NCBI RefSeq assembly: GCF_032854445.1
Contig: NC_088303.1
Coordinates: forward strand, 13,151,501 to 13,215,500
Source: Liolophura sinensis
Taxonomy: Eukaryota > Mollusca > Polyplacophora > Chitonida > Chitonidae
Length of the DNA: 64,000 nt
Direction: 5' to 3'
The notes beneath the pieces are model-generated. The model was not told where the DNA came from. It searched no databases and worked only from the letters and a program-made list of their open reading frames with translations. Shown in pieces: positions 1-64,000 of this stretch (position 1 is the first letter of the stretch; each line of letters opens with the position of its first letter). The translations under genes and the position numbers were made by a program.

Positions 1-2400
1 ATGTGGAATTTGTTTCGGCTGCTCCAAGTTCTCCTTCTATTAAAACTTTATGCGTTGTGATTATATAAGATCCGGACATAAGTCCAAGTACATCAATCAG
101 ACTGACGCTATACACTGTTACTTACTGTGCACCAATCAAAGTTTCGACATCATGTGAATCGATCAATCAGAACATGTGATTGGTGAAAACCTGCAGTGAT
201 CAGTTCTTCTCAGCATGTTGTCAAATGTTAAATATACCGGTATTCACTTGCCAAGATTCTAAATACTTAATAAAAACAAAACGATGCAATGTTAGTTTGA
301 GATAGCTTTATATTTACAGAGGCTATGTTAAGTATGTTAAGTATCGGTACTTAAAACGAAGATCTTTCAGATGGTGTAGTGGCTGGTCTGGCTTCATGCC
401 GTCTTTGCATTCGGGTCACTTGTAATATAGCTCGACTGTCATTGCCTTCTCTCTCGGCCATCAACCGCTTCGATATGGCCTTAACATTCTCCCCCACATT
501 CTCCTGAATGTTCCATGTTTGTTTGGCCGTTAATTCGTTTTTTCTCCTGAATGTTCCATGTTTGTTTGGCCTTTAATTCGTTTTTTCTTTATGAGACCTG
601 CAATGTGTTGACAGGACAGTGTTCACTGATTTGATTTTATAACTCTCTTGTTTTAATATAAGGTTGTACATTTATGAGTAAAATACCTGGAATAAATTAA
701 AAAGATTTTTTTAGATAAAGTGTGTGTAAATACAGGTACAGTCAAATAAATAGATATAGCTATTAATCAGTTCTGTGTATTTGCTCGTAATATGTTCTAT
801 GCAGCCCATGTCATACAACTCACACACCGGTCTTTGTACGCGCAATTATTATCTAAGCGGGCGATGGGCAAGACATGATTCCATGCCCAGCAGTCAACGT
901 CTAAAGGCGTTGGATACTCTAAAGCAAACATTGTCTGCAGGAGTTCGTAACGGCTGCTGTCACAGAGGGTGATGAACAATGTTTGAATAACGAACGCAGT
1001 TGTTCAAAATAATCATAATTAGTTGGTTACAGAGGTGTACATGAGACAGATTGGCGTGCTATATTTCCGATTTTTTTCTTATCAGATATGCATATGTGAT
1101 TTATACAAATGCCATCAAATAGTTATTTTCACATCTGCTTTGTTACAAGTCTTTGGTCTGCTTCGGCGTGTTTCGGCCTGTCTCGTCGAGCTTTATGGCC
1201 CTCGGCTTCGCCTTGGGCTATTACGACCAGCGTTATGCCTGTGCGACAGACCTAGGGCCTATAGCAAAGCCGATATTAAAACAACCATTTAATAGCGTAT
1301 TCAAAACAGGTCGCTTGTGTTAGGGAAAGTGTGATGGTTGTCGTGGTTTATAATGAAGCAATATGTTATTTTAGCAGAAGTATTCTGCATCATGTAGGTC
1401 TTTTAAGAGCAATGCAAATAGCACATAAGGCGTGGAATTATATGCAATATATGTGCACTTTGAAATGTGAGTGAGGCTTTCATACCACGCTGATGATTAA
1501 CAGCACCAACTTTCATGGTGGTCCCAAATCACTACCCGTTACATCCACGGATGACCCGACTCAAGACCCGCCTTACAATCTCTAGCATTCGTCCCTGAAG
1601 ATCATCAAGTGCACATATAACTTCATGGGCAAACTAGCTTTAATCAATAATAAGACAATAAGATCCAGCAAACAATTTTATGTTCTCAAGAATAAATTGG
1701 CTCACAGGTTTTCTAGTTTAAACTGCACGCGCGAAAATGAAAATATAGTGAACGTTTTAGCTAGTATTTTATGAAAGCACTTCACATTTCAAGATTAGTA
1801 TTGTCTGGTCGAAACAAATATAAGTGTGTATTGAATCAGAGCCATTCAGACTCCTTCATTTCAGTCTAACTTAAATGCATTTGCCTCAATACAGTCTAAC
1901 TGACAGATAAATGATACAGATTTGAATGAAATACCCTAAAATATAATAGGATGCTAATTCTTCGGTTTGACTTATCCTTAACAGGAGCCCAGCAATACTC
2001 CACACGGGGCTGGGACAGTGTGTCTATGTTAACATCAGACGAAATCAGTTTCATAGGTAAATCAATGTACAACTGCTTGCATGATGCTAACTAATTATTT
2101 ATACATTATCAGCACTTATTTAATCCCTTCAAGTTGTCTATAGCATTTCATTTGCTACCGACAAAAACATTTTACACCAGTAACATCTGGTATATTCGAA
2201 CCAGAGGAAAGTATATTTTGCTGTTAGTAATCAAAATAGAACGTTTCTTAGCCTATTTTGACGGCTTGGTCATAGCTAAGAATTAAAATCCAGATCATAG
2301 TGTGTATGCTGCAAAATTCACTTGGACAGGAAAGATTCCTTACTTTTTTTTCTTTCGCAGAATGACCCAAAATAGGCTAGAGGGTAGCTTTATCCATTAG
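1..2400. other. No gene recognised
   Basis: Apart from the 43-bp duplication at 499-584 I see no exon, RNA gene or known repeat here. The short open frames (65-89 codons) have no signal peptide, no domain motif and no conserved neighbour, and look like chance frames in AT-rich DNA. Confidence 0.5.
499..584. repeat. Two-copy 43-bp tandem duplication
   Basis: Two near-identical 43-bp units lie head to tail; each contains TCCTGAATGTTCCATG and ends in a T-rich run. They differ at one or two bases. Nothing else is recognised nearby. Confidence 0.85.
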
Positions 2401-2730
2401 TTGAGTGAGTGAATGAGTCCTTGAGGTTTAACGTCGTACCTCACACTTTTTCATTCATATGACTACGAAGGAAATCATTAGAGTGCAAGTAATGTGCCTC
2501 CTTATTGCAGGACGGATTTCCACCGCCCTGTTATCTTGTGCTGCTTCACTGAGGCGCCTTACCGAATTACACTGATAACCAGTCGTTCCACTATCCTCTT
2601 CATGTTGAACGCCAAGTGAGGAAGTTACAACTTTCTCTTTTAAGGTCTTAGGTGTGACTCGATCCAGGATTGACCCTGGATCTACCGCTCCATAACCGGA
2701 TGCTCTACCAAATGCGCTATGGGGGCCGGT
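2401..2730 (-). mobile_element. SINE family B, near full length
   Basis: The right end, read on the minus strand, has a tRNA-like head with an A-box-like segment (TTTGGTAGAGCATCC) and a B-box-like GGGTCAATCC. The left end is a GTGAGTGA-type tail next to the block GTTTAACGTCGTAC. A second copy with clean target-site duplications is at 51981-52337, which defines the family. It is a polymerase III-type retroposon copied by LINE machinery (family knowledge). Confidence 0.85.
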
Positions 2731-3069
2731 CCGTTACGTGAAGAATATTACATATAGGCTAAGCCTATATAGTACAGCACCATATCACTTTTTGTTGATA
2801 TGCTGATTGACGGTGACATAAATTGTAAACATTGTGCGGATCCAGTCTAATCCAAAACAAGGCTATATAGCAGTATGGCGTGTTACAGATCGGGAGCGCC
2901 GTGTAGCACGCCCAGAACTACTAGCAGTATACAGGAATCTGCGGTGAATAACTATACCTTGAAGGCATAGCTTTGTATAAAACAGGCGTTTATTCATCGG
3001 TAGGCCCTTATTTTTTTATAATGCTGTCTCCTTTTGTAATGCTGATTTAAGCAAGAAGCCGTATTTATA

Positions 3070-3130
3070 TATTTACGCTGGCACGCTAACCACCTCGACC
3101 GTGAAGACTCCGATCCCTGTCTTAACAATT
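3070..3130 (-). repeat. SINE family A head fragment
   Basis: On the minus strand the segment resembles the tRNA-like head of SINE family A (GAGGTGGTTAGCGTGCCAGC). The body and tail are missing, so this is a short remnant. Confidence 0.45.
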
Positions 3131-3509
3131 AAGTTACCCGCCCATTCTCGTTAGCTCTCCATCCATCATCATATACAAAAAAGCCTACTGCACATTGTAG
3201 TCCTAGGCCTTTAAACAGCCTTGAGATGGTGGTTGTGATGGTATATTCTTAGGCACCATAGTCCTAACAGAACTTCGCCACGATAGGGCTGGAAAATTGC
3301 CAATGTGGCGTTAAGCCATAATCATTCATTCCTAACGACACTAAGCGGCACTCAAATAATAAATGGTAGAAATACATGTATGTAAACCCGCACTCAAGGG
3401 GAGATAATCTCCTTGCAACAAATGTATTAGTGTATAAGTTACGCCCCCCTAAACTGTGCTCTATATTTGAAGGTACGTCTTATACACAAAAAGTTGTGCT
3501 GTACACACA

Positions 3510-6500
3510 ATGGCAACTATTCAAACGGAATTTCTTGTGAATGAGACAGTTGCACTCTTGCGCATGACAGCCGGAGATAACAGATTTAACCACAGTTTTC
3601 TAAAAGAGTACAACAAAGCCCTTGACAACATCGAAAGGTAGGTAGCCTACCCGCCGTGTTCATTTTCCCCACATGACTGGTTGACATGCTGTACCATTGA
3701 CCCATATCCTGACACTGCTGCGTGCACATGCGCAGGGCGGGATATTTGAACTTTAACGAGGGGAAAACTTCCATCCCGTTGCGTATAATGGATGAATGAT
3801 AGCTTGAGGCAGGTCGGAGATAACATTCCGCTAAGAGTGCTGCCGCCTCTAAATATCATGATGAAGACATCAGGCATGACACCCCACCCAGCCACATTGA
3901 ACTGACACCAGGCCAATGACAACCGGGCTCTGATTTCCTTGCTATAACCTCTTCCTGCTGAGCCCCAAGTGAGGCAACAACATGTAGTATTTAGTGTCTT
4001 CAATTTTTTGGGTACTAGTGATCCGTCCCTGGTTTGATCCCAGGCCAAACCTCATAGAGGTTCTACAACAGGAACACAGAAAAGATGCTTTTCACTTCTG
4101 TATACATACAAGTATACTTACCGACTAGAATCGCCTCGGGATTACATGAACTAGATCTATTTCTGTAGAAACAACCAAAACCGTTATAAATTAGAACTCC
4201 ATAATTAAGGCAAAAAAAACAACAACAAAAAAAAACAAACAAAAAAACAAACAAAACAAAAAAAAAAAACAAAAACAATAAAATGAAGAACGTAGGTCTA
4301 TCAGATGAAAGACTATTCAAACCTGTCCATGAAAATAATTGACTTTTTTTGTTACAAGTTGTTTTACCTAGTAAAATGCACTCGAATGTTTTATTCTATG
4401 GTGGGTTTTTCTGACCACAATGCTACCAATGACGTCACAGAATTACATAAAGTAGATCTATTTCTGTAGAAAGGTTTTTGTTACTTAACATATATTGGGC
4501 TGCTACATTGCATCATTCAGAATGCACATACATATAGATCTATGAATATATTCGCTGACTGGACCTTGAAACAAATTATTCCAGGTAAAAAATATAGATT
4601 TGACGTAATCGATACCTTCTGGGTCACAACAGACCACCGTGTAATCTGGTCTTTCAACACAATTTTACTCGGTTAGAAAAATTCTAAAAATATAAATCCA
4701 ACTATTTTCCCGGACAGTTTTTAATGATCTTTCGTCTGATACAGACTTCATTTTAGAGTGGTCTTTGCCTTTGAATGAGTACACAGACATATAGAGATCT
4801 TGAAATTTTAGCCTCAGCTGGTAATTAGGCACGCCTCAAATGAATAGCGGTCGCTGTGAGTTCAAGTCCAGCTTATGCTGGCTTCCTCTCCGGCCGTAAG
4901 TGGGAAGGTCTGTCAGCAACCTGCGGATGGTCGTGGGTTTCCCCCGGGCTGTGCCCGGTTTCCGCCCACCATAATGCTGGCCGCCGTCGTATAAGTGAAA
5001 TATTCTTGAGTACGGCGTAAAACACCAGTCAAATAAATAAATAAATAAATAAATAAATCAAATGAATAGAGTTGTCACAGTGTGTTTTCTTGACCTATTT
5101 TGCCTACAATTACCACAACGTGTTGTGTTGACCTATTTTGCTTATAGTTACCACAGCGTGTTTTGGTGACCTATTTTGTTTCAATTTCTACATCGCGTTC
5201 GTTGAACTAATTACACAGGCTACAGCGTGTTTTGTTGACCTATTTTGCTTACAATTACCACAACGTGTGTGTTGATCTATTTGGCCTACAGTTAGCTCAG
5301 GGCGTTTCATTTATTTGCAGGAATCCATCGGTCCAGATCTTGATAACGACAGGTACTGACAAATTTTACAGTAACGGACTCGATCTGCAGTGGATTTCAG
5401 AATGGCCAGAAAAGTACTCGAGTTTTCGGCAGCTATTGAAGCAGACTTTTAAGCGGCTTTTAACATTTCCGATGGTTACCGTCGCCGCGATTAATGGTAA
5501 GTTATAGGCCTAGTATGGAATTAAGGATGAGAGGGGAGGCGGGTGGGATAGGTGTTGTTGCATGGGACAGGGAAAGTATCGGAAACAGGCTGACGTTTTA
5601 AATTGTGTCTTGAATCTTAATTGAAGTCAACAAACCGACAGCACTGAGCCCGTGTTGAGGAACTTAATCTTTTAATCCAAGGAAAATGATTAACTGATTC
5701 TATAAATTGTAAGAAATGTAATGTTACCAGTGCGTTTGATCCTCTAAATTGTAAGATGCAATATCGCCAATGCTTTTGATCCTCTAACTTGTATGATGTA
5801 ATGTCACCAGTGTGTATGATCCCATAGCTACCTGGTAGGTTTATCTAAAACAGCTAATGACATGCACGCATAGTATTACATGCACTTCCTCTTAAAGTAT
5901 TGAGTGAAGCGGTTACACAAGTAATGTCCACCTCTACAGTTCTCTGTGCTAAACTGTGCGATCCGTACATGTGACGAGTCACATCAATACTAATGCTTCT
6001 GAGACAGCCAAACAATTTTTGAACTTGATGACCTTCATAGAAAATACGTCATTGCTCCTGTGAACAAATCTCCTGATAATTATATTTCTCTCCTAGAATT
6101 AGTACTACTAGAATTACCATAGCATCAACGTATTTTATAGCGACATATAATCTGAAGGAACTACATGTAATTAAAAAACAGCATTGCTTTCCAAACAAAG
6201 GAGTATATTCGTACCATACTGCCACGCTTGTATACCACAACTTTACCGTATTCCAAAAATGCATAAATTCCTGTAGAATGCAACCCTCTTAACGAAAGCA
6301 CCACAGGATGTGTAGTCAGTGTGGAAAAAGTACTGTTGTGCAACTGTAAAAAACAATCAGGCGTCAGCTGTATGTGGATTCTTAAGAACCCCAATGTCTT
6401 CTTGAAGAACAAGACGCTCAAATACGCCTACCATGTAAGGACACCTCTACCAGGAATTTCTCCACTTTGCTGCACTTTGGCTGACCTATTCCTGTTCTCG

Positions 6501-8649
6501 TATAAATACGCCTACCATGTAAGGGCACCAGGAATTTCTCCACTTTGCTGCACTTTGGCTGACCTATTCCTGTTCTAGTATAAATACGACTATTACCTGT
6601 TAAGGAATAATGTTCACCAGACCCGATCTTTCTCATTCACTAAACGGTATGTTGATGATCTGCTAGCTTTACGCAATCCATTTATAGCAAAGGCTGTGAA
6701 AGATATGTATCCACCTTCGCTGGATGTAAATTACAACACAGACACACTAGATGGCATATCTTATCTGGTCCTAAATTTATACAAAAATCAAATTTCCTTT
6801 CTCGCCGACTGTACTACAAGAAGGATAGTTCAACTTTGACTTTGGTTTATTTATCCGTTTATTTGATGGGTGTTTTAAGTCGTACTCAAGAAATTCCACT
6901 TGTGCGACGGCGACCAGAATTATAGTGAGAGGAAACCGGGCAGAGCCCGGAGGAAACCCACGACCATCCGTGGGCGGCTGATAGACCTTCCCGCGTACGG
7001 CCGGAGAGAAAGCCAGCATGAGCTGGACTTGAACTCACAGCGACCGTATTGATGGGTGGCTGGCGTGCTTACCCCCTCGGTCACGGATGCCCTCAAGTTC
7101 GACTTTTTTCTTACTTCGACAGCAATATACCGAGTCCTGTATATAGCATGTACATATATCGTCTGGTAGCATTTTTGTAGATCATTTGTGCATTGTGATT
7201 ATGTCAATCGTCACAAGTTATTACTGCAAAAACAAGTGTGTCAAGGTTATTCCATGAAACGCTTTCACTGTAAGTTCCTTATGTTTTACAATGAGCATAA
7301 TTCTGTTGTATAGAAAATATAGACAGACCGTCTCTGGCGCTTTGCTTCAACTGCGATATATGTTTTATTATCGATAACTTATATACATGGTACACGATTT
7401 GAATACTGATTTCACGCATTCGTTTAGAACATACCCGCGTTTTCCAAAATTTATGATTCCGTCCTACAGTGTTAAGAAAATATTTACCGGCTTCCAAAAA
7501 GCGTAGAAATATAGAAATGCAGAAATCAACGTTAAAAGTTACGATTTTTGAGACTCAACATTGTTCGATTTTTTTCACCTCTGACATCTGTAGTGTCAAA
7601 GGCTCCTGCTTACCTCTCTTACGGCTTGAAATATAAAAAAAACTATTTAACTTCCAATCATGTCTTGTTAACAGGCCACGCTTTCGCTGGAGGCGCGATG
7701 ATGGCAATGGCGCATGATGTCCGGGTGATGAAGTCAGAACGAGGCTGGATCAGTTTAAATGAGATTCACTTGAAGATGCCTCTTCCTGATTGGATGATAG
7801 AACTTGTCAGGTAATTACCAGTTGTATGCATCTTTTTACACCGTGTGTTAATCTCCGGTTAGTCCTTGAGTGCTTTCAGTTCTTTGTTCCAATGTGTTTT
7901 TCATAAAACTGTAGCAATGAGACTAGATTAAACACGAAGCTGTTGATAAAACTTTTGGATTGGGATTTAGGGGTTTGCACCAACATGTTGATTGATTCAG
8001 GCATTTTAAGGGACATTTGTATACAGGCGTTAACCATGAAGGACATTTCCAGGTCACAGGACCAGTTTCTAAAATCTTATTCAACACAGGCGACCAAAGA
8101 GCCAGGAAAGTTTGTGAAAGACCCAAGAAAAGTCTTAGTCATGAAAATTTATAAACAAAGATAAATAATAAAACTGATCCTCTCATCTGAAATATAACCA
8201 GTTCTCTCGTGTACACGTTGGGAAAATTGTTGTAATTTTCGTTTTGTGGAATGTCTTACGTTTGTCTGTTGTAACGTCGTTGTCATGATTACCTACGTTT
8301 AGACTAATCAGCTGGAAGAAAACCTTCACTAACAGCTAAATCTGTCACAATCAACTCTATTCTTTACCATTGTGATTGTTTTTGCAGGTGCAAAATCCCG
8401 TCTGGTCCCGTAGAGCAGTTTCTTTTTGTCTTTGGTAAACGTTTCACCGCTGATGAGGCCGTTAAGGAACGTTTAGTAAACAGGGTTTGTCCAGGGAAGA
8501 ACCTCATCAAAGAAGCTATGCAACTTGGCTCAGATATCCTCGGGAAACAGACGTTTGACCGGATGTGCCTACAACAGATGAAAGTGAACGTATACCGGAA
8601 GGCCGTAGATATGTTAGACCAACCTGTGAATGAGAAGGCCCGCTTGTAG
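3510..8649 (+). CDS. ECI2-like: Enoyl-CoA delta isomerase, probably peroxisomal (crotonase family)
   Basis: Exons 3510-3637, 5321-5496, 7675-7810 and 8388-8649 join in frame (phases 2, 1, 2) into 702 nt coding for 233 aa. The enzyme moves 3-cis or 3-trans double bonds of enoyl-CoA to 2-trans during beta-oxidation of unsaturated fatty acids. Crotonase marks are seen: an oxyanion-hole segment FYSNGLDL at residues 58-65, the glycine-rich GHAFAGGAMMAMAHD at 102-116, and NEIHLKMP from residue 130. Glu131 in the last is a plausible catalytic residue by analogy; I could not align it. The chain begins MATIQTEF with no presequence and ends in ARL, a good PTS1 tripeptide, so the peroxisome is the likely site. 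Length suits the short ECI forms that lack an N-terminal acyl-CoA-binding domain. Introns carry a minisatellite, SINEs and a retroelement. No canonical AATAAA was seen soon after the stop. Confidence 0.95.
4205..4280. repeat. A-rich low-complexity tract (CAAA)n-like
   Basis: Long adenine runs with scattered cytosines lie in intron 1 of the isomerase gene. The minus-strand frame across it (poly Phe/Cys) is a composition artefact. Confidence 0.9.
4848..5057 (+). mobile_element. SINE family A, 5'-truncated, with 12-bp target-site duplications
   Basis: The copy starts at the B-box-like block (GGTCGCTGTGAGTTCAAGTC), runs through the conserved body and the block GTATAAGTGAAATATTCTTG, and ends in AAATAAATAAAT. 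It is flanked by perfect copies of TCAAATGAATAG at 4836-4847 and 5058-5069. The tRNA head is missing, as after incomplete reverse transcription. It sits in intron 1 of the isomerase gene. Confidence 0.93.
5085..5295. repeat. Minisatellite of 36-40-bp units
   Basis: About five diverged copies of a unit containing GTTGACCTATTTTGC and TACCACAACGTG lie just before exon 2 of the isomerase gene. The array ends about 30 bp before the acceptor at 5320, so it may affect splicing, although the acceptor itself is intact. Confidence 0.8.
6421..6585. repeat. Two-copy direct duplication of about 84 bp
   Basis: The block beginning AAATACGCCTACCATGTAAGG and containing CCACTTTGCTGCACTTTGGC occurs twice in tandem, with an 8-base difference near the start of the second copy. 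It is in intron 2 of the isomerase gene, just before the retroelement fragment. Confidence 0.9.
6615..7470 (+). mobile_element. Reverse-transcriptase fragment (Penelope-like, tentative), split by a SINE
   Basis: In frame, 6620-6830 codes for the RT palm, including the catalytic-site motif YVDD at 6648-6659 followed by LLALRNPF and ISYLVLNLYKN. The C-terminal part resumes after the SINE at about 7098 in broken frames (similar to the NYPYLDSNIP region of the 28-kb copy) and runs to about 7470. Stops and frameshifts make it dead. Assignment to the Penelope-like group rests on recalled family motifs (YDKRD..F, the NIP..PAYGVYIS segment seen intact at 28.6 kb). It lies in intron 2 of the isomerase gene. 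Confidence 0.75.
6844..7092 (-). mobile_element. SINE family A nested in the reverse-transcriptase fragment
   Basis: Tail (TTTATTTGATGGGTG), body (GGAAACCGGGCAGAGCCCGG) and head on the minus strand are all present. Flanks TTTGACTTT and TTCGACTTT may be a mutated target-site duplication. The SINE is younger than the retroelement it interrupts. Confidence 0.88.
7500..7674. other. Intronic sequence, nothing recognised
   Basis: Remainder of isomerase intron 2 up to the acceptor at 7671-7674. No motif apart from the polypyrimidine and AG. Confidence 0.5.
7811..8387. other. Isomerase intron 3; open on both strands but unrecognised
   Basis: The segment 7923-8164 is open on both strands (73 codons plus, 67 codons minus, the latter with several Cys). 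I recognise no domain and there is no paralogue in the window. It could be a piece of an unknown repeat. Confidence 0.4.
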
Positions 8650-9365
8650 CAGCTTTAACAATATCATGTCTGCAGTGGGTCTTGGGTGTTTTCTGTAAGC
8701 TGGTAAACAGCGGCCTGTGTAGATTTACTAACCTAGACGAGTCATGATTTTAAACTTGAAATGATTGCGTATGGTGGACGGGCAGTTGACCTGTAAATAG
8801 TCGATCTCATACAACCACGATTATAATGCATTCTTTGATCAATCCTTACATTCTACCTAATTATCTTATTTCCTAATAAGACAGCCCAATGAAGTGGCGC
8901 GTATTTTTTTTCTGTATTTTCACATTTTGATATCACCATTTTGAATTTGTCTGGCTCGGACATACACATTAGCTATCCTTTGGTCTTTCTGGAAAAATGT
9001 AAAATATTCCACAAGTACAGGTTTGAGAAGATTTAAGAGCTGGAAAGTTCTTATCACCAATAAGCCTATGGAAAATCAGATTAAAACAGTACAAACCTGC
9101 TGATATCTCAAGCACTGCTAGCTGGGCAGTGGAAAAAAAGATAATTCACATAAACTATGTAGATGTTCTGTCGAAGCACCGAAACAGGACAATTTGACAT
9201 GTTCATTTTTACGTCTGTTTACATATATACAGTGCAAGAAAAGCAAGTTCCCCCGAAGACGTTGTTTGATATCTCCCGTGGTATGTACCAGATCGCAGTG
9301 AAATTCTGCACACACTATCCCAGTAATCCGATGAACGTGGTATATCAAGGATTAACGTGCAGGTG
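8650..9365. other. 3' flank of the isomerase gene, no gene recognised
   Basis: Contains the 3' UTR of the isomerase gene. No canonical AATAAA is seen in the first few hundred bases and nothing else is recognised. Confidence 0.5.
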
Positions 9366-10790
9366 CAGTTGTGCGCTAATGGGCATGCAAGAACTGAAAG
9401 TCGGTCGATTTTGAATATTTCATATAAGGAGTCAACCTGATTTTTCAACCCCGATTCTTTATTTTATCACAGAATTCGATCATTTTTACAGTAATTATTA
9501 ATATTGTGTGTAGCCACCACGAGATTGTATCACATTTGGACAACGCGCTCGCATTGTGTTGATGAGGCGTGCGATCTGACGTTGGTATGGCTAACCACTC
9601 TTCGTGAAGGTGGCGTCTCAAATCGTCAAGAGTGGACTCCATCCCAACTCGACGATAGACTGATTGTATCAACTGATCCCAAAGATGTTCGATGGGGTTT
9701 AGATCCGGAAATCACGCGGGCCACTGGATCCGGTCAATGCCTTCAGTTTGGAAGAAGTGATTCACAATCCTTGCACAGTGTGGACGCGTATAGTCGTCCA
9801 TGAAGACAAATCCATCTCCAACGGTGGCTGCGTAGGGCAAAACATGCTGTCTGAGGACTTGAGCAACGTAGCCAGCAGCGTTCAAGTCTCCCTCAATAGG
9901 AACCAGATCGGTCTTGCTTGTCAGACTGATGCCTGCCCAGACCATTACGCTGCCACCACCAAAGGCCGTTACTGGCTGAACGCAGCACTCTGCGTGCTGT
10001 TCACCCTTCCGAAGCCACACACATCTCCTAGAGTCAACGTGACGGAGACACACACGCGTTTCGTTGGTGAAAAGAACTTTGCCCCATTGCCGTCTAGTCC
10101 ATAGAACGTGATTTGTCGCCCACCGCAGACGCGGTATCTTATGACGGCGGAGCAACAAGGCTTTCTTTACCAGCCACCTGGGACGTACTCTGACGGCTTT
10201 TAGACGTCTCCTGATTGTTTGGCCACTCAACCGTCTCGCCTCGACACTAGCATGATCTCGAACCTCTGGTGCTGAAATTCAAAATGGATGTTAAGTCACA
10301 TGACGAGCAAGTTGAATCCGAGTCGAAAATGGCATTGTTTTTTGTCTGTGTGGCACACACACAAACCCTTACACCTGATGTCGTTCTGTTCCTTGGTGCG
10401 ACGTTTACGATTCGCCGATCTTGTCTTTATGTGGTTGCCCTGGGCCTTCCACTTCTTGGGAGGTCCTTGACATCTGATGCGTGAAACTTCGCTCGCATTT
10501 TCCGAATGGCGTTTGGTGTCACCCCCGTTCGACGTGCAACCTGTTTTACAGGGGTGTTAGCCTCCAAAATGCCAATTGCAATTGCACTGTCCCTATTGCA
10601 TAATCGAGCCATTGTTATACCACAGTCACAAAACGTGTAACATTGATTGTCCAAGACTTGTGGACAGTAATGTGGGCGATTCTGGTCCGAGAGCCTTTTA
10701 TTTACCATCTCAGACCTAATGCAGGTCATGTTAACCGCTTGAATTTCTTGTGGTGTGTGTCATGTCCTTAATGCCCACCCGCACGAATAT
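9366..10790 (-). mobile_element. Tc1-like (Tc1/mariner) DNA transposon, inactive
   Basis: A decayed transposase gene fills most of this region. The ends share only short inverted similarity (GTGCG followed by TGGGCAT, near 9366-9385 and 10760-10785), so the boundaries are approximate and the terminal repeats are eroded. Confidence 0.8.
9445..10612 (-). pseudogene. Tc1-like transposase pseudogene
   Basis: Begins MARLCNRD with an N-terminal helix-turn-helix segment (TPVKQVARRTGVTPNAIRK) and GRPRATT. Frame is lost between about 10430 and 10230. It then resumes at LSGQTIRRRLKAV and runs through the first catalytic block (VLFTNETR), the GGGSVMVWAGIS block, the second catalytic block (FMDDYTRPHCARIVN) and DLNPIEHLWDQL. 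The first catalytic Asp (usual FTDE/FSDE) reads Asn here. An in-frame TGA at 9720-9722 sits inside the usual PARSPDLNPIE region, consistent with CGA to TGA decay. The catalytic type would have been DD34E. It cannot encode an active enzyme. Confidence 0.92.
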
Positions 10791-10839
10791 TTCAGAACTG
10801 GTAACACGAATTTGGCGATGAAAAATCTGGTTGATTCAT

Positions 10840-11160
10840 TTATGAAACGAATCTATAAACTGGAATGAGTGTGTGTAATTAAATGAATCTATGAACTGGG
10901 ATGAATGTGCCTATTTGAATGAATCTATGAACTGGAATGAGTGTGTGTAATTGATTGAACCTATGAACTGGGATGAATGTGCCTATTTGAATGAATCTAT
11001 GAACTGGAATGAGTGTGTGAAATTGAATGAATCTATGAACTGGGATGAGTGTGCCTATTTGAATGAATCTATGAACTGGAATGAGTGTGTGTAATTGATT
11101 GAACCTATGAACTGGAATGAGTGTGTGAAATTGAATGAATCTATGAACTGGAATAAATGG
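10840..11160. repeat. 36-bp minisatellite, about nine units
   Basis: Units alternate between two subtypes, one with AATGAGTGTGTGTAATTG and one with GATGAATGTGCCTATTTG, each with GAATCTATGAACTGG. Because 36 is divisible by three, one minus frame stays open for 115 codons (IPVHRFIQ repeats). That frame is a repeat effect, not a gene. Confidence 0.95.
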
Positions 11161-11226
11161 TGGCCATGATGACACACCATTTCTACAATTAAAGTAGCCA
11201 ATGGCATTAAAGTGGCCTACTATCAA

Positions 11227-12770
11227 AATAACTTAGTGATTACTGACTTCGCGTTTTTTTAACAGATTGACAGATGTTACTGAGCCATTGGATGCCTTTC
11301 AAAAAATCCGACATGCAACCTCCTTTTCTATGAATCCGTTCAATTTCCCATTCAAACTTATTGACCAAAATTCAGTGACAATTCACACATGGGTTCACGT
11401 TTGGGTTCCTTATTACATATTTAGGTCATTATTACATATTTAAGTCATTATTACATATTTTGCTCTTTGGTTCCTGTAAACAATTTGTCCAAAACTTCCC
11501 ACAGGGCAATAATGTATCCAATGTTTGTGTTTAAAGTACCCAATCGAACGATCGACAGCTGGCAGTTAACGAATCCACGCCGACGTTAGTCACCTCAACA
11601 GATAGGAATATTCCAGTTTTCACCACGATCTTAAGCACAGAGCACAGAGCACAACGGCATGATTGACTCAGCGGAGTAAAGCACTGGGACTTTTGGAATT
11701 GAATGAGTGATATCCCAACGACTAAACGTTCAAAAACCATCGGCAATAACGGTGTCACAGGCTGCCAAGCAGCGACTTTTTACTATGTAAATTTTCACTT
11801 TTGAGATTAGTGTTTATACTGGATGTATAAAAGGTACATTGTAAAAGGGCGGATCAGTCTGAGCCCTTGTTATGCATCATGGTATACAGAACCCGGTTAT
11901 TCAAAACTGTATGAAGAGTTAATACCAGATTTGACTTCAAGCCAAGCCTTTAGTTTTGTACCTGGCCCACAAATTATTATGTATATCAGTATACTAAATA
12001 TGAACAAAATTTGCTGCTACTCCATTTGGTCTCTGTACAACTGTATTGGTTGCGGGGTTTTGTCAAAATCATAAATATATAATATGACATAATACCCGTA
12101 TTAGCTAATACATTTTTGAGCAACCGGCCCCTTGCGCGGCCTTACTCTCGATCGACCAAATCCAGACCAGCTGCAGACCCGTGGGTGTCTAATAATCACA
12201 CATTCTTGTTTTCCCCTCACCAGTTTTGGTGGATAATCTGATTGGTTTTGGGTACATAAGTATTAGATAACTCGTGAGATAATGATGATTATCTGAAATA
12301 ACCACTTACACAATAAGCCATTGCGAGTAGCGAATGTTGTGGATAATTTTATCGATGATTGTGTCTATATTCAGGTAATGATGTGTAATTTTAAAAAATA
12401 AATCAATGAATGCAATCCTGATGCAGAGACACGTGTGAAATTGATTTCATTTCTAAATTACCAAACTGATTGGGCTGAAATATTATTATGGATATACTAA
12501 AATGTTTGCTTTGGTGACATGTCAATAACAATTGTCTTGATACTCACTGCCGCCAGCCAGATATCATGCACGTGACATAATATTTTATCGGATTTGGTTG
12601 TCTCGGTAGCCGTTGAAAGCCACATAAAGCTCGTTTTGCCCACTTAGCTGCAATGAATTTAGGCCGAATGATATCTTGTTGTAAATGTAAGTTGTAACTA
12701 TTGCTACTGGATACCCGAGGCTGATAGGGAGTCTTCTGTCAGATATCTAGACTGGCCTGGTTTCTGATGA
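11227..12770. other. No gene recognised
   Basis: AT-rich sequence with small direct repeats (TTATTACATATTTAGGTCA three times near 11410-11460). No exon or RNA gene recognised. Confidence 0.5.
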
Positions 12771-13028
12771 TTTATTTATTTGATTGGTGTTTTACGCCGT
12801 ACCCAAGAATATTTGAGTTAAACGACGGCATTATGGTGGGAGGAAACCGGACAGAGCCCGGGGGAAACCTACGACCATCCGCAGGTTGCTGACAGACCTT
12901 CCCACGTACGGCCAGAGAGGAAGCCAGCATGAGCTGAACTTGAACTCACAGCGACCGCATTGGTGAGAGACTCCGGGGTCATTACTCTGCGCTAGCGCGC
13001 TAACCAACTGAGCCAAGTTGGCCCCCTG
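12771..13028 (-). mobile_element. SINE family A, near full length
   Basis: Shows the whole element on the minus strand: tRNA-like head (TGGCTCAGTTGGTTAGCGCG), B-box region, body and AAATAAAT tail. It serves as the reference copy in this window. CTGATGA on both sides may be a short target-site duplication. Confidence 0.95.
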
Positions 13029-13289
13029 GGTCCTGATGAGGACGAGACAGGTAAGTCTCATCACTGATGTTACTGCATGGACACAAATAAAACAGTAATC
13101 TGTGCGGATGTAGGCCGAGGTACCAACCGGCAAATTTATTCAAAAATGCCTCGTTTAGCTCAAGGGAAAAATACCGCCACTTTTTCTTCTTGTAATAAAT
13201 TGTAAGTGTTCTACAAAATAGTGGCTTATTTTGCTTGCCTTTGATCATATTTTCAACTTGCGAACACTTTATTTTCGTCTAGATGTTGA

Positions 13290-13905
13290 AATTATTGTGA
13301 CATGAACAGTATGGACATTTATGAACATTGCAGTGTGGTGGGGACATTTATGAACATTGTAGTGTGGTGTGAACATTTATAAATATTACAGTGTGGTGTG
13401 AACATTGTAGTGTAGTATGAACTTTTATGAACATTGTAGTGTTGTATGAATATTTATGAACATTGCAGTGTGGTGTGATTGTTATTTATTTATTTGATTG
13501 GTGTTTTTACGACGTACTCAAGAATATTTCACTTATACGACAATGAACAATGCAGTGTGATATGAACATTTATGAACATTGTAGTGTAGTATGAACATTT
13601 ATGACCATTGCAGTGTAATATGAACAATGCAGTGTGGTGTGAACATTTCTGAACATTGTAGTGCAGTATGAACATTTATGAACATTGCAGTGTGGCATGA
13701 ACATTTATGAACATTGCAGTGTGGTGTGAGCACTTATGAACATTGTAGTGTAGTACGATCATTTTTGAACATTGCAGTGCGGTATGAATATTTATGAACA
13801 TTGCAGTATTGTATGAACAATGCAGTGTGATATGAACATTTATGAACATTGTAGTGTAGTATGAACATTTATGAACATTGCAGTGTCATATGAACATTTG
13901 TGACC
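13290..13905. repeat. Irregular minisatellite, units of about 30-35 bp
   Basis: Many copies of ATGAACATTGCAGTGTGGTG alternate with GAACATTTATGAACATTG. Units vary in length and mutate at the GCAGTGTGG/GTAGTGTAG step. A SINE tail interrupts the array at 13483-13548, which dates the insertion after the array began. Confidence 0.93.
13483..13548 (-). repeat. SINE family A tail fragment
   Basis: Only the 3' tail is present (TTTATTTGATTGGTGTTT to CACTTATACGAC). It sits within the minisatellite. Confidence 0.85.
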
Positions 13906-13909
13906 ATTG

Positions 13910-14093
13910 TGACCATTCACGCTGTACTCTAGAATAATTCACCTATGCGAGGACAACAGGCATTATTTGGGGACCAAACGACTTTCCCAAGTACGAACCT
14001 AGAGGAAGCCAGCGTAAGCTGAACTTATGGGAGGCACCTCGAGTCATTGTGCTGTGCTAGCAGCTATCCATTGCTGCACCATTACTTGTCGAC
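13910..14093 (-). repeat. SINE family A, degenerate
   Basis: Body (CACCTATGCGAGGACAACAG, AGAGGAAGCCAGCGTAAGCT) and head remnants are recognisable on the minus strand with many substitutions. Confidence 0.75.
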
Positions 14094-14099
14094 CCAAAA

Positions 14100-14945
14100 A
14101 ACATAACACACGTGGCGTGAATCACTTGTGTATTATGTAACTGTTACAACTCGACATAGATCACACACTCCGGAGGCTACGACGTGAAACAGAATCACCC
14201 TAGCCTTGCATCTGCAGCTAGGCTATGTAAACAGGGTCGCTGGAATTCCTTGTAAATGGTGTAATTGGCCTACTGTATCAACGGTTCAAGCAGTGGAAGA
14301 AATATTCTTCCAGTATATTCAGTTTCCGAGAAAACTATATTTATCACTTCATCGCCGAAGTCCACAACTTTTGTCTGCCAAAGTCTACTGCCTAGACGTT
14401 AGACGTCACCTTGCTCTCAATATTGAGACGTGCTGGAATTGCTTCAAGACGAAGTTTCACTAAATCTTTATCGGGTTGAAAAAAAAATCTAAAAAAATAT
14501 TTAATGCCGCCCATGATACTTTGAATGGTAGTCTTTTAGTGAACATAAACATGAGTCAGGTTCTGTCTTTCACTTTAAGTAACACAATGTTGGACGCGTC
14601 CATCACTTACCAAATACCAACGTGGGTAGAAAAGCCAGCAAAAGAATAAGTAATAATTATATGTCGGACGCGTGCATTACTACTGAAAGTACGAGATAAA
14701 CTGGGGGTCCACCGTAGGGACAGCAGGTTCTGTCCCCGTCTAAGCCAAATATAGATTTACGTCCAAATTCTCAACTTATGCTGATCGCGATCAATCTTCC
14801 TTTATACGAGAACATTTTCACGTGGGGCATCGGGTATTTAAACGTTGAAAAAGTGGTTAAAATGAAGAAGTGAACGAAAAAAAAAGACAGTGGGTTAGAA
14901 ATGGGGTTGCCGTAAGTACCAAATGGACACCGGTTTGGACTAGTG
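14100..14945. other. No gene recognised
   Basis: An 85-codon plus-strand frame (14206-14463) has no signal peptide or motif. Nothing else is seen. Confidence 0.45.
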
Positions 14946-15108
14946 TTTTATTATTATTATTTATTTGATTGGGTTTTACGCCGCACTCAAGAATATTGGA
15001 CTTATACGACGACGGCCACATTGTGGTGGGGAGGAACCCCGGCAGAGACTGGTGGAAACAAACGACCATCAACAGATTTCTAACAGACCTGCCCACATAC
15101 GGAGTGGA
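14946..15108 (-). repeat. SINE family A, 3' part
   Basis: Tail (ATTTGATTGGGTTTTACGCC) and first part of the body on the minus strand; the copy ends before the B-box region. Confidence 0.85.
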
Positions 15109-15109
15109 A

Positions 15110-17070
15110 TTCAACATTTGGATTATGTGTCCAAATCGTAGCAAAATTTTGGCCAACCCTTATGAAGATGAAATGAACAATGTATTACATACGGGATCAT
15201 ATCAGTACACTATTAGTGTTTAAATAATCACACAACAGACAACGGGACTCAGCATTTAAGCCCTGCATGCCAATGCTGAAGAATAAAATTCCACATTCGG
15301 ATAAGCTCAACACTTTAACAGATATGCAAGGACAATCACTGGAAAAATTTGGAAGAATGTGGGACCAGTTCTCCTCCGCCAACAAAGTTGTGTTGATAGC
15401 TATCACCGTTGACGTCGCCACGATAGGTTACTGAATTTCCGGACTGACCGCTGTTTTTAGTTTAAAGCCGTTTTTACACCCCCAAGAAGAAAGATGCTTT
15501 TTTGTAAGTTTATATGTTAGGCCAGATCCTGAACTCCATATGAAAAATAAAAACCAAGCGTTCCGTGTATCTTTAAGCATGGTCAGTGATATCACTGATG
15601 GCCCTAAGTGAATAAATGTAGAATTGTTTCTGTGGATTTACTTTTTCTCAGGATACTATTAGGCAAACGTGTGCATTTTGTTCACAATGGACCTGGGCAA
15701 TAGCTGAAATTATAGAGTGTACTTTAGGATCCATATCGATAAATAATGAATGCCAGTGATGTGACTATATAACGAGTATTTGACGGCATTTAGTTTAATA
15801 AAACAATCTAATAAAGTGAGTAAAGATGGTCTCAGATATGATTTTCATGATTTTCAGGCTGATGCTTAATTAAAATTTGACTCGCGACACAAATTTAGAA
15901 ATTTGACAATTTACGTTTAACACTTATCATGGGATATTATTAAAATTTATCTAAAACAAAATGTCCACGAATATCAAACATTATCAAACTTCATATCCAC
16001 CAAAATATAAGTTTATATTTGTATTATCTGTAAGTGTACAAAACTACCCTAAGAGAGTTTATGTTATTCGTCATAGCAACCTACACACTGATTATCTCTT
16101 TTCGAAAGCAGCCATGCGTTGTCAAGGTCCGGTGGCAGCTCATAGGGTGTCTGGCAGGCTATTAAAGCCCAAGTTTTTTAATGCGACCGTCATAAAGGAG
16201 GGAAACATTTAATAAAAAAACGCTTTTCGATGGCATCTAGGACTACTGCATTGAACTGATGCATTCTGCACATCTCTAAATCACCATAACGGTCACATCT
16301 ACCAACGGTAGCAACGGTTTGTCCTACGCGTTTGGCCTGCACATGGTCGGCGCGTTTAAAGTTCACCGCTATTACTATATCGTTGTAAATACACGGCACA
16401 GTTATATCCGTAATGTGTTGTGCTGAAAATGCTAGTACGTTGGGTCCGCACATTATAGGTGTATATTAAAACCAATGATGATTAAACCTATGTATTTGTC
16501 ACCACTTACATCAAATTAACACAAGCCATGAGGCACAGTCAACTTCGCTGTAATGGCACACTTTTTCTCTCGTAACTTTATCTATACACTTTAAAACCCA
16601 AACGATTTATATATCGCAATATCGCCCTACACAGGAATTTTCTCTTAAATGACGGTGGGCAGATTTATGGGTGGGGAAACCGGAGTGCCCCGTGTAAAAA
16701 GCTGTAACCTTGCCACATTCCTGACAAAACTCTGGAGTTAAGACAAACGGAAGTGGAATCAGCGAATGTGATGACCTTTGGAGGAACTTATATGTTCTTT
16801 ATGAATCAAAACGAGAAATCGGCTGCGCATATCTGGATTTTCCAACCTATCGCTCTAGAGCCCATTTCCATTTTTCCCAGAGTCTTGCGTGTAGCGTGGA
16901 ATAAACGCAATATATTGTCAGGGGGTTGCACTGCAGCTCTGCAAGATTACAGGACATCATTTCTGTAACTGTCTGTGCCCATTTTCAGGTTGTCATCAGT
17001 GAACATGAAGAGTGAATGAAAGAGTGAATGAGGATTCAGCCAAATCGTGGCGAGAACAAGTTAAAATACT
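15110..17070. other. No gene recognised
   Basis: Short open frames (74-87 codons) carry no motif. A fragment near 16650-16700 (GGGAAACCGGAGTGCCCCG-like) resembles SINE body sequence, and a similar piece is at 24660-24690 in the other orientation. Confidence 0.4.
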
Positions 17071-17072
17071 GG

Positions 17073-17215
17073 GGCAAGTTGTTCAGAAGTGTATTAAAAG
17101 TTAAGTCGACTTAACTCTTAATACCAGTCTAATACAAAACTAATTCCACTTTAGTCTAGATTAAAGTTAATACCGGGCTAAGCTTCTAATCCACTTTTAA
17201 ACAACTGGACCCAGA
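17073..17215. mobile_element. Small foldback (palindromic) element
   Basis: The left side (AGTTGTTCAGAAGTGTATTA) and the right side (TAATCCACTTTTAAACAACT) are inverted complements with mismatches. The inner part holds more short inverted blocks (TTAAGTCGACTTAA, TAGTCTAGATTAAAG). This is a MITE-like structure with no coding capacity. Confidence 0.7.
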
Positions 17216-19813
17216 AAAGCAAGCCGTTAAGGTTCTTACAGTCTGAATACTGTAGCATGTCTATACATAATAATTCTGTTATTCTTTCTTAAAAGACAAG
17301 ACCAATGAATTTCTACTGGGTTTCAGTTGTTTCTAAATGCTTTTTCATGAACATAACACCAGCGCCCACTTAAACCAGTTATAATATAGGTGATTAAGTA
17401 ATTAATCCTAAAACGGAAGTGACGCATGTGGTGCATTTAGGCAGCGCAACAACAACATAATACTATACTGTCAGCAAGCATACACTTTCTGGTGATATAA
17501 CGTCATTCGTAGGCTGTATTCTGGATGCGGGTAGTCTTGTTTACATATAAACCTGCATAAATCGATCCACATCTTGCCCAGGATGGACCGCGCGGCATTT
17601 AGGCCTGTAACCTGCTGGGTAGTGTTTGTAGTGTTTTGAATGTTTATTTGCAAACGGCTGGACACAGGCCTATATCGCAGCCCGACAAATCGTTTTTTAT
17701 TAGACAAATATGTACATAGGTTTGAAACACAGAGTCAGACAGCATTTGACTTGCTAACTTTACATCCATACTATAAATCTGTTGGTGTATGACACGGCAT
17801 TTATGCTAGGCTGTATTTCATTAGTGCATGAAACCTAGCCTGAGTTGTAGGCTTCGGTTCCAAGTCTGTCCGCTCACAGTGCACTCGTTGGTCATCTTAT
17901 AAACTGAATTAACAAACTCATTCCAAGAATGGTAGGAAGTGTTATACGATATTTACAACTTTATGAATGCCTGTATGTGAACTGTAAAGGTTTTTATATA
18001 TAATATCACTCACATTTTTGAACTCTCGCTTCCACTGCGCCCCGTCATTTTATATTTGTTCATCTGATCATAAGTTTACAAGAACTCTATATCCGTAAAG
18101 CAAATTTAACTATAAAAGATCGCAGTAAAGTGACTAACCCTGTCTCACAGTCATTGAGAAATAAAAAAAAAGAATAATACAAAATCAATAAAATACCACT
18201 GTTTTATGGAGATAATCCGAAAAAAGGCCTCGTGCTTGCTCAGTTATTCATCTCCATGCCAAGTATAATAAAAATAATATATAGACAAGAGCCGGAAAGG
18301 TTTATCCATTATTAATAAACATTTGCTATACACCAGACAAAAATCGTGTGTACGTGAAGTCAGGCTACCTGATCCCGTTTTCATTACTTAAACAAATGCG
18401 TAGTGATAGTAAACCCTATACAACATAAGTAAAATGTTTTGGAGTAGGATGTAATCTATAGATTAAAGTAAGTTTATCAGGTATGACTATGTAGTACCGT
18501 ACTGAAGTTGGAAAATTCCTTTACGATTGTCAGATAACATGCAATGTTGTTTGTATATTTGTTTGACAATATTTCGCTGAAATAACGTTTGCTAAAATTA
18601 CATATACTAAGTGCCTACATGTGCCTTTCAAATGACATAAAAAAAACAGCGGTGCGTCTAGTATATATTGAGCAACGTAAACCGTATAGGGTTTTGGCCA
18701 GCAAAATAATCAGGTATCATAAAACATTACAATGTACAGGTTTACAAGTGTATAAAAATCGATTAAAAGTTATGTGCAAGATGCGAATTTATGCTGGTGT
18801 ATATAAACAACAATTAATCAACTGTATACGGTATACACCCCATGTTCGGCGGACTTTTAAGAACAAGAAAATGTTCGATATGAGGGACGCATATGTATAA
18901 ATAGCTACAACACAGCTCTGCTTTATCATACTCGTGGATCCTGGATATCCTGATCCAGCTACCTTACCACGAACTACAGTTTGTTATAGAAACATATTAT
19001 CGGGTTCAGAGACATCGAGGACAACAACAGTGAAGAGCATATTTTTGGCAGAGCGTTGATAAGTATAACAGGGAAGTGCTTTAATTGTTTGTGAAAATCC
19101 CTAAATTCGATACGCCAAAAATATTCCCACACTGAGATCGTTTGGTTGAATGATTGAACATGCTATGTGTGTTATACGTTATTTGGTCAGCCACTTACAT
19201 TCTACATGCAGGGCGCTGCTCATGAAATCGAGTCTTCTAACAGGAGATTTTACCTCAACATTGGCACAATTGGACCCTCAGCGAAGGCAAGATAAGGGAA
19301 ATGTGCGAATACCAGTCTCTGGTTAAACGAGCCTAGAAAGATGCTACCTGACGTTTACACCACAGTCGTTGTCAACTATGGACAAGGCATGGTTGGAGTT
19401 TCACCCCACTAAAAGAATGTTCTGTGCCGAAACACATCGTTCTCATACAGAAACACCAAAGCATCAGTCAGCGATTCTTGAAATGATTGTTTGACTGGCT
19501 GCTGGGGCCTCTGGCATATCTGGAACCCTTTTCCTGGGAATCGGGAGATTTACAATTAAGCAAGTCTATGTTACTTATCTGTGACGTTGGCCTACGACGA
19601 AATTACCACTAATATCATACAAACATGACAACTTCACACATGCATGTAACTTCCTTAGACAATAGCATAAATAAAACGTTACAGACAAAACACGTACGCA
19701 TAGTTAGTGTATTATTTCATTCAGAACTAATCAATCATGTTTTAATTTTACCCGATGTTGTCAAATGCTCCCAGCACCGATGGGAAGATGCGGATCGGGC
19801 ATAACAGAGGATT
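17216..19813. other. No gene recognised
   Basis: The longest frame, 103 codons at 18589-18900, has no recognisable domain or splice partners. The last few hundred bases are the 3' flank of the TCS-A gene. Confidence 0.45.
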
Positions 19814-22046
19814 TCAGCGCCCATTTTGGTTTTCCTCATCGAACGGGTAAACTGCTGAACCATAAAGAAAGTTCCCAAAGACATCGGCCAGTTCAGAATT
19901 ACATCGCTCTTTGATCACTTTAGCTATACACTGCTCCCCATCCCGTCCCAGCCTACAAATAAACACACGGAGTGGGATTCCTTATTATATAGGTAGTCCA
20001 GAGCCAGGCTGAACCAGGGGCAATTCTAATTCACCATGAGTTTAGCTGGCAGACATTAAGTTAACCTTACAAATTACATACACGACTGACATATACAGGC
20101 AAGTAATCAGTTGTATACAAACATCATTCTGGCATATTATCGTATTAGGCTTCAAGAAAAATTCCACGGTTAACTTAAAACAACCTTAAAACGCTTTCCT
20201 AATTCAGTGTGATGCATTCCTTATATCGGGGTTGATGATATTCCACTTACGTGACTTGATTTACTTGAAAACTTACTTTTCCATCAGCTGTTTCATAGCC
20301 GTGATCACGGGCGAGGATGAATCCAGTTTTCTCAATTCTTCTACAAACGATCCCCAAGCCACTTGAGCGCAGCGAATAGTTAGACTTGATATTCTGTCCA
20401 GGCAAGACACATCTCTTTCTAGCACTGCAAAACAAATGGTGAATAACAAATTTACTTTGTTAAATTTGTGAAAATAAGTCAACTCGCAATAGGTCAGATT
20501 AAGCTGAACGGTAGCTCAGGAAGAAAAGGTTGTAAGAATAGGGGGGTATATCCAACAGAAACTGACGAAACCTTGCTTATACTCCTAAAAGGCATTCCTA
20601 ATTGACAGTTACCTTAATGTTCTTATAAACTTACCACTTTGTTGGCTACAGAGGTAATTTACACCGTCGCCCAGTAGGTGGGTCATTTTATCCCATATCA
20701 CCGCCCCTTGTGCACCAAAGCCGGGATCACAGCCAACCACAGCTTCCCGCTGGCACTCTCCGATATCAGCTCGATGAGAGGTGCTACGTCAATCAAAATG
20801 AAAAGATGTATATAATTTCTGGTTATGATCACAACAGGAAAGCGCCCAGGTGATTGCTGAAATGTATTGCGTTCTTCTTTCGATCTAGATTTACAAGAAA
20901 TAAAGCTTGTACGTATGTTTTTACAATGTCTCTAGTTTTCTTCGTAAAAGGTAGATTCGGGATTCAATCCTAAATCGAGTCCTACCCATCTGTAATCTTG
21001 GTAACACCTCGCTGGACAGTCGACACAGTGTCAATATAATTTGACTCGGTGGGGCTGGGTATTTGGCATCCAGCATTATGGTGGGAGGAAACTGGACGGG
21101 ACCGGGGTCATCCTTAGGTTGCACGATCATGTGTATAGCACAACTAAAGATCAAGTCAAGTGATGTACATCACATCATGAGCAGGATAGGTCATGTCATA
21201 TGTGGCTCATATTAATACTCTATTTCTGGACATGGATACCAATTCCCTCTGTCCACACCCTTCATCTTCGCCGTCATAAATTTCGGCAGTAGACATATCA
21301 CTCTCGCCATGAAGAACGTCCAAATGAGCATGTAGCTATCTATTTAATAAATACCAACTTCAACGTGATACTGTTTCGTAAATTTCGTTTTGATGAAATC
21401 GAAAAATAGCTCAAATATTTATTTTCACACATTAACTGTTGTTTTCAATGGCTTTGAATTGAAACAGAGGGCCAGTGGGGTTGATTTGAAATCAATGCGT
21501 CTAAGTAGACATTTGCATACAGGCCGGTAACCAAAAGGGATGTTCCGGTGAATAATCATCAGGCCAGTTCCCGCACGAGGTTTAACACCGGTAAACCACC
21601 AAAGAACTAAGAAAGTGAAGTACGAAATTAGGACGGAAGCATGCAAAGAGAAGGCTAGAGAAAACAACAACAAGTCATACTGACCGACAGAATGTGAGAA
21701 GCTGTGAAATATTAAACAATGTTCGTTCATAGACACGTTGTTCACGATAGATGACGTCTTCATTGTAACCCCAGAGCTGGTTACAGCCAGCTATTCGAGT
21801 TGTTACACCTGGGGGACATTCCTCATCTAAAACATAAAAAATAAAGGGAAATATTACTATGTATTCCCAATACCCAACTGTCCATCAATACATGCACAAG
21901 TGGCAGAAGATTTATCACGGAATGAGAAAAGTTGTTGAAAATATTTTCGTTTCTGTTTAGAACGTAATAGGGGTAAAAGTTAAACATGCCTTACCCAAGG
22001 AAGAAATGAATTGCACCAAACAGAGGAACATCACGATAAAAAACAT
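19814..22046 (-). CDS. TCS-A: secreted ten-cysteine protein (209 aa), unrecognised family
   Basis: Minus-strand exons 22046-21995, 21826-21685, 20783-20635, 20424-20277 and 19952-19814 join in frame (phases 1, 2, 1, 2) into 630 nt. Exon 1 codes for a signal peptide (MFFIVMFLCLVQFISSL). The mature chain has ten cysteines: three in exon 2 (EEC, AGC, TFC), three in exon 3 (ECQ, GCD, LCS), two in exon 4 (SCL, RCA) and two in exon 5 (QCI, RCN), so five disulphides are possible. Exon 5 ends in an acidic/polar tail after NFLYGSAVYP. It is closest to TCS-B, which faces it across 1.67 kb and shares even 3' UTR sequence. All donors are GT and acceptors AG. Function unknown; export from the cell is the only safe inference. 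Confidence 0.9.
21060..21130 (-). repeat. SINE family A fragment
   Basis: Contains CCAGCATTATGGTGGGAGGA and a diverged continuation, within intron 2 of TCS-A. Confidence 0.7.
21500..21684 (-). repeat. Retroelement 3'-end repeat, copy in TCS-A intron 2
   Basis: On the minus strand it contains TTAGTTCTTTGGTGGTTT, shared with copies at 28.2, 32.5, 36.9, 53.4, 57.5 and 58.8 kb. At 28 kb and 58 kb the same repeat follows reverse-transcriptase sequence, so it is read as the 3' part of that retroelement. It lies directly beside the exon 2 donor. Confidence 0.75.
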
Positions 22047-22510
22047 GACGACGGCGTGGTGTATTCTGAGGCATTTGGTGAGTTACAGATTGACAGATCA
22101 GGTCCAGCGTTAATAAAAGCATGTATTTTTAAAGTATGCTATATGAAGAATAATTACGAAGAGCAGAAATGGAGCAAGCTATAGGTCATTCCAATTTTTC
22201 AAAATGTCACTCGTCTGTTACACTTAGTTTTATTTGCTGTATTAATATAGGCTTAACCGTTCCATCACAAAACACCAGCGGGCACCATCATGTACACCGA
22301 CAAGAAGGAGTCCTGCAGGCGATATAAAGTTATGGCTCATACTATTCTATTAATTTAAAAGGTCATCCAGTTCATATACTACGTTGTCACAACACAGCAT
22401 GCCATATACTCTTTACCGGGATATGATTATGGTAGCTGTATCCCAAAGGTTTATCAATGACTGGTTACTGGTTTCGCTATTCCACATGTGCAATATGGCT
22501 TACAGCATAT

Positions 22511-22575
22511 AGAGAGTAAAACCAAAGCAGCGACGACAGTGTTATAGTTGTAGTAGCATTGTCGATCGCCACAAG
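22511..22575 (-). repeat. Leader-like repeat, copy 1
   Basis: Motif AGAGAGTAAAACCAAAGCAG on plus; on minus it reads as a hydrophobic stretch (VVAALVLLS). The start-codon end is degraded. It lies between the divergent TCS-A and TCS-B genes. Confidence 0.75.
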
Positions 22576-23030
22576 CACTCAGGCATATGCAAGAATTAGG
22601 TAACAAAAATTCAGAGATTTTATATACATGTAATAACAAATAAGACAGTTAAACACGTCCACAAGGTAAATTATGTTTGTCGTGTCTGCGGACTACTATT
22701 TCGGCTCTAATTCACGAGCACAGGTACAATGGCACAGGTGTATAGTTTTTGTCTCTTATTTTAACTTGGATTCAACATAAGGTTTATTCTTATACCGGTA
22801 ATTTATTGTCCGCTGTTTTGTACTAGCATGTAGCAGTGCTGTATCCGACAAATCCAACAGTAATTGTGAGGCATGTCCATCGTTGGATAAATTATCTCCA
22901 ATTTTGGAATGCCATGTTTGTATGTCGTGCGCTTGGTTGTTGGTTTAGCACAAAATATTATCGTTGTTTTTAAATGCATTTCTTCTCCTACCGATTTTTT
23001 TCCTATTTCTAACTATCCTAACAGCAAATG

Positions 23031-23430
23031 AATGTACTAAATGTGATGCTGTGATTACCACTGTCCATCATCTCAAATTGAATGTACTAAACGTGATGCT
23101 GTGATTACCACTGTCCACCATCTCAGATTAAATGTACTAAATGTGACGCTGTGATTACGACTGTTCACCATCTCAAAATGAATGTACTAAATGTGACGCT
23201 GAGATTACCACTGTCCACCATCTCAAATTGAATGTACTAAACGTGATGCTGTGATTACCACTGTTCACCATCTCAAATTGAATGTAATAAACGTGATGCT
23301 GTGATTACCACTGTCCACCATCTCAAATTGAATGTGCTAAATGTGATGCTGTGATTACCACTGTCCATCATCTCAAATTGAATGTACTAAACGTGATGCT
23401 GTGATTACCACTGTCCACCATCTCAAATTA
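23031..23430. repeat. 50-bp minisatellite, eight units
   Basis: Eight head-to-tail units of 50 bp, each with AATGTACTAAATGTGATGCT, GTGATTACCACTGTCCA and CATCTCAAATTG, differing by a few point changes. The array ends about 210 bp before the TATA-like box of TCS-B, within the shared upstream region of the divergent pair. Confidence 0.97.
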
Positions 23431-23640
23431 AAACCACTGAGACGACCAACATAACTGATAGTAGATAATTTTACGAAACAAAGCGAAATGCCGTCGTGAA
23501 CGTGTTATTTTGAGAATGACACTTAAATGTCTATCTATGAGATGTATATATATATATGTGTGTGTATTAAGAGCTGTGCGGCATTTTGCAATTTGCAATG
23601 ACATTTATCCCTTGCATAAAAGGTCGCTGTAATAATGGTT

Positions 23641-23649
23641 GTATAAAAC
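23641..23649 (+). promoter_or_regulatory. TATA-like box of TCS-B
   Basis: GTATAAAAC lies 65-73 bp before the start codon at 23714. A second candidate, GCATAAAAGG, is at 23614-23623. The position relative to the signal-peptide exon supports transcription starting near 23670. Confidence 0.6.
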
Positions 23650-23713
23650 ATACATGTCCTTGAACTAACACACACTGGCATTGTCACCACGACATCGGAC
23701 ACACGCCGTCGCC

Positions 23714-26700
23714 ATGTTGCTCCTATTGGTTTGCCTGAGTTTTGTGGGTGTGAGTTTCTCCTATGGTAAGAAAAGTTTTTTTTTCATCACATGCAGCTCC
23801 GACACCCAGAGATTTGCATGATAGAGTTAAGCAGCCTCTGACCAATGCTACCGCCGCAGGTTCAAGTCTAGCTCATGCTGATTTCTGCTAGATCGTACGT
23901 GGGAATGTCTTTCATCAACCTGCTGATGATCACGGATTTTCCCGGGTTCTACCCGTTTTTCTCCCTCCGTGACGCTGGCCACCGTGCTATAAGTGAAATA
24001 TTCTCGAGTAGGTCGTAAAAGACCCATCAAATAAATAAATAAATTAAATAATTGATTAATATTTTAGTGTTCATTTTCCATTGCATGACAAAACTTCTAG
24101 TTAATTAATGAGGAGGTCAGCATGACAAAAATAGAACGAGTCCACATCAGCTCGAATGCTTTCAACTATCTGCTTAATATTATACAACTATAGATCAAAA
24201 TTTAGATGACAAAAATTTCAATTTGACCCAAAAATTTAAGATAGTATATATTTTATGAATAGCAAACAATATGTACAGAGAGAACGGTAAGGTCACGATG
24301 CTAATTCCAACCTCCACGATATTAAAAGATAGGCAAAATAGGAAGGTGTATAATGATCTTAAAGGCGGCGTAAAAACAACAATTAAATATACTAACATTA
24401 GATTATATAATGAAATGATGAATGGTACTGTTCATTACAATAACATGCATCATAAAATTAAACCTTATAGGCCAAGTTGTTATATTTTTGCTTTTGCTTT
24501 GTGGACATTACGTGGTCAATGACGCTCGTGTGGGAGTTTGCGCAGTCTAACGTTCGCTGAAAAGACCACTTGTCTTCCACCATTATAGTGTGTACATATA
24601 CGCACGTCTCATCCATACGTCTCATCCAAACGTCTCACTTTACTACATTTATGTTTTATCCCCGGGGCACTCCGGTTTTCGCCATCCACAAAACTGACAC
24701 ACCATTGGATAAGCGAAACAATATTTGAACATGGCGACAATTAAATAAAAAGGTAAATATTGTTGCTTCTTGTGGATCTAATGGTTGCTCTGAAAACTGT
24801 CCACTTCCTGAAGTTATGCTTTTACTTACAATGGTGAACATCCCCCAGTTATCACGCACGAATACTCTCGGTGCAGTCTTAGTGGGTTTTATTTTCCTTT
24901 AAGGTGAGCCCTGTACACATGCAGTTATTACTCGCTGTAGCCAGATGTGGGGGCTTGACGAGGATGTCATCACTCGCCGACAACTCATATATGGACGTCC
25001 TATGCTCAACATTTCACAACTGCTCACATTCTGCAGGTCAGTGTCAAAATAAATCTGAAAATAAATAACAACAAATAACATAACCTCAGTATGGAAGCCG
25101 GATAAGGCTATCATCGTACCATCGTTCAATCGCTCGACGATGGCACGAAGCCATGGAATGATAATGAGAAGTGATGGCACGAGGGCACGAAGCGAGGGCG
25201 CGATGGAACGAAGCGATGCCACGATGGCACGATGGCACGAAAAGATGACACGATGGCGTGAGGCGATGACACGATGGCACGAAGCCAGGGAACGATGGCA
25301 CGAAGCGATGACTCGATGGCGCGAAGCAAAGTTACCGGACACCAGTTACCAAAACTACTATGTACTTCAATCTAAAACCTGTTTTTGACACTGTCATATT
25401 TGACTTACATCGCGCGATATAATCTTTTATAAATGAACTTTATTTTATCTCTTGTATTATATAATTTCACTGCGGTATGGTTTTAGAGCTGGATGTTAGG
25501 AACTTTTGTTATGAAAGTCAATATGACCTAGTCTGTTAGCTAAGACAGTAGTGCAGACTGTGTTTTACTGCGTGGAGTTTGTTCTAACCACATGTTGTTG
25601 AAGCTATTGTAAAGCAAATTACTCTCCACGTCCATTGCCCAGCATGCGGTTTTCTTGTTGAATAATTATGACGTCATCCAACACAATGAGGTCTTGGTTT
25701 TGAAACCAGGCTTATGGAGATTAGCATTATGAATGAGAAAAATTATTCTAACTGCATTTTCCTTGTAGTAATATAGACGTACAACATATCAATGTATAGA
25801 GCTTGGGCTGTTGTGTGTCACTAATGAAAGGTAATTTTGGTAGCGAGAATGGCTGACTTTACGGGTAGCTGTCTACAGGCGAATGGATAAAATAATAGAC
25901 TATAGTAATATAATGTATCTACCATAACTTCACGTCACTTGTCTTGAGGCCCATGACACGATAATGCGAAGCAATGGTACGATGGCACGAAACAATGACA
26001 CGATGGCACGAAGCAGTCATACCATCGCTTCGTGGCATCGTATCATCGCTTTGTACCCCTGTACCATCGCTTCGTGCCATCGCCGGGCGATGGAACGATG
26101 GTACGATGATGGCCTTATCCGGCTTCTTTACCTTTGTCATTTCGGATAAATGATTAAGAGACCGTAGCCATTGTTCTAAATCATTGATAACTCTAGAAAT
26201 CAGCTTTTTTTATATTTTCACGAGGCCATCAAAGACACCACGTTGGTTAACACATAAAACAAGGTCTGCATGACGCAAACTGGATGAGGCATGTACTCGG
26301 ATTATAGAAATAGCTCGCGCCTAATTGGTTAAAATTGATACAACATTGCTGAGCTTTTTTTTGTCAATGCTTAGCTTACTTTGAATTGTGATATGTCGGT
26401 TATGCAACTTGATAAAAATAAAGGCGTGTGTGACACTTACTGAGACGCAAAAGGGACATGGCAGTTTTATTTTTTGACTGTGCTTTTTTAAATGTTTTCC
26501 ACTTTCACAGTCGGACTTCTTTCTTTTTTTATGCAGGGGTCCGACTTAGCTATCTCGAGCCCCGAGACAACCAGCCAATCATGATCTTGTTGTGAATGTT
26601 TCTCTTTTTTTGTCGTCTACTCAAAAACAAAAAGAAAAACTCCAACCCGATCTCTTTTTCTAGAAGTTTTCTTTCTTGGGTGTATAGAGCTGCTTAAAAA

Positions 26701-29511
26701 AAGTAAAACTCGGACTGCAAAAGTGGGAACAATAAAAACGCACACTTAAAAAAGGAAGTCTGCTATATCCGTAGGTACTTCATTGAGACAAATACAAATT
26801 TGGTCCAGTGTTGTTTGTCCTTTTAAGTATGCCTACTACCTATGTTCACGAACTGCGAAAGCTTGCAGTGATGCTACCACCAATTGTACTGGTGCCAACA
26901 ACCAAAATACGTATGGCTGGTGCTGTGATTTCGGTGAGATCAACATGCCATCCACCATACAATCGTTCCATTTTGAACCAAGAATCGATAACCGTTTAAT
27001 TTGACAGTCACAGCTCGGAACATTCCGACCTGGTCACATGGGGGAAAAGTGGATTGCTTCCTTTTCCTTGTTCATTCTTGTCGAAATATCAAATAACGTG
27101 CAACGAAATTTGACGAAGCTGACGCCCGAAATCATCCCGCTCTTGAAAAACTACAGCCGGCACAAACCAACTCTGAACGTAGGGAAATATCTATGAATAA
27201 ATGCCTTGTTTGCTTGAACTAAGAAAATCTCAGCGAAAAGCAAAATGGCACCGAATGATCAGTTAAATACGCTCGGGGTCGTCACCATAGCGACCGCGGT
27301 TCACCGGGCTCGGGACACTTTGATGGTGCTCGCCGCACTCTGAACAAGATCGAATTCGTACTTCCTAAATAAATTCGACCTTTGATGGACAATATGCATA
27401 AGATAAAGGTGTAATATACAGGTGTAAATAAAACGTACATACAAAATGATAATTTTAAAAATGACTTAGAAACATGATCTTTGTTTTAGAGATCCTTTTC
27501 ATGTATCCTTTTAAGCAAGGGTAGGTTCCAAAATGAAGATATTTCGTGGCATAAATAAGTGCTTCTCGGACTGAAACGAGTGAAATTATTGGAAAATCCC
27601 TTTCAAATCCGAATCGGTTTACTTTTGAGGATGCAGAGAAAATTGTCCGTAGGTCGCTCCGGATGATCTGTGACACCATCGCATTAGGAAGGTAGTTTAA
27701 AATATGTTAAATGTTCTTCCTCTATAATCGGATGAGCACGAATACTACGTACGTTGTATTTTCATTTCTCTATATTCACCCATGTAGCAACCCTGACCGA
27801 GCTGATATCTCAGAATGCCAGCGGGATGCCATAGAAGGTTGTGATTTGGGGCTAAGTGACGAAGGAAATGATCTCTGGAACGAAATGAATGACTTGTTGG
27901 GTTTAGCAGTCAATTTTCTATGCAGCAAATCAAGCGGTAAGTTCCTGAAATAGCTCATGCCACGATTCCCAGCGTCTGTCGAGATATGTTATACTGGTAT
28001 ATTTTGTGGTATTCTTGAAATTGTATCGTTGCCTTTAACCGAGTGCTCTTTAAATAAGAACAAGCGTAAGAAACTAAGAATATAAGAACAACTATTTGGG
28101 TTACACAGTAAATATAAGTGTCATGTAAGACATTCATAATCCATTCGTAGTCCGTAAAGGGCGTTCCAAGTCGATAATCACAAGATCCATTTCCAAAACA
28201 ACGTTTAACACTAGCTCACAAAGATAAAACGTATTTAAGAAATTATGCAAATAGGAAATAAAGCCGGTAACACTGAAGAGAGAAGCGGTTGCACATGCTG
28301 GTCTGTAACACTCGACAACCAGCGCCATCTGCGTTGTTAAATACCATGTACGCGATAGATATGTACATTAGGATAACAGCGCCGTCTATGTGGTTGATCA
28401 CAATGCAGATCGCCAGAGATTCTGAACGCTCTGTCTATACCTGGCCAACGAGAGTGTTATACTCATTGTAAAATTTGAGAAACTTAGAATGAAGGCGTTT
28501 GATGGAGTATCCTTGACTAATTAGTTTTTGAACTAACGACTTGTGACCCAGATTAAAGTCATCACAATTTACGCAAGATCTGACAAATGCTACAAGGCGA
28601 GATATGTATACGCCATATGCAGGACCCTTTGGTATATTGCTATCCAAATAGGGATAATTTACAATATCAAATTGAAATTATCCCTTTTGTCGTAAAGGCG
28701 GCGTGAAAGGAGACCTTGTTCGTCTTTGTACAGATATAGATCCAAATAAGATGTACCATCAGGACTATCTTTAAATCCAACGAAGGCGGATAGACTTCGC
28801 CGTTTCAGCAATATGGGGGTTATTTAACGTGAGTAAATCATCAGTATACAGCTTGGTAAATGAAAAGGATCGAACTTTAAAGATATTACTTTTAAGTAAG
28901 ATCACCTGCCATATTTCTCTTCTGCAGTGCTGGAAAGGGATCAGGCGTGCTTGGATGGGATATCAAACCGTATTGTTCGCTGTGCACAAGGGGCATGGGT
29001 GCGGTTTACCCAAAGCGTGGGTGAATCAACCACCTGGGGCGACCGAAAAAAATTCATGGAAAGGTAAGCTCCTGAATACAGGTTTAGTTCTTACTTATGG
29101 AAAAAAGTTACGAGCATCTGCATGGATGTCTAAAGCATTTGGCCTTTGGATAACAGAAAATAACCATTCTTTTCAAAAGCACCATACCAGGGGAGCAGGT
29201 CGTGGCCGAGTGGTTAAAGTGCATGGCTTTAAGTGTTTAACACATGTAGGCCTACGCTAATGGCAGTTTGTTTAACACACCTAGTCCTGATAGTGTATGT
29301 ATATGTAGTCTATATTGATCAGTTTGCGTCATGTCCTTACATGTGACTTAGCACATTTTTGTTTATTTGTAGAGCGGGACGAGACAGGGAAAGATGCATA
29401 TTTAAGGTGATAAAAAAGAGATGTAATTCTGAAGTGGCTAATGTCTATGGAAACTTCCTTTATGGGGCAACCGTTTATCCGTACGACGAACAAAATCAGA
29501 ACGGGAGCTGA
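23714..29511 (+). CDS. TCS-B: secreted ten-cysteine protein (202 aa), unrecognised family
   Basis: Exons 23714-23765, 24904-25036, 27788-27936, 28928-29063 and 29373-29511 join in frame (phases 1, 2, 1, 2) into 609 nt. The signal peptide is MLLLLVCLSFVGVSFS. Exon 2 holds Cys in EPC, RCS and TFC. Exon 3 is 149 nt with DISECQRDAIEGCD and FLCSK. Exon 4 has VLERDQACLDGI and VRCAQGAW. Exon 5 has RCIFKVIKKRCNSEVANVYG and NFLYGATVYP. It differs from TCS-A mainly by a 9-nt shorter exon 2 and a 12-nt shorter exon 4. Intron 2 (2.75 kb) contains a 1-kb inverted-repeat element and intron 3 a retroelement fragment. The protein is predicted to be exported and disulphide-rich; its activity is unknown. Confidence 0.9.
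23837..24049 (+). repeat. SINE family A in TCS-B intron 1
   Basis: Truncated copy starting near the B-box (CAGGTTCAAGTCTAGCTCAT) and ending in ATAAGTGAAATATTCTCGAG and an AAATAAAT tail. Diverged. Confidence 0.85.
24050..24903. other. Rest of TCS-B intron 1, nothing recognised
   Basis: AT-rich; frames of 67-83 codons without motifs. A SINE-like scrap (GGGGCACTCCGGTTTTCGCC) is at about 24662. Confidence 0.4.
25094..26126. mobile_element. 1.03-kb inverted-repeat element with subterminal satellite
   Basis: The left end GAAGCCGGATAAGGCTATCA and the right end, read inverted, GAAGCCGGATAAGGCCATCA match for about 55 bp with a few mismatches. Inside each arm is a short-unit satellite built from CGATGGCACGAAG (25130-25330; 25960-26090, partly itself palindromic). 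The centre (about 25350-25940) has no recognised gene. No clear target-site duplication is seen. It lies in intron 2 of TCS-B. A non-autonomous DNA transposon is the simplest reading. Confidence 0.75.
26130..27787. other. Rest of TCS-B intron 2, no gene recognised
   Basis: The stretch 26440-27360 is T- and A-tract rich, then balanced in composition with a few short open frames (63-73 codons). It may be an unknown repeat, but I find no second copy or terminal repeats in the window. Confidence 0.4.
28130..28865 (-). mobile_element. Retroelement fragment: RT C-terminal part plus 3' region (Penelope-like, tentative)
   Basis: On the minus strand, 28860-28650 codes in shifted frames for DDLLTLNNPHIAE and YLDLYLYKDEQGLLSRRLYD. 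Then 28647-28435 is an intact 70-codon frame with DSNIPKGPAYGVYISRLVAF and a QGYSIKRLHSKFLKFYN segment. The region 28330-28140 is the 3'-end repeat found at seven other places. Frameshifts show it is dead. It is the best-preserved copy of this element in the window and lies in intron 3 of TCS-B. Confidence 0.8.
29205..29245 (+). other. tRNA-Ser-like fragment
   Basis: GTCGTGGCCGAGTGGTTAAA matches the 5' half of a serine-type tRNA (acceptor strand, D arm with A box). The anticodon arm and T arm do not follow, so this is a tRNA fragment or SINE head, not a working tRNA gene. It is in intron 4 of TCS-B. Confidence 0.6.
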
Positions 29512-29665
29512 AATCCTCCACTACACCGAGTCCAAATCTTCAAGCCTTTGTTGTTGTTATTGCATGTTTTCGTTGGAAAAACAACACGTAGAAATTAAGC
29601 ACCATGCCAAGATTCTTCTACTAACTGTGTTTGCCTTTTGGACCATAGGTCAATGTTGTTAGATG

Positions 29666-29671
29666 AATAAA
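29666..29671 (+). terminator. Polyadenylation signal of TCS-B
   Basis: AATAAA occurs 155 bp after the TCS-B stop codon at 29511. Spacing suits a short 3' UTR. Confidence 0.7.
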
Positions 29672-30746
29672 TGTTTTGAACGAGCTGTTTGCTGACTGTA
29701 AGTTTTTTGTTGTTGAGTGAAACTAACGGTTGCTCCCACAATATATCTACTCTATAGGGTGTTAAGGAGCACTAAACGCAACCGTTTAATACACTCATTT
29801 GGTGCATCAGAATGTCGTTACGAGACTGGTGTGGACAGAAGAAAGAGTGATGTTATTATGCATATATAGTGATTGTTAAAAAAAATCGTCAAGTAAACAG
29901 GTCGTGTCTGTGCACAGCAGAAATTACTCTGGGCACTCATCCCTCATAAAATCTAGCGCCGTCATAAAAGTGAAATAATTCTGATCACGTGGTTAACCCT
30001 TTCAGAAGCCGTAAAAGTGACATGGTGCAAAAAAAAATTTGCAAGAGAAACAAAAATTACATTGTGAAAAAGAAATTTTTTGGAAGAGAAAATTTGTTTT
30101 TTAACCCCGGACTTTTGAAGTTTAAAACTTTCAAGTTTAAAAGTCCCGACACAACTCACCAATCATAATGGTTACCCCATAACCTCCTCTCTATGTATGG
30201 GGCTACTGCCTGATTGTCAGAACAATTATGCTTTCGCAAGTATTGTCTCTTGCAAATTCTACTTTCTCAGTCCCAAAATGTTCTTTTAGACGACGAGGAA
30301 CGCCAACACGATTTATAGTATAATCTCTAACAATCTGGGATTATTATTAATAAGGTAAACATTCAATGAAATAAAACAATAAGATTAAAACTTATCACAG
30401 CCGTCCTCAAACATGTATGTGACATAAATGGTAAGACCCTCGTAAAAATATGTAGTTACCAGAGAGAAATGCTCGTTTGTGTAATGGCTGTTTAATGACA
30501 AACGACCTGTGATTGGTCAATTAAGTCAAGGCCCCGATTCTTAAACTCGAGGGCGGGGGGAGGGGTTAACTAAAATATTATCTCTTCCCACAAATTTGTT
30601 TTCCATGTGATTTTTTTTTTATCTTCTAATTTTTTTTTCACCATATCAACAAAAACTGAATAGATAAATATAACGGAGTATAACAGTATACTGTTATATA
30701 ACAGTATCAATTCACAAAGGAGGTGGCGATACAGATGCCAACAGTA

Positions 30747-30865
30747 TGGAGAGTAAAACTAGAGCGGCGACGACAGTGTGTTGCTTGACAAACATTCAAA
30801 ACACATAAATCAGGTCTTTTGTCAGTTTATCACAGTTACAGTTTTATTGTAACCGCCCATGTAAC
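30747..30865 (-). repeat. Leader-like repeat, copy 2
   Basis: Plus-strand motif GAGAGTAAAACTAGAGCGGC with the downstream block CAGTTTATCACAGTTACAGTT, which on minus precedes the hydrophobic segment. The start codon is lost. Confidence 0.75.
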
Positions 30866-31679
30866 AACTTATACGCCCCTTGACATCATTGCTTAAGTAG
30901 GGTTAAGTATGCAGTGATATTAATTGAAATTTATTTGATGCCAAGAAGTCTAGTAGGTCTTAAGTTTTGTTATCGGCGGAGATGGTCGTCCGTGGACCAC
31001 TAATGCCTCTCGCTTCGAATCCAGGTTTCCCTGGTTAGGCCATGTCTTTATTCCGAACTAGGGGTGGAGGAGGTGGGGAGGGGAGTGGGAATGTTGATGC
31101 TTCTCAAACATTTCTAGACATGAGTCGATAACTCATTCAGATGAAATATATTTTGTGACAGACCTTCACCGAGTTATACACTCAAGAGATTTGCGCAGAC
31201 ACTCATGCCTCAGTCTAAATCCCAAGGAAAATACCGGTTTTGAACCTCTCCTTTCCGTGTGTACTAGCGATTGAAAAACAACTACCTTTAACCACTAGGC
31301 AATGACTCGCTACCTATATTACATTTATAGTGTAAATTTCTATAATATATGGAAACGCATCAGTAATGCATTGTGCGTGCATGTCTTTGTGTGGTATTAT
31401 TTGCTGTTTTGTAATCGATTCAGTAATCCAACGATAATGTCTTTCTATCTTTGTGTCAATGTACATACATCAAGTTAACTCTAGTAGCATACATATATTC
31501 TACCCACTGTTTGGTGACCTCATTTCAGGGACCTTTGTTGACTACTAGCTGCTACTTAAAAGTTCCCGGAAACAGTCGCCGGTTACTAGGCTTCCTGTTT
31601 GCATGCACCTCTCAGTGGCTAAGAGCAGCGTCTGTTACGTTTTAGGCAACTTGTGGAGGCTGGATAAGAATCGCGCGCA

Positions 31680-31805
31680 AACAGCACCGTCCTCGTCCCC
31701 TCGTGTCGCGCCCCGCAGATCACAAGCCGCGGCACGAGAATGGTACAATTTGCAAGCGATTTGCACCGTCCTCGTGCCGCGAGCCGCACCAAGCGGGGTG
31801 AGATG
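31680..31805. repeat. GC-rich hairpin repeat
   Basis: CCTCGTGTCGCG is followed by the near-inverse CGCGGCACGAG, and the pattern recurs about 60 bp later. A related hairpin lies at 51130-51190, so this is a small dispersed repeat. Confidence 0.55.
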
Positions 31806-32053
31806 TCCTCACTCGGCTTCCACAGCAAGGTGCAGGGTACATGAAGTTTTCTTCATGCTCTACCCGCTTTTTCTACCAGCTGTCATATGCACATATACGC
31901 GGAACAGACCGCTTCGGTGGCCTTATCATTGAGAGGGTAAAGCAAGGACGCAGTACAGGTGCATCAAGGTCTACTGTCTTCGGCATGACTTCAGTGGCGG
32001 CAGCACTTTGGCAGCATGACCTCGCCCTGCCACAAGAACACACGGCACAGCAA

Positions 32054-32110
32054 AGAGAGTAAAACCAGAGCAGGAAAACAATGTTCTAGCTGGCAAATGG
32101 TGCTCACCAA
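32054..32110 (-). repeat. Leader-like repeat, copy 3
   Basis: AGAGAGTAAAACCAGAGCAG followed by AGCTGGCAAATGGTG on plus. On minus this is ACCATTTGCCAGCT and the hydrophobic stretch. Confidence 0.8.
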
Positions 32111-32390
32111 AACCACTCCTCGACGTCATTTGACTGACAACTTTTTGAGTGCAACATTCAGTGCAGCCTAAGCGTACATACATATATATGTGAAATACAT
32201 TTATTAAATAATATAATTATTTGATAACGCCATAGAACAAAGATTATTATATCTCAAAGGGTAATTTTTGGTTTTCATTTGTCGAGAGACGGTCATATGA
32301 TATTCTGTAAAACATGATGTACAACGATCACCCACGCCAAGGAATACATCGTCACGCTCACAAAGTATTTCCCCACGTTCACAAGGAAAT

Positions 32391-32575
32391 ATCCAAACTA
32401 TTGAAAACTATTGACTTTATCTCTTTGCATGTCGTCCTAATTTCACTAAAGATTTTGCACATCTTCAGTGGTGTGCTAAACTTCGTTTTGGACATTGGTC
32501 CTGCGGTTTTTGACTCGGAACGTCTATTTTGGTCGACGGCTGCTATATGAATGTTTGTTTCGGTGTATGGTTTGA
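32391..32575 (+). repeat. Retroelement 3'-end repeat
   Basis: Shares ATTGAAAACTATTGACTTTA, GTGTGCTAAACTTCGTTTTG and GGTCGACGGCTGC with the copies at 57.5 and 58.8 kb. No RT sequence is attached. Confidence 0.75.
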
Positions 32576-33472
32576 AAATGTTCTATTGTATGTCTGGAAG
32601 TCAAAGTATCCAATTGTTTCCAGATCCGTCCATCTACACGTACTTGTGCCCAGTAAGTAAGAGATGCTCACCATGGCAACGTTTTGTCAAACGTTTCGAC
32701 ATAAGAGTTACGCAGGCAAGATTAAAAATCCTAATTGAAGTAGGTTTTTAATTTTTTGAGTTAATTAAAATTACTGGAATACCCTGACGCTATGACGTCA
32801 TGCTGTTTTAAAGGATAGCCAGAGGAGCTGGACAAAGTGACTGAATGCTAAGTGTAAGACTCAAGGTGTATGTTAACAGTTTTTCAGTATTCAGAACCCA
32901 ATTTGCTTTTCAGAAATTTTTTTTTTGTCAACAGTGGCTACACAACACTCTGAAGTTTTGGTGCGATTTATGTGTCTATACTGGCGATCTGTGGACTTGA
33001 ATGTTATTGTATAGTAAATGTGATGACAACACAGCATGTTGAGGAATTATAAACAGGTGACGTCTAATAAATTGTAATTAACATGACAGCATTTTTTCTT
33101 ATCGAATTCTGCTTAAGCCATGGTGCTAGGGGGCATGTGTTTTGTTATTATTTATACATTTACATGAACAGTTATACAATATCGATTAGCGCAAATCTAT
33201 TATTTCAGTATAGCCCAAATAATCAACTTTCCCAAAATATCAACCTCATGTGCGCATGTGTTACCGTTTAAAATCGGTAATAAAGTTACTAATACTTATA
33301 AACGGGTTGCATTTTAACCTTTTCAAACTTTAAAATATTTTTAACACCATAAATATTACAAATACGAGTCTGATATTTACTAAAATTACAGATTAGAGCC
33401 ATTTTGGTAAATACACAAAATTTTATTTGATTGGCGGAAAAGATTTTTGCTAAAACCGCCGGGATAGACTCT

Positions 33473-33542
33473 TTAACTGACTCCATAAACATGTTTTAAC
33501 TGACTCCATAAACATGTTTTAACTGACTCCATAAACAAGTTT
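33473..33542. repeat. 24-bp triplicate
   Basis: Three copies of ACTGACTCCATAAACATGTT in tandem. Confidence 0.95.
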
Positions 33543-33918
33543 TAAAAAAATATGCATATTGTATACATGATAACAGAACATCATCATCAATCTTGGCAGT
33601 GCACTCTTGGCAGTCCTACACGTAACTTGTAAGGAGTAAGGAAAAATGTCTGCCCAGCAAGTATGTCCGTGGCGTACATGTATACCGTATAAACAAAGAT
33701 TGTCACCGTATTTACTAAAATAGAAGAACGTTGATTTTAAGCAAAGGTGGCAAATGCGAGTCAGAACTAGACTTTCTCTGATTCCTGTTCGATAAAAATA
33801 ATGAGCTGTAGAACTAGTCATTATCCCATTTCTGTCCGTTTATCCGTAGACGCGTGATACTGAATCCTCAACACATCCCTCCTTTTCACATGTGAAATAT
33901 GACGGGACACCATGTGGT

Positions 33919-36666
33919 TTAGGTAGATTTTACAGCAGACACTAGTCTCCGCCAAAAGAGTGCCTCGCCATGCCTGTTGCTGGTCCTCTCAATGTATGTC
34001 TGGTTGTGGATGACATCTATCATTTCAGCAGATAGTTCGCCGGTTGGTATTTCCTCGGTGAGAACCATTACCAGGACATCTCTGCCGCTGTGGATTCCTT
34101 CCATTCGGGCCATATTCATTTCGTATATGCACCACTTACTTTTCAGGAACTTCCGAGAGAGGAAAACAACCGTTTTCTTACTGTTCTGGATGGCATGAAG
34201 AATGTTGTCAGTGACATAAAGTCCGGGGATAAAATCTCGTTTGTCTATGCAGAGTTTTAAGCCAGCTTCTATTTCAAGGCGGGGTATAACTTGCTCTCGT
34301 ATGAACGTACGATCGGAGTCCTCGTAAGACAGGAAGGCGTCGAATCCATAGGGAGTTATCTCAGCGTCATGGAGAGACTGATACCCTGTCCTCTTGCGCC
34401 AGTTGGAGGCCATATACAACAAGTACTTGAGCTTCCATTGGTGACGATGTAAAACCCCAGCCAATAAGATTATTGAAAACAAAGCTAGGCATGCGCATGT
34501 CCCACCTATCAGACCAGTGTAAGAACGACATTGCAGTTTCAGATGTTCTAAAACAAACCTGCTCTTTGATAAAGACACAGATGTACCATTCTCGAGCGAG
34601 CAAAATGTGAGGTTCAGGTTAACTATACTGACGTGCGTTGTTGTTACCCATTCAATAAAATACTGTGTATTACAATCACATTTTAGAGGATTTCCAAAGA
34701 TATCGATGTGAACAGTACCAAAGCTCTGAATAACATCAAGGTCTCGACAGAGAGCCATAGGCAGCGAATGGAAAATGTTGTTAGAAATATTGAAGCTCTT
34801 CAGATTGACTAGTTCAGAGATGCTTGCATTCCAGCTGGACAGGTAGTTGTTCGATAATTTCAGATTTGTTAGATTGGTAAGTCCTGAGAATAGATTAAGA
34901 CTTACAGCTTTCAGCTGATTATCATGCATGTGAAGAGTGTTTAAAGCTGTAAGGTTACGGAAGGTTTCGTCCCCCAAGCCGTTTCCCAGACGATTTTGCG
35001 CAATGAGCAATGTCTCTAAGCTTGACATGTGGGCGAAAAAAGTCTCAGAGACGTAATCACAGTTATTTCCTGTTAAGTCGAGGTACAGCAGGCTTTCCAC
35101 CCCTTTTACAGGTCCTTCCCATCTATTCAATTCATTCTGAGCTAAGTACGCATATCTAATAGAGGAGTCGACCAACTGTACGGCAGGAATCGTAAACTGT
35201 AACTTGTAGGTTCGAGCGAAGTTCACCATCCATAGCTTAGGCGGTAATGACAGTTTGTAAAACACTGCTCCATTCTCACTGTTTTGTACGGAGATGTAAT
35301 CATAAATTTTGCTATCTCTGTCTAAAATGTTCTTTCGCATAGTTTCCTTAGACTGAGGACTACGCTGTACTCCATTGTCTTCTTGATCGTTTGCGTAGAA
35401 TTCTTCAACTTTTCTCATCCGGAGCAGATTGTGGAGTTGTCTGTTGTACGTGTGTATGTTGTTGTGTGAAACACGAATAACCCTGAGTGACAACGGTAAC
35501 GCCGTAAGAACACCTTCTCCAAGCTGACCAATCGAATTGTTATTAAGGTCTAATTCTTCAAGTTCGGTATTAGCGATGTATTTAAGGTCGTCTGCAGATA
35601 TTGCAGTCAGCGACGGTTTGGCGTGGACGCGTTGCATAATCAGCCGCCGAACATTGGAATGCTGCAAGCCATACATGCTCATCCCTACGCCTTTAATTTC
35701 CAGATACTCGTTAAAGCTGAAGTCAATGGTGTCTAAATTCCGAAGATTGCTGAGGGCTTCTTTGTCAATCCAACTAAGATTGCAATGGCTCAGTATTAAA
35801 TTTTTTACTGAAATGTTCTGGAAATAGTGGAAAGTGTATGCAGATACTGACGTAAATAGCGGAGAATTCGACAGGTCCAGCGTTTGTATTGACGTCAACC
35901 GACGAAAACCTTCCCCAAATATTCTGTTGTTTATTCCGTTAATAAGAAGAGTTTCCAAAGATTTCAAAGTGCTTAACGCTGTATCCGGATACATGAATGA
36001 TTGGTCATTTGAGTAAGACGGCGATTTCAAGTTCATATACGTCAGATTTGACAAAGGTACAAAGACGTCACTGTCAAACGTAGATGTCGACATGTTCAAG
36101 GAATTTCCGTTTAGATGAAGATGTTTTAGCCGGGTTAACCCCAAGAATGTTCCCGACACTAATCGCGAAAGGCGATTCTCGGAAAGATCTAATATTTCCA
36201 AAAGGACCAGAGTTTCGAAAGATCCAGGCGAAATGTCTTTTATCCAGTTTTCACTTAAATTGACTTCCGTTGCTTCTTTCGGGATGTTGCTTGGAACAGA
36301 TGTAAGATTTTTGTGCGAACAGTCCACAAGGAAACTTTCTCTCATTTGGTGACAAAGGCAGTGTAGAGAAAGACTGGTGTTACATATATCCTCGGTTGCA
36401 GGTCGTATTGTTGCCATGGCGTTGTCAAGCGCTCCGTGTTTATGAGTGTCATCATACTGGTGTCGAACGTTGTTCCGTACGGCCGTTGTAGACTTAGTCA
36501 CGTAAGTTTCTTGTAACCTTGTTGAAAGAGAATTTTTGACCCGACCCATGCCAGCTTGACGGCCTGCTGTTTTGTCTACGACAATGGCAGCAGTTAAAAC
36601 CACAATATGCAGAAAACTCTGTATTATGTTTGAAGCCCACATCGTCGTCTCTGTCTCAGCTTGCAA
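33919..36666 (-). CDS. TLR: Toll-like receptor, single coding exon (915 aa)
   Basis: Pattern-recognition receptor of the cell or endosome membrane that signals through MyD88-type adaptors (family knowledge). Residues 9-30 (MWASNIIQSFLHIVVLTAAI..) form a signal peptide, so Met9 (36642) is a likelier start than Met1. An LRR N-terminal cap (CNTS..CLC..VDC) lies near 95-117 and LRRs run from about 130 to 655. A non-LRR break of charged sequence lies at about 420-480. One LRR C-terminal cap (NPLKCDCN..) is at 659-713, a membrane helix at about 718-740 and a TIR domain at 773-912. TIR box 1 FDAFLSY is at 775-781, the BB-loop RDFIPG at 830-835 and box 3 FW at 904-905. The single cysteine cluster before the membrane gives the vertebrate-like (sccTLR) layout. 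A possible acceptor at 36691 (GTTTACAG on minus) suggests an upstream 5' UTR exon. No frameshift or stop; it appears functional. Confidence 0.97.
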   Translation of the reverse strand: MQAETETTMWASNIIQSFLHIVVLTAAIVVDKTAGRQAGMGRVKNSLSTRLQETYVTKSTTAVRNNVRHQYDDTHKHGALDNAMATIRPATEDICNTSLSLHCLCHQMRESFLVDCSHKNLTSVPSNIPKEATEVNLSENWIKDISPGSFETLVLLEILDLSENRLSRLVSGTFLGLTRLKHLHLNGNSLNMSTSTFDSDVFVPLSNLTYMNLKSPSYSNDQSFMYPDTALSTLKSLETLLINGINNRIFGEGFRRLTSIQTLDLSNSPLFTSVSAYTFHYFQNISVKNLILSHCNLSWIDKEALSNLRNLDTIDFSFNEYLEIKGVGMSMYGLQHSNVRRLIMQRVHAKPSLTAISADDLKYIANTELEELDLNNNSIGQLGEGVLTALPLSLRVIRVSHNNIHTYNRQLHNLLRMRKVEEFYANDQEDNGVQRSPQSKETMRKNILDRDSKIYDYISVQNSENGAVFYKLSLPPKLWMVNFARTYKLQFTIPAVQLVDSSIRYAYLAQNELNRWEGPVKGVESLLYLDLTGNNCDYVSETFFAHMSSLETLLIAQNRLGNGLGDETFRNLTALNTLHMHDNQLKAVSLNLFSGLTNLTNLKLSNNYLSSWNASISELVNLKSFNISNNIFHSLPMALCRDLDVIQSFGTVHIDIFGNPLKCDCNTQYFIEWVTTTHVSIVNLNLTFCSLENGTSVSLSKSRFVLEHLKLQCRSYTGLIGGTCACLALFSIILLAGVLHRHQWKLKYLLYMASNWRKRTGYQSLHDAEITPYGFDAFLSYEDSDRTFIREQVIPRLEIEAGLKLCIDKRDFIPGLYVTDNILHAIQNSKKTVVFLSRKFLKSKWCIYEMNMARMEGIHSGRDVLVMVLTEEIPTGELSAEMIDVIHNQTYIERTSNRHGEALFWRRLVSAVKST

Positions 36667-36864
36667 TTGAACCTCAAATCAAACATCTGTAAACATAAAG
36701 TTGAACATAAGATTATTTCCTTCATTTGATTGTTACTTTTAGCTGGGTTTATGTCCTTTTGAAATGCATGATGCTGATTGGCTTTGTAGGAGGAAAATGC
36801 TAAACCTCGCCAAGTACTTAACAATCGTCCCAACATCATTCTAGCAATAACCCTGGGAATACTA

Positions 36865-36945
36865 GTAGTCAATAACCTCAAGGCTAATTCCCAAAACGAA
36901 GTTAACACAAAGAACTAGTAAAGTATATAAAGGATAAGAGGCATA
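36865..36945 (-). repeat. Retroelement 3'-end repeat, short copy
   Basis: Contains AAGGCTAATTCCCAAAACGA and AAAGAACTAGTAAAGTATAT, matching the copy at 57.5 kb. About 230 bp upstream of the TLR reading frame. Confidence 0.65.
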
Positions 36946-37210
36946 CTGTATTGTCTTATTTCTGAAGGACGTAAGTAGGGTGTACATTTCATGAGTTTTT
37001 AAAAGTAATTCTAGACCAGTAATGCCTAATGTTTTGCAATTAACATCAATGCATATCTTCCCCTCAACCATGTTGCTATAGGGGCGTGTAATTTGCTGGT
37101 ATTTAAGCATTAACATGACCAGTTACACTAAACCTCTGAGGTAAACTGACATCACGTCGTATTTTATCGGTTACGTGTGACCATTTGTCGGCCATTACTC
37201 GCTATATGCT

Positions 37211-37287
37211 GTTTTTTTTTTGGTTTGTTTTTTTTTTTTGTTTTGTTTTGTTTTGTTTTTTTTTTTTTTGTTTTTTTTTTGTTTTTT
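37211..37287. repeat. T-rich low-complexity tract
   Basis: Runs of T separated by single G. Confidence 0.95.
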
Positions 37288-37854
37288 TGCATCCAGGGAG
37301 TTTTATCGAGTGTATAATACGGAGATTTATCTATATACAGACGAAATATTAAATTTCCTTCAACTAATAAAAGTAATATTACACTGGCTCGAATTAGATA
37401 TCACTTTTGGTATTACACACCTCGACGCCATGACGTCACAAAGACACATTTTGTTATATGACTTTCCAATCAGAAGCAGAAAGACGTCATAATACAAATT
37501 CAGTCAACTTTACAAGACGTCATGCGCGACGTCACGCTATACACAAGCCTGTGAAGGTCTACAGCCAAAAACATTGCTGAAACCTGTTCACATACACACA
37601 ATCAATATATTGTCAAAATATAAATAATAAATAGAATATTGCACACTGGAGGTTGAATATCATAAATACTTTTCTCATAAAAGATGGACATGATAACCCA
37701 CGAGACGCGAAGCCTCCCACTTGACAAATAATTATGACATTCAACCTTCACACTTGCAATATCCTCTATGTATTCTTTTTACGTTCAGAAATACAAGATA
37801 AAAATAAAAATAGTTGCGAGGGGCGTAAATTTAGACAAATGTGCACGGTCATAT

Positions 37855-38130
37855 ATTTATTTATTTATTTGGCTGTTGTTTAATAATTTTTCAGAACTGT
37901 TCACTTATACGATAGCTCCTAGAGCCTTTCCTCAATGTGGTCGCTGTGAGTTCAAGTCCAGCTCATGCTGGCTTCCTTTCAGGTCGTACATGAGAACGTG
38001 TGGCAGCAACCTGCGGATAGTCGTGGGTATCCCGTGACCGGTTGCCTCCCATCATATTAGAAGTATAAGTGAAATATTCTTGAGTACGGTGTAAAAACAT
38101 CAATCAAATAAATAAACAAATAAATAATTC
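37855..38130 (+). mobile_element. SINE family A with an inverted tail at its left end
   Basis: Starts with a tail-like TTTATTTATTTGGCTGTTGT in inverted orientation, then GTGGTCGCTGTGAGTTCAAG onward in plus orientation to an AAATAAAT tail. This looks like one copy inserted into or joined with the tail of another. Confidence 0.85.
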
Positions 38131-40650
38131 ACTTCACAAATGGAGAAAACATGCGTAAACCACTACACCTTCGACATGCTGCTTACAAACTTTCCAGAGG
38201 TGCACGCCGTATACTGATAGAACACAAGTGGTCGACAACGGACGCAAACAGCCTTATAAGTGACGTCACCAAAGTCCCGCAGGGACAGAAGATCTACACG
38301 TTGCATGTCCAACGCCGAAACTGAAAGCGCTCCTAATGTGTCTTAGGGATGACAAAGACACTCATCTTAACCAATCGACTACCAACCACAAATGTAAATA
38401 CCATCGACATTGTGATAGCTGGGTTCAGGTGAAATGCGGTCGGTACTTTGTATTTATGAAAGTATTAAGACAACATCTTATAAATTTTAAAACATCACAG
38501 GGGCAGACACCTACACGACGCATATACTTCCATGAAAAGTTCTTTACAGGATTGTCAGAAATGTTTTAAAAAATCTTGTTAAATGACTGCAATGTTCAAA
38601 ATTTAGTACACATCAGTTCGTTTGAGAAAGAATTATACCTACCCAGCAAATGCCCGCATCTGAAGAAGTATTCGCTAATTTGCATGTAGTAGGAAGACCT
38701 ATAACATTAAAACCCCGTCATTAATACGCTATCCAAGCTTCAATGCAGAGCTAGGCACATTTTATACGTGTGTCCCCAACTGACGAACAGCTAACTGGAG
38801 GATTGGAATAAATATGTTGTCATATGATATGTTAAATTTGTATAAGCATTTGTATAAGCATTTGTATAAGCATTTGTTTTAAGCATTGTTATACCACATT
38901 GTCAGGAGGAAGTAGAGATGTCAGCCTGCCATGCTGCTATACACTAGTGTAATCACTTCCTCTTATGCGTGAAAATCCTATTCGTGGACTTGCCCTAAAC
39001 ACAACGCAGGCGTATACCTCTCGCCCACATAAACATAAAAATGGTCCCACATATTTAATATGTTTATATGTTTCCGAGGAATAATTTCAACTTTCAAACT
39101 TCAGTAAAATGTTGAGTTTTTGCGGGCTGTCCAACAAGGTCAAACTGTGATAGCTAGTTTGAACATGGCCATTATTATGCGATGAAAATTTGTGTAAAAT
39201 CATGCTGTTAATTCTCATGACAAAACCAGTGAATTTTGTCGCGCCTACTGGAAATTGTACCACATTTACAAATGAGGTAATGTTCCAATCAGTTGAGAAT
39301 ATAATTATGGCAGCCATATGTAGTAGAAATTGTATCATATTTGCATGTAAAATTAATGTCCCCATCAAATGACGTTATAGTAGTTGTCGCGTCCAGTGCA
39401 AATTGCAACATTGTTACCATGTCTCTATAACGCAATATCTCTATATCTATATCTCTGTCCCTTGCAGCGGTAGTAATTGTAGTAGTCGGTTCAAGTGGAA
39501 ACTGAGCTAGGCCTATACACACAGAGCGCCGTGAAGTAGACACTCAGTTCGCACGAGATAATCAATATCAGCATCTTAGATGTTGATACATCTTGACGAT
39601 TTTGTGTACACGAGAGTAGCGCGAGGATACCATTACTCGGACTCAATCGCCGAGTAAAGAAATTCAGAAAAATACATGAGAAAGAGTGAGATTTGTATGA
39701 AGACTTCGACGTGAATAACAGGTTTAGAAAGGACTTCTTGAAAAATGTTTATTTTGGCAGTGGTGGAAGAGAAGCTTCCATTACGTTAGATTAGCACTCT
39801 CCAAGGTAATACTTTCCAACATGTTTAAAAAATGCAAAAACTAAAAAATAACCTAACACCGACTTAAAGTTTAACCAAGAAAATGGATTGCTTAATGTTC
39901 CAGACAAAACACCATTTTGTGTAATTCTAGAAAAGTGACGTCTAATAAATTGCAATCACTGCATTGTTTTTGTTTTCTTTTTTTATATCTAATTCTGCCC
40001 CTAGCCATGGTGCTAGGGGGCGCGTGATTTGCAACTATCTTAATCTTAATTATATTCTATTGTTTGGAGTCATTGGAATTAGTTAGATTACATTAAGTAG
40101 ATACCATTAGTTTCCAATCGTGCCTTTTCGACATGTCGCCCATTAACAGGATTCACCTGCATGTGAACATAGGTAACAGATACATAATTTTCACATAAAG
40201 AACGATTCCGTATATTACCATAAATACATAGATAATTGTGACTGATCGCAATTCCTAACAGTGATTGTATAATTATAGTAGCTATGGACACAGAAGCGTC
40301 ATTTATACCGCTTATCTTATTCCCGCTAAAAAAAATTCTGATTTGCAGAATTTACAACGTTCACATTGATAACACGTTTAACACTCTTCCGCATGGGTGC
40401 GTAGTCGGTTGTACAAAAGCTAACATCGACGTAATTCTTAATACCAACCTTTTTTTTCATATACAAATCTATTCGGGTGTTATAGTCTCCACTAAAGTTA
40501 ATAGGCCGTTTCATTGCTAAAATATACGTTTGAACAAATGTGCCTTGAACTGAGAAACATCAGTCCCTGTTTCTTTTTTGCTGCTTTCTTCTTTCTCTGG
40601 CATTGCTTTAATGATGCATGAATTGGACTAATACAAAATAAGCACAACGT
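38131..40650. other. No gene recognised
   Basis: A four-copy 12-bp repeat (TTGTATAAGCAT) is at 38837-38879. Frames of 60-93 codons have no motifs. Confidence 0.45.
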
Positions 40651-40651
40651 T

Positions 40652-41172
40652 TGCTGTACTACACGTGTTACGGGAATACTGAACAGTAGCCACAAACGGA
40701 AATCCAATGTTCACGTACTGCACTACACGTGTTAAGGGGATACTCAACAGTAGCCACTAACGGAAATCCAATGTTCACGTACAGCACTACACGTGTTAAG
40801 GGGATACTCAACAGTAGCCACAAACGGAAATCCAATGTTCACGTACTGCACTACACGTGTTAAGGGGATAGTCAACAGTAGTCAAAAACGGAAATCCAAT
40901 GTTCACGTACTGCACTACACGTGTTAAGGGGATACTCAACAGTAGCCACTAACGGAAATCGAATGTTCACGTAATGTACTACACGTGTTACTGGCATACT
41001 GAACAATAGCCACTAACAGAAATCGAATGTTCACGTAATGTACTACACGTGTTACTGGCATACTGAACAATAGCCACTAACAGAAATCGAATGTTCACGT
41101 AATGTACTACACGTGTTACTGGCATACTGAACAATAGCCACTAACAGAAATTGAATGTTCGCGTAAAGTACT
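40652..41172. repeat. 64-bp minisatellite, eight units, each with an ACACGTGT palindrome
   Basis: Eight head-to-tail units, each with CTACACGTGTTA, CAGTAGCCACTAACGGAAAT and CCAATGTTCACGTA. The first five use a TTAAGGGGATACTC variant and the last three a TTACTGGCATACTG variant, showing stepwise expansion. Every unit contains the E-box core CACGTG. Confidence 0.97.
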
Positions 41173-41194
41173 ATATTTACATGTATTAGATTTA

Positions 41195-41525
41195 TTTACT
41201 TATTTACTTGATTGTCGCTTAATGCTATACTTAAGAATTTTCACTTATATAAGACGGCAATCAGCTTTGTGGATGAAGAAGACGGGAGTGCCCGGCGTAA
41301 ACCAATGTCCTTTGGCGAGTTACTGACGGGTTTTCCCCACATGTGGTAGAAAGGTGGTCTTATTAGACTACACAAATGTTAGACTATACAAATGACCAAT
41401 GCCCTAGTAACAGTGATATGGGAAGGAAATTTACAAATTCCTTGTACATGACCGGGCAAGAACTCGCATCCCCTGTTTCTTAGCGATTAAAAGGTGACCG
41501 CCTCTAACCACTGGGTACAGAGAAG
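41195..41525 (-). mobile_element. SINE, third family, near full length
   Basis: Tail TTTACTTATTTACTTGATTG on plus; on minus the right end carries a tRNA-like head (GTACCCAGTGGTTAGAGGCG and GGATGCGAGTTC). The body includes the block GGAGTGCCCGGCGTAAACC. Confidence 0.7.
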
Positions 41526-41914
41526 TACTGCGTACCCCCCATCCCCCCCCCACCCACCCCAAAAAAGCGAACGTAAGGTACATATATTTCTTGTAAATAT
41601 AACATAGCGAAATATGTAGTACAGATGTAATCCAGCGCTTTATTAACTGAGCGGACGGAAACTTCCCGCTATCTCCTGTTAGTATAAGCAGTTACACCCT
41701 GGCCACTTAAATCATTCCCCTCTCCATGCTTCCCAGGTTTTCTGGTCCCAGAAACATAACCGTCGTGATATATATGGCCTATGATTAATTCTTGAGCGCG
41801 GAGCTACACACGAACAATTTCATATATAAAGTTCTTGTCTCTTTCATAATTTCTTTGATTTCTTTACTTATCACTACAAGGCATAATAATATAACATAAA
41901 AGACTAAATCAACC

Positions 41915-42035
41915 GTGGAGATTAAAACCAGAGCAGCGATGGATAGTGCGATATAGTTGGCAATGGTCACGCGTAAGAAATGGTGAAATCGAGCCTCTTG
42001 TCACTTAACCTCAGGGCTTTATTCCAGCTGTTCAT
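41915..42035 (-). repeat. Leader-like repeat, copy 4, with intact start codon
   Basis: On minus, ATG at 41970 opens MTIANYIALSIAALVLISTV, a good signal-peptide-like stretch, and the frame stays open for 61 codons. The upstream flank (42000-42035) has the conserved AATAAAGCCCTGAGGTTAAG block. Confidence 0.75.
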
Positions 42036-42039
42036 GCGC

Positions 42040-43300
42040 AAATGTTCAACAACCTATACACCTGCTAGCATCATACCTTAAGCACATTTATGTTCCAACA
42101 GTGCAGTTGCACAGTGTTAATGTATAACCCATCAGCTGCCTGGCACTGAAAACATGCTCACTGAAAGGAAAGCTTCCGAGAGCTTTATGTGACTTACACA
42201 TATACGGATCATACTGATGGAGGACGAATGGTGTTCAGCGAAAGTTAGTCTGTGCCTTTTGGCCCAGCAAGCAGCGAGAAAGGGGAAATTCACATGAACA
42301 TCCGCGTACGAGAACATATAACAAGGACAACATAAAGTTTAACTTACCGAAAAGTCACCACCCTTGCCAGCTGTATACAGGATTTGATCTAATTTGTTGT
42401 TTTGCAGGCTGTCGTGCAAGAAAACATAAATGTGACAGGTGTCGTGTTTCGCTGTTCACGCCTCAGTCTGTAACGTCATTCGCTGCTTTATTTGCGGAAC
42501 TCTGGATTTCGTAAATATGAAAATGAAAATGAAAGTAGTGCAAACATCTTCATGCATAGAGAGACAGTTTCCTGTACATTTTGCTGACACAGATATGACT
42601 TTTTCATTAAACCATTGGACTTTGTCGTTACAAGAGGGGTTATGTGGTTTTTTTGGGGGGGGTCTATGTTCGAAGGAAGATTGCAACATACAGTGCACGC
42701 TAGGGTTAGTTCGTCTTACGTTTATTTATTCACTCATTTATTTGTTTTCTTGATTTCTTGTTTAACGCTATACACATACGTTAATATACGTTTATATATT
42801 AAGTCGAATGCATGTTAACATTGTGGAGATTTTTTTGTTGTTGCACAAGCAAACTTGAAAGACATTTCATTTCGACTCCCAGATTGCGCAATACGCTAAA
42901 CTGCGAAGTTTACCGAAAAATAACATGTAAAATGAACATAATTGTTTTATAAATATAACAAACTGTTGTTAGGATACAACGGAGTATAACTTCAGTTTTT
43001 AGAGCCATCAAAGGATTAAACCGGGACGTATTAAATCGATTCTTTTATCCCCTTTTCCCACGTGTATATCCCACCAAAGCAGTAAAGCGGGCAGCATTTA
43101 AGTGAATACAGTTTGTAAAATGTTTGAGAGAAAGAAACTCGTCTTTGGTTTTCCTGTAAAGATCACCTACCTTTTCAGCAATATAAGTACAAAATCATGA
43201 ATTCCAAATATTTTAATTATGAATATCCACAACCAACAAGTGATTCATGGCAGCGCACTAACTCGAAACTATACCCCTTTGTGATGGGTGTGACCAATAC
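42040..43300. other. No gene recognised
   Basis: A 104-codon plus frame (42439-42753) contains several Cys but matches none of the TCS exons and has no plausible splice set. Not called. Confidence 0.45.
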
Positions 43301-43326
43301 TGTTGCCCACTGAGGAATTCAGAAAT

Positions 43327-43344
43327 ACACACACACACACACAC

Positions 43345-43436
<92 letters not shown>

Positions 43437-43463
43437 CGCTATGTTATGGGTATATATATATAC

Positions 43464-43543
<80 letters not shown>
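43327..43543. repeat. (AC)n(TA)n microsatellite in two tracts
   Basis: A short (AC)n run is followed by about 90 bp of (TA)n. A 17-bp interruption with TTTCGCTATGTTATGGG comes next, then a second (TA)n of about 90 bp with minor breaks. The long open frame of alternating Ile/Tyr across it is an artefact. Confidence 0.98.
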
Positions 43544-43544
<1 letters not shown>

Positions 43545-43659
43545 TTATGTTGAACCCAACTATATAAAAAGCACGCCAGATAAAATACAAACTGAGAAAC
43601 TCGTGTATACAAGCTGGAATTTACTGACCTTAAACTTGTACACTATACAAACCCCAATA

Positions 43660-44280
43660 TGACATGAATGCTTGTGCAGACGATGGAGATGATATTCTGT
43701 GCAACTACGATGAACCTTTAAGGTATTTGTACAGTTTGGGTATTTGGTATTTGATGACTCCAGTTACTTTATCTGGAAAATGTTCACCAAATATGGATAC
43801 AGCCATGTAGATGTGTAGTTGGAAGTGCGCCTGCTTGTTGAACAGGTTTCAAGGAAATAGTACTCGGATATGCGAATGAAATTTGCTTTTGCATCGAAAA
43901 TAACGATTCAACGAAATGTACGAATACCTCTGCATGTTGTCAGACTCAAATATATATCAAATAAGAAACAAAGGCTATTTCAATGCTGGATGACCACATC
44001 GGTGTGTAATAATGTAAGGTCTATCAATTTTGTTACTGTCGAATGAAGCTGCAGGTGAATTTGACAAGTAGATGAGCGATCAGGGGCCCGTTTTATGAAG
44101 CAGTCGCAACATGCGCCTGACATAAGGCCCATGACAACCTTGGCAAGTGCGCTTGGTGTTCAAGAAAGTGAGAAGATGTTTAAGCCTTCTGTGCTTGCTG
44201 TACAAATCAGGCATCTTTAGGATAACTTAGCCCCCATCTTGGATTCTCACAAACGTACATGTACTATGAATCCATTCATT
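43660..44280. other. No gene recognised; left limit of the TCS-C duplication
   Basis: GGGGCCCGTTTTATGAAGCA at 44091 resembles the end of a dispersed element, but no matching second end was found. Homology with the 50.5-kb copy starts at about 44282. Confidence 0.45.
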
Positions 44281-44537
44281 CACGCAAGAGCGCCGGCTTT
44301 CGCGCTTGCGCTCTGTGTGGTTAATGACTTGAGCCGCGTTTGTATGCAATCATCTCCATGTGCTCTAATTGGATATTATTATCCACCTTGTTAAGCTATT
44401 ACACGTAATAACTAGAGGTAATGGCGTTTGAGAAAGGAAATCTGCCAGCTATATGAACTGTGTGTACTAATCGCCAAAAGCTGACCACTCTTAACAGCTG
44501 ATTGCTGTGTCAAAGGTCGAGTATATTACCCTTTCAG

Positions 44538-44545
44538 TATAAAAA
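44538..44545 (+). promoter_or_regulatory. TATA box of TCS-C
   Basis: TATAAAAA lies 121 bp before the start codon at 44666. The surrounding 160 bp is conserved in the decayed copy, where TATAAA is at 50695-50700, so the promoter was duplicated with the gene. Confidence 0.7.
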
Positions 44546-44665
44546 CTTGATTGCCTTGTATACCAATTGTAACGATCAAATTACATAGGTTTGATCGGAC
44601 TGTCAGGGGATATTTGACTCAGTAAGTGCTAGATTGACCCGTTTCTGCATACACGACAGGCAAAC

Positions 44666-47600
44666 ATGTTTTACGTATACTCCAGCCTCCTTATAGCCTG
44701 TTTCTGCTGCACTGTTCCCGCTTCGGCCAACACGGGTAAGTGCACTTTCTTCTTTCTTCTTAAATGCAAACATTGCTTAGACTATATATTGACCATTTTT
44801 GTCCTTCTTTGGGTGTAGAGGGTAATTATGGAAAGTGCAGAGGTTGTTTCTGGCATCATCGCATGTGTCTTCCAGTAAAGGCTCGTACTATTGTCTATTT
44901 CATTTATGCATGTCACTGTTTTTTAAATAATCAGATAGTAATCAGTTCTTGCCGTCGAAACCGAGCTTACGCAGTTTAAAATTATGAACTAGAAAAAGCG
45001 TTCTTACGTCATTTTTGTGCAAAAATATAGGTTTCCAACATATTCATGTGTAGAGCTCATGTTGTTACATTTCATTGACTAACCGAGTAAACTAGGATTT
45101 TACAGATATACAGACGACTGGCTAAAAGAAAAAAAAACTGTAGTAGAGGGTGATGTTACGGAATTGTCATTTTTGAGGTAGGCCAGGCTCCTTCCCAATA
45201 CAGCGAATACAGAAACATCACAAACTTGTGTCAAAATTTGAGTTTAGTGGCTATATGCAGTTAATCTGTAATAAGTACCATAATACATCAAAGGTAAGCA
45301 GCTCTAATACGAGATCTGGGGTTAATGTAACTTTTCTTCATTACACTAATCAGTTAAGTGCATTTTTAACAACTGGTCAAACAGAATTATCACAGCCTCT
45401 TGGCCGCCTTGTTCGCCCAATGTTTGAAATATAGCAAATATTTCTGAAAATTGGCACAATTAACGCGTCAGTAAAGTTCTACAGCTCACTAAAGCATTCA
45501 CTGGTATGATTAAATTTAATAAACATTATTGTATTGAAACATCGTAACATAAAAGGGAATAATAACGCAAACATGTCTTAACAAATAACATCATAAAAGT
45601 CTTGCTGGCTGAGTTTTCTAATGGATTCCCTCCGGATTTTGGCCGCTGATAGCTAGTGTTAAAATCTATACCCAAGTGATTAATCTGTGATATTATTATG
45701 TATCAGATTGTAATTTCCTCGCCCTAAGCGGTTTCCTCCAGCTTTAACTCGGACAGCCATCAAGTGAAATAATTTTATAAGCAAATATATGGACCATGAC
45801 AGAAAGAGGAACTAGAGCATGAAGAACGTTATAGCATTGAACTGTGATTGTAAAACCACACTTTGTATTTTGTGAATGCGTTAAAAGCCTTAAGTCTCTT
45901 GAGAGACGGCACTCTAGCCGAGACACAAACTTTTGCTGATTGATAAACGGAGGAAGATAATTCTGGCGCCATATTTCCTGCTGCTTGCATAAATCAGTCA
46001 TACTTCAAATTTTAGAGTACGACGTTAAACCCAAAGCACTCACTCACTCAATCACTCAAATTTTAGACTCTAGGTAGGAATGACTACTACCAGCGCATTG
46101 TTTTCAGAAAGGCTGTGTGATTATGACGATTACCTTCGGGTGGCGGAGTGTTATAGTGACTGGGGGTACGACTTCACTGTGGTACCTCACCCTGGCGCCG
46201 TGATCTGGAACATGACCACCCTAGTGGAGTTTTGTAGGTAAGACACTCAGTCCACTGTTATTACTTGTCTTTTTTCTATCCTGCGTGTTTTGTTGAAGAA
46301 GTGACATAAAATGTTTAGATTCGCAACTGGTATGCCCCGATACAGAACTGGAAAACTTTTGGCACAATATTGTGACTATAAGAATACCTTAAACCCCTGT
46401 AAATTCAGAGAGACACATCCTTCCCTGGAGTCGACAAGAATACACACGCTGCTCTTCCATACTGACTACTTTAGACTGGCGGACTGTGTTTAAATGAAAT
46501 ATAAAGAGAAATTTAGATAATAAGCTGGTCTCGAAAACCCCTTGACATATTTTCAAACACAGAGAGAACTATCGGTGGAGGGGATAAATAAAACCAGCAA
46601 ACAGTACTACACACATACAGTGTGAAAGGAAGTGAAATAAACCTATAGATATACCCAACCTAGCAACTTCAAAACCTGTACAGTCAACCAAACCGTATAC
46701 CAAATACTAGTATTCAGATTTCTTCCAAAATCCATAGGTGCTCTAACATTTGTTTGTCTGCCATTCGGCTTTAGAGTACATGTGTGCTCATTTTACTTGT
46801 TTCACAATGATAAAACTGGAAATTTTCGATAAGTTGTTGTTAGGTACCGTGCTGTATCACTGTAATGTAGAACTCTTCTAAATCAAAAGATAAATGCTGG
46901 CCACCGTCGTATGAGTGAAATATTCTTGATTACGGCGTAAAACACCAATCAAATAAATAAATAAATATGTGTATAAATACATGTGCCCTAACTTACGATG
47001 GCGAATCTAACTCAGTAAATCCACCAAAGCCTTATAATTACTTTGGACAAATTTAAATCCGAGTCTAACCTCCCTTCACTTGATGTGTTTGCAGTCGTTT
47101 TGTAACTACGATATCTTCGTCATGCAAGCGGATCCAAGCACTATTTTTGTCCATGCTTTGTCCAGTTCCCGCCAGTTGTAAACCCGGCTAAAGTCGCAGG
47201 ACGGGACTATTTTAAGACCGTAAACAACAAAGAAAACCCAGTAGACCTAAATCAAAACGTGTGATTTCCTGTAGGACCCCGAGCAGACGACAAGTGTCAG
47301 GTTGCTTGAAGGACGCCTTTTCCCGCTGTCAGTTCTCGGAGTGGGAAGAAGAGAACGAGGCCCTCCTCCGTCTCAGTGACATGTCAGACGTCGCTCTTAA
47401 GTTCATATGCTCAAAAGCAGACGGTAAGTGTGTGTGGATCTCACCTGATTGTTTTGTAAGGAAAAAAAGTCCCAAATCTAAGTGCTGCTGGATTAAGAAT
47501 CAAAATAATTATAAGATATCCTCATTTAGATAAAAACAGATAAATGGTAATGTGATTTGGAATTTGCCACGCGAACCACACAGACCATCATTGTACAGTC

Positions 47601-48685
47601 GCCAGGTCCTTTTCTATATTCAGGCACGATAAATGCATTTTCCTATGAGTCATTGTGCGGTTGACGAATAGCACAGACACTGAAATTTTTGTCAGAAATA
47701 TATGTTACTTCCTCCCATTTTCTCTTGGGAAAGCAAAACCACATACTCTCATATGACATTATTACTATTTTAATACTTCAATCAATGTTGAAATTATGGC
47801 AAAGGCAATTAATTTCATCTGAATTTGATCGATTCGCTGATAGATAGATTAATTGATGAACAAACCTGCTTTATGTGTTTCAGTGATAGAGGAGAACAAA
47901 GCCTGTATAGAATCCGATGACTACAGCGTAAACAAATGTATTCTAGACGCTAGCAATGAAGCCGAAGGAAGGTTTATGGAATTGGCATTGAGTGGGGAAC
48001 AAATGGCCTGGGCTGAAGTCAAGTCAATCAAACAGAGGTACATTATATACTTGTGTATGCCCACAGCTTTCCCCTGAGCATGTCAGTAGTCCTCTTCGTT
48101 ATCCGTCTCCTCGAACCCTTTGGTCTTATCAGTGAAGGTAGAGCCTGAATGTTTGAAACCGTTGAGTATCTGTTCGTATCTGTGGTGAGTCGTATTTTGA
48201 AACACGTGCAAATCATATGTACTTGAGGAAGAACTTTTTAATTTCATAAAATCTCATAAAAGGATGAGAAATGTGGAGAGTGTCAAACGTCAATTTGTGT
48301 TTATTATCATGCAGTATACCAACACAGCTATCTATAATTTAGTTTAAAACGTGCACCCTGGATAATGGTGCACCCTGGATAAGTTTGTGTAGTGATCATG
48401 CTTCTCTTCCAGATACCTCACCATCATCGTATATGTGAAACTTTCGTGATTAATCCTTAAAAACCCATTCAAAATAAATAGATTTATCGTGATTAAAAAC
48501 AATTGTTTTCTTTTCTCGATATTTCGTAAGTTACGTGAACACATTCTTGTTTTGTTTGCATTTTCAGGCAAGCCATAACGCTCACAAAATGTGTAAGGAA
48601 TGTACTGAAGAACTGTGATCAAGAGGTAGCAATGGTGTTTTCCAACTTTTTCTACGCCGGGTACACGGTCTATGGCGACGATTGA
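44666..48685 (+). CDS. TCS-C: secreted ten-cysteine protein (206 aa), unrecognised family
   Basis: Exons 44666-44735, 46108-46237, 47275-47423, 47884-48037 and 48568-48685 join in frame (phases 1, 2, 1, 2) into 621 nt. The signal peptide is MFYVYSSLLIACFCCTVPAS with cleavage near ASA-NT. Cysteines: exon 2 RLC, AEC, EFC; exon 3 (149 nt) SGC, SRC, FIC; exon 4 KAC, NKC; exon 5 TKC, KNC. Exon 3 carries many acidic residues (EWEEENEALL). Exon 5 TLTKCVRNVLKNCDQEVAMV and NFFYAGY align with the other three genes. The chain has no membrane segment beyond the signal peptide. It is intact, while its tandem copy at 50.5-53 kb is broken. Function unknown. Confidence 0.9.
45720..46060. repeat. SINE scraps in TCS-C intron 1
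   Basis: A tail-like piece at 46016-46060 (ACGACGTTAAACCCAAAGCA followed by CACTCACTCA) is the family B tail in plus orientation. The block 45840-45990 is the intron segment that also survives at 51555-51735. Confidence 0.6.
46885..46972 (+). repeat. SINE family A tail in TCS-C intron 2
   Basis: GCTGGCCACCGTCGTATGAG to AAATAAATAAAT; only the last about 90 bp of the element. Confidence 0.9.
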
Positions 48686-49052
48686 GCAAGATGCTCTTGA
48701 GATCAGTGTCTGATGTTCCAAATTCTGAAGCGTGATCGTCAAAACTGTATGGTTTAGAAATGATGATTTTGTGACGGGACTAGGAAAGGATATGATGTAT
48801 GTCCATTCGTTCTTGAGATTGTAATTCGTGCGGTTAAGTCTTGGATGAGAAAGGTTTAAAAGCATTACTCTGAATTTTACAAAGGATCAATCAAATTTAA
48901 TCCTGATCGATTTATAGTTAAAAGTCATCGATTATCTAGATTATAAATAGTAAAAATCTATGAAGTATATTTACAAGTAGATGTTCAGATGTTATTCATG
49001 TAGTCTTGCCTTGAATGTACGTGAATTAAACGATAAAGGCATGTTCCAGGCG

Positions 49053-49058
49053 AATAAA
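49053..49058 (+). terminator. Candidate polyadenylation signal of TCS-C
   Basis: AATAAA is the first canonical signal after the TCS-C stop (about 370 bp downstream). It overlaps the edge of a SINE tail. Confidence 0.45.
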
Positions 49059-49059
49059 T

Positions 49060-49178
49060 ATATTTACTTTTTTATTCGATTGGCTTTTTACGCCATACTC
49101 AAGAATATTATACTTATACGACAGTGGTCAGCATTATGGTGGGGTGAAACCAGGTAGAGCCTGGGGAAACCCAATTTT
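49060..49178 (-). repeat. SINE family A fragment
   Basis: Tail and first part of the body on minus (GATTGGCTTTTTACGCC, CATTATGGTGGGGTGAAACC). Confidence 0.85.
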
Positions 49179-49179
49179 A

Positions 49180-50099
49180 AAAATAGATATCCAAAAACAA
49201 CAACGGAATTCTGACGGAACACTAACTTGATAAACTCCAAAGTATACACTTTCACTGTTGTTCATTAAGGAATCCATCTGCATACATGTTTACACTTGCT
49301 TACTGCAGGCATATTGAACGTCACATGAAAACTAGACAGGCCAACACATTTTGAGGGACTCATAAAAACGAGATATTAAAAAGTCACCTTCGTCCGTTTG
49401 ACGCGCACTCTGCACAGGCCCAAGTACGTCATGCCTTGTTTTCATGTAACTGTTTATTAGATGTTATGACAACACTGCACTCTGCGTGATTCTACACCAG
49501 TGACGTCTAATGAATTTCATTTAATATTTAGTGCATTTTAACCTAAATCTGCTTATTCCGTGTATATGTGTTTGTCTTTTAACCAAGACTTGTGCACCCA
49601 GATAACAAAAACGTCCCATCGCTTCATTGCCCACTTTCCCCATCGCTCCGTAACCAGAGAAAACAGCGATGGTCCATCTGCGCCATCACACTAATTTCCT
49701 CAGAATGAAATGCATTATGACGATGTGAGATTCAAATAATAAACAAAAGTTATTTCAGTAATCGACGATTACGGCTATCAAGCTACAAGCAACATTTCAT
49801 ATCGCATTTATATGCAGTCACATACATGCGCTTGGCGTAACTTCCGTGGTAACGTATATAGTGAAGAGATACGTCACCAAAGTAGTTGCGTTGCGACTGC
49901 TGGGTAATATGGGTCCCAGAATGTAAGAAGACCTGGAGCTTATGGAAGCCGTGGTGGGTAACTACATATTGAAGGGAAAGTAGCGAAACATTATTATTTC
50001 GCTCATATCTTCAACGTGTGTTCGTGTAGTCTCAATGTCGGTGTATTTATTGCGGTGCTCCATTGCAATGTGACCCCAAAGGCACCAGGCACAATATAT
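49180..50099. other. No gene recognised
   Basis: Spacer between TCS-C and its decayed copy. No motif recognised. Confidence 0.5.
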
Positions 50100-50275
50100 T
50101 GATATTTATTTACTTATTTGATGGGTGTTTTACGCCGTGCTCAAGTATATTTCACTTATATGACATGAGCATCATTTGTAGTTTGTTGGCTACGTACGAT
50201 CGCAGCGGAAGGGACATGAGATGTACTTGAACTCACAACAACCGCACTGGCGAGAGGCTTCAGAGGTTCACAATC
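50100..50275 (-). repeat. SINE family A, internally deleted
   Basis: Tail (TTTGATGGGTGTTTTACGCC) and the B-box region (TTGAACTCACAACAACCGCA) are present but most of the body is missing. Confidence 0.8.
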
Positions 50276-50849
50276 AAGACATTGCTTCTTAAAAAAAAGA
50301 CTTTGTTATTGAATGATAATCCTCTTTTCTGCAATCGTCACATAAGGATTCGCGCAATATTAGCTTGCACTCTATTACTCTCCTACATATCAGCATACAT
50401 ATATTATCAGGAGGACTACAGAACTGTATCTACTTCTCCCGCGTTCCCACGATTCCCGCGCTAAACGCCCACCCACCACACAGTTGGCTTTCACGCGTGC
50501 GTTATGTGTCGGTAATGACGACTTATCGAGGGTAGTTTTGTATGCAATCATCTCCATGTGCTCCAACTGAATAGCATCGCCCACCTTGTTAGGTAGATAG
50601 CTAACGGTTCAGCCGTTCCCAATGATACAACTTTTCTGCATAGCTATGACCTCTATGTTTGCTGTGTCAAAGGTTGAGTATGTTCACCTTTCAGTATAAA
50701 CATTCGGATGGCTTGTACACCAATTGTGCGATCAGCTTGCAACGCTTTGATCGGACTGTCTAAAACAGTTGTGACATAGCAAGTGCTAGAATGACCTGTT
50801 CTGCACATACCACAGGCAAAACGTATATACCAGCCTCCATGCAACTTCA

Positions 50850-51000
50850 GCATGGATACTAAAACCAGACCAAAAACGAGAATGTGATAACTGGCAAATA
50901 TCAGCACGTCAGAAGTGGAATTCCGCCTATTATCAGTTTACCTCAGTCTATGTTTTATTCTAACGGTTCGTTTAAATACTTGAACAGTGGCAACTCACAC
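50850..51000 (-). repeat. Leader-like repeat, copy 5
   Basis: Plus motif CTAAAACCAGACC; on minus it has GTATTTAAACGAACCG, AGAATAAAACATAG and TATTTGCCAGTTATCACATT. The start codon is mutated. It is the copy with the clearest AT-rich TATA-like upstream block. Confidence 0.75.
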
Positions 51001-51129
51001 GCAACTCACACACCCCATGTCATGGTGACTGGAACTTATTAGACGCCAGTGATCCAAGATTATTGAAAATACTGTCTTGTCATCGCTTTCCTTACTAACA
51101 AATCACATGAAAACACGCGGGGACTAAGA

Positions 51130-51195
51130 CGTTCTCGTCCCCCTTGTGTCACGACCAACAGATCGAGACCCGCGACACGAGGACGGCTCACCCCT
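51130..51195. repeat. Hairpin repeat related to 31.7 kb
   Basis: CCCTTGTGTCACGACC and GACCCGCGACACGAGG are near inverse complements around a short spacer. Confidence 0.5.
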
Positions 51196-51980
51196 GCTTC
51201 CGTAAGAAAGGGATCTAAAACTAACAGAAAGTACGGTAACTTCACTGGCACAGGGTAGCATGTAAACTCCAAAAACTCCAAAAACTAGGAAAGTCCTTGA
51301 CTGATAACGCGACTAAGAAAACCTGTTCACGCACATAAATTATGGACCATATATAGTGTTACATCAAAAAGTCCCTGGAATGAAATGTAGTATTTAAACT
51401 TTAGGATAGATGTTGCAGCCATCATGAAAATGAGCTGCCGACTCTTCTGAAAATAGACGAAATTAACGTGTCGAACAGCCTTGTGCTACAGCCTCAAAGA
51501 GCACTTCATAACTTGAGAAAATAACCTGTCGTGATTGTCAGGCCATCTGAATAATGACTGTAGCTGCACACTTTGTGTTTCGTCATGATTTCAAAAGTAC
51601 TGTCGAAACATGTGCCCCACGACATACTTCCTGTATGCATTACATCTGTGGAGAAACATAAAATAATGCGAGGGGATTTGGCGATTGATCACTAACGGGA
51701 GAAAACTCCGATACTATATTTCCTGCTGTTCACACTGTTGCAACTGTTATTGAAATAAATCACCCCTACTGAAATAATTGTTTCAATAAGCGTTGCGTTG
51801 TAACTCAAAATGTAATAATTATATTAATAAAAGTTGCAATGGGAAACCTTACTGAAATATTAAGAATTCGTATAAGACACAGAGTTTATGGATTGGCCGT
51901 ATTGAAATAAATATTTCAGTAAGCGTTGCAAATGTAACCCGTGTTGAAGTATTATTTCAGTAAAGGTTGTAATATAATCA

Positions 51981-52337
51981 GTGAGTGAGTGAGTGCTTGG
52001 GGTTTAACGTCGTACTCAACAATTTTTCAGTCATATGACGACGAAGGAATCCTTAAGGTGCATGCACGTGTAATGTGCCTCCTTGTTGCAGGACGGATTT
52101 CCACCGCTCTTTTATTTAGTGCTGCTTCACTGAGACGACTTACCGAAGGCAAGTAAGCCGCCCCGCCCGAGCCATTATACTGATCAACCAGTCGTTGCAC
52201 TATCCCTTTCATGCTGAACGCCAAACGAGGAAGTTACAACTTCCTCTTTTAAAGTCTTAGGTGTGACTCGATCAAGGATTGATCCTGGGTCTACCGGTCC
52301 CAAAGCGGGCGCTCTACCAACTGTGCTATCCGGACCG
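51981..52337 (-). mobile_element. SINE family B, full length, with 12-bp target-site duplications
   Basis: Element from GTGAGTGAGTGAGTGC to the tRNA-like head at the right (minus: CGGTCCGGATAGCACAGTTGG). Perfect copies of GTAATATAATCA flank it at 51969-51980 and 52338-52349, so this is a recent insertion into the TCS-C pseudogene. Confidence 0.95.
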
Positions 52338-52715
52338 GTAATATAATCAGATTGTACCAATAAAACTTGGTATATGTGAAGTATTCTTGAGTATTGGGTG
52401 TACATAAAACGAAAAAAATCAATAAACATTTCTTCATTAATTTGTACGTCTTCCTTGACAAGCACTGGTAGACGAAATCTCCGGTCAGTCACTTGTGATT
52501 GGACACATTGCTTATCTTATCTATCTCAGCTTGAGGAAAACATTTGTTTGAATTATGCACTGATCTTGAAAATAACAAGGAAATATCTGAAAATGAATTG
52601 TTTTTCTGTATATTGTGTTGCAAGATTGACTTAATAAATTACACACGCTTCCGTTTCTCGATATTTCAGTTTCGAATGTTGCGTAATCAGAATCGTATTG
52701 TTTTTGCAATTTTAG

Positions 52716-52809
52716 CCAAGCCGCAATGGTGACACAATGCGCATGAGATGTACTGGAGAGCTATAATCGGGAGGTGGCCTTGGCGTTCTACAACGTGGTT
52801 AAGAAATAA
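52716..52809 (+). pseudogene. Broken exon 5 of the TCS-C copy
   Basis: Acceptor TTTTAG at 52710-52715 and phase are kept. The frame reads QAAMVTQCA, then TGA at 52744-52746 where TCS-C has Arg, then DVLESYNREVALAFYNVVKK and TAA. The second cysteine of the exon is Tyr (TGT to TAT). Both changes show loss of function. Confidence 0.88.
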
Positions 52810-53329
52810 TCATTTTATGACTGGATTCGAAAAGGAAAGGCTTCGAAGTATGTTCACACGTTCGTTATTCAGACGCATTTCATGAAGATGGGAGATTTAC
52901 AAGCAATATTTTGACCGATGTATAATTGTAAAATCATCCATTATCCAGGTTTAGGAAAATGAAAAGCTAAATATAGAAAAAGTGAAATATATTTACGTGT
53001 TGTTCAGATGGTATTCATGTTTCCGTGCCATGAGAGAAATGGATGAAGATCCGATCGCAAGATTTTTAAATTATGGATCATCGATTATCCAGGTTTCACA
53101 CATTATCGCAAACCTCGACGCCGACTGCGCTAAAACCTGATTATTTACAAACTGCACTCGGCCTTCTTCTGGGTTCTCCAGGGGGTCGATTATAGCCTCT
53201 GATCGATGAGGTATTTACGATGTGATGGCGATCAATGGTGTCTCGTTTGTCAGGTATCTGGCCAGGCGCGGCTGATTCATACGAGTTCTGTGATATAAGT
53301 GAAATATTCGAATGTCAATACATTCGTAT

Positions 53330-53490
53330 ACCAGCCATCCACCAAAATGTATGTCAAAAGTCAATAATGGTGAGCCCAATTAACACAAACCACTAAAGAA
53401 CTAATAAAGTATATAAGTACGAAATTAAGAAGGAATCATGCGAAGAGAAACAGTTAACAGTTCTCAATAATTTTGGAAAGGCCACCAACG
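53330..53490 (-). repeat. Retroelement 3'-end repeat
   Basis: On minus: TTGAGAACTGTTAACTGTTT, TTAGTTCTTTAGTGGTTTGT and GGGCTCACCATTATTGAC; matches the copy at 57.5 kb. Confidence 0.8.
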
Positions 53491-54187
53491 CCAGTCAAAA
53501 AAATTTATTCAAACAACACCAGGTTGTTGAGAGCTTATATAGATGTATTTTTAATCGTAAGAGTGAACTGTTATTACTATTAAAACAACCCGGCTTTACC
53601 AAAATAAAAATACGAGTAGCAATGGTAGATACCTTGAGTTTGGGCCTATGATTATAGTAACTGCCACTGATACTTTTATTGTTACTGTTATTGTGACAAA
53701 ACTGGTTTATTTTAATGGTAATAGCAGTTCACAATTCGGATAAACGTACAGGTATTTAAGCTCTCAACAGACAGCTGTTGCCTTGTAAATAATCCTGTTC
53801 CTGACCAAATACACGTGGAAATATTGATGTTTGCCAACGATGCATTTTAAGTTCTTCCTCGGAGTAAGCAATGGTGATGACCAAAATAAAGGTCGAAATA
53901 ATGATTTTTGCCAACGATGCAAAGTTCTTTCTCGGAGTGACCTGCGTACTTTACTACGTGATGTTAATCAGTGGATCTCATGGATACGTCAAGACATAAA
54001 ATCAAACCACCATTATTCTGAAATTGGTTTTAATAACTCCTGTATCTTTGCTATTATTCGTTCACAAGGACTCCTTAAAAACTTAACGTCTTTATTAACT
54101 AACGTCTACATGTGTGAAATTCATGATTAAATAACACGTTGAATTATCAGGCAACTCTGTTTGTTGGCTTTAGAATTGATGCCATCC
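53491..54187. other. No gene recognised; 3' flank of TCS-D
   Basis: A 99-codon plus frame (53831-54130) contains two copies of TTTGCCAACGATGCA about 90 bp apart. No domain is recognised. Confidence 0.4.
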
Positions 54188-57100
54188 CTAATTGTGTGAG
54201 ACATATGGATTGGCATACACAGCGTAGATAAAGTTCCCGATGATGCTGGCAATCTTCTGATTACAGAATTGTGATGCGGCCCGAAAACTACATGACGCGG
54301 CGGTCTCGCCAAAACTGCAAGTGAAAAACAGTAGAGGCTGTATGAGGTTGTTACTAATTAAGTAGTTAAATGACCACTTACAAGACCATAACTGATGTAA
54401 ATTGTCAAGAGGCCAGGTTTCACCGGATAGTATCACCATTTTACAGCTATCATATTGTTGTTGCCTCTCTGGTTGTACTCTATGGTGTACAAATGGAATG
54501 CTTAGTGCACTTACAGAATCATGGTTTATGAACACATTATACGTATTATAAAATACTTACAACGTAGAGAGTAAAATCGGTTAAAACTAGCGATGACAGT
54601 GTGATAATTGGCAAGTGGTCACACGTAACCACTGAAGTATGGCCACTTGTCAATTTAGCAGAGTTAGGGTTTTATTCTGGCGTCCGCGTAAATGCTTAAA
54701 TAGTAGCAACTCTTACAGGCCTCATATAGCACTATGGCTTAAGCAGAATGAGGTAAACAAATATGTGCAGCGATCTTAATCGCAATATTCTAGAGGTCAC
54801 TGGTCTAGAATTACTCATTGTTGTGCTGTCAACACATTTAATATAAAATACATTAAAACAATGCAAGGGGATCCGATTTAGTGGACGCTTATTCGACCAG
54901 CAGAATCCCGGTTTACGCAGGAATATAATATAAAGGCTACAACAATGATAATAAAACCACAGCAGCATCGCCAGTGTTACCTGGCAAATAGTCACACGTA
55001 ATCAGTGAAATAAGGTCTGTTGTCAGTTTAACTTAGTTTGGGTCTTATTCTAACTGTTTTTGTGAATTCTTAAATAGTTACATGTCCCGTAGCAAAACTG
55101 TGTACAAAATAAAAAGACTCAAGCACAGCGTGTAAAACCGGAACAGCGACGTATGGGGGACCAAATTAACATTTATTCGAAAATTAACGATATCGATAAA
55201 TAAAATATCAATATCAATAAATATTTATAACTATCGCTAATTCATTTATCGACAGAGACACAGTGGCACGAGTGATACACGTGCTGGTATAAAACCCTGT
55301 CCGTATAATACAAATTTTGCAAATTCCATTCGTTTTACTCGATTCTGCTAAAACTTCCAGTTAACATATTACGAGATGTCATCAAGGAGCAGTAATTATA
55401 GTAGGGTTATAAAGGCGGAATTATCGATATCACTAAATCGCCATATTTATCTATATGGCTAATTAATTCATTTATTGACATCGCTTATTCATTTATAGAT
55501 ACAGCTATTTTTTTTTATGATTTCCTTTATCCATATCGATAAATGATTTATTGATATCGATAATTCTCGTGTTAATTTGGCTCCTCATACCGACGACGGT
55601 GTGAACTGTACACGTCTTCTCTGATCTCTTCATAATGTGCAGAGCGGTTCTCAACATTTTGTTTATAGTACAAACTTATAAGAGCTGTTCTTTTATATTT
55701 ATATTATATATTTACTAAGTCATTCTAAAATTAAAGTAGTGAAGATATCATAAATATTAAAACATACCTTTTTTTAATCCCAAGTTCTTGTTTATCTGAA
55801 ATGGTCGAGACTGTAAAGAAGGAGTCTCGTATCTTGTCTGCCTCGTACTGGGCGTTCAGCAGACACTCCTCTATCTCGCTCTTGGCGCTTTCGATACATC
55901 CAGCGTTTTTCTCTAAATCTGTGGCCAGGACAAAAAAGATGCACATATAATTAAAGAGGTACAGTATAGAGAGTAAAACCAGACAGTGTGATAGCTGGCA
56001 AATGGTCACACGTTACCGCTGAAATCCGGATTTTTGTCACGTACCACACGTAAATCATCTAAGAATATCATTAAAGACGTACAAGGTCGAGAGTAAATCC
56101 AGAGCCGTGACGACAGTGTGATAATTGGCAAATGGTCACACGTAACCGGTGAAATCTGGAAGTATCACCTTACACGCTTCCATGCACAATGGCTTGAGGA
56201 GAATTAGCTTTAAAAAATTCCAGTGAAGGCAATTACGATGTAAGTAGTTGTGGCTCTTTGGTCTCTTGGAACATAGTAATACCTCTGTGACTTAAACTGC
56301 ATCATTTCAGACCTTGACATCAAATACGTCTTCTTGGTATTAAAATTGCGCACATTTATGCTTCTTATCTTTTCTTCTGTTGATTGGATATTTCGTAGGC
56401 CGCGTGGACCCGAGATTTCTTGGTGATGCTCACAGCAAACGGCTTACTGACAGCTCTGACACATTTGTCGAAGGCAGTTAACTGCATCAACAGAGCGTGC
56501 TCTTACGTTGGTTTGAGTACATTCTTGGCCGAACAAAATTCTGCCAAACCTAACGTCAGAGCAATCTTGGAGTAGTTTTACTCTCGTTTTATATTGGCAA
56601 GGATAAGGTGAATAGCTCTTTATGATTCAGATACTGCATTCATTTTTAATTGTGTGATCTTCTAGGTGGATTTAGTACACTGCGGGGAACAACCCTTTGT
56701 ATGTATTTGCTGCATTGTGTTTTCACCTACCTTGGGCCTGGGAACAAAGATAAGTGTAGCCTGGCTTAACGATATTCATCTCTGTCATGAACTCCACCCG
56801 GTCATCTGCAGTCCACTGGCCATTACATGGCGACCAGGCTTGTTTAACGCACTCCATGGGATCAGCACTCTGGGGCAAACTTCAGTGAGAGAACAGCCAT
56901 TTGTTAGATGAGGCCGTATATACCCAACATAGTATGGGAACCCCAGACAGAGTGAAGAGGTGAAATATATTGACTGCCACTTTTAAATGATGTCCACCTT
57001 TTATCAACAGAAATGTGAACCTCGTTTCGGTATTTTGCTATATTAGTTAAAAATTAAAATTTTAAGTTCATTGAGTGCTAAAAACCTGTTGTGTATTATA

Positions 57101-59791
57101 GATTACCTAACTATAAACAGACTTTTAAAAACTTTAATAATAATCAATAATAATATCATTAACTAGCTTGGCTGGATGGACTGACAATGACCTTTTGCAT
57201 TCATCGGATTTCCATACCTACAGAATTCGACCAAGGCGCGGACGTTGATGAAGGGGTGCCCTGGCTTGTATGAGAGGCCAGTCTGTCGGTAACATTCTCT
57301 CAGGTTTTCAGTCAGGCTGTAGCCAGCCGGGCAATCCACACGGTAACCGGAAACTACAACTTTCACAACACAGTTACCCCCCTTAAGTTAACGGCGATAA
57401 TCCACGATTTCTGGGTCTCCAACCACGTTGATCGAATGGATACAAGCTCGTTGGCAAATATTTATGAAACCATGCGTCGAAACAGACATTCGTAAACAAG
57501 CCGTCAACCAATAAGGATGTTCCAGGTCAATAATCGCAAGGCCAATTCCCAAAACGACGTATAACACAAACCACCAAAGAACGAATAAAGTGTATAAAGT
57601 ACGAAAATAGGACTGAATGATGCAACGAGAGGCAGTCAACAGTTTTCAATGATGTTGGACAGACGCAAGGTATGTTCTAAGCGACTGAGTGAAAGGTATG
57701 TTCTAAGCGACTGAGTGAAAGATGTTCAAAGAGGATTTGACCGACACTGAGCTATGTAAAGAGTGCAATTTCTCTTAAATCCTGAGCGTAAAACAACTAC
57801 AACTAATCGCACAGTAAGGGTATTAGCTGGTTGGGGGAGGTGGTATTTTCTGTCCCTTTCAGGAGAATGAAGAATGAAGGCTTTGAAGGTTACCACCAGG
57901 TGTGTATAGCTTGATGGTGGGCTAAATATGCATGTGCATTTTTGGAAACTGTAATATGTAAACGCTAACATTTCTAAGCCGCTATTAATTTTAGGAGAAT
58001 ACAGAATATAAATATAAAATTTACACTAACATGCTGCATATTCGAGGGGTGGGGGTGGGGGGTGGGGGCGCTTTTATCCATGATGTTCTTACTGTCAAAT
58101 AAAGATGAGAAAACAAAAACGTCGACACAGACCGAACGCAAGATATGCTAGAAATAATTCTTAAATACTAATTAAAGGTGGTAAGGTCTCCAGGTCTCAG
58201 AGGGAAGCAGTCATCAGGTTCCAGTGATACGTGAAAGACAGTCGTTATTCTTGGCATTACGACAGGCATGGCTTCAATTGTGACATTGTAAATTATCCTT
58301 ACTTGGACAGCAATATACCTACGCATACATATTTTGCCTATTAGCATTCGTTAAATACTGTGTGTTATGTGACGATTCAATCAACGTCACACGTCATTAT
58401 TGCAAAACAAAAGTAGTGTATCAAGGCTATCCCATCAAACACCTTCACTTTTCTTAAGTTTCTTAAGTTTTGCAGTGACTGTAGTTCTCTCATGGGTAAA
58501 TATGGAGCGTCCGGAATCTCTGGCGCTCTGCTTTATGATTGTGTCTGGCTCCGCATAGCCGTAGCCATAGTGCTGGGGATTGTATATTCATCCTGTTGTA
58601 TCAGAGCACAACGGAGATACTTATATTATTACTATTGACACGTATACTGGCATGGTACACGATTTGAATACTGATTTCACTCATTCGCCTAGAACATACC
58701 TTGAACTCTTCCAACATCAATGAAAACTGTTGAGTACTTCTCTATACTTCACTGTTAGTTCTTTGGTGGTTTGTGTTAGACGACTTGGAGAATTCTTGAA
58801 GACTTGGACCTGGAGCATTCATACTGGTTTACGGCTGGCATTCGAATATCTGTTTCAAGGCATAGATCCAATTCAAATTTCTCCTATTCCGTGGAAAATT
58901 TTCACGTCGAATACAACCTCTGTTGTGCTTTGATTAGAACTATAAATTCACCAACTTCATGTAACTAGGATGGAGGCCTATACAGCCGTTAGCCGCAGGT
59001 TAAGTGCAATTAGATATAGATATGACACAGAGATTCTGAAAGCTAACAAGTGTTGTAAACTCGCTGTAAAATTTTAGAAACATATACTGAAGGCGTTTGA
59101 TGAAGTATCCTTGACAGGTTTTGAAGCACTGATTTGACAGACAGTTTTTCAGTCAATCATCAATATTGAGCCTATATCCTTGACAGATAGTATTTGAGTC
59201 AGTAACATTTGATAAAATATCATCGACACGCTAACTTTATAATTTTTTTTATTGAGATCGTCAAATATCACCAGGAAAGGTATGTACAGGACTCTTTGAT
59301 GTATTCTTGTTTAGGTAGGAACATGTAAGAACATCATTAAAGTGGTCCAACATGGAGAGTGAAACCAGAGCGGCGAGGACATTTTGATATCTGGCAAATG
59401 GTCACACGTAATCCGAGGAATAAGGTCTCTTGTTAATTTACTTCAATAACAACGTGAAAGTAGAAAGTGTTACTTAAGCTTGAAAGGAAACCGTTGTTAT
59501 ATTTGTACTGATACCAATCTTTTCAAATAAAACAGATACATACAAACCTTATCCAAAATTAATAATAATAAGATTCCTATTGTTTAGAAAAAATGGATTT
59601 TTCAGATTTTACTCAGGAGTATCTGTAAATATCCAAGACTAATTTCTCACAAAACTAACTGTATTTAACTCTGCACAGTGAATATTTTTTAAATGACAAG
59701 CTGTGGCTGTCTAGACCTGTGGCATACCTGTAAGATAGGTGACGGTCATCACCAGCAGGGTGCACGCTGATGTTGAAGTCACGGTCACCAT
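54188..59791 (-). CDS. TCS-D: secreted ten-cysteine protein (208 aa), unrecognised family
   Basis: Minus-strand exons 59791-59728, 57353-57218, 56879-56731, 55918-55768 and 54314-54188 join in frame (phases 1, 2, 1, 2) into 627 nt. Exon 1 codes for a signal peptide (MVTVTSTSACTLLVMTVTYL). Cysteines: exon 2 VDC, REC, EFC; exon 3 (149 nt) MEC, SPC, YLC; exon 4 AGC, EEC; exon 5 ASC, QFC. Exon 5 FCNQKIASIIGNFIYAVYAN aligns with the VYGNFLYG and VFSNFFYAG segments of the others. It is the most diverged member. Introns are large and full of repeats: retroelement 3' ends and an inverted RT pair in intron 1, leader-like copies in introns 3 and 4, and a 440-bp MITE in intron 4. Exon 1 is about 2.4 kb from exon 2, so its assignment is the least certain part. 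Function unknown. Confidence 0.85.
54563..54715 (-). repeat. Leader-like repeat, copy 6
   Basis: On minus: GCTACTATTTAAGCATTTAC, CCAGAATAAAACCCTAACTC, then TTGCCAATTATCACACTGTC and a run ending CTCTACGTTGTAAGTATTTT, which contains a donor-like GTAAGT. In intron 4 of TCS-D. Confidence 0.8.
54945..55085 (-). repeat. Leader-like repeat, copy 7, with intact start codon
   Basis: On minus, ATG at 54995 opens MTICQVTLAMLLWFYYHCCS. Upstream are CTATTTAAGAATTCAC and TTAGAATAAGACCCAAAC. In intron 4 of TCS-D. Confidence 0.8.
55151..55590. mobile_element. 440-bp MITE with terminal inverted repeats
   Basis: Left end GTATGGGGGACCAAATTAAC and right end, inverted, GTATGAGGAGCCAAATTAAC match. Further inward both arms carry ATCGATATC-type palindromes. 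Flanking CGAC at 55147-55150 and 55591-55594 may be a 4-bp target-site duplication. No coding capacity. In intron 4 of TCS-D. Confidence 0.82.
55967..56045 (-). repeat. Leader-like repeat, copy 8, in frame with TCS-D exon 4
   Basis: On minus, ATG at 56009 opens MTICQLSHCLVLLSILYLFN and continues through the exon 4 acceptor into exon 4 without a stop (92 codons). The first base of exon 4 follows a G in the acceptor AG, so the exon's reading frame is the same as after splicing. A possible alternative first exon; see findings. Confidence 0.7.
56060..56160 (-). repeat. Leader-like repeat, copy 9
   Basis: Plus motif GAGAGTAAATCCAGAGCCGT with AATTGGCAAATGGTCACACG. It reads ACCATTTGCCAATTATCACA on minus, with GTG in place of the start ATG. 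In intron 3 of TCS-D. Confidence 0.85.
57400..57660 (-). repeat. Retroelement 3'-end repeat, longest copy
   Basis: On minus: CATTGAAAACTGTTGACTGC, TTCTTTGGTGGTTTGTGTTA and GCCTTGCGATTATTGACCTG, ending near CGGCTTG. It is open for 83 codons with hydrophobic content (GIGLAIIDLEHPYWLTA). Whether that frame was ever translated is unknown. In intron 1 of TCS-D, close to exon 2. Confidence 0.8.
57660..57722. repeat. 26-bp tandem duplication
   Basis: GGTATGTTCTAAGCGACTGA and the following GTGAAA occur twice in a row. Confidence 0.97.
58225..58930 (+). mobile_element. Retroelement fragment: RT C-terminus plus 3' region, plus orientation
   Basis: Codes for FNCDIVNYPYLDSNIP at 58270-58315, then degraded sequence (YQGYPIKHLH) and the block GAATCTCTGGCGCTCTGC also seen at 28 kb, then the 3'-end repeat at 58730-58900. 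Stops interrupt it. In intron 1 of TCS-D, antisense to the gene. Confidence 0.78.
59055..59330 (-). mobile_element. Retroelement RT fragment, minus orientation
   Basis: GAAGGCGTTTGATGAAGTAT and TCCTTGACAGGT match the inverse of the RT segment at 28.5 kb (GAAGGCGTTTGATGGAGTAT). It faces the plus-orientation copy at 58225-58930, giving an inverted pair. Confidence 0.7.
59330..59450 (-). repeat. Leader-like repeat, copy 10
   Basis: Plus motif CATGGAGAGTGAAACCAGAG with ATCTGGCAAATGGTCACACG. About 280 bp inside intron 1 of TCS-D. Confidence 0.85.
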
Positions 59792-60057
59792 AGTCAGACA
59801 GTTCACAATGTGCTGTAGAGTTGGACTAACTCCGCGGCCGTACCTCGGTTTAACTGTGTGTAACCGTGGGAAAATTAGCCAAAATATAACGCAGTAAACA
59901 TCTATTATGTCCTAATGATATGCTCATTATCTACGTCGAGCAAACAAGAATACAGTAAAACAGATATCACGTGAACTGTGCGTGAATACCCATATACACG
60001 TAGGAGACGCCACATATAAAATTGTCCTTCGTGCCCTTGACTGAAAATAGAATAATC

Positions 60058-60260
60058 TTTTTCTCACATTATGTGGCATATTCACGTTTTCTCACATTAT
60101 GTGGCATTTTCACGTTTTCTCACATTATATAGCATATTTACATTTTCTCACATTATATAGCATATTTACGTTTTCTCACATTATATAACATATTTACGTT
60201 TTCTCACATTATACAGGATATTCACGTTTTCTCACATTATAAAGCATATTCACGTTTTCC
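60058..60260. repeat. 28-bp minisatellite, seven units
   Basis: Units of TTCTCACATTATGTGGCATA plus TTCACGTT in tandem. About 270 bp upstream of the TCS-D start exon. Confidence 0.97.
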
Positions 60261-60607
60261 ACAAAGTAACAGTTAATCCCTTGTTACCATACTTACTTGC
60301 TTGTGGCATTTACGGTGTTCACACACATCTCTTTACATCTGTGTCATATCTCCAACCATTTTTCATTTATTCAGTTTGTTGGTGCATAACAGCACATTGA
60401 CCAGTTGTTGTGTTATATGATGGACGTGAGGTTTATGCATGAAGATACTACGGCAAACTGTACTGCAAAATGTAACACCGTGTGTTTCAGTCCTTAAAAT
60501 ACAAAACAATCACGAATTTGCGACCATAAGGTCTGCCATCAGACTCAGTAGCGCGAGACAAACTCACTTACAACTGTAACATGTCATACAGATAGTTCAT
60601 GTAGACT

Positions 60608-60701
60608 GATGGGATATCAGGAATTATCATATCGATGACATGAATGGGGTGCAAGAGTTGAAACTCACGTGTCGAGAGTTGTCAATTCCTGATATCCCAT
60701 C
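60608..60701. repeat. Perfect 18-bp inverted repeat
   Basis: GATGGGATATCAGGAATT at 60608-60625 and its exact inverse complement at 60684-60701, with a 58-bp spacer. It could be a small foldback element or form a cruciform or hairpin RNA. Confidence 0.95.
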
Positions 60702-63700
60702 CCCTAGCATGCACTGTTTATTTTATTGTATCGAAAAAACAGGATACATGCTCAGTTGGTACTTTAAATCGCCCAGTTTGTTGTGACATTACAAGCGAAC
60801 AGACGTCAGATGTGCATACAGCGGGAGGTAACTGCAGTGGAATAAACGTTCGTGTTGTTCAATATTAGAACTGGATCGTTGGCTATTGCCTCATGAAAGT
60901 GGGATGTTACTTGTGAGTTTGACGATGCTTTGAACACTGTAAATCATGTTTTGCAGGATATTATAGGACCATACATTTACCAAGGATTACACTATATGAG
61001 GCGTAATAATTGTTGCTGTCTAAAGATTCATCTACAGTTGGTAATTGAGCTTTCATTCCTATGACATTTAGAATGTATAGCAATGCAACAGGATTGGATA
61101 CACTCGGTCTGGTGATCATTTATAAAAAAAATTATATCGCTACTTTTGATGGTATCAGGGTGAAACATACATCATAACATAAAATGAGCACCTAGGCAGA
61201 TTGTAATTATAAAACATTTGATTTGTTTTTGAAAAGAGTTGAGAGTCATTTTATCAAAATTGATATTTCACAGAATGTTAATTATCCCCGCTTGTTGCGG
61301 TAAATCTGATTTTTTGTATTATTTTGAAAATGTTATCGTGGATTCCAGAGTGCACGAAACGACTCTCGGTTAGTTAAAGCGGTGAAAACAACTGAAACAG
61401 AAAATAAAAAGAAACTGATTAAAATATTTGTAATAGGTCAGAACCATTTTCCTGACATTATTATTTCCATTTTTTACAAAGAGTACAAACAAGAAATGCC
61501 AACAAATTTCGTCGTTTTGTTCTGTGACAGCGGTTGTGACCAGAAGTATATACGCCTCATTCATACCATGTTTAAGAAATTTACGGTAGTTATGACAGTC
61601 AGATTAATGCAAGAGTATGGCTATCTGCATGGTATTTACGCATGACTTATTGTGCTCCAGCATTCCAAAGAAGAGTTGTCTATCAAAGAAGGACTTTCTA
61701 CCATGCTATTGTCCTGGTTAACAGTACAAGCAATGGTACGGTAATTCTGTACAAAATATCGCACGACAGATGTACGGCTAAAATGTCGTATGTCTCTTTG
61801 TGAAACTGGGCCCAGATCCAGGATATCAATATTAATCGTAATGTTAAACTGCAAAAGCTTGTTTCTGACGCCAAAACACTCAGGTGTGATGTGCTGAACA
61901 ATGGGCGTTGAGAGTAGTTTACTCTCAATACCATCTGTCAGAACAAACTGCAGACAGTAGCAAAACTTACACCACCGTCTCCGCGAATAGACTATATTGT
62001 TTCTACAGCAAATTCGTAACCTTGAAATCAAAAGCCACGCTGCCGTGAGATCATATATGAATACCTGAGAAAGACAGTATATTTAGAAAAAACAGAGTAC
62101 CTCATTGTTTGTCAGGCAGTGGCAATGGGCGTCTAGAGTAATTTGTTTTACAACTGGTGTACCAACATGCCGAAAATTCATTTCATCCACTATGTTACAG
62201 CACATTCATCTTCACACCATGTATGTTTGTCCTAAAAGTTTAACAATGGCATCGTTTAAAACCCAATGTTTTCACAGATCCGCTGGTCCTTCTGTTTAGT
62301 ACCACTAGTCAGTGTGCCTCAGTACTGCTCGTTACGTCAGTGCATCGTTAGATCAGTTCGTACGGCTAATGGCTTATAACCCTGTAATTGCACTGCACAA
62401 CAACAAGACCTCTTTAAAACCATGGGATCTTTTTTGTTGTTATGGCTGTTTCCTCGGATATGCCAAAGTTGAAAGAATAAGATGGCTCAGTAATGTTTTT
62501 TCTAGAGTGAATCAGACATATTGCGCAGAGAGGCGGGCTCATACATTTCCATGGCGTCCACCTCATTACCTGATAATCTTACCTGACCATCGTCTGCGTC
62601 CATTTCGGGATTGTAAACTCCAGGCTACTCAAAACACTAAGATTCCCGTCGTCAAATGGCGAACTTTGACGGCTTGTGTTGCTCTTAGCCTGCCTCAATC
62701 CTGGTCACATTGTTCCCCGACCCACCGTTGTTGTTGTTGTTGACGACGTCCTTGTGGCACAGTAATAGAGACAGAAAGACGGTCGGTTCGCCAGAGAGCA
62801 CGCTGACAGTTGACTGACCAGCATGACTGTATTGACTATACGAGAAATACTTTACAATCTAAATGCCCAAACATTTGTGTCTTCTAGAAGATGTAAGATG
62901 CCTTTCGAATAATCTTTTCGAAATGCCGTAACATTGTGTGACAAATATAGATCTCAACGACAATCTGAAACGTTATAGGCCTCCGGTTTGTTTACACCCA
63001 TTCAAGTATTATTTGGTTGAATTATGTTTAGACATTGTCGAAGGGTGCTATAAATCGTGAGTTATATGGCGTCCCTTATCTCACAAGACATGTAAGAGAA
63101 GATTTTGGGAGGGCCAACATAATAATTCGCCAGCTTTACAGCAGATTCTCAGTCGTAAAGGCATTAATGACCAGACAGTAATCCCCTGTGAAGATTCGAC
63201 TAGAGTAACCCTACAGCGTTATATGCGATTAGTCAATTAACTCGGGGCCCAATAATTTTTTTTCACCATGTCACTTTTGTGGCTCCGTATATAATTTACA
63301 CATTTACACATGAAAGCAAACTGGAGTGCGTGGAAGAGCAAACGGCCCGGAATAGAACGGTGCCAACTGAGAGGTCTACGTTCTTTGCCTGACATTGGAG
63401 TCAACAGCAGCGACGAACATATTAAAAGTACGCTGAAAAAATATGTGGAAATATACTAAGTCATCATTCATAAGGAAAAGATCTAGTACCAGAGAGCACG
63501 GAACTGACATCAGAGACGTACGATAGGAAGGCGAGAATTTCAAAATCTCAGCACTGTTCTGTAAATTTCCGAATCAGAAGCATAAAACTTGGAAGGGGTC
63601 CTTTTGAGAATACAGTACAGTGAATTAACGAAATCACTGTGGAGAACAGGTAGTACTTTTAGAAATAGTTTGAATCCTGTTGTTTTTTTCTTTGGAAACA

Positions 63701-63887
63701 TAATTTTGTTTGAGTAAAGATATACGCCAAATTGTATAAAGAAGTGTTGCCATGAATTATTGTAAAGCTATGCTCATACGTAATATGTGGAAGCTACTTG
63801 TGTATCGAAATCATACATGAATCTTGCTTTAGAGCACACATGGTAGTTTATCATTAATTTGTCATGCTATTGTCATGTACAGCATAA
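60702..63887. other. No gene recognised
   Basis: Several frames of 64-143 codons (for example 62312-62743 plus and 61636-62031 minus) have no motif and no plausible splice context. CTTTGTGAAACTGGGCCCAG at 61797 resembles an end of a dispersed element. No RNA gene seen. Confidence 0.45.
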
Positions 63888-64000
63888 TTAGATGTATTTG
63901 ATTGGTGATGTTCGCCGTACTCAAGAATATTTCATTTATTCGACGGCAGCCAACATTGGGTGGGAGGAATCCGGGCAGAACCCGTGAGAAGCCCAGGACC
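63888..64000 (-). mobile_element. SINE family A, runs off the window
   Basis: Tail (TTTGATTGGTGATGTTCGCC) and body (GGTGGGAGGAATCCGGGCAG) on minus; the head lies beyond the window end. Confidence 0.9.

What the first reader, a model, noticed from the sequence alone, without database searches (positions are those of the whole stretch)
19814..59791. A cluster of four secreted ten-cysteine protein genes (TCS-A to TCS-D), possibly an undescribed family
Four genes, found only by joining short exons, share five exons, intron phases 1-2-1-2, a 149-nt third exon, a signal-peptide first exon and ten cysteines spaced alike (3+3+2+2), yet differ strongly elsewhere. Lengths are 209, 202, 206 and 208 aa. 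Strong structural conservation with weak sequence conservation suggests a disulphide scaffold under diversifying selection. The cysteine layout (FC, then C, C, then a hydrophobic-Cys motif before a Gly, then C and C) recalls DUF1397 and DUF19-type secreted proteins; I could not test this.
Basis: partly seen in the sequence, partly recalled or inferred. Interest (0 to 1): 0.9.

Follow-up and report, generated by a model that had tools for sequence, protein, structure and literature searches.

The report
Unannotated mollusc family of cysteine-rich proteins
Four neighbouring mollusc genes appear to make related secreted, helix-rich proteins with ten cysteines each; they belong to a larger gene family without a model in the libraries searched, and their cysteine layout resembles that of a protein that snail hearts release into the blood.

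Summary
TCS-A to TCS-D are four homologous five-exon genes (third exon 149 nt, 209/202/206/208 aa, ten mature cysteines). Two readings change. Selection: the one measurable window pair (A-B) is under purifying selection (dN/dS 0.17-0.23), not diversifying. Size: the same mollusc genome (haemocyanin units) holds at least six more ten-cysteine genes that fit the same exon plan, and a deeper branch of single-frame twelve-cysteine relatives, some with mucin-like or hydrophobic tails. No Pfam model reaches its cut-off. DUF19 never appears. DUF1397 appears colinearly but below threshold (2 of 10 members; consensus E 0.001), near the noise of such scans. The best functional guide is CRASP, an "orphan" haemolymph protein released by Achatina atria on nerve stimulation: ten cysteines, mapped disulphides, similar spacing over C3-C8. 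Residue similarity to CRASP is marginal, so kinship is suggested, not shown. Most likely role: stable, all-alpha secreted binding proteins.

The parts
21995..22046 (-). TCS-A exon 1 (signal peptide)
   Evidence: ORF from ATG, GT donor, phase 1
21685..21826 (-). TCS-A exon 2 (C1-C3)
20635..20783 (-). TCS-A exon 3, 149 nt (C4-C6)
20277..20424 (-). TCS-A exon 4 (C7-C8)
19814..19952 (-). TCS-A exon 5 with stop (C9-C10, GNFLYG motif)
23714..23765 (+). TCS-B exon 1 (signal peptide, provisional)
24904..25036 (+). TCS-B exon 2 (C1-C3)
27788..27936 (+). TCS-B exon 3, 149 nt (C4-C6)
28928..29063 (+). TCS-B exon 4 (C7-C8)
29373..29511 (+). TCS-B exon 5 with stop (C9-C10)
44666..44735 (+). TCS-C exon 1 (signal peptide)
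46108..46237 (+). TCS-C exon 2 (C1-C3)
47275..47423 (+). TCS-C exon 3, 149 nt (C4-C6)
47884..48037 (+). TCS-C exon 4 (C7-C8)
48568..48685 (+). TCS-C exon 5 with stop (C9-C10)
59728..59791 (-). TCS-D exon 1 (signal peptide, provisional)
57218..57353 (-). TCS-D exon 2 (C1-C3)
56731..56879 (-). TCS-D exon 3, 149 nt (C4-C6)
55768..55918 (-). TCS-D exon 4 (C7-C8)
54188..54314 (-). TCS-D exon 5 with stop (C9-C10)

Best explanation
TCS-A to D are members of a mollusc gene family of small secreted, all-alpha proteins. A signal peptide sends them out of the cell. Amphipathic helices pack into one domain, and five disulphides lock it. By analogy with the measured pattern of CRASP, the pairs are C1-C2, nested C3-C6 around C4-C5, and nested C7-C10 around C8-C9, which clamps two helical hairpins. 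Between the cysteines the surface can change, so tandem copies can bind different ligands (a protein or a small hydrophobic molecule) in haemolymph, mucus or another secretion. Shown here by computation: gene structure, homology, ten conserved cysteines, helical periodicity, and single-frame twelve-cysteine relatives, some with mucin-like or hydrophobic tails. Inferred: disulphide pairing, place of expression, ligand binding.
For: Homology and exon plan. Gaps between cysteines across ten genes: C3-9/10-C4-7-C5-24/26-C6-11-C7-10-C8 and C9-7/8-C10. Conserved hydrophobicity has a strong alpha-helical period (100 degrees: 13.7 against 5.0 +/- 1.1; 0 of 500 shuffles as high) and no excess at 170 degrees. 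Twelve-cysteine relatives; profile hits of 23-33 bits, 0 of 1000 Cys-kept shuffles as high for each of five domains (close for Na, 31.1 against 32.9); hhalign probability 95.3%, E 2e-8 for the single comparison. CRASP (PMC4596865): ten Cys, five mapped disulphides, gaps 9-6-28-11-11 over C3-C8, mostly helical by CD, secreted into haemolymph.
Against: CRASP differs at both ends (C1-C2 gap 4 against 7-12; C8-C9 gap 8 against 33-43; C9-C10 gap 10 against 7-8). Its residues match the family only marginally: 5.1 bits with the ten-gene profile, 22 of 2000 Cys-kept shuffles as good; 223 and 751 of 2000 with two wider profiles; hhalign probability 0.8%, 11 of 100 shuffles as good. CRASP finds nothing in this genome. 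CRASP's own pilot assays (antibacterial, opsonic, agglutinating, haemolytic, neurotrophic) were all negative. No expression data, no structure, no ligand.
Confidence: 0.55

Rival explanations
1. The family is a mollusc branch of Pfam DUF1397 (recalled as the arthropod 27-kDa haemolymph protein family), and works as those proteins of unknown function do.
For: DUF1397 is the top Pfam echo for TCS-B (14.0 bits), the second for H (14.2 bits), and the top one for two TCS-based consensus sequences (18.7 and 19.0 bits), each time colinear in nearly the same register (B 65-183 to 71-195; H 36-170 to 64-198; consensus 63-185 to 70-195 and 56-178 to 71-194). 0 of 30 Cys-kept shuffles of members and 0 of the 10 scanned (of 30 made) shuffles of the first consensus hit it.
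Against: Below the curated cut-off of 25.7 bits in every case; only 2 of 10 members show it, and Prefoldin_3 also matched 2 of 10 with a better E-value, 0.0038. None of the seven natural single-frame proteins scanned nor the two consensus sequences of that branch shows it. Consensus queries pull unrelated models at E about 0.003, so E 0.001 is weak.
Confidence: 0.35
2. The proteins are structural or protective secretions (mucus, shell or egg-coat matrix) rather than circulating binders.
For: One twelve-cysteine relative (L050 frame, 1038 aa) carries two such domains followed by long Thr-rich and Gly/Ala-rich repeats, and L051 has two domains with a short Thr-rich end.
Against: TCS proteins themselves end soon after the domain and have no repeats; the repeats were seen in the deeper branch only.
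Confidence: 0.25
3. The genes are fast-evolving defence, salivary or venom-like effectors.
For: Identities of 21-32% between neighbours; the young pair I-J shows dN 0.147 against dS 0.187. DUF1397 proteins have been reported in centipede venom (passages of PMC6878950 and PMC4379518). Sub-threshold echoes of secreted-effector models: Aegyptin_C for Q (E 0.044) and Macin for H (E 0.21), at chance level.
Against: A-B dN/dS is 0.17-0.23; I-J may instead be decay, since I has a shortened exon 3 and exon 4. No such model reached its cut-off.
Confidence: 0.15
4. The gene models are chance joins of open frames.
For: No transcript evidence is at hand; splice phases were imposed in the search; exon 1 of B and D is weak.
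Against: Leave-one-out scores of 76-200 bits with 0 of 1000 shuffles per gene reaching them, six further genes that fit the same plan, and relatives that read through the whole domain as one frame.
Confidence: 0.02

Closest known systems
CRASP, cysteine-rich atrial secretory protein of Achatina achatina (PMC4596865; UniProt W1I921 as stated there)
   Same: Mollusc; signal peptide; small mature chain (158 aa against roughly 180-190); ten cysteines; gaps over C3-C8 of 9-6-28-11-11 against 9/10-7-24/26-11-10; acidic; mostly alpha-helical.
   Different: C1-C2 and C8-C10 spacing differ; residue similarity is marginal; no match in this genome; expression of TCS unknown.
DUF1397 (Pfam PF07165)
   Same: Length of about 200 aa; colinear sub-threshold profile match in one register.
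   Different: Never reaches the cut-off; cysteine correspondence could not be inspected; seen in 2 of 10 members only.
DUF19 (Pfam PF01579)
   Different: No match in any Pfam scan of members or consensus sequences.
Single-frame twelve-cysteine proteins of the same genome (C1, C5, C10, C12)
   Same: Ten shared cysteines in similar spacing; profile-profile probability 95%.
   Different: Two more cysteines, no introns in the domain, in some a mucin-like or hydrophobic tail; a separate branch with 100/100 support.

Membership tests
DUF1397 (PF07165) | Score above Pfam's gathering cut-off, 25.7 bits | tested here: not met
   Best natural member 14.2 bits (H), B 14.0; consensus 18.7 and 19.0. Own-genome search with the model: 0 over cut-off, without a positive control; its two weak matches hold 4 and 5 stops and show no TCS-like exons
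DUF1397 (PF07165) | Colinear alignment over most of the model | tested here: met
   Two members and two consensus sequences align to about positions 64/71-194/198 of 207, at sub-threshold scores
DUF1397 (PF07165) | Same cysteines as the family | not testable with these tools
   The scan does not print the alignment and no member sequence is held
DUF19 (PF01579) | Any profile match | tested here: not met
   Absent with limit E 10 (HMMER's filters drop most matches above about 0.1)
CRASP | Ten cysteines after a signal peptide | tested here: met
   10 of 10 genes keep ten cysteines; an exon 1 was found for 7 of 10, by splice phase and hydrophobicity only
CRASP | Cysteine spacing over C3-C8 | tested here: met
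   Each of five gaps within 2 of the TCS range; random placement of ten cysteines gives five successive gaps in such ranges 43 or 175 times in 500,000, with ranges set after CRASP was seen
CRASP | Cysteine spacing C1-C2 and C8-C10 | tested here: not met
   4, 8 and 10 against 7-12, 33-43 and 7-8
CRASP | Residue-level similarity beyond cysteines | tested here: inconclusive
   22 of 2000 shuffles as good with the ten-gene profile, 223 and 751 of 2000 with two wider ones; hhalign 11 of 100; CRASP known for 142 of 158 residues only
CRASP | All-alpha fold with disulphides C1-C2, C3-C6, C4-C5, C7-C10, C8-C9 | tested here: inconclusive
   Helical periodicity in TCS; pairing not testable here
CRASP | Expressed in atrial granular cells, released on nerve stimulation | not testable with these tools
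   No expression data

The most novel reading that the evidence does not exclude
TCS genes, the single-frame twelve-cysteine genes and the supposedly orphan heart protein CRASP are one old molluscan family of all-alpha secreted binding proteins, also kin to arthropod DUF1397 haemolymph proteins. A nerve-triggered heart secretion of land snails would then be one specialised branch of a large, so far unnamed protostome family that ranges from haemolymph carriers to membrane-anchored and mucin-linked forms.
Probability: 0.35. Interest if true: 0.65.

Novelty: new variant of a known kind. Interest (0 to 1): 0.5.

Why it matters
Secreted cysteine-rich families that diverge strongly are hard to annotate. 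This one has a fixed exon and cysteine signature, so it can be searched for across genomes. It offers a test of whether CRASP, described as an orphan with an open question about its taxonomic spread (PMC4596865, section 16), belongs to a wider family, and CRASP's disulphide map can be checked on any member.

Tried and rejected
DUF19: absent from every scan made. DUF1397 in the own genome: the two weak matches (L028, L029) are broken by stops and look like chance. NCBIfam: four matches at E 0.016-0.24, one member each, taken as chance. PDB by sequence: nothing for TCS, and one match at E 0.32, taken as chance, for 7 of the 9 twelve-cysteine domains. CRASP against the own genome: nothing; CRASP against Pfam: 0 families. 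An hhalign shuffle run timed out and was repeated smaller. Paper searches for a mollusc family with ten or twelve cysteines listed 3, 2, 15 (of 23) and 4 papers; I judged them by title and the start of the abstract and opened only the CRASP paper; the library holds open papers only. The phrase 'atrial secretory protein' is in 2 papers of that library. The DUF19 paper search was badly formed and shows nothing; '27 kDa hemolymph' with 'mollus' gave 0 papers. L031 and L032 hold B-like exon-2 and exon-5 pieces with stops; they were described as decayed and not joined or mended. E, G, H and I were not used as genome queries, and J never got an answer, so copies near them may be missed.

Full report
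What was checked. The window lies in a 609-Mb genome, at C9:13151501-13215500. The genome is a mollusc's: a search with the molluscan haemocyanin model PF14830 gave 8 matches, all over the cut-off and in one cluster on C8, and one unit's open frame matches KLH1 and other haemocyanins in the PDB (that KLH is from the keyhole limpet is recalled). The four reported genes were rebuilt by listing GT-AG exons with the claimed phases. Every number in the finding held: five exons, 149-nt third exon, 209/202/206/208 aa, ten mature cysteines as 3+3+2+2. Because splice sites and phases were imposed, the independent evidence is that the joins give continuous, mutually homologous frames.

Is it more than chance? 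Profiles made from three genes find the fourth at 76-200 bits, while shuffles that keep every cysteine in place stop at 24.3 bits. No further copy was recognised among six-frame segments of the window (next best segment E 1.2). DNA similarity between A and B is confined to four blocks, one at each of exons 2-5, covering exons 3 and 4 only in part. The claim of diversifying selection failed: A-B dN/dS is 0.17 (NG86) to 0.23 (ML), and dS is saturated for the other five window pairs.

The family is larger. TCS-B as a query gave 21 exon matches in the genome. Around them six more genes were rebuilt on the same plan, again with phases imposed and, where several splice choices were open, the one that fits the plan taken: E on C7; F, G, I and J on C9; H on C13. 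I and J lie about 13-28 kb beyond the window's end, so A, B, C, D, I and J lie within about 72 kb. All 10 of 10 keep the ten cysteines, with gaps C3-9/10-C4-7-C5-24/26-C6-11-C7-10-C8; exon 3 is 149 nt in 8 of 10 (G 146, I 143). Exon 1 was found in 7 of 10 (not in F, H and I). Two loci on C13 (L031, L032) hold only exon-2-like and exon-5-like pieces and look decayed (stops inside). Such searches give lower bounds, as the tool states; only B, C, D, F, one twelve-cysteine protein and CRASP were answered as protein queries.

A deeper branch. TCS-C matched uninterrupted frames on C12 (E 1e-4 and 0.05) and C5 (E 1.0); TCS-D (C5, E 0.02 and 0.7) and TCS-F (C12, E 0.05 twice) found such frames weakly too. 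These domains have no introns: L052 (343-aa frame), L051 (430 aa, two domains) and L050 (1038 aa, two domains followed by Thr-rich and Gly/Ala-rich repeats). One of them as a query gave 16 matches on C1, C5, C10 and C12, two of them weak (E 0.02 and 2.4). Four more were read: R and S end in a hydrophobic stretch that looks by eye like a membrane-anchor signal; P and Q show the start of a similar tail but are cut by the end of the fetched stretch. All nine domains read carry the ten TCS cysteines plus two more, one before C9 and one near the C-terminus. The two are present in all nine and absent in all ten TCS, so they are probably partners (inference). An alternative register of the last cysteines fits the spacing almost as well. 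Support for kinship: TCS profile against five domains 23-33 bits, 0 of 1000 Cys-kept shuffles as good for each (for Na the best shuffle reached 31.1 against 32.9, so that one is close); profile-profile probability 95.3%, E 2.2e-8 for the single comparison. A tree separates the two groups with 100/100 support; it is unrooted, with long branches (C, D, G, S).

What the proteins look like. Averaged hydrophobicity has a strong 100-degree period in both branches (0 of 500 shuffles as high) and no excess at 170 degrees, which argues for amphipathic helices. Nine of ten TCS proteins carry a net negative charge by simple count. TCS proteins end soon after the domain.

Against known families. Pfam: no member reaches a cut-off. 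DUF1397 appears below threshold in 2 of 10 members and tops two TCS-based consensus scans at E 0.001, colinear each time; 0 of 30 member shuffles and 0 of 10 consensus shuffles (10 scanned of 30 made) show it. Against it: Prefoldin_3 also matches 2 of 10 members, at E 0.0038; consensus queries of this composition draw unrelated models at E about 0.003; none of seven natural single-frame members shows DUF1397. I regard it as a lead. DUF19 never appears. NCBIfam and PDB add nothing.

CRASP. A paper search led to PMC4596865 (seen: abstract and outline, found passages, sections 9, 10, 11, 16, 18 and 25). CRASP is a 158-residue, N-glycosylated, acidic protein of the Achatina atrium, released into haemolymph on nerve stimulation, mostly helical by CD, with disulphides C1-C2, C3-C6, C4-C5, C7-C10 and C8-C9. 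Its authors call it tentatively an orphan and advise using the cysteine spacing to find homologues. Its gaps over C3-C8 (9-6-28-11-11) fit the TCS pattern to within two residues each. Ten randomly placed cysteines give such a run of five gaps 43 or 175 times in 500,000, depending on tolerance; the ranges were set after CRASP was seen, helical proteins may do so more often, and CRASP came from a list of 23 papers that mention ten cysteines, so this is an optimistic null. Residue similarity is marginal: best with the ten-gene profile (5.1 bits, 22 of 2000 Cys-kept shuffles as good), worse with wider profiles (223 and 751 of 2000), hhalign 0.8% probability with 11 of 100 shuffles as good. The aligned core is the stretch around C6-C7. 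The two ends of the cysteine pattern differ. CRASP was known to me only as peptides covering 142 of 158 residues.

How it most likely works. A secreted helical domain locked by nested disulphides, whose loops and surface diverge between tandem copies. The best analogue, CRASP, is proposed by its authors to bind a ligand in haemolymph. DUF1397 is recalled as the family of the insect 27-kDa haemolymph protein; '27 kDa hemolymph protein' is listed among louse salivary-gland secreted families (passage of PMC12106848) and DUF1397 among centipede venom families (passages of PMC6878950 and PMC4379518). I therefore favour an extracellular binding role, at about even odds, over a structural or a toxic one. 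No direct functional evidence exists here.

Verdict. It is a real family without a library model, larger and more varied than reported, of a known general kind. The most interesting outcome would be proof that it includes CRASP.

Noticed in passing
33919-36678 (-): A 919-aa open frame with leucine-rich repeats and a TIR domain, a Toll-like receptor gene in a single frame, lies between TCS-B and TCS-C.
   Followed up: partly
9712-10278 (-): Remnant of a Tc1/Tc3-type transposase (HTH_Tnp_Tc3_2, E 2e-5, below the cut-off).
   Followed up: partly
23047-23465, 40622-41199, 13272-13938: Three tandem-repeat arrays that read as repeated open segments in six-frame comparison.
   Followed up: no
4844-5057, 6829-7198, 12728-13139, 37738-38057, 50030-50227: Dispersed repeat fragments that share parts of one sequence, probably one mobile-element family.
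   Followed up: no
L050 2504-5620 (+): A 1038-aa single frame: two twelve-cysteine domains, then Thr-rich and Gly/Ala-rich (AAGAAG-like) repeats reminiscent of mucin or silk.
   Followed up: partly
L036 / L037 (C9:13.228-13.244 Mb): TCS-I and TCS-J are a young pair with dN close to dS (0.147/0.187); I has shortened exons 3 and 4, possibly a gene in decay.
   Followed up: partly
L031, L032 (C13:7.81 and 6.35 Mb): Two fragments with TCS-B-like exon 2 and exon 5 pieces interrupted by stops, with no recognised exons 3-4.
   Followed up: partly
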